This document shows positions 1-64,000 of a DNA stretch of 64,000 nucleotides, piece after piece. The notes under the pieces are model-generated. The model saw only the letters and a program-made list of their open reading frames with translations. It was not told the DNA's origin and did no database searches. The translations under genes were made by a program, and so were the position numbers. Position 1 is the stretch's first letter, and each line of letters begins with the position of its first letter. This stretch comes from Xestospongia bergquistia. Lineage: Eukaryota > Porifera > Demospongiae > Haplosclerida > Petrosiidae. The stretch lies in the NCBI GenBank assembly GCA_963965975.1, contig OZ014411.1:7425001-7489000 (forward strand). The letters are read 5' to 3'.

Positions 1-181
1 GTAGCAACAAATAAAATAACTGCAAATGATAAGTATAGTCACGACATCATTATAAAATTGTATAATGAGAAATGATATTTGAAGTATACAAATTATTTGG
101 CTTTAATTTAACACAGTTTGTTATTAACTTAATAAAAAATAGATATGCATATTCATATCAATAGCATATTTCAACTTATAG

Positions 182-1804
182 GTTTTTATTCTCAGGATGA
201 TGTTGATGATTTATTAGTTGAAAGTCTTAAAATGAAACAACTGAATCACTCTAATGTAATGACACTTGAAGGAGTCTGTGTTGATGCTGGACCTGCACCT
301 TTTATTGTACTTCCATACATGGCAGGTATGTGTTATTTTAGTTATGCTATATATATTCAGTTTAGTAAAGATTATGACTATATATGTAGCAGCTTTCAAA
401 CTTATAGACTATAGTCCAGTTACTTCAAATTTTCATATAATTATACATATTGTTTACATTTATTGTATTTTATTTCATTGTTTTAATTATCACTAACGCA
501 TATAACTTAACAATCACCTCAAATGATAAATTTTTTCATGTACAGCAGCTTAAAAATAATTTATATCTCAAATTTAATCCAAAAATATCAATAGAGGTCT
601 GTATAGTTTAAACCAGCCACTTTAGACATCATATATGAACATCATTCTAGCATATAACTTAAAATTCATCTCACTAAAATTTTAGCAACCATCATTATAA
701 TAATGAATCCAAAAAAAGATCATTTATAATTTATTTAGGAGGCAACTTGTTAAGTTATTTGAAGAGAAACCGGGATACCCTTTCTGATGAACAAGATGTA
801 AAATAATCTAGTGAAAATCAACACATTGTGATTTTAATTCTTACAATAATTTAGAAAGAAAAAATTGAAATTCAACTACTGTCAATGTGTCTACAAATAG
901 CTAAAGGTATGGAATATATAGCTGAACAAAACCTTCTACACAGAGATTTAGCAGCAAGAAATTGTATGTAAGTTCAATCTTGCAGTCAATGATCATCTTT
1001 ATTTATTCTGTTGCTAAAACACATCAACATATAAATGTACTAACGAACAGATCACCATTCAACAATACTTACTTAGTAATTGTTCTTGTCTTTTTAAATG
1101 TTCTTGATATAGGATTGATTATCAAGGTATTATTAAGGTTTCAGACTTCGGACTATCTAAAAGTTTGTATGAAAAGATGTACTTCAGACAGGATAAAAAT
1201 GATGGAGTTAAACTGCCTATCAAATGGATGGCAATTGAGAGTATTGATGATGGAATATTCTCAGAAAAAACTGATGTGGTAAATTAGTTTAAATTTTAAA
1301 ATATGTCACTAAACTAATTAACATTATTTCTGGTATATTATTTAGTGGTCTTATGGAGTGACATGTTGGGAAATATTTAGTGGTGGAAAGGTTCCATATG
1401 GAGGACTTACTCCAATGAGTCTGCTTAAAATGTTACAAGAAGGTTATCGTATGGATAAACCAAACAATACAGCATGCTCACAAAATACGTCAGTTATCAA
1501 AAAATAGAACTATTATATAACTGCAATAGTATTTTTTACTTAGTTTACAATGATTAATGATTTGATTCTCTATCCTCTCTTTACATAGGTATGAATCAGT
1601 AATGTTACAATGTTGGAATAGTTCACCTGATGAGAGACCTACCTTCTCAAATTTGGTGGCTACTATTGAGAACTTGTTAACATCAATGGCTAATTACATT
1701 GACTTCAATCAGTTCACATTAGAAATTGAAGAACAGAAAGGTTAAGTTATATTTACATGTTGTTTGATTATTTTCATAATGCAGAAAATAGCAGACAAAA
1801 CTGA
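182..1804 (+). CDS. RTK-A: receptor tyrosine kinase, 3' kinase exons only (gene starts left of window)
   Basis: Partial gene; the window opens in the intron after the glycine-loop exon. Exons seen: 182-325, 739-797, 855-967, 1113-1278, 1346-1488, 1589-1740, 1785-1804, all with consistent phases. The translation runs from the helix-C region ([20 protein letters not shown]) through hinge and helix D ([10 protein letters not shown], where the other copies read GGDL), the catalytic loop [35 protein letters not shown], the [11 protein letters not shown] segment and the C-lobe tail [10 protein letters not shown]. It should phosphorylate tyrosines on the cytoplasmic face of the membrane. The last exon is read one base out of step with the other copies, so the tail ends early (ENSRQN, then TGA at 1802-1804). 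The exon 18 linker is three codons shorter than in RTK-B. The kinase call is secure; the extracellular part is inferred from the paralogues. Confidence 0.88.
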
Positions 1805-1888
1805 TAAGGGATCATCTAAGCTGTGAAAAAAAGACTAAAATAATTTTTAAGTGATCATTAATTCATTGTATACCAATTATTACTTGAT

Positions 1889-1957
1889 ACTTGAAAAAAG
1901 AATAAAGAAAGTCTCTTGATTAGACCACAGCGAGGTTAAGCACTTTAGTGCATTTCG
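1889..1957 (+). repeat. Solo end of the 650-bp repeat family (R650)
   Basis: The segment AGACCACAGCGAGG..AAGCACTTTAGTGCATTTC matches the end of the larger repeat at 44711-45377 (its right end lies at about 45345-45377). The paralogous flank near 22035-22050 reads straight from ATTACTTGAT into TTTTTATTGG without this block, so it is an insertion of about 70 bp. It holds a small hairpin (GCACTTTAGTGC). Confidence 0.6.
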
Positions 1958-2273
1958 TTTTTATTGGAAGGTTCTTTAAGAAAAATTAGAAAAAGTCCTT
2001 CATATTATAATAAATGCCACAATTTGGTATAAATGTAACTATAAGATGTAAAGTCTAACCAAAAGTAACAACATGTAAACTAATTAGCACATGTTTTCAG
2101 GAAATGTCTACAATAATATGTGTAATTAAATGATAACATTACAATAATTAACAGCTGACAACAACATGACTTATGGTCATGTGATACATATATATTATAC
2201 ATTCCTTATTTACCATTCCAAGTATAAATAATAATTTCAATTTATAATATCTTATATATATATATATATATAT

Positions 2274-2509
2274 CTGGCCTGATTTGCAAAAAGGGACCAC
2301 TTCTGTCAAAACGTTTGTGACCTGATTTGTGAACAAACTACCGTCAAAACATATTGAACATATTAGTTTTGTATGCATACCATTGCTATATAAATGCATA
2401 ACTATTCTACATGTATCCAAAACTGTTTTTCATATGCTTTAACAGTGTTTTTTTTCAAAATCAGGTCCCAAATGCTTTCACAGAAGTGGTCCCTTTTTGC
2501 AAATCAGGT

Positions 2510-2513
<4 letters not shown>
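2274..2513. mobile_element. Fold-back MITE with about 30-bp terminal inverted repeats
   Basis: The left arm begins CCTGATTTGCAAAAAGGGAC (about 2279) and the right arm ends with its reverse complement (to about 2508). The arms extend to the CACTTCTG / CAGAAGTG block. The interior also repeats the GACCTGATTT motif. The element is embedded in a TA microsatellite, which fits insertion at TA. The paralogous flank (about 22600) lacks it. There is no coding capacity, so it is non-autonomous. The superfamily is not resolved; a TA target would suggest Tc1/mariner-like mobilisation. Confidence 0.7.
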
Positions 2514-2558
<45 letters not shown>

Positions 2559-2570
2559 GTGTGTGTGTGT
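2513..2570. repeat. (AT)n followed by (GT)n microsatellite
   Basis: Alternating AT for about 45 bases, then GT for about 12. The paralogous flank at about 22630-22647 keeps only the GT part. Confidence 0.9.
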
Positions 2571-2890
2571 ATTACTTATAAATGTATTGTCATCAATTGA
2601 GATCGGTTTTACTATTTTGCATCTTACCGAAGCCATACTCTTAACATATGCACAGTAGCATATAAAATTCACAAATTACTATTTTAGTCCCATTTAGAAA
2701 TTTGCCATTTTGCTAAAACCACACATTATATATATTCAACCTGCATTTATTGCTTGCTTTATATTGGCAAAACAAATTGAATAATGAGATTTTAAATTTA
2801 TAATTTTAGTGAGCATTGATTAGCACACAATTTAGAAATAAATGTAAGTAGTAATAGGAGACTTTATTATTATAATATTACATAACTTCT

Positions 2891-3273
2891 TTCCATCTAC
2901 AAATCCAAGTTGACGACATGCTGCTTGTGCTTCTTCAATATTAAAGCTAATAGAACAGAGAGGAAGCCATGTGTCATTTGAACAAATAAAGAGTTGTCCA
3001 TTGTCTTTGACATCAGAATTGACTTGATTAATAATATCTAATGTGCTATCAATGCATTGAGCTATAAGGAATGAGAACAGTTCAATTAATTGGTAAATCT
3101 GGCGTATCATAAAACTGAAATCTCAGCAGTTTATTTATAAAACTTAATATAAGTATGTATTGACAATAACAGCACTGAAATAACACAATGGACTATACAC
3201 AGTAATTACCTTCACTCTTCGTAAGTTGTAATAAAAATATTGATATAAGAACAGTCCACAGATAGGTTTTCAT
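2891..3273 (-). pseudogene. Inverted, broken 5' end of an RTK family gene (exons 1-2 only)
   Basis: On the minus strand, 3273-3210 encodes a signal peptide of the family type (MKTYLWTVLISIFLLQLTKS) followed by a normal GTAATT donor. After an intron with a CCTTATAG acceptor, 3061-2891 encodes the first half of SRCR domain 1 ([24 protein letters not shown]). The donor after exon 2 has changed from GTAAG to AGAAG, so it cannot splice. No further exons follow before the plus-strand RTK-A flank. This is a start-of-gene fragment facing the opposite way from the rest of the array, and it is probably dead. A short secreted read-through product cannot be excluded. Confidence 0.82.
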
Positions 3274-3648
3274 TTATATAAAAGAATTTAGCTACTCAGT
3301 CTGTATTTTGTAAGGACAAAAAAATAGCTAAACTAAGACTATGACGATATTAATTAATACTTGACATCCTTTATATTATCTTATTTTTATATAATTCGCA
3401 TTCTAATTCTCAATCTAATGAATTACTTTTTAATTATTTCTATAGTGAAGTGCTACCAAAAATAAACACTGAATCACTCATTCGTTTTTTCATATAATAC
3501 AACTTACCTCTATTGATATCAATGTACTTATAATTCAAAAAGACATTGCTGAGTGTATTATAATATAAAATATATTTGAAGAATGTAAATTGAGGTTAAT
3601 AAAATATCAGAAGGAATGTAATATATACGTGTGTCACATGACAATGAG
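3274..3648. other. Spacer between the inverted RTK fragment and the THAP gene
   Basis: AT-rich, no gene seen. The first ~30 bases upstream of the inverted ATG resemble the 5' flanks of RTK-B and RTK-D (an ACAGACTGA-like block), so part of the old promoter came along with the inverted fragment. Confidence 0.45.
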
Positions 3649-4164
3649 TCATGTTGTTGTCACAAGAATTGCTGCAAGGAACTCAATACGTGTTTTAAGA
3701 GCAGTATCAATGACCATATCACTCTCATAGCCTGGTAACTCATGTACACTATAATCACTCATTAATGGTTCACCAATTGATGCTGTTAATGAATTTGTAT
3801 CATCATCAGTTGTACTTGTATTGTAAATGGTATCAGTTGGAGACATTGACAACTTCCCTTGTTTGCTTGTTGGACCAGGTGTGGGTGTACGAGATGAATG
3901 TTTCAACACTCTCTTACCACGATCTAATGAAAGTTTTCTAGGAGATGAAAATTTCCTTCCAAGATTTAATGAAGGAGGATTGGAGGAATCACCATTAAGG
4001 AAGTGTCTACTGCAAACTCGTGAATGCTCAGATATTTCACTTGGATTCATATTAAAAGCTGCTAGCCATGATTGACGCTTGGTTTCATTACTAGGAAATC
4101 GAAACATTGATATCTCCTTTTCTTTTCCCTTTGTTAATCCACAAATACAGCAAGAATTAGGCAT
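3649..4164 (-). CDS. THAP-type zinc-finger protein, 171 aa
   Basis: A single-exon reading frame with an N-terminal THAP DNA-binding domain. The zinc ligands fit the C-x2-C-x(35-53)-C-x2-H pattern: Cys5, Cys8, Cys51 and His54 (CSRHF), with an aromatic core (FRFP at 21-24, Trp33). Residues about 60-130 are Ser/Thr/Pro-rich and low in complexity; the last 30 include an acidic, hydrophobic stretch. THAP domains are known as sequence-specific DNA binders related to P-element transposase DNA-binding domains; this short protein has no transposase catalytic region. The start is the first Met, which places MP-x2-C as in the family. Its base composition is less AT-rich than the RTK genes around it. It is unrelated to the array and appears to interrupt it. 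Further 3' exons are possible but not seen. Confidence 0.85.
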   Translation of the reverse strand: MPNSCCICGLTKGKEKEISMFRFPSNETKRQSWLAAFNMNPSEISEHSRVCSRHFLNGDSSNPPSLNLGRKFSSPRKLSLDRGKRVLKHSSRTPTPGPTSKQGKLSMSPTDTIYNTSTTDDDTNSLTASIGEPLMSDYSVHELPGYESDMVIDTALKTRIEFLAAILVTTT

Positions 4165-4460
4165 TTTAAATCTATATATATAGTAAAATTATCATCTATC
4201 AATGCAAGCACAGTAATGGCTGCCGACAAACAGGAAGTAAAATGGTCTCTTTTTTCCAAAAAAATCACGACAAAATCTTATGAAAAGCACGCTGTTGTAA
4301 AGTCCAATTTTCAATCTTTTAATTGATATTTTTAAAATAAGAATAAACGGTACAGGCGGGAAACAGTTGAAGTTCAAAATTGATGTGTTTTTCCATTCAC
4401 TTCTACAGTAAACTACCCCAAAATGGCGCAAGAATGTACCCCGGAAATGACGCCATATTC
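4165..4460 (-). promoter_or_regulatory. Putative THAP gene promoter with E2F-, YY1- and ETS-like sites
   Basis: This GC-richer patch directly upstream of the THAP start contains GGCGGGAAA (4355-4363, E2F-like), AAATGGCGC (4421-4429, YY1-like) and CCGGAAATGACG (4441-4452, ETS/CRE-like). Clusters like this are typical of animal housekeeping promoters. Function is inferred from motifs only. Confidence 0.4.
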
Positions 4461-5301
4461 ATTATCTCTCTAATGAATTCCTTACTGCTTTACATGAAAA
4501 GGCCTATTGTGAGGGCTATCACGGTAGAATTTATAACAGATATTCCTACATGCCATGTTTGTCCTTTCTGAGAGATAATTTCTTGAATTAATGAACCATC
4601 AATTCTGTAGTAATTCAGCAGATGTTATTTACAATGTATTTGTAGGCGTGTATATAAGTGACCATCAGAAGATTAAAACAACGAATCTCATTTAAGAGTG
4701 AAATATCATTTATAAAAGTTACTGTGTTAATAAAAAGGCCAATGATTCATATTAATAGAGCAGTGGCAATAAAGACAACAAAGATCTTGTTAACACCTAT
4801 ATGCTTTGTGGCATCAGGAAGTAATAACAATAGTATCGTGCCCATCCCTATATAGGCAATACTATCACCTAATATCCACTTAACATATAACATCTGCCTG
4901 ATACTAAATAATAAATGTCTAATTTGTGTTCATTTTAACTTGATTTGATTCAATAATCAGGCAACATAAATATTGTCAAATAAGCAACACTACAGTATTA
5001 TAGTCATTTTAAAATTATAAAAAAATTGATTAGTTAACTTTTTTTGGTAAAAAAAGATAATTCAATAAGATAGATTACTCTTCCTCTCTAATCCAACAAC
5101 ATGCTACCACAACATGTAAGTATGTAACAAATGTGAATGTTTTACCGGAGTTACAATAATATTATTTAAAAAAGTTTGGCGTTACATGTACATACTTCCT
5201 TAGGATATGAAACAGATAAGTATATCACATACAGTATATTAAACAATGTACTTACCAATATTTGTTAATATATGTTTACTTTAATGTGGGAAGGTGGAAA
5301 C

Positions 5302-5340
<39 letters not shown>

Positions 5341-5904
5341 ATATTTAACAGTCATTGTAATTCAATAAGAGTCTAGAGCTCACAACACAACTAGTTGTTC
5401 TAACGAAATATAGGAGAATATTATGTTGGTAACATAATCCTAATGATTATAGTCATATATATATAATAAAAGCTATAATACATATACATATATAAAATGT
5501 AAGTAATATGTTACAATGTACCTTATTATTTGGTTTTCAAGTCCGTATTTCACAATTAAGTAATTTTAAATAAACATGTATATACAAAATAGAGTAACAG
5601 TTTTTGAGACTAGAAAATGAAGTGATGATAATCAAAAAGGGATGATCTTTCTACATTAAACATAACAATCAGATCAGTATTTTAATTTGTCAGCAATATT
5701 ATCATTGTTTAATTTTAACCACTGTCAGGTAACATTTGCTTTGAGAAGGCTCCTTGAGTCTTAGATGGATTGTCTTCATAAAAATTGTTGTCTTCTGCTT
5801 TCACTGATGCTAAGGAAGTGTTTCCACTACATCTAAGAATTCATAAAACCTTACACATCAAATAGAAGAAAGCATATACTCAGACTACAATCCTCTACAA
5901 TTGT
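4461..5904. other. Intergenic region, no confident gene
   Basis: AT-rich. On the minus strand a hydrophobic frame at about 4895-4622 is open except for one TGA, and another short open stretch lies at about 4600-4490. Neither has a clear start or splice signals. An (AT)n run occupies 5305-5338. Otherwise I see nothing. Confidence 0.4.
5305..5338. repeat. (AT)n microsatellite
   Basis: Uninterrupted alternating AT of about 34 bases. Confidence 0.9.
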
Positions 5905-5907
5905 GAC

Positions 5908-5974
5908 ACTATAGTGAAAGTCATGAGGTCTATTAGGTTATAACCTAATAGATCTCATGACTTTCACTTATAGT
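5908..5974. repeat. Near-perfect 67-bp palindrome
   Basis: The arms meet at 5940/5941 with no loop (ATTAGGTTA|TAACCTAAT). Each arm is about 33 bases, with one mismatch and one single-base indel. It could extrude as a cruciform or be a minimal fold-back element. Confidence 0.85.
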
Positions 5975-6321
5975 ACATACTCAACCTGCCATAGACGGAT
6001 TTCTTTACAATAATAATTTCAGTAGTGTCAATATAGGTACTTTGTATATAACATTAATAATGTGACTGCTGAATACTAAGTTCACTTGACTGACTAGCAG
6101 GGTACACCAAAAAGTGACTATCAATAATCAACTTACTACTATAATCAAGACATATCATATATAGTTACCATTGGTCAGATTGACCACACTGATGCACAAG
6201 TACGCATGCCAACCATCTCCACAGTAACCTTTGAAGTTGACTGCCAACATGTTGCCAGAAATTGAAAGCTGTTCAACTTGTGGCAACATGTTGCTGGCAG
6301 TTGCTCAGATCATGTAACACT

Positions 6322-6366
6322 AGGCAACCTTTTGCTAGTAACAGTGTTGCTAGCAAAAAGTTGCCT
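6322..6366. repeat. Inverted repeat, 22-bp arms
   Basis: The arm AGGCAACCTTTTGCTAGTAA (first 20 of 22 bases) pairs with 6345-6366 with two mismatches and a single-base spacer. Just upstream (about 6247-6300) GCAACATGTTGC-type motifs recur, so the whole block 6245-6370 is built of related inverted pieces. It may be a degraded fold-back transposon. Confidence 0.65.
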
Positions 6367-6384
6367 GTATGTTGAGCTTATGAA

Positions 6385-6604
6385 ACAGGATGCCAAGTTT
6401 AACAGGAAGTCTAATCTGAATTAACACTGTCACGAAGGTGTCAAATTTAATAACTCAATTGAGATCGGTTTTACAATTTTGTATCTTGCTTAGATGATAC
6501 CACTATAGTTTAGTAACCACATCTAAGAAACAGGATGCCAAGTATAACAGGAAGTCTAATCTGAATTAACACTGTCACGAAGGTGTCAAATTTAATAACT
6601 CAAT
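6385..6604 (+). promoter_or_regulatory. RTK-B upstream region: duplicated ~80-bp block with ETS-like site pairs
   Basis: A block of about 80 bases at 6383-6463 is repeated at 6528-6604 with very few changes. Each copy carries ACAGGATG (6385-6392; 6530-6537) and, 17 bases on, ACAGGAAGT (6402-6410; 6547-6555), which fit the ETS-family consensus. RTK-D has one copy of the same block. The start codon lies 46 bases after the second copy, so the block may overlap the promoter or 5' UTR. Confidence 0.5.
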
Positions 6605-6649
6605 TAGTCTTGCTATTTGTCTTGAACGTACAGACTGACTGCTTAAAAT

Positions 6650-9600
6650 ATGAAGACATCTTTGAGGACTGTTCTTATCTCAATAATTTTATCGCAATTT
6701 ATAAAAAGTGAAGGTAATTTTTTAATATTTTGTATAGCCCATTGTGTCATTTCAGTAACTGTATATTTTATTCATAAACCACAGTTTTATCATGCACTAG
6801 ATTTATCAACTAACTGAGTTGTTTTCATCCTTGTAGCTCAATGTACTGATGGTACATTAGATATTATTAATCAAGTTAATACTGATGTCAAAGACAATGG
6901 ACAACTCTTTATTTGTTCAAATGACACATTGTTTCCTCTTTGTTCTACTAACTTTGATAGTGATGAAGCACAAGCAGCATGTCGTCAACTTGGATTTGTA
7001 GATGGAAGTAAGTTATGATATTACTGGTTACGTAATATCATAGTTACAAAGTCTCCTATGTTTTAAATGATTTATTTGCAAATGGCACAAACAATCAATG
7101 CTCGCTATAATTATGAATTGAAGCATTGAATATCAATTCTTTTGCGGAAGTTAAGTAACCAATGCAGGTTGAGAGTTTAATAGTGGTAAATGGATGTAAC
7201 CTAAACATATATAAATTTTATATGCCAGATTTGTATGTGATCACATGCTTATAGCATGATTTTCAACTAATTAACTAAATATGGAAGACACAGATGGACA
7301 TTCCAATTCCTATTTCTTCTTTCTTCCGTGAACCTTGGCGCATTTAAAAATCCTAATTAGCAACCCAGTTGATGAGTTCCAATTTCTTATTCCTAATTCC
7401 ATTTTTTAGATGTGCGCCTTTTTTAGGCTTTTCTTGTTACTTAATAAAACATGGAGCACAAGTACCATGAGCCATCTCTTAGAATTGAGCGTCAGTGAGA
7501 TGTTTTTAGTTGAGTTGGGTTCTTGACTTTGGTTGTATATTGTAGTTCTATTATTTAGGGAAGCCAAGGACAGACATTCGAACTCCCTATAACCCTGTTT
7601 AATTGAAATAGGAAATAAGAATTGGAATGTCAGTCCGAGGCTTCCGTAACTAAATGCCATAAATGGAGGTGTGGGCAAGCAATTTCTTTGATTACATAGT
7701 CAAACCTTACTTCTGAATATTACAGGAAATTACTCAGTTCTAATAAAATGCAGTCTTTAGCCTCCTCAAGTCACGTAATCTCACGTGATGCACAAGATGA
7801 TTATTGATGATTCAGCATTTTTTTTCAATCAAAGGGAAAAAAGCTTTGCCTTTTGGTGCGTCTACTGGGTACTTTGCACTCTAATTGACAAAAGGTCCAA
7901 TACTTTCCAACTTCTTAGTAAAAGTTAGTCATTTCCCAATGACAGCTATGGTGCTAGTACTTTTAGTTCGAGCTCAATGTATCAACAAAGATAACTGCCA
8001 AAAGTTAATAAAACTGTCATAACTTTCTAAAGAAGTATTTTTGCAAAACGTCTCACTTTAAAAAGTTGGAAAATGTCATAAGCTGTATGCAGGAGATTTT
8101 TATTGAATTCTCGAGTCTTCACTGAAAGCTGTGCTTTTTTTCAAAGGTTTTTCAGACTTTTAAAGCTTTTTGTTCGTTTGACGCTCCTTTTGGCTGTATT
8201 GTTAAGAAGTGCAGAAGTTTTGCTACCCTCCATTATAGTTTGGTGGCTACCAGTGCCGTGTTTGCCGAGTTAAAGCAGTTCAAAGCATTTGCCCTGGTAA
8301 CAGACACACACGCGCACACACTAATTAACCCTCGCTATGCGCCCACGCACAGCGAGGTTAATTACATGTTATAAACGAACAATGCTTTGTGTGCTACTGT
8401 ACAAAAAATACAAAATTATTTAATAGAATATCTATATACTCTTACTAATCAAGCAAATTTTTTTACAGAGTTACTATCACCCACTACTCAACAAACTAAT
8501 ACCATTTTTATTGACAATGTTTTCTATTGTATTGGCTATGAAGATCATCTCACTAATGGTGGATGTACTAATGAAACTGTTCTTATGTGTTCATCACGAC
8601 GAGGAGCACGACTGCAATGTTATAACAGTAAGAATTATGAGCAAATATTTATGACTTATTTTGCTAATAATATTATACTTATCAATTTTGATTGAGGAGT
8701 AACTTTGTTAATACTTTTCAATGTTTTATAACCAAAGAATTTTAATAAACCCTAACTATTAGCACTATGATTATCAGTGTGACTGATGATGATTAAAGCG
8801 TTTTTGCTTACTTGCTTCACTCATAGTTTCCTATTTTTAATAGCTATAGTCTTCCACATACATTTCTATTATAATTATACAATCTTTTTAGCCCTGATTA
8901 GTGCTTCACTGTGAAGTCAATATCTTCCAAAACAATTATAGCATGATTTTTTTATATTATAAACTTATGATCATCAATTTGATATATAGCATTGCATAAA
9001 AACATCTATTTTACAGCTTATATACTTTATAATATAACCTATGATGCACTTAGCAGTTAGCACAACTATAGGTGTGGCTACATAACCTCTAAAATTGTCA
9101 AAAATTTTAGTTATAGTTTAGTTATAGTATGCTTACCTGAAAAAATTTTAGTTATAGTTATAGTTAGTTTTAACTAAATTACAAAAGTGTTTACTAAAAT
9201 AGTTATAGTTATAGTTAACTAAAACAACACTACTTTATATGTAATCTAAATGATTTTAATTTGTATTTATGTAGGTATATAAGAATGATTTTTAACACCT
9301 TCAATTAAGTCTTGTTTTTAGTGTTGTTTTAGTTTTGTTTTGTTTTGTTTTACTTTGAGTTAGTTATAATTAGTTTTGTCCTCTTTATGATTACTTTTAG
9401 TTAGTGTTAGTTACTTTTGCTTCTAGAAAACTATAGTTTTAGTTAGTTATAGTTAGTGCTTGGTCCTTGAACAACCCTTTCATTAGTTTTGTTCCTAGTA
9501 AATTAGTTTATGTTAAATATAAATAGTTATTTCCTTTGCTAAACGTATTAATTAATGCATGTGATTTTACATAAAGAACAGAGCTCTCGCTATGTTGCTG

Positions 9601-12600
9601 TTACTCTGAGTTTAATGTGTTATGCGATCATCAGACAGCTGTCTGATGATCGCATAATGCGTGAAACTAACTATGTTAGGGTTCAACCATTTTATGCATC
9701 AATTATAATTAACTAGCAGAGTTGTACATTTAATTATAGTTAGTGATAGTTAATTGTAGCCATTACAATCAGTGTACACAATTAGTTACACAATTCTCTT
9801 TGTAGGTTTTCTCTCATTTCTATCAGATGATTTTCCTGGCCCAAAAACACGAGTTGAAATTGGCATTGGGGCTAGAAATACTCTATTCAATCTTACTGTG
9901 AACATACCACTTGGGACTGATACAGTAATGATTGGACATGTAAGTCAACATTTTAGATACGTCATCTTACTTCTAATGTAAAAAATGGAAGAAAGGGTTT
10001 AGTAATTTTAATATCACTTACAATACATTGTTGTTGTAGCTATTGTTAGACTTATTAGTACAATACAAATATGAGAACATCAATGTAAGAAAAATGATTC
10101 CTCTAATGTATGACATTACTATACTATTTATTTATGCAAGTTTTTGCTCTACTATCTTGAAGATTTTTTGACGTTAGAATGATAAAAGATTTTATATCTA
10201 TTTCAGTTCTATGATATTGGAATGATTTCGTTTGGTCCTAATATTGTTGAGGAGTTATCTCTTATCACATTGGATAGTAACATTGCCTATGACATTGTGT
10301 TACCATTCTTGAGTAAGTCAAGCATTAACAGACGACTAAATGGAGAGTTCAAAGGAGAACTACACTTGAGAGCTAATCAAAACTTACAGTCACCTCTGTT
10401 TACAGTAGTTGACAGATATATTCAAACAAATGGTGGTAATGATAGAGTTAACTTTTCTGGTGAAGTACTGTTCTTTATAGAATGGGAACAAGATTATAAT
10501 AATGAGGTTTGTACATATGATTACAAGTAATGGGTTTTGTATGTGACTAACTTTTATTTAATTAAATTAGACTACATTGATTGTTACTAGAGCATGACGA
10601 CAAATATGTCTAATAAATATAAGAGTTTTATAGAAGTTTGTATAAAACTGCCTTTCAGTATATTTAGTATATATTTTTAATGATGCATGAAATAACATTT
10701 TATTTTTGCTTTTAGGAGATAAAATTTCAAGCTATTATTATCAGCGACTACACAAAGACATTCACAATCTTTATATATGAGTGTAATCCTATGCTAAGAC
10801 CACTAAATGCTATCATTGGATACAGTATTGCTAACTTTAGTTCTGAGACATTTCGGTATTCAGAGACACCATTAACTCAAAGAATGGCCTGTATTAATAC
10901 TCAAGTTAATGTGGAGTATTATAATTTGATGTACAGCCTGACTGAAAGAGTACCAGGTACTCCCAATTGTATATATATTGTATACAACTTATATATGTTC
11001 TTTTAAATGACTCTGTAGTAGACACTAAAAAGAAGAAGAGAAGCACTATGAAAATAGTAAAGAGACAAACAGGACCATGTGCTAATACTAACCTAACATT
11101 ATCAAGTTGTTGTAAACCTTTCCAAGACCCCACTAGTTCATGTCGTGTTACTGTTAATAATGGTGATAGTTGTTACTGTGACTCACTGTGTTTTGAAAGA
11201 AATGACTGTTGTGATGATGCTCCAGTTCAAGCTCCTTGTGTTCCATGTAAGTACCATACTGACATATTTTAGCACCAATCACATTTAGTATTACCATCAG
11301 TATCATAGTTGCTTGAGCTATTTTATATCTTATAGTATGTACAAGTGGCACAGTTAATCAAGCTGGTTATACTTACTATCCTCAAGGACCAGTTAGTATA
11401 TGTCAAGATGGACTACCAAGGTAACATTTACTCAACAAAGCAACAATATATATCTAATTTATATTGACATCACACTACATAATTTAGTCTATACTGATTC
11501 ATAATTGATGAACTATATATTTGTACTTAATTAATAGGTTTATAATGCAGCCAGGTTCCAATTTCTCATTAATAAGCAAAGCTGTAGTGTGTCAACAAAT
11601 AATAGATCAGCTAATACCAATTGGATTTGGTAAGTAATATAAAATCAATTATAATTAGATTGTCTAATGCTTATAACATACAGTATGGTACTTTATCAGT
11701 ATTGTCCTCTTTTAATTGCAGATAATATAATGGTAGGAAATCGTACACAGTCTTCCTTTTTAGTGGATCGTAGTAATATAAATTGCATTGGAATTGAAAG
11801 AACAGCACAAAATTGTTCGTATAAAGTGTTGAAATCTCATTCCCTTTTAAGTTTAATGGACCCACTTGCTCTTGTTAATTGCAGAGGTCAGTAATATTCC
11901 AATGACTTCATATTCATTGTTATTTACTTATCAAAAAGCATACATTATTGCTATTATTAAGACTATATATATAGCTGGATTAAGATAAGTCTGTGTCTAT
12001 AAGTCTTTTATCATGTGACACTGCATTCTTGTTTAGCAAAAAGTGTTTTATCCATAAGCTTTATTGTTAAGATTAGCAACTACTTTCAGAATTAGAGGAA
12101 GTAATGAACTTATTATTCTAATTCTGGCAACCCTTATATCAGTAGGCTACAGAAGTACACATTTTTTCTTGGATGGGCAATACCTTTGGCAATACCTTTG
12201 CTATAATAACCAATAGTTAAATAAAAACACAAAGCAAAGTTTCCTAAGTTAATAACAATATATTTTCCCTGTCATCATGGTAACACTATTATGATAAATA
12301 TTTAGTCATTGAGCATAACAAGTCCTACATATTCTTCCATCTTTCAATTTCTTTCTTACCTTATAATTTTGCCTCATGTTAATGGTATGCATGAAAACAT
12401 TAATAATAGCAAAATTAATAATAAATATACAGGTAGATACCCCCAATTGCATAAGTGAGGTTTATAACTTACATTAAATCTTCCAGGATGCTTTTGCCTC
12501 CTTTCATTCCATGTCAGAAAAAACTCTTTAAAATACCCCATGTCTACTAGTATGCTCTGAGGGAAGACAAGGTTTTATTTCTCTAAATTTAAATTCTGTG

Positions 12601-15600
12601 CCAGTGACCTCAAATATGACCACTGTGGATATATTGTCATCTTGAGATAGCTTTACAAAGTGAATCAGGTCCAAATATATGATATGTGTGACATCTATAC
12701 TTTATAAATCTAATATGTGCATATCTATACTTTATCCATAGATTTTATAACAGCTAATGCTTCAAGCTGTATTAATGGTGCAATAAGACTAAATCCACTT
12801 AATGAGTCACTACTAGCACCTACTCAAGGATTAGTTGAAATCTGTATTGCTGGAAGATGGAACAGAACATGTTCATCTAATATTGGCAACGGTGATGCTA
12901 GAGGTCTTTGTAGAATAATGGGACTACCATCAAATGGTAAGATAATTCCTAATAATGAATTATATACCATCCAATTCAACTAATAATCTGTTCATATTAA
13001 CTTTGACTATGCATTTCAACTATACATCTATTCACATTTAATTTTCGTTTTGACTTTTGTTATTCTGCTTTCATTTTGCCTTTTCTTTAATTACAAGTTA
13101 TTCTAATAATACTTTCTATGAATGTGCCAAATATCTGTAATTAATATGTTTGAAAGTTAAGAATTTATAGCAATATTACCAATATTAATACAATATAACT
13201 GTAAGGGCAGATATAATAATCAAGATTGTTACAATAATTTACAAAATAGTCTGTAGCTAACATCTATTTCCTTTTTTTGAGTTGTTATAATATAATTATT
13301 ATTGCTACATAAAATGGAACTTATTTACAAAACAAGTATTTCTAGCATTGAGAGTTATGTTCTTATCTGATATATATATGTGTGTGTGTATTATTAATTA
13401 TTACTAACCACTAAGTTTAATGTTTCTTCTATTTCTTTTTTATAGTTGTAGGTACAGGTATAGTAGCCATGATGACCACTTCAGGTATTACAACACTTCA
13501 ATGTAATCCCATTGTTGCCAGATCATTAAGAGATTGTACAATACAACAAGGGACTTGTTCTGAATCTGTTGTTGCTGCAATTGCTTGTGGTAGCTCTGTT
13601 ATTACTGGTAAGCTGTAAGATATTTATATGATGAGGAGTATAGTAAGTTTTTTTGATTTATACTATGAGCCCATTGGACAAACATTAGTACTAGATTTGA
13701 AGGACTATTTATATTGATACCTATTATGTTATTACTAAGTAAAATTTATTGAATTAATATATTGTTTATTATTGATTATTATTATTATAACAGTGCTCAT
13801 TTCATTTATAGTATTTCCTGTTCTTTCTGTCACTCAAAGTGCTACTCCTACTGCTACTCCAAGTCAAATTAATAATCAGTTACCTGTTCTGTACATAGGA
13901 ATTGGTACATCACTTGGTGTAGTAGTAGTCTTTGTAACATTGATACTGTTACTATTACTGATGATAAGAATACGTAAAAAAGATGTTAGAAAAAAAAATC
14001 ATGGAAAATATGATGACACATCTACAAGTGAACTGTATGTAATTCAAATAAATGGAATACTATTTATATTTGTAAAAGTTTTCAAGATGATCCAATGCTT
14101 ATTTAAAGCATATACAATACTTGTGCAGACTGTACAAGTATTGATGTCAATCTTGAATACTTTCTATTTATAATATCAATATTATTGTTGAAATACTTAT
14201 ATATTTTTTATATAGTGCACAAAAGGACTCTTCATACAATCGATATGTTAATAATTTAGTAATGTCTTCTACTGTTCTGTTAAGTAAGTCATTCACATAA
14301 AATTAGATGTGCATAGATATACTAATAGATATCTTGACCATAAAGTGTAGTCATTATTACTCTCAAAAAATATCATATGAAAGTATTCTTCTTTTGTACC
14401 AACTGTTTGTTTTAATGTAAATACTCCTTCCTGCTTAATCACTATCATGCACTATCACATAGAGAATATGTCAACTATAGTAAAAGAAGATTTCTTAGAA
14501 AATTTAAAATCATCAGGACTAATTATTCCTTACAGTCATCTCAGACTTTTAGACTGTGTGGGTCAAGGTATGTACTATACACATGACAATCATTTTGTAT
14601 CATGATATCTGACAGGAGAATTTGGTCTTGTATATAAAGCTCATTTATTTAACGAACAGGGAATACCTACAGATGTAGCTGTCAAGACTCTTAAAGGTCA
14701 GTGAGCGAGTAGCAACAAATAAAATAATTGCAAATGAAAAGTGTAGTCATGCGCATCATGATTTAAATTGTACAATAAAAGATGACATTTTAAGCATACC
14801 ATTGACTTTTTATTACAGATTTATATATTAATTAAAAGGAAATATATGCATACAATGAAATATCTTATTCCTAATTATAGGTTCTTATTCTCAGGATGAT
14901 GTTGATGATTTATTAGTTGAGAGTCTTAAAATGAAGCAACTAAACCACTCTAATGTAATGACACTTGAAGGAGTCTGTCTTGATGCTGGTCCTGCACCTT
15001 TTATAGTACTTCCGTATATGGCAGGTATATGTTATTATGGCTATATTATATACATTTAGTTCAGAAAAAATTAATAGATACATTTGAAGCATTTATCAAA
15101 CCTATTAGACTTTAGTCCATTTATCCAAATTTTCATTATAATTATACATATTCTTTACATTTATAGTATATTATTTCATGGTTTTAATTATCATTACCAC
15201 ATGTAACTTAACAATAATCTCAAGTGAAAACTCTCTACACACGTCATACCAGCAATTGACTTAAAATTCATTTCACCAAATTTTTAAAGATCATATGTAA
15301 TACACCAAAAAATAATCACTTGTTACTTTTTAGGAGGAGATTTGTTAAGTTATTTAAAGAGAAAGCGGGATACCCTAGTAGTACTATCTGAAGAAGATGA
15401 TGTAAAATAATCTAGTACAAATGAACACATTGTCACTTTAATCTTTTCAACAATTTAGAAAGAAAAAATTGAAATTCAACTACTGTCTATGTGTCTACAA
15501 ATAGCTAAAGGTATGAAATACATAGCTGAACAGAACATACTACACAGAGATTTAGCAGCAAGAAATTGCATGTAAGTTCATTCTTGCAATCAATGATCAT

Positions 15601-16360
15601 CTTTATTTATAATGTTGTAAAGAACACCAACATATCAATGTACTCATATCAAGATCATCAATACTTATTAATTTTTATTGTCAATGTTTTTATTGTCAAT
15701 ATAATGTTCAGGATTGATCACCAAGGAATTATTAAGGTTTCAGACTTTGGACTTTCTAAAAGTTTGTATGAAAAGATGTACTTCAGACAGGATAAAAGTG
15801 ATGGAGTTAAACTGCCTATCAAATGGATGGCAATTGAGAGTATTGATGATGGAATATTCTCAGAAAAGACTGATGTGGTAAATTAGTTTTAGAAATGAAT
15901 TACTTACCTAATAAACATAATTTCTGGTATATTATTTAGTGGTCTTATGGAGTGACATGTTGGGAAATATTTAGTAGTGGAAAGGTTCCATATGGAGGAT
16001 TTACTCCAATGAGTCTGCTTAAAATGTTACAGGAAGGTTATCGTATGGATAAACCAAACAATGCAGCATGTTCACAGAAAACGTTAGTTAACAAAAATTA
16101 GTACAAAGGTAATCTTTATGTTATGATTTGATTATCCCTCTATCTAGATATGAATTAATATTACACTGTTGGAATAGTTCTCCAAATGAGAGACCTACTT
16201 TCTCCGAATTGGTAGTTGTTATTGATAACATGTTAACATCAATGGCTAATTATATTGATTTCAATCAGTTCACATTAGAAGTAGAAGAGCAAAAGGTTAA
16301 GTCATATTTTTATTCTGTTTGTTATTACTGTCTTTTATTACTTTCATAATATAGAAATAG
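6650..16360 (+). CDS. RTK-B: SRCR-NIDO-SMB-SRCR-SRCR receptor tyrosine kinase, about 1092 aa
   Basis: Exons: 6650-6713, 6837-7007, 8469-8627, 9806-9939, 10207-10506, 10716-10956, 11019-11246, 11336-11420, 11538-11629, 11722-11886, 12742-12936, 13446-13607, 13794-14034, 14216-14283, 14463-14567, 14616-14696, 14881-15024, 15334-15401, 15459-15571, 15712-15877, 15940-16082, 16148-16295, 16355-16360. No in-frame stops. Signal peptide 1-22; SRCR-like 23-131; NIDO-like 132-356 ([29 protein letters not shown]); SMB-like 357-432 ([16 protein letters not shown]); SRCR-like 433-546 and 547-665; membrane helix near 700-722; kinase about 790-1085 with [33 protein letters not shown] and [10 protein letters not shown]. 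The juxtamembrane YVNN matches the Grb2-SH2 consensus pYxN. Peculiarities: the SRCR1 Trp of NDTW is Leu; one codon is missing in exon 22; loss of one A at the end of exon 22 shifts the last exon, so the tail stops at once (spliced end 16360, or 16349 if unspliced). Two mobile elements sit in intron 2. Confidence 0.88.
7281..7647. mobile_element. hAT-like MITE (367 bp) in RTK-B intron 2
   Basis: Flanked by an exact 8-bp duplication AACTAAAT (7273-7280 and 7648-7655). The RTK-D intron has a single AACTAAATGCC at the same place (about 23343-23354), a clean empty site. Terminal inverted repeats are about 28 bp (ATGGAAGnCnCAGAnGGACA.. with a reverse-complement end ..GAGGCTTCCGT). There is no coding capacity. 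An 8-bp target duplication is typical of hAT transposons. A second copy lies at 54830-55194. Confidence 0.85.
7755..8365 (-). repeat. R650 interspersed repeat, copy in RTK-B intron 2 (one end missing)
   Basis: Reverse-complement match over its whole length to 44711-45377. The intact end contains a hairpin (AACCCTCGCTATGCGCCCAC paired with CACAGCGAGGTT, 8326-8362) preceded by a CA-rich run. The opposite end lacks the last ~40 bases seen at 45335-45377. The RTK-D intron has no such block (about 23440-23470). The conserved interior has no long reading frame. Its class is unknown. Confidence 0.75.
9101..9455. repeat. TAGTTATAG-type degenerate minisatellite
   Basis: Repeats of (T)TAGTTATAG and AGTTAGTT units at 9101-9235 and again at 9350-9455, with a TTTTG run between them (about 9325-9350). 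A shorter version lies in RTK-D intron 3 (about 24170-24215). Located in RTK-B intron 3. Confidence 0.65.
9620..9657. repeat. Perfect 38-bp palindrome
   Basis: Reads the same on both strands around the centre CAGACAG|CTGTCTG with no loop. Located in RTK-B intron 3. The flanking bases do not continue the symmetry. Confidence 0.92.
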
Positions 16361-17138
16361 CATACAACACTGATAAAGAGTCACCTGAGCTGTAAAGGAA
16401 AAATGAATTAATTTATAAATAGTTTTGCTATTGTTATTGATTTTAATATAAATATTTTTTCATACAGTCAGCAAAAGTTATTTTTATTATATCAAATGTC
16501 ACAATTGGAAGAAAATGTTATTAGGTGAATCACGCCGGATTTATTTAAAAAATGAATATTGATATGATAATTGATAGATTGGTTGTGATTCTTGGCTTTC
16601 GAGATTCATCAACTCAGCTGTGTTTCTCTTACCAAACAACATACACTAGTAACTTCCTAGTGATTTGACTTTGTTCATTAACTTTTATTAATAAAAGAAG
16701 AGTTGTACTTGGAATAATTAATTAAGTAATAATAAAAACATAACAGATATATCATTAAAATCACTGGCATATTTTCTTTAATTGTTTATTTTACAGTTAT
16801 ATATTAATAAGTGACATTTGTCATGTGATAACATTTAAAGTGCCTCACTAGAGGAGAGACAAGAGATGAGTAGCTACGTTTTCAGATGTAGAGATCAACA
16901 TAAAAACCAACTATATTAATTTCATCACTCTTTATTAATGGTGGAAAGAAAGCAAGATAAAGATATCATTAATAAAGATAGCAAACATTAATAATAAGTA
17001 AATATAAGAATAATGCAAAATATTTAAATGGATATCAGTGTACTAGTTATCATATCTAACAGTAATAACATTTACTATTTGGAATATAGATTAACTTGAG
17101 AAAAAAAAATCTATTTTAAAGATACATCACTAAAAGTA
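16361..17138. other. RTK-B 3' flank, ending at a deletion junction
   Basis: Aligns with the RTK-D 3' flank (about 30900-31870) up to GATACATCACT near 17138. After that the sequence matches intron 3 of RTK-E (about 34380 on). This is a fused flank/intron junction that removed the promoter and exons 1-3 of the next copy. No gene seen. Confidence 0.7.
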
Positions 17139-18938
17139 AAAGAATAATAAGCAATTATTAATTTTATTAGTGCCATATTTTAATATAATGTAGCATTAGC
17201 TTATTCATTTACAACCATTACAAGTAGTGCATGGTATTTCACAATCCCATTTATAGGATTTCTCTCATTTCTATCAAATGATTTTCCTGGGCCAAAGACA
17301 GTAGTTGAAATGGCCAAAGGGTCTAGAATTGCTCCTTTCAATCTTACTGTGGGCATACCACTTGGGACTGATACAGCATTGGTTGGACATGTAAGTCAAT
17401 ATTTTAGATACATCATTTTACTTCTAATGTAAAAAAAACATTTAATAAAAAGGGAATTAGTCATTTTAATACCACCTACTATAAAAGAAAAGAACATTTG
17501 TTTTAGTAGCCATAGATACACTGAGTAGTACAATAGACAGTATTTTATACTTAATATGAGAACATCAATGTGTGACATTATTTATTTATTTATGCATATT
17601 TGCCTTACTGTCTGAAAAATGATTTGAGATTAGACTGATAAAAGATTTTATTTCTATTTCAGTTCTACAATAATGGAATGATTTCCTTTGGTCCTAATAT
17701 TGTTGAGGACTTATCATCTGTCAGATTGGATACTAATATGACTTATGACATTGTGTTACCATTCTTGAGTAAGTCAGCATTAACAGACGACTAAATAGAG
17801 AGTTCAAAGGAGAACTACACTTGAGAGCTGACCAAAACTTACAGTCACCTCTGTTTACAGTAGTTGACAGATATATAACAAATGGTGGCAATGATGGAGT
17901 TAACTTTACTGGTGAAGTACTGTTCTTTGTGGAATGGGAACAAGAAGATAAAAATGAAGTTTGTATATGATTTTATGTAATAGGATTTGGATGTGTCTAA
18001 TTTTTTAATTGAATTAACCTATAGTGATAAATCTGGTTTTCATTTAAATCAAAGCCATATATCTGAAATAAATTATACAGGCCTTACAGAAGTGTGTACA
18101 ATTCACTGGCACAAAAAGCTTTAATAAACTTCCTTTTAGAATAACTATTTCATGTATATTTTCAATAGTGGATGATATAGCATTTTTCTCTTGTTCTTAG
18201 GAAATAGTATTTCAAGCTATTATTATCAGTGACTACACAAAGACATTCACAATCTTTATATATGAGTGTGATCCTATGCTAAGACCACTTAATGCTATCA
18301 TTGGATATAGTATTGCTAACTTTAGTTATGAAACATTTCGTTATTCAAAGACACCATTCACTCAAAAAATGGCCTGTATTAATAGTCAAGTTAATGTGGA
18401 ATATTATAATTTGATTAACAGCCTGAGTGCCAGGTATTCCCAATTTATATATATTTTATAAAACTTATATGTTTTTTTGAATGACTCTGTAGTAGAGACT
18501 AAAAAGAAGAAGAAAAGCACTATGAAAATAGTAAAGAGACAAACAGGACCATGTGCTAGTGCTAACCTAACATTATCAAGCTGTTGTAGACCTTTCCAAG
18601 ACCCCACTAGTTCATGTCGTGTTACTGTTAATAATAGTTATTACTGTGACTCACTGTGTTTTGAAAGAAATACTGTTGTAATGATGCTCCAGTTCAAGCT
18701 CCTTGTGTTCCATGTAAGTAATATACTGATATATTTTAGTACCAATCACATTTAGTATTATCATCAGTGACATGAGCAATTTATTCTTTAATATCTTAGA
18801 GTATGTACAAGTGGAACAGTTAATCAAGCTGCTTAAACATATTATCCTCAAGGACCAGTTAGTATATGTCAAGACGGACTACTAAGGTAACATTTACTTC
18901 ACAGCTAAGATTGATATCAGTATACATCCAATGTTATT

Positions 18939-18963
18939 TATATATATATATATATATATATAT
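18939..18963. repeat. (TA)n microsatellite in pseudo-C
   Basis: Alternating TA run close to the point where exons 9-10 have been lost. Confidence 0.85.
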
Positions 18964-19080
18964 GAAACAGTAAATGTAATATTTATATTTTCTAAAATTC
19001 AAGACACTGTATATATAGTTAAATTTAGATAGGCTCATGGATCTTGGTCTTTCTTTTTCTGTAGTGAGTGTGATGAACGA

Positions 19081-19095
19081 CCCCCCCCCCCCCCC
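19081..19095. repeat. 15-base poly-C tract
   Basis: Fifteen consecutive C in otherwise very AT-rich DNA, inside pseudo-C. The matching part of RTK-E (about 37240-37290) has no such run. It could be a replication-slippage product, and it could form an i-motif/G4. Confidence 0.9.
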
Positions 19096-20727
19096 TCCCA
19101 AACTTATCTGGCAGATTTTAAGTACTACTTGTCCTAATGTAAGCTGTCACTTTTTGATTGTTATTTAAGTCATGCTTTTTAATTTACAATATGTCCACAT
19201 TGTCTGGAGTTGGTTGTAGTGGGGCCTAAGTTTTATATTGCTGCCTTGCATTCTATTAGGGCTCCTGGTAGCCCTGGGAAGTACCATTTATGTTAAGCAT
19301 TTGGTCATTTCAGGATAGAGTCCCACTTGTAGAAATTTTTAAGAATGGATTAATGGAGCTTATATCTGTCATTAAATACTCCGAGAGCTCTAAAAAGAGA
19401 AGCCATTTATTAAAAATTAATTTTTATGATCCTGAAGGAAGACAAAACCAATATAATCTTATTTCAAATTTAGCAATCATGCCAACAAGCTCAAGTATGA
19501 CTACTTAAGATATTTTGTCCTCCTAGACAAGTATAATTTTCAATTCTTTTTTTTTGCTTTTTAATTCCAATGTAAATAATGTCTAATATATTATATTTTT
19601 GGCATCTATTCTTTACGTTTTATGTGCATATCTATAACTTACCTATAAATTTTATAGCAGCCAATGGTTCAAGCTGTATTAATGGTGCAATAAGACTAAA
19701 TCCACTTAATGAATGAGTCACTACTAACACCTACTCAAGGATTAATAGAAATCTGTATAACTGGAAGATGGAACAGAGCACGTTCATCTAATATTCAGAA
19801 TAGTAATGCTAGATCTTTATGTACAATAATGGGAATACCATCAAAATATAAGTTTAAAAATATGTACCAATTTAACTTTAACTTTACTTTAATTTAACTT
19901 TAACTTTAATATTCTTTTCTGATATATATTTATTATTACTAACCAATAAATACACACATCAATAATTTCTATTATTCCTTTTTAGTAGGTGTAGGTACAG
20001 ATCTAGTGGCCATGATGACCAGTTCAGGTATTACAAAATTTCAATGTAATCCTAAAAATACCAGATCATTAAGAGATTGCAGAGTAAAACAAGGGACTTG
20101 TACTGAAACTGTTGTGGCTGCAATTGCTTGTGGTAGCTCTGTTATTACTGGTGAGCTGTAGTATACTTATGTGACAAACAGTATAGTAATTTATGATGGA
20201 GGAACTATTATAATTTAAAGAGTTAAAAACATTATTAAAATTAATATCCTTTAAATTACATCATATGAAAACAACTGAATTAATATAATCGTTATTCATT
20301 ATTATTATTATTATGGAAGTACTCATTTTGTTTGTAGTATTTCCAGTTCTTAATGTCAATGAAGTGTTACCCCTACAGCTACTCCAAGTTACAATGATAA
20401 CAATTAGTCACCTGTAATATACAAAGGGATTGGTGTATCACTGTGTGTGGTAGTAGTCTAATGTTGTTATTAAAGTTTCAGACTTTGGACTTTCTAAAAG
20501 TTTGTATGAAAAGATGTACTTCAGACAAGATAAAAATGATGAAGTTAAACTGCCTATCAAATGGATGGCAATTGAGAGTATTGATGATGGAATATTCTCA
20601 GAAAAAAATGATGTGGTAATCTAATTTTTTAAATGATTTAGAACATTTTTCTGGTATATTATTTAGTGGTCTTATGGAGTCACATGTTGGGAAATATTTA
20701 GTGGAGGGAAAATGCCATATGGAGGGA

Positions 20728-20905
20728 CTCACTTGCTATGATACAATTCTTCGTCAATTGTCTGAATCCCAATCTTCATGCTCGAAAGAATCATCAAGTC
20801 TTAATAATGGACCAATTTCAGATTCCTGCCTTTCTGTTCTTCCCTTAGCAAACAGCTTATTTTTTAAAAGGACTTGACAATATTGTATACATTTTCTAAT
20901 AGTTT
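20728..20905. other. About 178-bp unique insertion splitting kinase exon 21 of pseudo-C
   Basis: Exon 21 is continuous in the other copies (CATATGGAGGG..TTACTCCAATGAG). Here about 178 bases intervene. They are less AT-rich than the flanks and open in one frame, with a Ser-rich translation (residues include LSESQSSCSKESSSLNNGP), and they end in ..TAATAG. I see no inverted ends or target duplication. It may be filler DNA or a captured exon from elsewhere; the origin is unknown. Confidence 0.55.
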
Positions 20906-21340
20906 ACTCCAATGAGTTTGCTTAAATTGTTACAGGAAGGTTATCGTATGGATAAACCAAACAATGCAGCATGTTCAGAAAAACGTAAGTTAACAAAATT
21001 AGCATTAATTTATGGCTATAATTGTAATCCTATTCACTATACAGTACTTAATGATTCAATTTTCCATTTTCTCTCTAACTATAGGTATGAATCAGTAATA
21101 TTACTATGTTGGAATAGTTCACCAGAAGAAAGACCTACTTTCTCAGAGTTGGTAGTTATTATTGAAAACATGTTAACATCAATGGCTAACTATATTGACT
21201 TTAATCAGTTCACATTAGCAGTAGAAGAACAGAAAGGTTAAATCATATTTATATATAATCTGTTTGTTATTGCCATATTTTTTTTCCACATTATAGAAAT
21301 AGTGAGTACCACTAATGATGAGGAATCAACTGAGTTTTGA

Positions 21341-21507
21341 AAAGAAAAACGAAATAATATAATTTTATTGATCATTAGGCTATAGTTTATACATTATTCA
21401 TTACATTTTATACAATCTGTAAAAGTAACTGAACCAACTGTTGGTAATGACACGAGCGTGGAATGCGAGAGTGCATGGAAGTTATTAGTAGTTATTAGTA
21501 ATTATCT
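21341..21507. other. Pseudo-C 3' flank
   Basis: Short AT-rich spacer with a local GTTATTAGTA direct repeat (about 21481-21500) just before the fold-back junction. Nothing else seen. Confidence 0.5.
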
Positions 21508-21894
21508 GTGAGCATGCTGCATTGTTTGGATAAACCAAACAATGCAGCATGCTCACAAAACGTCGGTTATTAAAAAATAGGACTAATGTTTGACTGCAAT
21601 ATTTTTGACATCATAATGTTACTTTCAATATTTCATATATAAATATTATAAACTAAATAACAGTAAACTTGAATTATTGTTTGACTGCAATAATATTTTT
21701 TACTTAGTTTACAATGATTTATAGTTTGATTCTCTAAATATAATTATTATATATGAATCAGTAATATTACAATGTTGGAATATGTCACCTGATGAGAGAC
21801 TTACCTTCTCAAATTTGGTGGTTTCTATTGAGAACATCAATGGCAAATTATATTGACTTCAATCAGTTTACATTATCAGTAGAAGAACAGAAAG
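21508..21894 (+). pseudogene. Kinase C-lobe scrap (end of exon 21 plus exon 22) starting at a fold-back hairpin
   Basis: Sequence from 21530 to 21561 is the end of kinase exon 21 ([10 protein letters not shown] region) with a GTCGGT donor. Exon 22 is at about 21752-21894 but has lost its AG acceptor (TATAGGTATG has become TATATATG) and 8 bases (after GAGAAC near 21832), so it is frameshifted. The next ~800 bases match the RTK-A 3' flank. The scrap begins with a perfect 22-bp inverted repeat (21508-21529 and 21535-21556, 5-base loop) made from the coding sequence itself. It is a truncated duplicate of an RTK-A-like 3' end. Confidence 0.85.
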
Positions 21895-22766
21895 GTTAAG
21901 TTATATTTTTATGTGATTGATTACTTTCATAATGTAGAAAATAGCAGACAAAACTGATAAAGAGTCATCTAAACTGAGAAAAGAAAGACTAAAATAATTT
22001 TAAAACAATTTAGTAATTCATTGTATACAAATTATTACTTGATTTTTATTGGAAGGTTCTTCAAAGAAAATTAGCAAAAGTCCCTCATATTATAATAAAT
22101 GCCACAATTTGGTATAAATGTAACTAGAAGACGTAAGATCTAACCAAAAGTAACAGCATGTAAACTAATTAGCACATGTTTTCAGGAGATTTATAGGCCT
22201 TCCTGGAAGTCCATCTGCTTCCTTCCAATCTCAACTCAATCATATGTATAGGTTTACAATGGTACTTGCTATTATAGTAATAGTTTAATTAATTAACTCA
22301 AGGACCTGTGTATTTATGTACAACATCATAGTTTATAATAATTATATATGAAATATTGAAAGTAACATTGTGATGTCAAAAATGTGATATCATTTCTTTC
22401 TGTGTTGCAAATAGAGTGGTCTGTTTTAACCCTTATTTGACTGCAATATACTGAAATTTTAGTTACAATAATATGTGTAATTAAATGATAACATTACAAT
22501 AATTACAGCTGGCAACAACATGACTCATGGTCATGTGATACATATATATTACATTCCTTATTTACCATTCCAAGTATAAATAATAATTTCAATTTATAAT
22601 ATCTGTATTTATTTATTTATGTATGCATATGTGTGTGTGTGTGTATTACTTATAACTGTATTGTCATCAATTGAGGTTGGTTTTACTATTTTGCATCTTA
22701 CTTAGATGAATAAGAATTCAGTCCATACGACTATATTTTAGTAATTCTTTTTGCCACATCTAAGAA
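21895..22766. other. Flank between the kinase scrap and RTK-D
   Basis: Matches the RTK-A 3' flank (1741-2640) but lacks its inserted elements. About 50 bases at 21603-21654 recur inverted at about 22322-22378 (TTACTTTCAATATTTCATAT core), giving arms roughly 700 bases apart. No gene. Confidence 0.55.
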
Positions 22767-22792
22767 ACAGGATGCCAAGTTTAACAGGATGT
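22767..22792 (+). promoter_or_regulatory. ETS-like site pair upstream of RTK-D
   Basis: ACAGGATG (22767-22774) and ACAGGATGT (22784-22792), 17 bases start to start and 100-125 bases before the ATG. They lie in the block that is duplicated upstream of RTK-B. Confidence 0.45.
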
Positions 22793-22891
22793 CTAATCTT
22801 AATTAACACTCTTATGAAAGTGCTAAATTTATAAGATGTTGCTATTTGTCTCGTCCTTCTAATTTACAGACTGACTGCTTAAGACTTTGAT

Positions 22892-25800
22892 ATGAAGACA
22901 TTTTTGTGGACTGTTATTATCTCAATACTTTTATCACAATTTATAAAAATCGAAGGTAATTATGTATTTTGTGTAGCCTATTGTGTCATTTCAGTAACTG
23001 TATATTTTATTCATAAACCACTGAAATCGCAGTTTTATAATGAGGGTAGATTTACAATTAATTGAGCTGTTTTTATTTCTTGTAGCTCAATGTACTGGTG
23101 GTACATTAGATATTATTAATCAAGTTAATACTGATGTCAAAGACAATGGACAACTCTTTATTTGTTCAAATGACACATGGTTTCCTCTTTGTTCTACTGG
23201 CTTCGATATTGAAGAAGCACAAGCAACATGTCGTCAACTTGGATTTGTAGATGGAAGTAAGTTATGATATTATTGGTTATGTAACATATATTAATTTTAT
23301 ATGCCAGATTTGTACTTATTTTTAGCATGATTTTCCAACTAATTAACTAAATGCCATAAATGCTGGTGTAGCCAAACAATTTCTTTGATCGCATAGTTTA
23401 GTCTTACTTCTAAGCTTTAAATATTACAAGAAATTACTCAAGTTACACAGTTATAATTGCATGTTATAAAACAATCAAAGCTTTATTTACTACTATATAT
23501 ATAATACAAATTTGTTTAATATAATATCCACATACTTGTCCAAATCAAGCAACATTTTTTTACAGAGTTACTACCAGCCAATACTCAACAAGCTAATACC
23601 CATTTCATTGACATTGCCTTCTTTTGTAATGGCTATGAAGATCATCTCACTAATGGAGGATGTACTAATAGAACTGTTCCTACATGTCCATCACGACAAA
23701 GAGCACAACTGCAATGTTATAATAGTAAGAACTATGAGCAATGATTTATGACTTAATTTGTAAATAATATTGCACTTTATTTTGATATATTTATTTATGC
23801 TTTTCAACATATTAACATTTTATAACCAATGAATTTTATTAAAACCTAACTGCTAGCACTGTGATTATTATTGTGATTGGTAATGCTTAAAGTTCTTTGG
23901 CTTACTTTCTTCACTCATAGTTTTCAATATTTAATAGCTACAGTCTTCTACAGACACTGGTACAAAGTATACAACCTTTTTAGTCGTGATTATAGTGCTT
24001 CACTATAATCAGGCCTTATCAGTATGATTGATAATGCTTATAATTAGGTATGTACTGTATGTTCTATTGATTACTTATAGTTGTACTGAAACAATACTAA
24101 TTTAATTCTGTCATTAACTATGTTAGGATTCAACCTTTGTATGCACCAATTATAATTAACTGGCAGAATTGTAGTTAGTTATATTTAATTCAATTAGTTA
24201 TAGTTAATTATAGCCATTACAATCAGTGTATACAATTATTATGAAATTCTCTTTATAGGTTTTCTCTCATTTCTATCTAATGATTTTCCAGGGCCAAAAA
24301 CACTAGTTGAAATTGGCATTGGGGCTAGAAATACTCTGTTCAATCTTACTGTGAACATACCACTTGGGACTGATACAGTAATGATTGGACATGTAAGTCA
24401 ATATTTTAGATACATTACCTTACTTCTAATGTAAAAAATGGAAAAAGGGTTTAGTAATTTTAATATCACTTACATTACATTGTTGTTGTAGCTATTGTTA
24501 GACTGATTAGTACAATACAAATATGAGAACATCAATGCAAGAAAAATGATTTCTTTAATGTATGACATTAATATACTATTTATTTATGCAAGTTTTTGCT
24601 CTACTATCTTGAAGATTTTTTGAGATTAGAATGATAAAAGATTTTATATCTATTTCAGTTCTATGATATTGGAATGATTTCGTTTGGTCCTAATATTGTT
24701 GAGGAGTTATCTCTTATCACATTGGATACTAACATGAACTATGACATTGTGTTACCATTCTTGAGTAAGTCAAGCATTAACAGACGACTAAATGGAGAGT
24801 TCAAAGGAGAACTACACTTGAGAGCTAATCAAAACTTACAGTCACCTCTGTTTACAGTAGTTGACAGATATATTCAAACAAGTGGTGGTAATGATGGAGT
24901 TAACTTTACTGGTGAAGTACTGTTCTTTATAGAATGGGAACAAGAATATAATAATAAGGTTTGTACATATGATCACAAGTAATGGGTTTTGTATGTGACT
25001 AACTTTATTTAATAAAATTAGACTACATTGATTGTTACTAGAGCATGATCCCAAATATGTCTAATAAATATAAGAGTTTTATAGAAGTTTGTATAAAACT
25101 GCCTTTCAGTATATTTAGTATATATTTTTAATGGTGCATGAAATAACATTTCATTTTTGCTTTTAGGAAATAGTATTTCAAGCTATTATTATCAGTGACT
25201 ACACAAAGACATTCACAATCTTTATATATGAGTGTAATCCTATGCTAAGACCACTTAATGCTATCATTGGATATAGTATTGCTAACTTTAGTTCTGAGAC
25301 ATTTCGTTATTCCGAGACACCATTCACTCAAACAATAGCCTGTATTAATACTCAAGTTAATGTGGAATATTATAATTTGATGTACAGCCTGACTGAAAAA
25401 GTGCCAGGTACCTCTAACATATATATTTTTATTCAACTTATATGCTTGACTCTGTAGCAAACAATAAAAAGAAGAGAAGCACTATGAAAATAGTGAAGAG
25501 ACAAACAGGACCATGTGCTAATGCTAACCTAACATTATCAAACTGTTGTAAACCTTTCCAAGACCCCACTAGTTCATGTCGTGTTACTGATAATAATGGT
25601 GATATTTGTTACTGTGACTCACTGTGTTTTGAAAGAAATGACTGTTGTAATGATACTCCAGTTCAAGCCCCTTGTGTTCCATGTAAGTACCATAATGACA
25701 TATTTTAGTACCAATCACATTTAGTATTGTCATCAGTATATCATAGTTACATGAGCTATTTATTTCTTATAGTATGTACAAGTGGCACAGTTAATCAAGC

Positions 25801-28800
25801 TGGTTATACTTATTATCCTGAAGGACCAGTTAGTATATGTCAACATGGACTACCAAGGTAACAGTTACTTAACAAAGCAACAGTATATATCTAACTTATA
25901 TCGATATCACACTACATAATTTTGTCTATACTGATTCATAATTGATGAACTATATATTTGTACTTAATTAACAGATTTATAATGCAGCCAGGTTCCAATT
26001 TCTCATTAATAAGCAAAGCTGTAGTTTGTCAACAAATAATAGATCAGATCACAGCAATTGGATGGGGTAAGTAATATAACATCAATAATAGTCTAAGGCC
26101 TATAACATACAGTATGGTACTTTATCAGTATTGTCCTCTTTTAATTGCAGATAATATAATGGTAGGAAATCGTACACAGTCTTCTTTTTTAGTGGATCGT
26201 AAGAACATAAATTGCATTGGATTTGAAAGGACAGTACAAAATTGTATGTATACAGTGTCGAAATCTCATTCCCTCTTAAGTTTAATGGACCCACTTGCTC
26301 TTATTAATTGCAGAGGTCAATAATATTTCAATGACTTTATATATTCATATCCATTGTTATTTACTTATCAAAGAGCATATGTAATTGCTACTACTACTAA
26401 AATTCAAGACTATATATAGCTGGATTAAGATAAGTCAGTGCCCATAAGTCTTTCATCATGTGACATTGCATTCTTGTTTAGCAAAAAGTGTTTTATCCAT
26501 AACCTCTATTGTTAGGACTATCAACTACTTTCAGAGTTAGAGGAATGAACTCATTATTCTAATTTATCATTTTAAAATCTGGCAACCCTTATATTAGTAG
26601 GCTACAGAAGTACTTGTTTTTTTAGATGGTCACTACCTTTGCTATAATAACCAATAGCTAAATAGAAACAGATATATTGAAAGCATAGTTTCCTAAATCA
26701 TAATAATATATCAGTCCTGTCATCATGGTAACACTATTTATGCTAAATATTTAGTAATTGAGCATAACAAGTCCTACATATACTTCCATCTATCAATTTC
26801 TTTTTTACCTCACAATTTTGCCTCATATTAGTGGTATGCATGAAAATGTTAATTATATTAAAATTAATAATAAATGTACATGTAGTAGATACCCTCCCAA
26901 ATGCATAAGTGGGCTTATATCTTATATTAAATCTTCCAGAAGCTTTTTGCTCCCTTTCATTCCATGTCAGAAAAACTCTTTAAAATACCCCATGTCTACT
27001 AGTATGCTCTGAGGGAAGACAAGGTTTTATTTCTTCAAATTTAAATACTGTGCCAGTGAGCTCAAATATGACTGCTGTGTCATCCTGAGATAGCTTTACA
27101 AAGTGAATGAGGTCCAAATATATGATATGTGTGACATCTATACTTTATAAATCTCATATGTGCATATCTATACTTTATCCATAGATTTTATAACAGCTAA
27201 TGCTTCAAGCTGTATTAATGGTGCAATAAGACTAAATCCACTTAATGAGTCACTACTAGCACCTACTCAAGGATTAGTTGAAATCTGTATTGCTGGACAA
27301 TGGAACAGAACATGTTCATCTAATATTGGCAACGGTGATGCTAGAGGTCTTTGTAGAATAATGGGACTATCATCAAATGGTAAGATAATGAATTATGTAC
27401 CATCCAATTCAACTAAAAGTCTGTTCATATAAACTTCGACTATACAGTTCAACTAAATGTCTATTCACATTAATTGTTGTCTTTTGTTTTCTTTTTCTGC
27501 TTCGTTTTAACTTTTCTTTAATTACAAGTTATTTTAATAATACTTTCTATGAATGTACCAAATATCTGTGATTAATATGTTGAAAAGTTAGAAGTTATAG
27601 CAATTAATATTACAAATATTAATGCAATATTCCTATGAGGACAGTTATAATGATCAAACTTGTTATAATAATATAAAAAAAGGAATGTACACTTACATCT
27701 TTAAATAATTATAATATAATGATTATCATTCCATGAAAATGGAACTTATTTATAATACAGGTATTTCTAGCATTGACATTAACGTTCTTATCTGATCTGT
27801 GTGTGTGTTATTAATTATTACTAACAAATTAGCTTGATGTATCATCTATTTCTTTTTTTGTAGTTGTAGGTACAGCTATAGTAGCCATGATGTCCAGTTC
27901 TGGTATTACAACACTTCAATGTAATCCTAATGTTGCCAGATCATTAAGAGATTGTACAATACAACAAGGGACTTGTACTGAATCTGTTGTGGCTGCAATT
28001 GCTTGTGGTAGCTCTGCTATTACTGGTGAGCTGTAAGATATATATATGATGAGCACAGTATTTAAAATTTTTTGATTTATACTATGACCCCATTGGACAA
28101 AATGTTAGTACTAGATTTGAAGGACTATTTGTATTGATACCTATTGTGTTATTATTAAGAAAAATTTATTGAATTAATATATTATTTATTATTGATTATT
28201 ATTATTATAGCAATATTCATTTCATTTATAGTATTTCCTGTTCTTTCTGTCACTCAAAGTATTATTCCTACTGCTACTCCAAGTCAAATTAATAACAATC
28301 AGTTACCTGTTCTGTACATAGGAATTGGTACATCACTTGGTGTAGTAGTAGTCTTTGTAACATTGATACTGTTACTATTACTGATAATAAGAATGTGTAA
28401 AAAAGATGTTAGAAAAAAAACTCATGGAAAATATGAGGACACATCATCAAGTCAACAGTATGTAATTTAAGTCAATGTAATACTATTTATATTTGTAAAA
28501 GGTTTTCTAGATGATCCAAAACTTATTTAAAGAATATATCAATATTTGTGTAGACTGTACAAGTATTTATATCCATCTTGAATACTTTCTATTTATAATA
28601 TCACTATTATAGTTGCAATACTTATATAATACTTTATATAGTGAACAAAAAGGCTCTTCATACGATCGATATGTTAATAATTTAGTACTGTCTTCTAATA
28701 TTCAGTTAAGTAAGTTGTTCACATAAAATTAAAGATGCACAGATGTACTAATAGGTATCTTTGACAATAAAAGTGTATTCATTATTACACTCACAAAGAA

Positions 28801-30856
28801 TCATATACAAAAACATTCTTCCTTTTTAGTAACTGCTTTTTTAATGTAAATACTACTTCATGCTCAATCACTATCACTATTACATAGGGAATATGTCAAG
28901 TATAGTAACAGAAGAATTCTTAGAAAATTTAAAATCATCAGGACTAATTATTCCTTACAGTCATCTCAGACTTTTAGACTGTGTGGGTCAAGGTATGTAC
29001 TATACACATGACAATCATTTTGTATCATGATATCTGACAGGAGAATTTGGTCTTGTATATAAAGCTCATTTATTTAATGAACAGGGAATACCTACTGATG
29101 TAGCTGTCAAGACACTTAAAGGTCAGTGAGTGAGTAGCAACAAATTGCAATGAGAGGTATAGTGATGCGCATCATGATTTAAATTGTAGTATCAGAAATG
29201 ACATTTAAGCATTCCACTGACTTTGTATGACAGAATTAATTATACATTAATTAAAAGGAAATATATGCATACAATGAAAATATCTTTTCTATTAATTTTA
29301 TAGGTTCTTATTCTCAGGATGATGTTGATGATTTATTAGTTGAAAGTCTTAAAATGAAACAACTAAACCACTCTAGTGTAATGACACTTGAAGGAGTCTG
29401 TCTCGATGCTGGTCCTGTACCTTTTATAGTACTTCCATATATGGCAGGTATGTGTTATTATGGTTATATTATATACTTTTAGTTCAGAAAACAACTAATG
29501 GATACATATGTACCATTTCAAACCTATAGACTACAAATTCCCATATAATAATAATTTTTTTACATTTATCATGTATTATTTCACAGTTTTAATTATCGCT
29601 ACCACATGTAACTTAATAATAACCTCAAATGATAAAATTTAAATATTTTTAAAACCTTTTCATGCAACTCAAATCAAGATAAGAGATGATGCTACTGTCT
29701 GTGTAGCAGTAACTTAAATAAACATAATTTGTAATTCTAACCAAATCCTAAAATATAAATGCATTTTATATACCTTAAACTAGTCTCTTTAGACTCTATA
29801 TACACATCATTCCAACAATTGACTTAAAATTCATCTCACTAGATTTTTTAAGATCATCATTTGTAATATACCAAAAAATGATCATTTGTTACTTTTTTAG
29901 GAGGAGATTTGTTAAATTATTTGAAGAGAAAGAAGGATACCCTGGTGATAATATCTGACGAACAAGATGTAAAAAATATATGACAAATAATTATACTGAC
30001 TTTAATCATTCCAACAATTTAGAAAGAAAAAATTGAAATTCAATTACTATCCATGTGTCTACAAATAGCTAAAGGTATGGAATATATAGCTGAACAGAAC
30101 CTTTTACACAGAGATTTAGCAGCAAGAAATTGCATGTAAGTTTATTCTTGCAATGAACATTTATACTGTTGTAAAATACACCAACATGTCAATGTATTAA
30201 TGAACTGGTCACCAATACTTAGTTAGTAATCTTTATTGTCAAACTAAAATGTTTTTGATATAGGATTGATCATCAAGGTATTATTAAGGTTTCAGACTTT
30301 GGACTTTCTAAAAGTTTGTATGAAAAGATATACTTCAGACAGGATAAAAGTGATGGAGTTAAACTGCCTATCAAATGGATGGCAATTGAGAGTATTGATG
30401 ATGGAATATTCTCAGAAAAGACTGATGTGGTAAATTAGTTTTAGAAATGAATTACTTACCTAATAAACATTATTTCTGGTATATTATTTAGTGGTCTTAT
30501 GGAGTGACATGTTGGGAAATATTTACTGGTGGAAAGGTTCCATATGGAGGACTTACACCAATGAGTCTGCTTAAAATGTTACAGGAAGGCTATCGTATGG
30601 ATAAACCAAACAATGCAGCATGTTCACAGAAAACGTAAGTTAACAAAAGTTAGCACAAAAGTAATCTTTATGTTATGATTTGATTCTCCTTCTATATAGG
30701 TATGAATCAGTAATATTACAATGTTGGAATAGTTCTCCAGATGAGAGACCTACTTTCTCAGAGTTGGTAGTTGTTATTGATAACATGTTAACATCAATGG
30801 CTAACTATATTGATTTCAATCAGTTCACATTAGCAGTAGAAGAACAAAAAGTTTAA
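22892..30856 (+). CDS. RTK-D: SRCR-NIDO-SMB-SRCR-SRCR receptor tyrosine kinase, about 1094 aa
   Basis: Exons: 22892-22955, 23086-23256, 23566-23724, 24259-24392, 24659-24958, 25167-25407, 25458-25682, 25773-25857, 25975-26066, 26151-26315, 27185-27379, 27864-28025, 28211-28457, 28642-28709, 28888-28992, 29041-29121, 29304-29447, 29901-29968, 30023-30135, 30264-30429, 30492-30634, 30700-30856. Total 3285 nt, one open frame. Same domain order as RTK-B, its closest relative by intron sequence. All kinase landmarks are present: [11 protein letters not shown] split across exons 15/16, [15 protein letters not shown], and the activation segment [14 protein letters not shown]. Juxtamembrane SYDRYVNN (pYxN). 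The linker before the SMB domain is [16 protein letters not shown]. The end of exon 22 has lost the G of the usual AAAG|GTTAAG donor, so translation probably stops at TAA 30854-30856 and the EIAYNT-like tail exon is not used. The receptor should sit in the plasma membrane. The ligand is unknown; SRCR and NIDO domains suggest protein or glycan contacts. Confidence 0.88.
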
Positions 30857-32837
30857 GTCATATTTATATTCTGTTTGTTATTACTGCTTTTTGTTACTTT
30901 CATAATATAGAAATAGCATAGAACACTGTAAAGAGTCACCTGAACTGTAAAGGAAAAATGTATTAATTTAGTTTTATTTTTGTTATTGATTTTAATATGA
31001 ATATTTTCATATAGTCAGCAAAAGTTATTTTTATTATATCTTTTGTCACAATTGGAGGAAAATGTAATTAGTTAAATCACGCCAGATTTAATATATAAAA
31101 AAGATTGATATAGTATGTGATAGATTGGTTGTGATTCTTGGCTTACAAATTCTTTATATGTAGTGATCTTGACTCTTCATTTTGACAAGAGTCAGGCCAC
31201 ACCTGACTGAAACAATCTGAAAGTATATGAATTTGTTAAATCTAAAGCTATACCTTTTCTAGGGAAAAACTATTTTGAGCAGACTACAAGAATACCAGTC
31301 CGGTCTGCATCCTAGTGCAGTACGTTTTTACACCTGAAACCTTTTGAGATTCATCAACTCAGCTGTGTTTCTCTTACCAAACAACATACACTAGTAACTT
31401 CCTAGTGATTTGACTTTGTTCATTAACTTTTATTTAAAAGAAGAATATGTACTTGGAATAATTAATTAAGAAATAATAAAAACATAACAGATATATCATT
31501 AAATTCACTGGCATATTTCTTTAATTGTTTTTTTTACAGTTATATATTAATAAGTGACATTTGTCATGTTATAATATTTAAAGTGCCTCACTAAGGAGAG
31601 ACAAGAGATGAGTAGCTATGTTTTAAGATGTAGAGATCAACATAAAACCAACTAATTTCATTACTCTTTATTAATGGTGGAAAGAAAGCAAGATAAAGAT
31701 ATCATTAGTAAAGATAGCAAACATTAATGATAAGTAAATATAAGAATAATGCAAAATATTTAAATGGATATCACTGTACTAGTTATCATATGTTCACAGT
31801 AATAACATTTACTATTTGGAAATATAGATTAACTTGAGAAAAAAATACTATTTTAAAGATACATCACTACATATTCTGAATGAAGTATGCACATCTCCTT
31901 TTCTTCTTCTTCAATCAATTCAAGGTTTTTGCTTTCAATTTTTCACTTTTATTTATATCACTCGTAGTAGTCATGCTATTATATATATTGCTAATGGCCA
32001 CTACTTTGCCTTAATCGAATACAGCTAGTTGGCTTTTTGTCTCAGTGTTCTAACTCTAGTAGTCTGTTGATCTTTTGCTGAATGTTCTATTTTATCTTTT
32101 ATTGATTCTCATTCTTTTGTAAATAATGTTTTCTCATTATTAAAACATTTTATTCTATTTCTTATGATCCTGTTCCTTTGAATTAATTCTAATTTTGTTT
32201 ATCTTACTTCACATTCCTCTTTCTCTAGTTAATTGGATTCACTTTAAATCTTTCAATGCCTACTCAATTTTCTGAAATGGAGACTCTTCTGCTCCATTAT
32301 CTGTCTTGTCTGGTGCCTCAAGAATCTAGTCTTTGTTCTCTTCTAACATATCAACAATATCTGTTTCTTCTACTTGTTTCAACTCTTTTATGATGATGAT
32401 TATTTCTTGTCAATTCTCATAACATGTCCTTTGCTCAGCATGTCTTAACTCAATGAACAGTCAGTTTTATCCAGTCATCTAATATCAAATCCTCTAAGTC
32501 TATATGGTTAGATTTTTCATAATCAATTGGAGACCTCGTTTTATCACTTTTCTGATCAGTTTATTTCTAATACAATATCCTCCTATTCAGAATGTTACTT
32601 TTATTGTTTATCTTGGAGTTTCATTTTCATCTAATTTCTGCCACCTCATCATCATCAAAAAGTTTGACAGCACAAATTTAATGTCATAGAAGTGATATGA
32701 TTTCATCCTGTCTTGTTTACGGAATGCCTTCCTTGTTGTATTACGTGTTATCAAAGATTACAATCCCCTGAAATTAAATTACACTATATTTGGAATCCAA
32801 CAGAAGCCAGTATACAATACAGCATGAATGCTTAAGC
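30857..32837. other. RTK-D to RTK-E intergenic region
   Basis: AT-rich with no supported gene. 30860-31870 matches the RTK-B 3' flank, and about 32090-32720 matches the intergenic DNA after RTK-E (42600-43140) and RTK-G (62800-63330). So the duplicated unit includes the spacer. Short open frames here are not conserved as frames between these copies. Confidence 0.6.
31144..31344. repeat. About 200-bp insertion in the RTK-D 3' flank
   Basis: The RTK-B flank reads GATTCTTGGCTT|TCGAGATTCATC without this block (about 16590-16610). The insert contains small hairpins (GACTCTTCATTTTGACAAGAGTC; CTGCATCCTAGTGCAG). There is no coding capacity. It may be a SINE or MITE; ends and target duplication are not clear. 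Confidence 0.5.
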
Positions 32838-32868
32838 ACAGGATGCGAAGTTTAATAACACAGGATGT
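32838..32868 (+). promoter_or_regulatory. ETS-like site pair upstream of RTK-E
   Basis: ACAGGATG (32838-32845) and ACAGGATGT (32860-32868), 22 bases start to start, about 165-195 bases before the ATG. A further CCGGAAAT (about 32885) also fits the ETS core. Confidence 0.45.
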
Positions 32869-33032
32869 CTGATTTGTTACTTAACCGGAAATACATCGAA
32901 CTTAGCGTTAAGGGCTAGCCCCTAATATATAGTTATTAATTTCTGCCATACGAATAGCCACTACTAGCTAAAAGTGGTTATTAAACAGATGATAGGAGTC
33001 ATTTGAGTGCTTTCTATAGCATATATTTCGAT

Positions 33033-36000
33033 ATGAAGACATTTCTGTGGAATTCTCTTATCTCAATATTTTTATCACAACTTATAAAGAGTGAAGGTAA
33101 TTACCAGTTACGTCATTGTATCATTTCAGTAATTATCCGATTTATAGTTCTCATTTCTTGTTCATCCTTGTAGCTCAATGTACTGATGGTACATTAGATA
33201 TTATTAATCAAGTTAATACTAATGTCAAAGACAATGGACAACTCTTTATTTGTTCAAATGACACATGGTTTCCTCACTGTTCAACTAACTTTGATAGTGA
33301 AGAAGCACAAGCAGCATGTCGTCAACTTGGATTTGTAGATGGAAGTAAGTTATGATATTATTGGTTATGTAATATTGTAATAAAGTCTTGTATGTCTAAA
33401 AACATTTATTTGTTAATTGTGTGCCATTCAATACTAAGTCAATAATAAATTGAAGATTTAAATATCAAATTTTTCTGATAATAAGTAACCAACAATGAAG
33501 ATTGAAAGTTTTATAGTGGCAAATGGACTTATGCTCACAATAATTATATTAATTTTATTTGCTAAGACATATATGGTTTAATATGTCAATAATAGGGTTT
33601 CCCAATTAAATTAATATCATATAATAGAAGTACAAGTAAACAAGTTCATTTATAGGTACAACTATATGCATTTAAAAACAATTAGAATTATATATGTTTA
33701 CTACATAATAATAATTAATACCAAATAAATTATCCATAATATACTCTTTTTATTCAATCAATATGTCTTTACAGAGTTACTATCAGCCACTAATCAACGA
33801 CCTAATAGAATTTTTATTGACATTGTTTTCTATTGTAATGGCTATGAAGATCATCTCACTAATGGTGGATGTACTAATGTAACTAATGGTACTTGTCTAT
33901 CACAACAAGGAGTACGACTGCACTGTTATAACAGTAAGAATTATGAGCACTGATCCAATTTACTTTTTATAACCAATGAATTTTATTAACCTTAACCATG
34001 AGCACTATAGTGATTTGTGTGACTAATAATGCTTGAACTTTTTACCAAGTTGTTTTGCTCACAGTTCCCATATTTTATATTATGGTCTTCCACAGACACT
34101 ACTGTTAATTATTCGATCATATAGCTCTAGTCAGTGTTTCACTATGAAATTAATATCTTCAAAAACAATTATAACATAATGTATTTAAAGTATTATATTT
34201 ACAAATTTGTTAGCATAGCAAAAAATTTAATATACATCTATTTTACGGCTTATGCATATTTTATATGTAATCTAAAAGGTTTGCAAATTCATGTTTTGTA
34301 TTTAGATTTAAAATGTGCACTCATTTTAATGCCTTAAACTATGTGTTATAATTAGTGAGCATTAATGTCTAAATTTTGAGTAAAAGAATAGTAAGCAATC
34401 ATTTATTAGTGCCATACTTTAATATAATGTAACATTAACCTATTCATTTATAACCATTACAATTAGTGCATGGTTTACACAATTCTCTTTACAGGTTTTC
34501 TCTCGTTTCTATCCAATTCATTTTCTGGGCCAAAAACAGAAGTTGAAATTGACGAAGGGTCTAGAAGTGCTCTGTTCAATCTTACTGTAAACATACCACT
34601 TGGGAATAATACAGTAATGATTGGACATGTAAGTCAACATTTTAGATGCATCATTTTACTTCTAATGTAAAAAGTACATTTAATAAAAAAGGGAATCAGT
34701 CATTTTAATACCACCTACTATACATGAAAAGAACATTTGTTTTAGTACCTATAGATACAATGAGTAGTGCAATAGACAGTATTTTATACACAATATGAGA
34801 ACATCGATGTAAGAACAATGATTTAATTGACATTGCCCTATTTAGTAATGCATATTTGCTATACTGTCTGATGATTTGAGATTAGAATGATAAACGTTTT
34901 TATTTCTATTTCAGTTCTATGATATTGGAATGATTTCCTTTGGTCCTAATGTTGTTGAGGATTTATCATCTGTCAGATTGCATACTAAGATGACTTATGA
35001 CATTGTGTTACCATTCTTCAGTAAGTCAGGCATTAACAGACAACTAGATGGAGATTTCAAAGGAGAACTACACTTGAGAGCTGATCAAAACTTACAGTCA
35101 CCTCTGTTTACAGTAGTTGACAGATATGTTCAAACAAATAGTGGTAATTATGGAGTTAACTTTACTGGTGAAGTACTGTTCTTTGTGGAATGGGAACAAG
35201 AACATTCTAATAAAGTTTGTATATGATTTTATGTAATAGGATTTTAATGTGTCTAATTTTTTAATTGAATTAGCCTTAGTGATATGTCTGGCTTTCATAT
35301 AAATTGAAGCCATATATCTGAAATAAATATACAGGCATTACAGAAGTGTGTACAATTCGCTGGCACAAACGGCTTTAATAAACTTCCTTTTAGAATAATT
35401 ATTTCATGTATATTTTTAATAGTGGATGATATAGCATTTTACTCTTGTTCTTAGGAAATAATATTTCAGGCTATTATTATCAGTGACTACACAAAGACAT
35501 TCACAATATTTATATATAAGTGTGATCCTATGCTAAGACCACTTAATGCTATTATTGGATATAGTATTGCTAACTTTAGTTCTGAGACATTTCGGTATTC
35601 AGAGACACCATTCACTCAAAAAATGGCCTGTATTAATACTCCAATTAATGTGGAATATTATAATTTGATGTACAGTCTGACTGAAAGAGTGCCAGGTACT
35701 TTGAACATATATATTTTGTATACAACTTATATGTTCTTTTAAATGACTCTGTAGTAGACACTAAAAAGAAGAAGAATAGCACTATGAAAATAGTAAAGAG
35801 ACAAACAGGACCATGTGCTAGTGCTAACCTAACATTATCAAGCTGTTGTAGACCTTTCCAAGACCCCACTACTTCATGTCGTGTTACTGTTAATAATGGT
35901 GATAGTTGTTACTGTGACTCACTGTGTTTTGAAAGAAATGACTGTTGTGATGATGCTCCAGTTCAAGCTCCTTGTGTTCCATGTAAGTAATATACTGACA

Positions 36001-39000
36001 TATTTTAGTACCAATCACATTTAGTATTGTCATTAGTATATCATAGTTGCATGAGTTATTTTATATCTTATAGTATGTAGAAGTGGCACAGTTAATCAAG
36101 CTGGTTATACTTACTATCCTCAAGGACCAGTTAGTATATGTCAAGATGGACTGCCAAGGTAACATTTACTTAACAAAGCAACAGTATATATCTAACTAAA
36201 AGATTGATATCACAATCAATAATTAAGCCCATACTGATACATCATTAATACACTATAAATTTGTATTTACTTAACAGGTTTATACAGCAACAAGGTTTTA
36301 ATTTTTCATTAATAAGTGAAGCTGTAGTTTGTCAACAAATAGTTGATCAGATTACAACAATAGGAGAAGGTAAGCAATATAGTATTGGTAATAAGAGTAT
36401 TTATCAATAATATGATGCTTATAACATACAGTATGATTTATCATCAGTATTGTGATCTTCTAATTGCAGATAAGACAAGGGTAGGACTTCGTAAACAATC
36501 TTCCTATTTAGTGGATCGTAGTGGTATAGATTGTATTGGAATTGAAAGGAGAGTACAGAATTGTTCATATGCAATATTACAATCTCATACCCTTCAAAAT
36601 TCAACATACTCACTTGCTTTTGTTAATTGCAGAGGTCAGTTACATTGTAATGACTTTATGCATGCATCACCACTACTAATTGTATGACCACTTATAACCT
36701 ACTTGACTCCAATCCAATGTTATACAAAACAGTAAATATAATAGTTATAATTTCTAAAGTTCAAGATACTATGTATATAGTTAAATTAAGACAAGGCTCA
36801 TGGATCTTGGTCTTCATTATGCTAAAGTAATTGTATGCACATTTAGTGAGAGATTCATTCTTTTGCTGGAAAATGAGGCTTTATCTATAAGATAATGTTA
36901 AGACAAACAAAACCTTAGAGTCTGAGGAGTAAAGAGAAAGAAAAATATCATTTTATGTTAGCAAAGAGTCTTAGAATCTTGAATATTCCATCTAGTTAGA
37001 GGACTGAACCTGTTATTCAAGTTTTAGTTATTTCAAATCCTAGAGGTACAGCTGCAGAAATCTTCATCATCATCTTGTAAGGTTATAGATGCACACATCG
37101 TTTTCTGAATAAGCACTATCTTTCACATTACTCTTGCTATAATAGCCAATACTAAATATAGCCACCTACATTCAAAGTAAATTGGCCAGAGAGGCAGAAG
37201 TTGACCTGTTAACATGGTAGCACCAAAACTGGCAAGAGTAAAGCCTGTTTTTTTTGATTTGCCCTGGGCTCCTAGACTACAACTTATCTGGCAGCTGTTA
37301 AGGACTACTTGTCCAAATGTGAACTGTCACTTTTTGATTGCTATTTAAGTCTTGCTTTCTAATTTACAGTATGTCTACCTAAAAATATTTGTCTGGAGCT
37401 GGTCGTAGTGGAGACCTAAGTTTTATATTACTTCCTTGCATCCTATTAAGCCTCTTGACAGCCTTGGGAAGCACCAATTATGTTAAACATTTGGTCATTT
37501 CAGGATAGAGTTCCAATTGTATAGACTTTTCAGAATACATAAATAGAGCTAAAATATTCCAAGATTTTTAAAAAGAGGAGCCATTTAAACCAATAGAATT
37601 TTATTTCAAATTTAGCAATCATGCCAACAAGCTCATGTATGAACAGTTAAGATATTTTGTCCTTCTGAACAGATTTCCAAAGTAAATAAGGTCTAAATAT
37701 ATTATATATTTGTCATCTATTTTTACGTTTAATGTGCATATCTACAACTTATCCATAGATTTTATAGAAGCCAATGCTTCAAGCTGTATTAATGGTGCAA
37801 TAAGACTAAATCCACTTAATAAGTCAATACTAGCACCTGCTCAAGGATTAATAGAAATCTGTATTGCTGGAAGATGGAATAGAACATGTTCATCTGATCT
37901 TCAGAATAGTGATGCTAGATCTTTATGTACCATAATGCGAATACCATCAGAATGTAAGTTTAAAATTATGTACCAATTCAACCAAAGTCTCTTCACATTA
38001 TCTTTGACTGTGTTTTATGGAATAATTTCACTTTATTTATCAAATTAATTCAATAGTACTTCCTATGAATCTACTGAGAAAGTGCAATTAAAAGTTACAA
38101 GGTTATTGCTATATTACCTATATGAGCCAAGTATTAGAAAAAAGAAAATGGAACTTTCTCATAATATAAACTTATGTATAATTGAACATTATATTCTTTT
38201 CTGATATATATTTATTATTACTAACCAATAAATATACACATCAATAATTTCCATTATTCCTTTTTAGTAGGTGTAGGTACAGGTCTAGTGGCCATGATGA
38301 CCAGTTCAGGTATTACAACACTTCACTGTAATACCACTGCTACATCATTAAGAGATTGTACAATACAACAAGGAACTTGTTCTGAATCTGTTGTGGCTGC
38401 AATTGCTTGTGGTAGCTCTGTTATTACTGGTGAGCTATAGTATACTTATGTGACAAGTAATATAGTAATTTTGTGATGAAGGAATTAACATAATTTAAGA
38501 CTTAAAACATTTATTAAAATTAATATCCTTTAAATTACATCATATGAAACAAACTGAATTAATATAATTATTATTCATTATTGATTATTATTACAGAAGC
38601 AATCATTTCATTTGTAGTATTTCCAGTTCTTGATGTCACACCAAGTGTTACCCCTACAGCTACTCCAAGTCAAAATGATAACAATTCGTCACCTGTTATA
38701 TATATAGGGATTGGTGTATCACTGTGTGTGGTAGTAGTATCTTTTATACTGATATTGTTACTAATACTGATAATAAGAATACGAAAGAAAGCTGTTAGAA
38801 AAAAATATCATGGAAAATATGAAGAGACTTCATCAAGAGAACAGTATGTAATCTAAATAAATGGAATACTGTTTATATTTGTTTAAAGTACTCATGATGA
38901 TCCTAATACTTTATTAAATCATGTTACAATACATGTGCAGACTTTACAAGTATTGACCTCCATTTTGAATACTTACTCTCTGTCATATCACTATAATTAT

Positions 39001-41671
39001 TAAAGTATTTATATGATGATTTCTATAGTGAAGAAAACAGTTCTTCGAACAATCGATATGTTAGCAATATAGTACTTTCTTCTACAAGTCTCTCATGTAA
39101 GTAATACATATAAATTAGATCCACATAGATGTATTAATTGATGAATTCTGATAGCTAAAATTCAAATGCTATTACTTATGTGATTTTGCAGGAACATTAC
39201 TTTTTTGTTTTAAAATTGCTATAATACTATTTTAAATTGATATCATTTCATAGGGAATACTACTGTAAAAGTGAATTTAGAGTCACCAGGACTAATTATT
39301 TCTTACAGTCATCTCAGACTTTTAGACTGTGTGGGTCAAGGTATGTACTATACACACTTGACAATCATTTCATATCACATTGTCTTACAGGAGAATTTGG
39401 CATTGTATATAAAGCTGATTTATTTAATGAACAGGGAATACCTACTGATGTAGCTGTCAAGACACTTAAAGGTCAGTGAGTGAGTAGCAACAAACAAAAC
39501 AAAAGTGCAGTCATGACACTATGATGACAAATGTATGATTAGAAACAACATTTGAAGCATGCAATTTATTTTGTTTGTATGACAATTTTGTTATTAAATC
39601 TATAATCAAATATATGCACACAATGACAATATCTTATTTCTACTTATAGGTGCTTATTCTCAGGATGATGTCAATGATTTATTAGCTGAGAGTATTAAAA
39701 TGAAACAACTAAACCACTCTAATGTAATGACACTTGAAGGAGTCTGTCTTGATGCTGGTCCTGCACCTTTTATTGTACTTCCATATATGGCAGGTATGTG
39801 TGAAATATAATAATAGTCAATATGTATTTAGTTCAAGAAAAAATTAATGGCTATATATTTAGCACTTACCAAGCCTATAGAATATAGCCAGAGTTACTCC
39901 AAACTCTCATATATAAATATACTTTCATTTTTTTACTGTATTACATGGCTTTGATTATTACTAACACATGTAACAAGACCTCAAATGTTAGAATTTCATA
40001 CATTTCATATTTCTTATAAATAACTTAAAATATTTTCAGGCAGAATACCTTTTATAGAATGAAGTAAAAATGTCACTACTGTCTGTGTAGTTACAATGCA
40101 GTAACTTAAACATAAATTCTAAGTTAAATCCATTCCTAAAATATGAATGCAGTCTACATAATTTAAATCACTCACTTTTGATACTCTATGCACATCATTC
40201 CAACAGTAGATTAAAAATTTATTCAACTAAAAGTTTTAACAATCATCACATTTAATGATTAAGCCAAAAGAAAAAAAAGATTATTTGTTTATTTTTTAGG
40301 AGGTGACTTGTTAAGTTATTTAAAGAGAAACCGAAATACCCTAGTAATACTTTCTGATGAAGAAGAAAATGTAAAATATTCTGATAAGATGAACACATTG
40401 TGACTTTTATTCTTCCAATAATTTAGAAAGAGAAAATTGAAATTCGACTACTGTCAACGTGTCTACAAATAGCTAAAGGTATGGAATATATAGCTGAACA
40501 GAACATTATACACAGAGATTTAGCAGCAAGAAATTGTATGTAAGTTCATTCTTGCAATCAATGATCCTGATCTGATATATTATTCAGGCTTGTTGTAATT
40601 CTAATTCTAATTAATTAGTAATCATAAGTAATTTTCAAATAATTGTAATTCTATTTGAAATTCCAACAGACTAGTGAAGTTATTGTTTTGTAATTAGAAA
40701 AGTGCAAACTAGACATGACTTTTAGATAAAAGAGAATTGGCAATATCTTGAAGCTAAAAAGGGATCATCTCTTACCTAAGAACTTCGAAGATTATTTCTT
40801 TTTAAAAATTAACCCATGTAAATTTTATGGACAAAATTAAATTGGTAGATTTTAAACTTTAATTTTAATTTTAATGTACCTATGGAGGATTACCATTCAT
40901 TATTTAGTAGTCGATACTTTTAAATGTAATTGCTCTTGATATAGGATTGATCATCAAGGTATTATTAAGGTTTCAGACTTTGGACTTTCTAAAAGTTTGT
41001 ATGAAAAGATATACTTCAGACAGGATAAAAGTGATGGAATTAAACTACCTATCAAATGGATGGCAATTGAGAGTATTGATGATGGAATATTCTCAGAAAA
41101 GACTGATGTGGTAAATTAGTTTTTAAAATGTGACAATTACATAATAAACATAATTTCTGGTATATTATTTAGTGGTCTTATGGAGTGACATGTTGGGAAA
41201 TATTTAGTGGTGGGAAAATGCCATATGGAGGGCTTACTCCAATGAGTTTGCTTAAAATGTTACAGGAAGGTTATCGTATGGATAAACCAAACAATGCAGC
41301 ATGTTCACAAAAAACGTAAGCTAACAAAATTAGCATTAATTTATAACTATAATAGTAATTCTACTAACTGTACAATGCTTTATGATATGATTCTCCATCC
41401 TCTTTCTAAATATAGGTATGAATCAGTAATGTTACAATGTTGGAATAGTTCACCAGATGAGAGACTAGCTTTCCCAGAGTTGGTTATTACTATTGAGAAC
41501 ATGTTAACATCAATGGCTAACTATATTGACTTCAATCAGTTCACATTAGAATTAGAAGAACGGAAAGGTTAAGTCATATTTATATATAATTTGTTTGTTA
41601 TTGCAGCATTTTATTTATTTCACATTATAGAAAAAGTGAGCACCATTGATGAGGAATCATCTGAGATGTGA
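33033..41671 (+). CDS. RTK-E: SRCR-NIDO-SMB-SRCR-SRCR receptor tyrosine kinase, 1102 aa
   Basis: Exons: 33033-33096, 33174-33344, 33775-33933, 34495-34628, 34915-35214, 35455-35695, 35755-35982, 36074-36158, 36278-36369, 36470-36634, 37759-37953, 38268-38429, 38597-38843, 39029-39096, 39254-39340, 39391-39471, 39650-39793, 40300-40370, 40427-40539, 40945-41110, 41173-41315, 41416-41567, 41631-41671. Total 3309 nt, one frame, all 23 exons; the best-preserved member. Signal peptide 1-22; SRCR1 to 131; NIDO-like to 356; SMB-like to 432; SRCR2 to 546; SRCR3 to 665; Thr/Pro stalk; membrane helix about 699-725; kinase about 785-1080; tail [13 protein letters not shown]. Exon 15 is 18 bases shorter than in the other copies, so the segment before the glycine loop is six residues shorter. 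The juxtamembrane motif is NRYVSN rather than YVNN, so the pYxN consensus is lost. Confidence 0.9.
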
Positions 41672-43358
41672 AAAGAAAAAAATTCAAATAATATTATTTT
41701 CATTGATCATTATTCTTTTGTATTTTATTATATTGTTGATTGTTTTTTTATTGGAATATCTTTTTGACACTCATACAATCAGCAAAATTCATACTATATT
41801 AAATATCATAATTGGAACTAGAGGAAGTAAGATCAAACAAACTTCTAAAGGCAAATTTAGAATGGATAAAATGAATAACCATTTATTGGAATATTCTAAG
41901 TTTTCTATGGGTCATCCTGGAAGTCAATTTGTTTTCCCTCAGACTGACAACTCACAACTCAATTCCATGATTCCTTCATTTGGTATCCAGATACTTTAAC
42001 AGTAGGAGCTGATATTCATTGTCAAGGCTGGTCAGTGTAAGAAATCTTCAAGCATTTGCAAAGCCTCTCTATATATTAGTCAAGTTATAAAAACCTGGTT
42101 TTGTGAGAAATGGATCATTTGAAACTGACATTAGGTTATGATCCCAATTCTGAATTAAATATATATAAAATTTGATGGTATTACTAATTTCTTAGCTTGT
42201 TCATACTTTAATAGATACAAGTTACATATACCACTACCCATAGATATCATTTTCACAGGCAAGTCTTTGCTTCATTATTATCCCCATGGTGTGATCATGG
42301 CCAACACTTTGTTATTTCAAGATCATTCAAAGTCAAAACAGAACACTGTTTGCAAAAAGTAATTTGTACAATTCTGTTGTCTATTTTATTTTAAGCAGTT
42401 AGTGAGTTTTCATACAGTAGCAGCATTGCATGCACAATTGTAAACAAACTATCGGAACTACAGAAACTGTTGTGAGGGTTCCACACTTCAATGCTTTTCA
42501 TTGACTGGGGTTCCCCTGGACAGAATCCTTAGTAACAGTAATACTTCCTCATCATCAACTTTAATCTAGTTAGAGCTATTCCATAATGTTCCATTTTTGT
42601 TTCTGCACATTTCTTCTGGAATATTCTAAGTCCTTTATTATGTTCTGATTTCTGTAATGGTATTGTTGTGTTTTGGTCACTATTTTTTATTTCAAATCAT
42701 ATCTTAACTGTAGAAATATTTACTATTTATATTTTTTCTAGTATATCAATAATGTCTATAAATGTCTTTTTTCTGTTTCACACAACTTTCTTTACATTGA
42801 TGATGTCATTCTGTCAATTTTTTATGACATGTCCTCTGTTCACCATGACATTAAGCCAATGGAAATTTTTCCATATGCATTATCTAACAGTAAATCCTCT
42901 AAGTCTTTAAGGTTATGTTTTTTATTCAATCACAAACTAGAGTTCATAAATTCTTGATTAATATTATATTTCTTATAGAGTCAACTCTCATTCAGTGCAA
43001 CATCTTTTGTTTATCCAAGTTTGGAGTTTCAATTTTAATCTAATTTTCCTTGTCTAAACATTATCTCAAAAACTGGACAGTAACAATATAATGTGATATT
43101 ATTGATATGATGTCATTCTGTCTTGCTTATGGATCGGATGTAATATGTGTTATCAATGATTCCAAATTGCTATAATTAAGTTTCAGCATACTTAGTTAGG
43201 ATTCATTGTCAGTCACTTTCATCATTAATGACATCACAGAGGTAATACCTGACAACAATATGATCTGATAAGTATTATAATTGCAAACAGATTTCGTGCA
43301 GGTTATCACTCAATTGTCAACAGAAGCTACTTCAATAAAAAGATTACCGAGGTTAAGA
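41672..43358. other. RTK-E to RTK-F intergenic region
   Basis: AT-rich. The part from about 42520 to 43340 aligns with the RTK-G 3' flank (62745-63480). Open frames near 41646-41999 and 42668-42910 have AT-driven composition and no recognisable domain. No gene supported. Confidence 0.55.
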
Positions 43359-43485
43359 ACAGGATGGAAGTTAAAAAATACAGGATCTCAGGTTTTGATT
43401 TACATGCTAATAAAAGTGTTTATGGTTAATTCATAACAAAGTAAGGTTTAAGAACAGGATGAAAACTTACAAAAGTACAGGATGT
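43359..43485 (+). promoter_or_regulatory. Two ETS-like site pairs upstream of the dead 5' end before RTK-F
   Basis: ACAGGATG (43359-43366) with ACAGGATC (about 43380), then ACAGGATG (43454-43461) with ACAGGATGT (43477-43485). These belonged to the promoter of the now broken first exon at 43773. They lie about 800 bases upstream of the ATG that RTK-F now uses. Confidence 0.4.
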
Positions 43486-43772
43486 AGGGGATTAATTAAC
43501 ACCTCAATATAAGTGTTTGTATGGTCGATCGTATGACACAGGAACTAAGTAAACACAATTATAGTTCAGTTTAGGGGTCTAGGGATATAGTATTAATTTC
43601 GCATTGAAGTATGCACTTTCTGTGACTGGAGAATAGCTAAAAGTGTCAAATTTCTTAGGCTACTTTTATTGTCCATTGACTAGATAAAATCATTTATAAT
43701 TATATATATATAGCTATTTTAATAAGTTAGGCATATCATTGAAGAATTTGAGTGTTTTCTAGCATTTTCGAT

Positions 43773-44106
43773 ATGAAGACATTTCTGTGGACTTTTATTA
43801 TCTCAATATTTTTATCACAACCTATAAAGAGTGAAGATAATTACCAGTATAGGCTATTATGTCATTTCAGTGTTGTTTTAGATAATATAAGTTATTCATG
43901 AACCAAAGAAATTGCAGTTTTATGACATACTAGGTTCAGTAATTAACTGAATTGCTCTCGTTTCTTGTTCATCCTTATAGCTCAATGTACTGATGGTACA
44001 TTAGAATATTATTAATCAAGTTAATACTGATGTCAAAGACAATGGACAACTCTATATTTGTTCAAATGACACATGGCTTCCTCTCTGTTCAACTAACTTT
44101 GATATT
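43773..44106 (+). pseudogene. Dead original 5' end of RTK-F (exon 1 and part of exon 2)
   Basis: Exon 1 (43773-43836) encodes a normal family signal peptide (MKTFLWTFIISIFLSQ), but its donor has changed from GGTAATT to GATAATT. Exon 2 begins at 43981 behind a good CTTATAG acceptor, carries one extra A (TTAGAATATT) that shifts the frame, and breaks off at about 44106 after NGQLYICSNDTWLPLCSTNF. The sequence then jumps into a second, intact 5' end copied from RTK-E. Confidence 0.85.
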
Positions 44107-44600
44107 GATGCCTGATTTGTTACTTAACCGGAAATACATCGAACTTAGCGTTAAGGGCTAGCCCCTAATATATAGTTATTAATTTCTGCCATACGAATAG
44201 CCACTACTAGCTAAAAGTGGAAAATTTAGTTATTAAACAGATGATAGGAGTCATTTAAGTGCTTTCTATAGCATATATTTTGATATGAAGACATTTCTGT
44301 GGAATTCTCTTATCTCAATACTTTTATCACAACTTATAAAGAGTGAAGGTAATTACGAGTTACGTCATTGTATCATTTCAGTAATTATCCGATTTATAGT
44401 TCTCATTTCTTGTTCATCCTTGTAGCTCAATGTACTGATGGTACATTAGATATTATTAATCAAGTTAATACTAATGTCAAAGACAATGGACAACTCTTTA
44501 TTTGTTCAAATGACACATGGTTTCCTCTCTGTTCAACTAACTTTGATATTGGTGAAGCACAACCAGCATGTCGTCAACTTGGATTTGTAGATGGAAGTAA
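44107..44600 (+). repeat. Segmental copy of the RTK-E 5' end (promoter-proximal region to exon 2)
   Basis: 44107-44600 matches 32865-33348 almost base for base, including the 5' flank and the whole of intron 1 (one base differs in the first part). One insertion of about 8 bases occurs near 44221. The junction has GATG in both partners (44107-44110; 32865-32868). It starts just after the second ETS-like site of RTK-E. Non-coding identity this high is far above that of other introns in the array, so the copy is recent. Confidence 0.88.
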
Positions 44601-47600
44601 GTTGTGATATTACTGGTTATGTAAATATTATAGTTATAGAGTCTCTATTTAGACATAGGCATAATCTCAGTATTAATTTGTTAAAGGTATATGATCAATG
44701 CTCACTATATTTAACCTCGCTGTGCATGGGCGCATAGCGAGGGTTACTGTAGTCTGTCAGTGTGTCTGTGTGTCTGTGTGTCTGTTACCCGGGCAAATGG
44801 CTTTGAACTGCTTTAACTCGGCAAATATGGCACTGCTAGCCACCAAACTATAGTGGATGGTAGCAAAACTTCTGCACTTTTAAGAATACTACCAAAAGGA
44901 GTGTAAAACGAACAAAAAGCTTTAAAAGTCTGAAAAACCTTTGAAAAAAAGCACAGCTTTCAGTGAAGACTCGAGAATTCAACAAAATCACCTGCATATA
45001 AATTATGACATTTTCCAACTTTTTAAAGTGAGAATTTTGCAAAAATACTTCTTTAGAAAGTTATGACAGTTTTACTAACTTTTGACAGTTATCTTTGTCA
45101 ATACATTGAGTGTGAACTAAAAGTACTAGCACCATAGCTGTCATTGGGAAATGACTAACTTTTACTAAGAAATTGGAAAGTATTGAACCTTTTGTCAATT
45201 AGATTGCAAAATACTCAGTAGATGCACTAAAAGGCAAAGCTTTTTTCCCTTTGATTGAAGAGAAATGCTGAATCATCAATAATCATCTTGCACATCACGT
45301 GAGATTACGTCACTTGAGGTGGCTAAAGATACCCTCTGGATAAGACCACAGCGAGGATAAGCACTTTAGTGCATTTCAGTAAAAATATTAGAGCCTCATT
45401 ATATATCCAAATAACTTTTCTGGTATTAAGTAATAAATCAGGTTATACATTTTTATAATCCTGTTTCAAAAATGGTAAAACTGTCTAAATGGAACTAATG
45501 TGAGCACATGTTAAATTTAATAACATATATGTCATTCAGGATGCATCCTATTAATTATTGCAGTTTTGTTAAAACAAAATATCCAACAGCCAATTGCCTA
45601 AATCACCTTCAGTAGATTAGAAACAATAATTTAATTTTTTACAACTAATAAATCATTCTTAAAATTATTACTTTCCCTTCAGTCAGTATTTTAGTGCCTT
45701 TTGAGTCCATATTTATGTCACTAGTAGCGCCTTAATGTACTATTTGTATATAATCTACTCTTCCTACTCAAGCAGCAAGTTTTTTTTTCTTTACAGAGTT
45801 ACTATCAGCCACTAACCAACAAGCTAATACAACTTTCATTAATATTATTTTCTTTTGTAATGGCTATGAAGATCATCTCACTAATGGTGGATGTACTAAT
45901 GTAACTAATTCCACATGTCCATCACAACAAGGAGTACAACTGTACTGTTATAACAGTAAGAATGATGAGCACTGATATAATATTATGACTCAATTTGTTG
46001 ATATTAATATGCTAAATAAATTTGATTGAAAAGTATCTTTGGTGATGTTTTGCAACACATTCTCTTTTTAATAATAATATAAGTTAACAGCACTACATAA
46101 AATTTTATTAGCAATCTATGTCCTTTATTTGTAACCTAAATGTTTGTCACCTTAATGTTTTCTATTTAGATTTATAAGTCATGGATGTGATTGTCATTTT
46201 AAATAGTTTGTTATTCTTTTGCATAAATATACCAAAAATGTCAAGTTATTTGTGCATATAATAATAAATTATTAGCAGTCTTTTATTACTACTACAACTT
46301 GATAAAATGTCCTATTTCAGTTATAGCCACTACAGTTAACTCAATTCTCTTTATAGGTTTTCTCTCATTTCTATCAAATGATTTTCCTGGGCCAAAAACA
46401 TCAGTTGAAATTGGTATTGGTGCTAGAAATGCTTCTTTCAATCTTACTGTGAACATACCACTTGGGACTGGTACAGCGATGATTGGACATGTAAGTCAAC
46501 ATAAAAGACTTATTAATTTACTTCTAGTATATCATTTAAAAGAAAAGGACTCATTATAATTTATCACACTTACTATACAATGCAAGACAATTAGCCATTT
46601 AATTATAGATACACTCAGTACTGTAACACACAGAATGATATTACAATATATGATCTGTAAAAACAATATGAACATGCATGACATTACCCTATTTATTAGT
46701 GCATACTTACTTTATTGCCTAAAAGGTGATGTGAGATTAGAATTTAAAACATTTTATTTCTATTTCAGTTCTATGATAATGGAATGATTTCCTTTGGTTC
46801 TAATATTATTGAGGATTTATCATCTGTCAGATTGGATGCTAACATGAACTATGACATTGTGTTACCATTCTTGAGTAAGTCAAGCATTAACAGACGACTA
46901 AATGGAGAGTTCAAAGGAGAACTACACTTGAGAGCTAATCAAAACTTACAGTCACCTCTGTTTACAGTAGTTGACAGATATATTCAAACAAATGGTGGTA
47001 ATAATGGAGTTAACTTTACTGGTGAAGTACTGTTCTTTGTGGAATGGAAACAAAAATATAATAATGCGGTTTGTACATGATTATATGTAAAGGTTTGGTC
47101 TTCATTAATTGTTATTAGAGTATGATACCAAATATGTGAAATAAATATACAGTGTACTGGCATTAATAGAACAATCTTTTAGTTCTATTTAGTGTATGTA
47201 ATAATATTTTTCTTTTGCTTTTAGGATATGGTATTTCAAGCTATTATTATCAGTGACTACACGAAGACATTCACAATCTTTATATATAAGTGTGGTCCTA
47301 CACTAAGACCAATTAATGCTATCATTGGATATAGTATTGCTAACTTTAGTTCTGAGACTTTTCGGTATTCAGAGACACCATTCACTCAAAAAATGGCCTG
47401 TATTAATACTCAAGTTAATGTGGAATATTATAATTTGATCTACAGCCTGACTGAAAAAGTGCCAGGTACCCCCTACTTATATATTCAGTATATGTTCATT
47501 TGAATGACTCTGTAGTAGACACTAAAAAGAAGAAGAAAACCACTATGAAAATAGTAAAGAGACAAACAGGACCATGTGCTAGTGCTAACCTAACATTATC

Positions 47601-50600
47601 AAGCTGTTGTAAACCTTTCCAAGACCCCACTAGTTCATGTCGTGTTACTGTTAATAATGGTGAGAATTGTTACTGTGACTCACTGTGTTTTGAAAGAAAT
47701 GACTGTTGTAATGATGCTCCAGTTCAAGCTCCTTGTGTGCCATGTAAGTAATATACTGACATACTTTGATTACAATCACATTTAGCATTGTCATCATTAC
47801 ACCATAGTGACATAAGCTTTTTTCCTTTAATCACTTACAGTGTGTACAAGTGGCACAGTTAATCAAGCTGGTGACACTTATTATCCTCACGGAAGAGTTA
47901 GTATATGTCAAGATGGACTACCAAGGTAACATTTACTTCAAAAAGAAATAGTATATAACTAGCTGAGATTGATATCACAACACATCATGCAATAATTAAA
48001 CCCATATTGATACATCATCAATATACTTCTTTAACAGATTTATACGGCAATCAGGTTCATTTATTTCATTAATAAGTAAAGCTGTAGTGTGTCAACAAAT
48101 ACTTGATCAGATTACAATAATTGGACAAGGTGAGCAATACATTATTAGAGTTATTAGTTATTTTTTATGATGCCTATAGCATACAACACTATAGATCTTT
48201 GTTTTCTAATTGCAGATAAGATGATGGTAAGAATTCGTATGCAGTCTTTGTTTTTAGTAGATCGCAGAAATATAAAATGTATTGGAATTGAAAGAACAAT
48301 ACAGAATTGTTCATATGAACCTACTTATAGGTCTCATGCCCTACTAACTTCAATGGACCCACTTGCTCATGTTGATTGCAGAGGTGAGCAACATTGCAAT
48401 GTCTTTATACATGCATGTCCAATGTTATTTTATTTAGCAACATGCTTAATAAATATAAATACTTTTATATTTCAAACCACTAGAATTTAAGACTGTATAA
48501 TACTTAGTTAAATATGCCTGTGTCTCTTTGCTTTCATTATCAAAAGTGATAATCACACCCATGTGGTTAAAGCCCTATCCCTTATTTAACATTAAAGTCT
48601 GAGATGTAAAGAAAAGCAAAGGTATTGATGTAAGATTAAGTTGTTCACTTGGGTATCAAAAAAAAGAAACTTACTACCTTGAAAATTTGTCTAGTTAAAA
48701 GACTAAACCATTGTTTCAAGTTTTAGCCATTTAAATCCTAGAGACACTCTTCCTGAAATCTTGGCAACCCTCACATTGCTACGTTACAAAGATGCATTTC
48801 TTTTTGGGATGAGTACTATCTTAGCAATACCCTTGCTATATGAAAGGACATGGATGTTTAGTAGCCCTTAAATAACCAATAGCAAACTAGGACTCAATAC
48901 TTTAAAAGCAGAGTTTCCTATGTTATAATAGCAAATTAGCCAATGAGAGAGGACATGGAACTGTCAATATGGTAGTATCATTTAAAGAGAACTCTTTTAA
49001 GAACTTCTGTCCCATAGTAAGGTCCTGAAGGAAGACAAAAACCAAGGTTTAATTCAATTCAAATTTAACGACCATGCCAACAAACTCAAATATGACCACT
49101 TTAGGATATTTTTCCTCGGACAGCTTACCAAAGCAAATGAGGTCAAATATATATGTGTAACATCTATTCTTTATATTTTATGTGCATAAGAGTCTATAAC
49201 TTAATTTATAGATTTTATAAAAGCAAATGCTTCAAGCTGTATTAATGGTGCAATAAGACTAAATCCACTTAATGAGTCTAAATCAGCTACTCAAGGATTA
49301 GTTGAAATCTGTATTGCTGGAAAATGGAATAGAACATGTTCATCTAATGTCAGCAATGATGATGCTAGATCTCTTTGTACAATAATGGGACTATCACCAA
49401 AACGTAAGATTATAATTATGTACCAATTAAACTTCATGTTAACTTTGGCCTTTGTTTTTGGCATAATTTTACTTTAATTTATCAAATTAATTCAACAGTA
49501 CTTCCTATGAATATACTCAAAATGCAATTAGAAGTTACAAAGTTATAGCTACATTGCCTATATGAGCAAAGTATTACTGTGAGGGCAGATATTCATTTTT
49601 GATTTAAAAACATGCATACATGACAAAAATAACTTACAGAGTCAAAATAGACTTAAGGTATATGTTTAATCACTTTTTTAAATAATTATATCTCTGCATC
49701 CTTCAAAGAAAATGGAACTTATTCACAAGATAAATTTCTGTAGCATTGAGTATCTTCTTTTCTGATATATATTTATTATTACTAACCAATAAATATACAC
49801 ATCAATAATTCTACTATTCCTTTTTTGTAGCGGTAGGTATAGCTGTAGTGGCTATGATGACCAGTTCAGGCATTACAACACTTCACTGTAATCCCAATAT
49901 TACCAGATCATTAAGAGATTGCAGAGTACAACAAGGGACTTGTTCTGAATCTATTGTGGCTGCAATTGCTTGTGGTAGCTCTGTTGTTACTGGTGAGCTG
50001 TAGTATACTTATTTGACGAGTAGCATAGTAAGTTTGTTACAGTAGGACATATTAAATTTTAAAGGATTAAAAGCATTTATAAAATTAATATTCTTTAAGT
50101 TACATCATATGAAATAATCCAAATTAATATAATTATTACTTATTATTGATTATTATTATTATGGAAGTACTCTTTCATTTATAGCATTTCCTTTTCTTAA
50201 TGTCACTCAAAGTGCTACCCCTACAGCTACTCCAGATCAAAATGATAACAATAAGTTACCTGCTGTGTATTTAGGGATTAGTGTATCATTGTTTGCATTA
50301 GTAATCATTCTAACATTGATATTGTTACTCATACTGATAATAAGAATACAAAAGAAGTTTGTTAGAAGAAAATATGAACACACATCATCAAGAGAACAGT
50401 ATGTAATTGAAATAAATGGAATACAATTTATATTAATTTTGTTAAAGTATTCAAGATGATTCTAATGCTTATTTAAAACATATTACAGTACTTGTGTAGA
50501 TTATATAAGTATTGACATCCATCTTGAGTATTTTTTATATTTATCATATCACTAATATTATTGAAATATTTATATGATAATTTGTATAGAGAACAAAAGA

Positions 50601-53429
50601 GTACTTCAAACAATCAATATCTTAGCAATATTGTACTCTCTTCTACAAGTCTCTTATGTAAGTCATTCACATAATTTAAATGCACTCAAAGTACTAATGG
50701 ATAAATTCTGACAACAAAAATGTAAACATTATGACTTATAAAAAAATTATAGTTAAATGTTCTGATCTAGCAAGATCAGAGCAATGTCTTTTTGTGTTAA
50801 ACATTATTAAAATTTAGATTGACATCATTACATAGGGAATATGTCAACTACAGGAAAAGGAGATTTCTTTGAAAATTTGGAATCATTGAGATTACTTATT
50901 CCTTACAGTCATCTCAGACTTTTAGACTGTATAGGTCAAGGTATGTACTATACACACTTGACAATCACTTTGTGTCACATTGTCTTACAGGAGAATTTGG
51001 TCTTGTATATAAAGCTCATTTATTAAATGAACAAGGAATACCTACTGATGTAGCTGTCAAGACACTTAAAGGTCAGTGAGTGAGTAGCAATAACCAATAG
51101 AACTACAAACAAAAATTGTAGTCATGACACCATGTTGACAAATGTATATTGATAAATGACATTTAAAGCACGCATTTTTCTTTGTTTGTTTGAAAGTTTT
51201 GTTATTAAATCTATAATCAAATATATGCACACAATGACAATATCTCATTTGTACTTATAGGTACTTATTCTCAGAATGATGTCAATGATTTATTAGCAGA
51301 GACTCTTAAAATGAAACAACTGAATCACTCTAATGTAATGACACTTGAAGGAGTCTGTGTTGATGCTGGACCTGCACCTTTTATAGTACTTCCATATATG
51401 GCAGGTATGTGTTATTATGGTCGTGTTATATTATATATACAGTTCTGGAAAAAGCAATGACTATATATTTATCAGTTACCAAACCTATAAACTATAGTCC
51501 CAGTTATTTCATATTTTCATATATAAATATACTTTACATATATTATACAGTATTTCACAGTTTTGATTATAAGTAACACATGTAACAAGACCTAAAATAT
51601 TATAGATTTCATAATTCTTATAAATAACTTGAAACATTTTCAGGCAAAACACTATGGTGTGCCGTTTATTTTAAAAAGTTTTACAATTGATTGATGATCG
51701 ATCAATTAGTATACAGACTTTTTCAATTGATTGATCGATCGATCAACTAGTAACAATTGATTGATCCATAAATATAGATTGTAAAACTCTGCTGTATGAC
51801 TTAATAAATGCAGAGTACATGTACCATGAGCCATCTTTTAGAATGGAGCTTCAGCAAGGTGTTTCCAGTTGGGTTAGGTTCCTGATTTTGGTTGTAAATT
51901 GAAGGGCAGGCATTAATCGATACAAACAATCGATCAATTGATCAATTGAAAACTCCATATACTAATCAATTGATTGATCAATCATTTGCTTGCAAAACAT
52001 TTTGAAACAAACGGCACACCATAAAACACCTTTTATAAATGAAATAATATTTGTTACTACTGTCTGTGTAGTTGCAATGCAGTAACTTAAACATAAATTC
52101 TAATTTAAACTCAAATTGAATATATGAACACAGTCTGTATAACTTAAATCACTCATTTTTTACACTCTGCACATTATTCCACCAAATGAAAAAATTTAAC
52201 AGTCATTGTATGTAATAGTCCAAAGAATCACTTATAATTTCTTTATTTTTTAGGAGGTGACTTGAAAAGCTATTTGAAAAGAAATCGGACTACATTAGTA
52301 GTACTATCTAGTGAAGAAGATGTAAGTTACTTCTATTAAAATGACCGCACTGTGAATTTTAACTCTACCAACAATTTAGAATGATAGAATTGAAATTCAT
52401 TTACAGTCCATGTGTCTACAAATAGCTAAAGGTATGAAATATATAGCTGAACAGAACCTTCTACACAGAGATTTAGCAGCAAGAAATTGCATGTAAGTTC
52501 ATTCTTGCCATCAATGATCATTTATACTGATCTAAATACACTGATATAACAGCTTGTTGTAATTCTAATTCTACTTAATTAGTTAATATTGACAATTCTG
52601 TTTGCAATTGCAACAGACTAATTATAATTCAAAACACTAATAAGAAAGGTTTATCAACACTTAGTAATCTGTTTTGTCAATGTAAATGTTGTTGATGCAG
52701 GATTGATCATCAAGGTATTATTAAGGTTTCAGACTTTGGACTTTCTAAAAGTTTGTATGAAAAGATATACTTCAGACAGGATAAAAGTGATGGAATTAAA
52801 CTGCCTATCAAATGGATGGCAATTGAGAGTATTGATGATGGAATATTCTCAGAAAAGACTGATGTGGTAAAATTACTTTTTAGAATGATTACTTAACTAA
52901 TAAACATTATTTCTGGTATATTATTTAGTGGTCTTATGGAGTGACATGTTGGGAAATATTTAGTGGTGGGAAAATGCCATATGGAGGGCTTACTCCAATG
53001 AGTTTGCCTAAAATGTTACATGAAGGCTATCGTATTGAAAAACCAAACAATGCAGCATGCTCACAAAAAATGTAAGCTAACAAAATTAGCACTAATATAT
53101 TACTACAATAATATATCTTACTCACTGTACAATGCTTTATGGTTTATTTTTTCCATATTCTTTATGAAATATAGGTATGAATCAGTAATGTTACAATGTT
53201 GGAGTAGTTCACCAGATGAGAGACCTACTTTCTCAGAGTTGGTAGTTGCTATTGTGAACATGTTAACATCAATATCTAATTATGTTGATTTTAATCAGTT
53301 CACATTAGAAGTAGGAAAACAAAAAGGTTAAGACATATTTATATATAGTCTTCTTGTTATTATAGAATTTTATTTATTTCACTTATAGGAAAAGTGAGCA
53401 CTACTGATGAGGAATCATCTGAGCTGTGA
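44285..53429 (+). CDS. RTK-F: SRCR-NIDO-SMB-SRCR-SRCR receptor tyrosine kinase, 1096 aa, with a transplanted 5' end
   Basis: Exons: 44285-44348, 44426-44596, 45797-45955, 46357-46490, 46769-47068, 47225-47465, 47516-47743, 47841-47925, 48038-48129, 48216-48383, 49212-49403, 49831-49992, 50185-50398, 50590-50657, 50836-50940, 50991-51071, 51261-51404, 52254-52321, 52380-52492, 52701-52866, 52929-53071, 53175-53326, 53389-53429. Total 3291 nt, one frame. Domains as in RTK-E. Exons 1-2 derive from RTK-E; the rest is closest to RTK-G. The usual exon 13 acceptor is TATGG instead of TATAG, and an AG 20 bases downstream restores the frame, trimming the stalk. The juxtamembrane motif is NQYLSN (no pYxN). 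The kinase is complete ([26 protein letters not shown]); exon 19 begins [10 protein letters not shown] where the others have [10 protein letters not shown]. Tail [13 protein letters not shown]. Confidence 0.88.
44711..45377 (+). repeat. R650 interspersed repeat, full-length copy in RTK-F intron 2
   Basis: Starts TTAACCTCGCTGTGCATGGG with a subterminal hairpin, followed by a TGTGTC-type run. It ends CACAGCGAGG..AAGCACTTTAGTGCATTTC. The outer AACCTCGCTGTG and CACAGCGAGG are inverted copies of each other. Matched in reverse orientation by 7755-8365, and by a terminal scrap at 1889-1957. RTK-G lacks it at the same place (about 54750). There is no reading frame of note, so it is non-autonomous. 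Confidence 0.78.
51653..52022. mobile_element. MITE (~370 bp) in RTK-F intron 17, GATC-rich fold-back
   Basis: Perfect terminal inverted repeat ATGGTGTGCCGTTT, with flanking AAAACACT / AAAACACC (8 bp, one mismatch). RTK-E has the uninterrupted GGCAGAATACCTTTTATA at this place (about 40040-40057). The interior is full of GATCGATC / AATTGATTGATC palindromes. The stretch around 51820-51905 resembles the middle of the hAT-like MITE at 7281-7647, so the two are related or one captured part of the other. Confidence 0.8.
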
Positions 53430-54020
53430 AAAAGAAAACAATTAAAATAACGTTATTTTCATTGATCATTATTCCTTTCTTTTATATTATATTTTTGATC
53501 TTTTTTTTTTAATTGGAATGTCTTTTTAAATATCATACAATCAGCAAAAGTCATTTTTACTGTAACAAATGTCATAATTGGAATTAGAGGAAGTAGTTGC
53601 AACAAATTTATAGAGGCAGATTTAGAATCACTTACATGTTATTAAGCTGAGCATTACACTAGTTCAGTATAAGTGGAATCCAAAATGATTGGGCTTCGTG
53701 AATAACTGGTTGATCCATCATTAGAGTTACTAAAGGACATATTATTAATACATAACAGCTCTTATGAGTTCCCAACAAGACCAAGTTTATGATTCATCAT
53801 GAATGATAGGACTTGGAAATGTGGGTCCTTCTTGGTGTAACTTCTATGAGATGTCATTTGTACTATGATGATTACATCACTATGTGTCATAAGGTTTTGG
53901 TTTAGGGTTTAGGTAATAGATTTAGATGATGTCATCATATATGATGACATCACTAGGTGTCATTTAATGATGATGTCATCAGAGTTGAGTTACACCAAGA
54001 ACCACCCGGAAATGTTTACG
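53430..54020. other. RTK-F to RTK-G intergenic region
   Basis: AT-rich, no gene. It contains the MITE at 53823-54007. Confidence 0.55.
53823..54007. mobile_element. hAT-like MITE (185 bp) upstream of RTK-G, with CRE-like palindromes
   Basis: Exact 8-bp target duplication GGAAATGT at 53815-53822 and 54008-54015. Terminal inverted repeat GGGTnnTTCTTGGTGTAACT. The interior carries several TGATGTCATCA / TGATGACATCA palindromes. It inserted 13 bases before the first ETS-like site of RTK-G, so it now abuts the promoter. Confidence 0.88.
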
Positions 54021-54049
54021 CAGGATGAGAGTTCAAAAATACAGGATGT
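54021..54049 (+). promoter_or_regulatory. ETS-like site pair upstream of RTK-G
   Basis: CAGGATG (54021-54027) and ACAGGATGT (54041-54049), followed by TTAATTAACACCTTAAC, a block shared with RTK-H. The ATG lies about 270 bases downstream. Confidence 0.45.
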
Positions 54050-54319
54050 GGGGAGTTAATTAACACCTTAACAAAAGTTAATTTGTATGACGCAGGAACT
54101 GTATACAATAACATTTAGTCTAGGGATATAGAATTAATTTTGCATTGAAGTATGCACTTCCTGTTACGGGAGAATAGATTAAATTGCCAAATTTCTAGTC
54201 TAGGCTAAGTTTCTTGTTCAATGACTAGATAACGTCTTTTATGATTGTATATATAGTTATTTTTAGTAAGTAAGGCCATATTATTGAAGAATTTAGTGCT
54301 TTATAGCATATATTTTAAA

Positions 54320-57300
54320 ATGAAGATATGTCTGTGGACTTCTATTATCTCAATACTTTTATCACAACTTATGAAGAGTGAAGGTAATTACCAGTACAGC
54401 TCAGTATATGATTTTAGTGTTATATAATTTACAACAAATTTACCATTTCATTTAAATGTTTTCATTTCTAATAGCTCAATGTACAGATGGTACATTAGAT
54501 ATTATTAATCAAGTTAATACTGATGTCAAAGACAATGGACAACTCTTTATTTGTTCAAATGACACATGGTTTCCTCTCTGTTCAACTAACTTTGATAGTG
54601 AAGAAGCACAAGCAGTATGTCGTCAACTTGGATTTGTAGATGGAAGTAAGTTATGATATTACTGGTTATGTAATATGATAGCTGTGGAGTCTCTATGTGG
54701 TCAAAGCATTATCTTAATATTTTATTGTTAATGGTATATGAGCAATGCTCACTATAATTGTAAATTAAAGCTTCTTTATATAGCCAAACATGTGAGAACT
54801 TGGAATCTCTCAATACCCTACCACTATGTATGGAAGCCACAGACAGACATTCCAATTCCTGTTTCTTATTTCTTTCACAAACCTTGGTGTATTTAAAAAT
54901 TCCAATTAACGATCCAGTTGATGAGTCCAATTTCTCATTCCTAATTCCATTTTTGGCATGTGCGCAATTTCTAGGCTTTCTTGTTACTTAATAAAATGCA
55001 GAGCGCGAATACCACGAGCCGTCTCTTAGAATCAAGCGTCAGCGAGATGTTTCCAGTTAGGTTGGGTCCCTGACTTTGGTTGTATAATGTAGTTCTATTA
55101 TTTAGGGAAGCTGAGAACAGACATTAAAACTCCGTATAATCCCGTTATATTGAAATTGGAAATAGGAATTGGAATGTCCGTCTGAGGCTTCCGTAACTAT
55201 GCCTCCCGTGGTTCAGAAGCATGACGTGTCCTGGATGGTATATGTGTCTTTTAAATTAGCATGTACTCACATTAGTCCCATTTAGACAAGTTGCCTCTTT
55301 TATAATCCATGATTTAAAAAAAAATATAGCCTGATTTATCACTTAATACCAGCAAAATTAATTTATACAATAATTATGATATTATTATTTTAAAAAAGTA
55401 TTATAACTGTTTAAACCTGGTCTTTTGGTTAATGCTATGATTGTTGCTTAATAGGACACTTATAGATATGAATTATACATAATGAATTTTTAAAATAAAC
55501 TTATTAATGCTGAAGAACAAGGCACCCAAAGAGGGAGAGGGGGCATAATACCCTCTGCCCTGCCCCCTCTAGTAACCACTATAGATATCATCACATGTTA
55601 ATATTAAGGTCCTCCAGTAATTAAATAAAAGTAATATTTATTATGAAAATACCAACCTGCAGATGCCTCACCCAGCAACCTAATCCTTAGTAATTTTCTC
55701 TAACATTTTATTGAATGTCAATTAATATGGACTTGGGACAACTCCTCTTCTCTCTGCCTATCTGCATAGAAGGGATGAAATTATGATTTTGTGATAAGGG
55801 CACTTCTAATCATTAGTGTGTGTAAACCTATTCTTATACATACACGCAATATGTCAACACTCAGAGTGCTAAAGTGTTGGTTATCTGAAGTAGTGATCCC
55901 TGTGTATTCTTGATCAGCTAACGACACTATGCCTACAAAAAAGAGGAAAAAATATTTGTAGGAGTCTATATTACAGAGCCCTGAGCAAATGTTTAGCTAG
56001 AACACTTAGTGGCCAAAAGGTGAATAGCCGTTCAGTTGGTTATACTGCATATGTTCCTCCCAGCAACCCAATATCAATGGGCTATTATCATATTCTTCCT
56101 ATTAAGTACTATAGTTTTGTTAAAACATTAGTGTCCAAACAGCCCATTGTCTAAATCAGCTCCAGCTCCATTAGCTTAGAAACAATAACGTAATTCTTTA
56201 TTAATATTAAAATTATTCTTAAAATTATTACTCTACCTTCAGTCAGTATTTTAGCCTTCAATGTCTTCTGAGTCTATATTTATGTAACTAGTCCTAGTAC
56301 CACCTAGATGTACTATTTTGTATATAATGTACTTGTCCTATTCAAGCAGCAATTTTTTTTTCTTTACAGAGTTACAATCAGCCACTAATCAACAAGTTAA
56401 TGCAACTTTCATTGACATTATTTTCTTTTGTAATGGCTATGAAGATCATCTCACTAATGGTGGATGTACTAATGTAACTAATTCCACATGTCTATCACAA
56501 CAAGGAGTACAACTGTACTGTTATAACAGTAAGAATGATGAGCACTGATGTATGAATCAATTTATTGATATTAATATGCTAAATAAATATAATTTAAAAG
56601 TTCCTTTGGTTTTATAATGGATTCACTTTTTTATAATAATTTAGCAGCACCACATAAAATTTAGTTTACAGCTCATGTACTTTATTTGCAACCTAAATTT
56701 TGTGAACCTATGTTTTTTATTTAGATTTATAATTCATGTATGTGAGTGTGATTTTTAATAGTCTTGATATTCTTTTACATATATATATATATACCAAAAA
56801 CATCAAGTTATTTTGTACAAATAATAATATTAGGAATTTTTTATTACTACTACAACTTGATAAAATGTCCTATTTCATTTATAGCTATTACAGTTAACTC
56901 AATTCTCTTTATAGGTTTTCTCTCATTTCTATCAAATGATTTTCCTGGTCCAAAAACATCAGTTGAAATTGGCAATGGGTCTAGAAATGCTTCATTCAAT
57001 CTTACTGTGAACATACCACTTGGGACTGGTATAGCAATGATTGGACATGTAAGTCAACATAAAAGACTTATCATTTTACCAAATTTACTAGTGCATACTT
57101 ACTTTACTGCCTAAGAGGTTATACGACATTAGCATTTAAAACGTTTTATTCCTACTTCAGTTCTATGATATTGGAATGATTTCCTTTGGTCCTAATATTA
57201 TTGAGGATTTATCATCTATCACATTGGATACTAACATGACCCATAACATTGTGTTACCATTTTTGAGTAAGTCAAGCATTAACAAACAACTAAATGGAGA

Positions 57301-60300
57301 GTTCAAAGGAGAATTACACTTGAGAGCTAATCAAAACTTACAGTCACCTCTGTTTACAGTAGTTGACAGATATATTCAAACAAATGGTGGTAATGATGGA
57401 GTTAACTTTACTGGTGAAGTACTGTTCTTTGTGAAATGGAAACAAAAATATAATAATGAGGTTTGTACATGATTTTACGTAAAGTTTGGTCCTCATTAAT
57501 TGTTATTAGAGTATGATACTAAATATGTGAAATAATTATACAGTGTACTGGCATTAATAGAACAATCTTTTTGTTCTATTTATTGTATGAAATAATATTT
57601 TTCTTTTGCTTTTAGGATATGGTATTTCAAGCTATTATTGTCAGTGACTACACAAAGACATTCACAATCTTTATATATAAGTGTGGTCCTACACTAAGAC
57701 CACTTAATGCTATCATTGGATATAGTATTGTTAACTTTAGTTCTGAGACTTTTCGGTATTCAGAGACACCATTCACTCAAAAAATGGCCTGTATTAATAC
57801 TCAAGTTAATGTGAAATATTATAATTTGATCTACAGCCTGACTGAAAAAGTGCCAGGTACCCCCGACTTATATATTCAGTATATGTTCATTTGAATGACT
57901 CTGTAGTAGACACTAAAAAGAAGAAGAAAAGCACTATGAAAATAATAAAGAGACAAACAGGACCATGTGCTAATGCTAACCTAACATTATCAAGCTGTTG
58001 TAAACCTTTCCAAGACCCCACTAGTTCATGTCGTGTTATTGATAATAATGGTGATAGTTGTTACTGTGACTCACTGTGTTTTGAAAGAAATGACTGTTGT
58101 AATGATGCTCCAGTTCAAGCTCCTTGTGTTCCATGTAAGTAAAATACTGACATACTTTGATTACAATCACATTTAGCATTGTCATCATTACACCATAGTT
58201 AAATGAGCTTTTTTCCTTTACATCTTATAGTATGTACAAGTGGCACAGTTAATCAAGCTGGTTATACTTATTATCCTGAAGGACGAGTTAGTATATGTCA
58301 AGATGGACTACCAAGGTAACATTTACTTCACAAAGCAACAGTATATCTAACTGAGATTGATATCAAAATACATTATCCAATAAATAAACACATATATTGA
58401 TACATCATCAATATACTTCTTTAACAGATTTATACGGCAATTAGAATTATTTATTCCATTAATAAGTAAAGCTGTAGTTTGTCAACAAATAGTTGATCAG
58501 ATCACAACACTTGGACAAGGTAAGAAATATAAAGATGTTAGTGGAGTTATTAGTAATAGATACAGTATTATACATCATCAATATTGTTGTCTTCTCATTG
58601 CAGATAAGATGATGGTAGGAATTCGTACACAGTCCTTCTTTTTAGTTGATCGGAGAAGAATAAATTGTATTGGGATTGAAAGAGCAATACAGAATTGTTC
58701 ATATAAACCTTTGCCAAGATTTCCTGCCCTATTAACTTCAGTGGACCCACTTGCTCTTGTTGATTGCAGAGGTCAGTAACATTCCAATGACTTCATACAT
58801 GCATGTCCAATGTTGTATATTTTTCAAACAGCTAATTGTTGTTGTTTTACTTTTCAAACCACTAAAATTGAAGAATCTGTGCATATATAGCTGGATTAGG
58901 ATAAGCCTGTGCTTCTTGGTGGTTATATAAAGCCCTATCCCTTAGTTCACAAAAGAGGCTTTTATCCATAAACTAGCTTTATGATAAATAACTACGTGCA
59001 ATTGAGATTATGAGGTGTGAAGAAAAGGAAAGATATTAGTCTAAGTTAGTAGTTGTTGGCCTGGATATCAAAAACGTTTCATATAACCTTGAAAACTCTG
59101 TCTAGTTAGAAGACAGAGCTCTAATATCACAATTTAGGTTATTCTGTCATCCTGAAACACCATTCAAAGTGAACGAAGTCAATATGTATATGTGTGATAT
59201 CTGTCCTTTAAAACTTATATGCACATCTATGACTTTTCAATAGATTTTATAACAGCTAATGCTTCAAGCTGTATTAATGGTGCAATAAGACTAAATCCAC
59301 TTAACAAGTCTACATCAGCTACTCAAGGATTAGTTGAAATCTGTATTGCTGGAAGATGGAACAGAACATGTTCATCTAATATTAGTAATGATGATGCTAG
59401 AGCTCTTTGTACAATAATGAGACTACCATCAAATGGTAAGACAAATCTGAAACAAAATTATGTACCAATTATGTTTTAAGTTATGATGTCATAGCTATAT
59501 TACCTATATTATTAAAGTATTACTGTAAAGGCAATATCAATTTTGTATTAAGGTTATTATAAAAGCTATAAAAATAATTAGAAGGTCTAATTTAATAATG
59601 TCCATGTCTATTTGCTTTATTAATTATTAAAATCTCTGAACAATAATAAGAAAGTGAAACTTATTGATAATACAAATCTTTTTAACATTGAGAGTTATAT
59701 TCTTATCTCATTACTTGTCATTACTAACCATTAATTTTGACATTCCACTCTTTCTTTTTTGCAGTTGTAAGTACAGCTGTAGTACCCATGATGACTACTT
59801 CAGGTATTAAATCCCTCCAATGTAATACCACTGCTATGTCATTAAGAGATTGTACAATACAACAAGGGACTTGTACTGAATCTGTTGTGGCTGCAATTGC
59901 TTGTGGTAGCTCTGTTATTACTGGTGAGCTGTAATATGTTTATTTGACAAGCATGTAGTAAGTTTGTTACTGTTAGGTCACTATGACCCCATTGGACACA
60001 ATTGAGTAATGGATTTAAAGAACTAAATGCATTCAGTAAAATTAATATCCTTTAAATTACCATCACATGAAAAACATTCAATCGTTATTAAAATAAATAT
60101 TATATATTATAAATACAAACAATAACATTCATTATTATTATTATTATGGCAGTACTCATTTCATTTATAGTATTCCAAAGTGCTACCCCTACAACTACTC
60201 CAGATCATAATGATAACAATGAATTACCTGATGTAAAAAACATAGGGATTGGTATATCACTGTGCATAGTAGTAATTTTTCTAATGCTGATATTGTTATT

Positions 60301-62725
60301 AATACTGATAATAAAAATGCGTAAAAAAATTGTTAGAAGAAAAACTCAAAGAGAATACGAAGACACATCATCAAGAGAAGAGTATGTAATCCAAATATAT
60401 GGAATACTGTTGATATTTGTTTAGAATATTTAAGATGATCCTAATACTAATTAAAAGAATATTATAATACTTAAATATAATGTAAAAGCATTGACGTTAA
60501 TCTTGAATACTTTCTATTTATCATATTACTGTTATTATTGAAATACTTCTAGGATATTATATAGTGAACAAAGTGGTTCTACATATGATCGATATGTTAA
60601 TAACATAGATCTGTCTTCAACAGTTCTATCAAGTAAGTTAGTCACATGATATGAGATGCATACAAGTGTACAAATCTATGTTATGATAAATATGACAGTG
60701 AAAATGTAAACATCACAACTTACAATAAATTATTGTTAAATGTTGCATTAACTATTATCTTTGTAAAAATTACTTTATTTTAAATTGATATCATTACATA
60801 GGGAATATGTCAACTAAAGTGAGAGAAGATTTATTAGAAAATTTAAAATCATCAGGACTAATTATTCCTTACAATCATCTCAGACTTTTAGACTGTGTGA
60901 GTCATGGTAAGTTCTGTACACACGACCATCACTTTGCATCAAAATGTCTGACAGGTGAATTTGGTCTTGTATATAAAGCTCATTTATTTAATGAAGAAGG
61001 AATACCTACTGATGTAGCTGTCAAGACACTTAAAGGTCAGTGAGTGAGTAGCAACAAATAATAGAACAGTAGCTAATAAAAGTGCAGTCATGACACTATG
61101 ATGACAAATATATTAGAAATGACATTTGAAGCATAAAATTTAGTTTGCTTTGTAACACAGTTTGTTCTTGATTTAATAGCAAATATATATATGCACATAA
61201 TGTCAATATCTTATTTATACTTATAGGTTCTTATTCTCAGAATGATGTTGATGATTTTTTAGTTGAAAGTCTTAAAATGAAACAACTGAATCACTTTAAT
61301 GTAATGACACTTGAAGGAGTCTGTCTTGATGCTGGTTCTGCACCTTTTATAGTACTTCCATATATGGCAGGTATGTGCAAATAATATTTCAATATATATA
61401 GATTAAACTAATTACTACATGAGTGGCAGTTACAAAACCTATAAACAATAGTCCCAGTTCATCCAAACTTTCATATGTACATTATATTTATCATGTAATG
61501 TTTAATGGCTTCTTATATATCATTACTAAAACGTGTACCTTAACAACAACCTCATGTGTTAAATTTCACTTAACTGAATTGTAAATATAATATATAATAG
61601 GGTAATTAAAAAATGTGATTGTTTGCTATTTATTTTAGGAGGTGACTTGTTGAGTTATTTAAAAAGAAACAGGAAGAAACTAGTAGTATCTGAAACAGAA
61701 GATGTAAATTATTCACTAAGTATGACTATAATTTTTCCAACGTTTTAGAAAGAAAAAATTCAAATTCAATTATTGTCCATGTGTCTACAAATAGCTAAAG
61801 GTATGGAATATATAGCTGAACAGAACATTCTACACAGAGATTTAGCAGCAAGAAATTGCATGTAAGTTTAAATGATAATTTTTCTGACTATGTCGTACTG
61901 ATTCATAGTAATGCTAAATGCTTTAAAATTTTAATGAATTAAATAGCTAATAGTCACAATTCATTAGCTTAGTATTCATAACCTTAATTAATTATTATAA
62001 ACATTCTTGATATAGGATTGATCATCAAGGTATTATCAAGGTTGCAGACTTTGGACTATCTAAAAATTTGTATGAAAAGATGTACTTCAAACAGGACAAA
62101 AGTGTTGGAGTTAAACTGCCTATCAAATGGATGGCAATTGAGAGCATTGATGATGGAATATTCTCAGAAAAAACTGATGTGGTAACAACACCACTTTTAT
62201 ATTTACTAATATGACTGGTATGTATTATACAGTGGTCTTATGGAGTCACATGTTGGGAAATATTTACTGGTGGGAAGGTTCCATATGGAGGGCTTACTCC
62301 AATGAGTTTGCTTAAAATGTTACAGGAAGGTTATCGAATGGAAAAACCAAACAATGCAGCATGCTCACAAAAAATGCAAGTTACCAAAATTAGGACTATA
62401 TTTATTACTACAATAATAATCCTACTGACACTACAGAGCTTATTATTTGGTTCTTCATCCTCTCTCTAAATATAGGTATGAATCAGTAATATTACAATGT
62501 TGGAATAGTTCATCAGATGAGAGACCTGTTTTCTCAGAGTTGGTGGTTGCTATTGAAAACATGTTAACATCAATGGCTAATTATATTGACTTCAATCAGT
62601 TCACATTAGAAGTAGAAGAATGGAAAGGTTAAGTTATATATATATATAATCTGTTTGTTATTGCTACGTTTTATTTATTTCACATTATAGAAATAGTGAG
62701 CACCACAGATGAAGCAATAGACTAG
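54320..62725 (+). CDS. RTK-G: SRCR-NIDO-SMB-SRCR-SRCR receptor tyrosine kinase, 1097 aa, altered glycine loop
   Basis: Exons: 54320-54383, 54475-54645, 56370-56528, 56915-57048, 57161-57460, 57616-57856, 57907-58134, 58231-58315, 58428-58519, 58604-58771, 59244-59435, 59765-59923, 60153-60381, 60565-60632, 60802-60906, 60955-61035, 61227-61370, 61639-61703, 61749-61861, 62016-62181, 62233-62375, 62476-62627, 62691-62725. Total 3294 nt, one frame. The domain plan is shared. Oddities: the glycine loop is [11 protein letters not shown], so the first Gly of GxGxFG is Ser; DFG is preceded by KVA rather than KVS; the activation segment is [10 protein letters not shown]. Intron 21 has a GC donor (AAAAT|GCAAGT). 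The exon 13 acceptor is GGCAG because the family's TATAG is lost here too. Juxtamembrane TYDRYVNN keeps pYxN. The tail is short ([11 protein letters not shown]). The catalytic Lys, HRD and DFG are intact, so activity is likely, perhaps with changed nucleotide handling. Confidence 0.88.
54830..55194. mobile_element. hAT-like MITE (365 bp) in RTK-G intron 2, second copy
   Basis: Same element as 7281-7647 in the same orientation, with terminal repeats ATGGAAGCCACAGACAGACA.. / ..GAGGCTTCCGT. The flanks CACTATGT / AACTATGC share six of eight bases, an eroded target duplication. The two copies differ at many positions, so the insertions are not recent or came from divergent sources. Confidence 0.8.
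55195..56369 (+). other. Remainder of RTK-G intron 2
   Basis: Long intron. A purine/pyrimidine-rich patch at 55530-55572 (GAGGGAGAGGGGGCA followed by CCCTGCCCCCTCT) can fold on itself. From about 56100 it aligns with RTK-F intron 2. No gene seen. Confidence 0.5.
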
Positions 62726-63529
62726 GGATTTTCCAGGAAAAGATAATTAGTGACAGTACTTCCTCATTGATCAACTTTGATATAGTTAGAGGTGCTCTGT
62801 ATGTTCCACTATTGTTTTTGTATTTTCTTCTGGAACATTCTATGTCCTTTACTATACTCTGATTTCTGTAATGTTATTGTTATGTTTTGGTCACAATTCT
62901 TTATTTCAAATAGAGCTCATTATTAATCAAGTACTTGACTCTATTGCAATAATGCCAAATGCTTAATTTGGTTTAGTGTGCTGGTCATCATATCTTAACA
63001 GTAATAATATTTACTATTTATATTTTCTCTAGTATATCAATAATGTCTATAAACTTCTCTTTCTATTACTTTCACAATTCTCTTTATGTATCATCTAACA
63101 GTAAATCCTCTAAGTATTGAAGGTTATGTTTTTCTTATTTAATTCCAGATCATAGTTCATTGATTCTCTAATAAGATTATTTCTAATACAAGGTACTCTC
63201 ATTCAGAGTGTTACGACTTTGGTTTATCCAAAGTTGGAGTTTCAGTTTCATCTAATTTTTCCTCGCCTAATCATTATTACAAAATTTCAATTAATACAAC
63301 ATCATATAAGTGATATGATTTCATTCTGTCTTGCTTATATATCAGAGTAGTCTTTTGTAGTGTCTCAATGTAATATGTGTTATCAATAATTGCAAAGTGC
63401 TGAGATAAAGTTTTAGTTTACTTTGGATCATTGGCAGTCACTTTGATCATTAATGACATCACAGGAGATAATATCTGACAACAACAGAAGCTAGTAAATT
63501 GTACTTCATAGGATTACCTCGTTTAAGAG
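62726..63529. other. RTK-G to RTK-H intergenic region
   Basis: AT-rich spacer aligning with 42520-43340. No gene seen. Confidence 0.55.
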
Positions 63530-63559
63530 CAGGATGAGAAGTTACAAAATACAGGATGT
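63530..63559 (+). promoter_or_regulatory. ETS-like site pair upstream of RTK-H
   Basis: CAGGATG (63530-63536) and ACAGGATGT (63551-63559), then TTAATTAACACCTTAAC as in RTK-G. The ATG lies about 300 bases downstream. Confidence 0.45.
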
Positions 63560-63855
63560 GGGGAATTAATTAACACCTTAACAAAGCGTTTTTATGGTTA
63601 ATTCGTATAACACAGGAACTGCATACGATAAGTAAACACAATTAGTTCAGTTTGGGGTCTAGTTTTATAGTATTAATTTTCGTATTGAAATATGCACTTC
63701 CTGTGACGGGAGAATACCAAATTTCCTAGTCTGAGCTAAGTTTATTTTCCATTTATAAATAAAGTCATTAATAATTGTATTGGTAGTTATTTTTAGTAAG
63801 TAAGGCCATATCATTGAAGAATTTTAGTACTTTCTATAGTACATATTATTTTGAC

Positions 63856-63919
63856 ATGAAGACATTTCTGTGGACTTCTATTATCTCAATACTTTTATCA
63901 CAACTTATGAAGAGTGAAG
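63856..63919 (+). CDS. RTK-H: first exon (signal peptide) of the next array member
   Basis: Encodes [20 protein letters not shown].. and ends GTGAAG|GTAATT, the same exon length (64 nt), phase and donor as the other copies. The intron sequence that follows to the window end matches RTK-G intron 1 closely. Exon 2 and the rest lie beyond the window. This shows that the array continues. Confidence 0.85.
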
Positions 63920-64000
63920 GTAATTTCGATATAGCTCATTATATGATTTTAGTGTTATATAATTTACAACAAATTTACCATTTCATTTAAATGTTCTCAT

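Follow-up and report, generated by a model that had tools for sequence, protein, structure and literature searches.

A tandem array of probable receptor tyrosine kinases with a mosaic SRCR, NIDO-like and SMB-like ectodomain in the sponge Xestospongia bergquistia

The stretch of DNA analysed here (the window) comprises 64,000 nt of Xestospongia bergquistia (assembly GCA_963965975.1, OZ014411.1, positions 7,425,001-7,489,000, forward strand). It contains five complete receptor tyrosine kinase (RTK) genes, all on the + strand and spanning 6650-62632:

6650..16349, + strand, copy 1, encoding 1102 aa (comparative gene model, Pfam)
22892..30856, + strand, copy 3, encoding 1087 aa (gene model, Pfam)
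33033..41572, + strand, copy 4, encoding 1073 aa (gene model, Pfam)
44285..53331, + strand, copy 5, encoding 1084 aa (gene model, Pfam)
54320..62632, + strand, copy 6, encoding 1081 aa (gene model, Pfam)

The gene models are comparative, with homologous splice sites picked by hand across the copies. Each gene has 22 coding exons and the same 21 intron phases, and the reading frame is open from the ATG to the stop codon. An exon and phase structure common to five copies cannot arise by chance. Splice sites are GT-AG in 104 of the 105 introns, the exception being intron 21 of copy 6 (GC-AG). Pairwise protein identity among the copies is 80-90%. An earlier, sequence-only reading of this DNA had proposed five complete copies with one domain order, and the shared exons and phases bear this out; the end of the family, which it had placed at 62725, has to be moved to 62632, where the last gene stops.

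The window lies within an array of ∼ 165 kb (C1:7379908-7542732). Besides the complete genes, the window holds one decayed copy and several partial elements, which the earlier reading had left unmentioned:

187..1739, + strand, kinase exons 17-22, the 3′ part of an upstream copy; its ectodomain falls before the window starts, with a NIDO exon at C1:7420155
2892..3273, - strand, inverted fragment with exons 1 and 2
17259..21893, + strand, copy 2, decayed, matching only exons 4-8, 11-13 and 20-22
43773..44109, + strand, additional exon 1 with part of exon 2, immediately 5′ of copy 5
63856..63918, + strand, exon 1 of the next copy, which runs past the window (exon 2 at C1:7489025)

Copy 2 has disrupted frames (exons 5 and 11 are examples), and a second broken exon 21-22 piece lies at 21526-21893. 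Along the array, NIDO-exon loci and kinase-exon loci (at least 13 of each, both counts being lower bounds) alternate strictly, which indicates that ectodomain and kinase travel as one unit. We therefore rejected, as highly improbable, the idea that ectodomain exons and kinase exons form distinct transcripts and just happened to be duplicated together, since exons 1-22 read through without a stop, with phases common to the five copies, and the two kinds of locus alternate 13 to 13. Minus-strand kinase pieces also occur at C1:7735-7763 kb; the one stretch examined there matches exons 21-22 only. An Rfam search of the window at gathering scores gave no match.

The encoded proteins begin with a signal-peptide-like start, followed by an SRCR, a NIDO-like, an SMB-like, an SRCR-like and a further SRCR module, a membrane helix and a tyrosine kinase. 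In copy 1 these parts are distributed as follows:

6837..8627, + strand, exons 2-3, SRCR1, residues 24-131, phase-1 bounded (gene model; Pfam on copy 6 piece)
9806..10956, + strand, exons 4-6, NIDO-like, residues 132-356, phase-1 bounded (gene model; Pfam on copy 3 piece)
11019..11246, + strand, exon 7, SMB-like, residues 357-432, 10 Cys, phase-1 bounded (gene model; Pfam on copy 6 piece)
11336..11886, + strand, exons 8-10, SRCR2, degenerate, phase-1 bounded (gene model; Pfam on copy 6 piece)
12742..13607, + strand, exons 11-12, SRCR3, phase-1 bounded (gene model; Pfam)
13812..14034, + strand, exon 13, stalk and membrane helix (hydropathy)
14463..16349, + strand, exons 15-22, tyrosine kinase and C-terminal tail (gene model; PF07714, E 9e-84)

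The signal peptide was judged by eye and was not flagged by a hydropathy scan at a threshold of 1.8. The membrane helix was flagged by hydropathy in all five copies (peak 3.1-3.6). A weaker hydrophobic stretch closes SRCR3 (residues ∼ 651-673) in four of the five (1.87-2.07). Pfam scores for the modules were taken on isolated pieces, one copy each, and only the kinase, SRCR1 and SRCR3 exceed the curated cut-offs. SRCR1 (45.0 bits, copy 6 piece) and SRCR3 (34.6 bits) pass the SRCR cut-off of 26.1 and belong to the SRCR superfamily. SRCR2 (copy 6 piece; 13.1 bits, E 0.12, register 29-85 of 100) falls under the same cut-off, and NIDO (PF06119, copy 3 piece; 24.1 bits, E 4e-5) does not reach its gathering score of 25, so that the NIDO and SRCR assignments of the earlier reading stand above threshold for SRCR1 and SRCR3 and below it for the other two. 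The SMB cysteine pattern reported by that reading also survives in part: the C-x-C-x3-C-x5-CC core fits, but the N-terminal part does not (10 Cys in 59 residues, the canonical number being 8), and the score (PF01033, copy 6 piece; 20.4 bits, E 6.5e-4) lies below the gathering score of 23.1.

We retain the name NIDO-like because the module is below the gathering score, but its homology is backed by related loci and by profile comparison. The NIDO region of the window reaches other loci that match PF06119 independently; C1:23685532, for example, is reached at E 3.4e-4 and itself matches Pfam NIDO at 1.1e-26. The profile comparison gave P 8.9e-5 over 60 columns, with an hhalign probability of just 60%. 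Separate modules of the SMB form also turn up at C1:22.14 Mb (E 3e-12). This locus was considered as a donor gene for NIDO-SMB and rejected: it has two SMB-like modules, and the window NIDO exons match it no better than chance. No credible relative emerged when the NIDO region, SMB and SRCR2 were searched against PDB sequences, and the SRCR2 profile gave no useful match to SRCR3 (P 0.17) or SRCR1 (P 0.02). Judged by sequence, NIDO, SMB and SRCR2 stand as putative divergent, sub-threshold family members, hence 'NIDO-like' and 'SMB-like'. All six ectodomain module edges are phase-1 introns, and with its modules bounded in this way the mosaic looks to have been built by exon shuffling.

PF07714 was found in all five copies (best E 9e-84). 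VAVK, HRD and DFG are invariant across the five-copy alignment. In the glycine loop of copy 6 the first glycine is changed. Gene models, hydropathy and PF07714 show a single open frame that runs from an extracellular part through a membrane helix to a tyrosine kinase, and the kinase landmarks and RTK assignment proposed from sequence hold in all five copies, with catalytic motifs intact. The activation loop carries the motif YEKxYF. YVNN, which we take to be a Grb2-type motif, is present in three of the five and absent from copies 4 and 5. Among the best 60 of 855 solved sequences, the kinase matches MET (up to 228 bits), MER (223), RET (214) and AXL (208), with one EGFR chain, matched in two stretches, ranking ahead of them. 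The MET family has a Sema-PSI-IPT ectodomain and the TAM family (MER, AXL) an ectodomain of Ig and fibronectin III domains. The window proteins resemble both in kinase sequence but not in ectodomain: neither Sema, PSI and IPT nor Ig and fibronectin III were among the 16 Pfam families matched at E ≤ 1 by the proteins of the five copies. Kinase similarity alone would place these genes in neither the MET nor the TAM family.

Related kinases in the same genome are preceded by different ectodomains (runs of SRCR, SRCR plus Ig, Fz-like); their order and strand suggest that ectodomain and kinase are joined in one gene at those loci as well. In a kinase tree restricted to sequences of this genome, with few outgroups and long branches flagged, the window kinases and relatives on C2, C3, C6 and C10 (the C10 row being exons of one copy) split from eight other kinases with support of 100/99. 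Two of the related kinases, at C3:1118-1125 kb and C2:7390-7404 kb, follow runs of SRCR modules; they fall on the same side of this split and are 58% and 54% identical, respectively, to the copy 3 kinase. All SRCR ORFs tested at C3 (3/3) and C2 (2/2) exceeded the Pfam cut-off. Both loci differ from the window genes in having more SRCR modules, with an Ig domain at C2, and no NIDO or SMB was seen by eye in the stretches read at either.

SRCR kinases have also been described in other sponges. For Amphimedon queenslandica, 14 PK_Tyr_Ser-Thr domains are counted among SRCR superfamily genes (PMC10855680), which like the window genes unite SRCR with a kinase of this Pfam family in a single gene and form tandem arrays; section 2.2 of that source gives the kinase domains as a count only. 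NIDO, nidogen and somatomedin are absent from its main text. A further report mentions SRCR genes with 'protein kinases' in two more sponges (PMC6208332). The legend to Fig. 1 of a study on Halichondria panicea receptors names SR, SO (somatomedin B-like), NIDO and TyrKc as domains in the drawing, not necessarily in one protein (PMC8242945). That legend was the one place where all four terms occurred, and in the literature as searched we found no description of a domain set including NIDO and SMB. The suggestion that no named RTK family has this set agrees with that search for the NIDO and SMB combination, but the genes are less isolated than it implied, given the SRCR-kinase genes of Amphimedon, two other sponges and this genome. 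SRCR tyrosine kinases were already reported from sponges; their combination with NIDO-like and SMB-like modules looks new.

The two halves of the proteins evolve at different rates. Pooled dN/dS is 0.31 (0.22-0.44) for the kinase, with 0.20-0.55 over ten pairs, and 0.75 (0.60-0.92) for the ectodomain, which does not exceed 1 as a whole; the difference was reached by 0 of 2000 permutations. The kinase is constrained and the ectodomain less so, and its value may represent relaxed constraint. The dS of the NIDO-SMB part is low, which suggests gene conversion, a homogenising process.

Taken together, we consider it likely that the five genes are a tandem family of single-pass RTKs with a mosaic ectodomain and probable ligand-driven, dimerising signalling. 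The ectodomain would bind extracellular or cell-surface ligands, probably multivalent, through its SRCR modules, and the ligand would gather receptors together. The kinases could then phosphorylate one another on the activation loop and on tyrosines of the juxtamembrane region and the tail, which would draw in SH2 adaptors, for instance at YVNN, the choice of adaptor being our supposition. Through duplication the signalling part would stay constant as the recognition part diverges, so that several receptors share one output. Ligand-triggered surface sensing, as guessed in the sequence-only reading, is plausible and in keeping with an ectodomain that evolves faster than a constrained kinase. 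The ligands might come from microbes, matrix or self.

SRCR domains are usually treated as pattern-recognition modules, yet they serve other functions besides microbe recognition, which weakens the case for microbe-sensing receptors. In that reading the array would belong to the immune SRCR repertoire of sponges, coupled to a kinase, with copies diverging for different microbial surfaces. We regard this as a tentative possibility: the faster ectodomain, constrained kinase and tandem turnover with decayed pieces agree with it, as do reports of sponge SRCR expansion and of SRCR genes responding to microbial products or symbionts (PMC4772301, PMC6208332), but an ectodomain dN/dS below 1 overall does not favour it. 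Somewhat less likely are sensors of matrix or cell adhesion, in which NIDO and SMB imply extracellular-matrix contact and the copies serve different cell types. NIDO and SMB do occur in matrix and adhesion proteins (nidogen, vitronectin), and among RTKs the discoidin-domain receptors sense collagen; however, both modules are divergent here, and no sequence feature separates the matrix from the microbial reading. Equally unlikely, in our estimate, is a largely neutral duplication of one receptor gene into redundant copies that decay in turn, the ectodomain rate reflecting relaxed constraint. Decayed copy 2, the 3′ and 5′ fragments, the ectodomain rate and the low NIDO-SMB dS, which fits conversion among copies, are all compatible with such a history, but it accounts poorly for the retention of all 22 exons in every full copy and for the low dN/dS of the kinase, pooled and across the ten pairs.

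Beyond the tandem receptor family itself, a broader and more doubtful proposal takes one kinase lineage as a fixed signalling socket. Counting SRCR-NIDO-SMB-SRCR-SRCR, SRCR runs, SRCRs with Ig and Fz-like ectodomains, modules would have been shuffled onto it via phase-1 introns and some combinations amplified in tandem. The result would be a variable-ectodomain RTK repertoire used in innate or allogeneic recognition and comparable, among RTKs, to immune receptor families that have expanded.

The genes bear on how early animals wired recognition to intracellular signalling, as here SRCR domains sit on tyrosine kinases. Apparent shuffling, tandem spread, ectodomain drift and decay are displayed by the array inside one genome. 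If a copy does bind microbes or non-self tissue, tyrosine-kinase receptors would be direct variable recognition receptors.

Copies were aligned, candidate exons were scored by codon-wise conservation and splice sites, and homologous splice sites were then fixed by hand. The claim of the sequence-only reading that the window holds five complete tandem receptor tyrosine kinase (RTK) genes is borne out. Repeats lie on the + strand across the window at a spacing of about 5-15 kb, and five of them are open from ATG to stop with 21 intron phases in common:

6650-16349, + strand, copy 1, complete gene, 22 coding exons
22892-30856, + strand, copy 3, complete gene, 22 coding exons
33033-41572, + strand, copy 4, complete gene, 22 coding exons
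44285-53331, + strand, copy 5, complete gene, 22 coding exons
54320-62632, + strand, copy 6, complete gene, 22 coding exons

Introns are GT-AG in 104 of 105 cases; the remaining one, in copy 6, is GC-AG. The proteins have 1073-1102 residues and are pairwise 80-90% identical, that of copy 1 extending ~15 residues beyond the usual C-terminal end. A single open frame encodes the outside part, the membrane-spanning helix and the kinase, in which VAVK, HRD and DFG are present. By hydropathy each protein has one strong membrane helix, and four of the five have a weaker hydrophobic stretch ending SRCR3; a putative N-terminal signal peptide was recognized by eye. Exon lengths and phases delimit the outer modules as follows:

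exons 2-3, SRCR1
exons 4-6, NIDO
exon 7, SMB (Somatomedin_B)
exons 8-10, SRCR2
exons 11-12, SRCR3

The best Pfam stretches for SRCR1, NIDO and SMB fall inside the matching exon groups. In the Pfam profile search that the earlier reading had proposed, all five copies matched the tyrosine kinase (best E 9e-84) and SRCR (8.6e-20), and all five matched NIDO (7e-5) and Somatomedin_B (0.012) weakly. The order SRCR-NIDO-SMB-SRCR-SRCR fared unevenly when modules were scored as isolated pieces, one copy per module: SRCR1 (45.0 bits) and SRCR3 (34.6 bits) exceed Pfam's SRCR cut-off of 26.1, but SRCR2 (13.1 bits), NIDO (24.1 bits, cut-off 25) and SMB (20.4 bits, cut-off 23.1) fall below theirs. Against solved structures the SRCR3 alignment matches SRCR domains, with M130 (CD163) at the top (E 1.2e-4). 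For the NIDO region the rows returned, four in all, were at chance level (best E 0.18); SRCR2 gave only two unrelated rows (E above 0.5), and SMB no row at E up to 1.

The NIDO part of one NIDO-SMB query of the genome matches C1:23685532 (on the window's own contig; E 3.4e-4, 28% identity), one example among the loci it reaches, which independently matches PF06119 (E 1.1e-26). Comparison of the window NIDO with a profile of four PF06119-matching NIDO sequences gave P 8.9e-5 over 60 columns, at an hhalign probability of just 60%. Together, these results support a probable homology of the region to NIDO (PF06119) despite its sub-cut-off score. The ten-cysteine form of SMB recurs near C1:22.14 Mb (C1:22137501-22143000), where two SMB-like modules similar to the receptors' SMB exon stand alone (best E 3e-12). 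The putative SRCR2 is assigned solely by register and cysteine positions. Elsewhere, five SMB domains score above cut-off, at C7:4627249-4638154, C3:7126949 and C1:7291751; the last lies upstream of the receptor array, at a distance of ~86 kb. In two long open frames read among them, what we take to be a glycoside-hydrolase-76-type domain seemingly precedes SMB.

The genome searched comprised 146 Mb in 21 contigs, with the window at C1:7425001-7489000. At least 13 exon-5 loci (C1:7379908 to 7537572, NIDO-SMB search) and, among the matches listed, at least 13 exon-20 loci (C1:7386600 to 7542562, kinase search) lie on the + strand and alternate strictly along the array. All 39 SRCR2 matches (E up to 0.01) and the close SRCR1 and SRCR3 matches fall inside this interval, one of the SRCR1 matches being the inverted fragment listed below; SRCR1 and SRCR3 additionally match many distant SRCR exons genome-wide. 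The many SRCR and NIDO matches would fit a sponge as source, as the sequence-only reading supposed. Copy 2, in the window, is decayed. Partial copies and fragments are:

2892-3273, - strand, inverted receptor fragment, exons 1-2 (exon 2 84% alike)
43773-44109, receptor fragment
C1:7497-7499 kb, partial receptor copy, from SRCR1 matches
C1:7520-7522 kb, partial receptor copy, from SRCR3 and SRCR2 matches

Kinase-exon pieces, 66-84% alike, occur outside the array at C1:7296841 (+) and C1:7735628-7763260 (-), among the matches listed. A 179-residue open frame in the gap separating copy 1 from the upstream copy (3649-4188, - strand) presumably resembles a THAP zinc-finger domain. Copies 1 and 5 each hold, within intron 2, one member of an inverted pair of 295 bases (7754-8048 and 45035-45329); the two are 93% alike, oppositely oriented, and may be a mobile element.

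A phase-1 intron marks each of the six module edges, as is typical of exon shuffling. Because phase 1 is common (13 of 21 introns, so that six of six would be expected by chance ~3% of the time) and the edges were drawn with exons in view, this is suggestive of an ectodomain built by shuffling, and is not proof. Rates of change were estimated by Nei-Gojobori, pooled over ten copy pairs with bootstrap intervals. The dN/dS is 0.31 (0.22-0.44) for the kinase vs 0.75 (0.60-0.92) for the ectodomain; when codons were permuted between kinase and ectodomain, none of 2000 rounds gave so large a difference. Per module, with wide intervals, it is 1.04 (SRCR1), 0.83 (NIDO), 1.03 (linker and SMB), 0.60 (SRCR2) and 0.67 (SRCR3). 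These data support a signalling half that is conserved and a recognition half under looser constraint; positive selection is not thereby proven. The uneven dS, lowest in SMB (0.04; 0.27 in SRCR2, 0.32 in the juxtamembrane part), points to gene conversion between the copies across NIDO and SMB.

Among the matches listed, four loci on other contigs (C2:7390 kb, C3:1118 kb, C6:1295 kb and C10:547-581 kb) carry kinases that share 54-58% identity with copy 3. In a midpoint-rooted tree with eight other kinases of the genome, in which long branches were flagged and the C6 row lacked one exon, a split with support 100/99 places all five copies of the window together with these four relatives. Their ectodomains were judged from one stretch per locus, extended for C2. 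At C3 the kinase is preceded, on its own strand, by successive SRCR halves (three of three tested ORFs above cut-off). At C2 a long SRCR run and an Ig domain precede it likewise, with scores of 74.5 and 49.2 bits for the two SRCR ORFs tested and 32.1 bits for Ig_2 (cut-off 27). C10 has an Fz-like domain (21.0 bits vs cut-off 32.1) before a kinase whose frame is broken, that of the neighbouring copy being open in the part read. The C6 ectodomain is Ig-like by eye; of two ORFs tested, one matched Ig_2 (E 0.037) and one nothing. From order and strand, the outer domains at all four loci would share one gene with the kinase. C2:7390501-7404500, where one strand carries the SRCR run, Ig, a membrane helix and the kinase, apparently encodes a giant poly-SRCR receptor kinase. 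At C10:547116-581399 this lineage is represented by compact kinases in tandem, about 3-5 kb apart, the single ectodomain read being Fz-like. Other rows are ten single-exon kinase domains at C6:1621395-1696864 (four read, Src-family-like by eye) and fourteen tyrosine kinase matches, mostly single open frames, at C11:5918072-6074274 (one read, discoidin-receptor-like by eye).

Against solved kinases, MET, MER, RET and AXL are closest to the window kinase by score (best 60 of 855); one EGFR chain, matched in two stretches, ranks before them. Ligand would cluster the receptors, trans-phosphorylation would follow at YEKxYF, and Grb2-type adaptors may be recruited at YVNN, which copies 1, 3 and 6 carry and copies 4 and 5 lack. 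Convertase cleavage between NIDO and SMB is possible; K-K-K-R lies there in copies 1 and 3 only.

The sequence-only reading knew of no named RTK family with this set of domains. That view holds in part: no description of the NIDO-SMB-containing order was found in the literature searched, supplements aside, but SRCR-bearing kinase genes in sponges are already known. Fourteen PK_Tyr_Ser-Thr domains are counted in Amphimedon SRCR genes by PMC10855680, from whose main text, the part checked, NIDO, nidogen and somatomedin are absent. A receptor-figure legend in PMC8242945, by which alone those receptors were compared, includes SR, SO, NIDO and TyrKc. Passages elsewhere mention SRCR genes combined with protein kinases (PMC6208332), report SRCR expansion in sponges (PMC4772301) and describe ectodomain shuffling among RTKs in general (PMC8662651). 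The array is real and well built; it adds a variety to the sponge-type SRCR receptor kinases and does not amount to a new kind.
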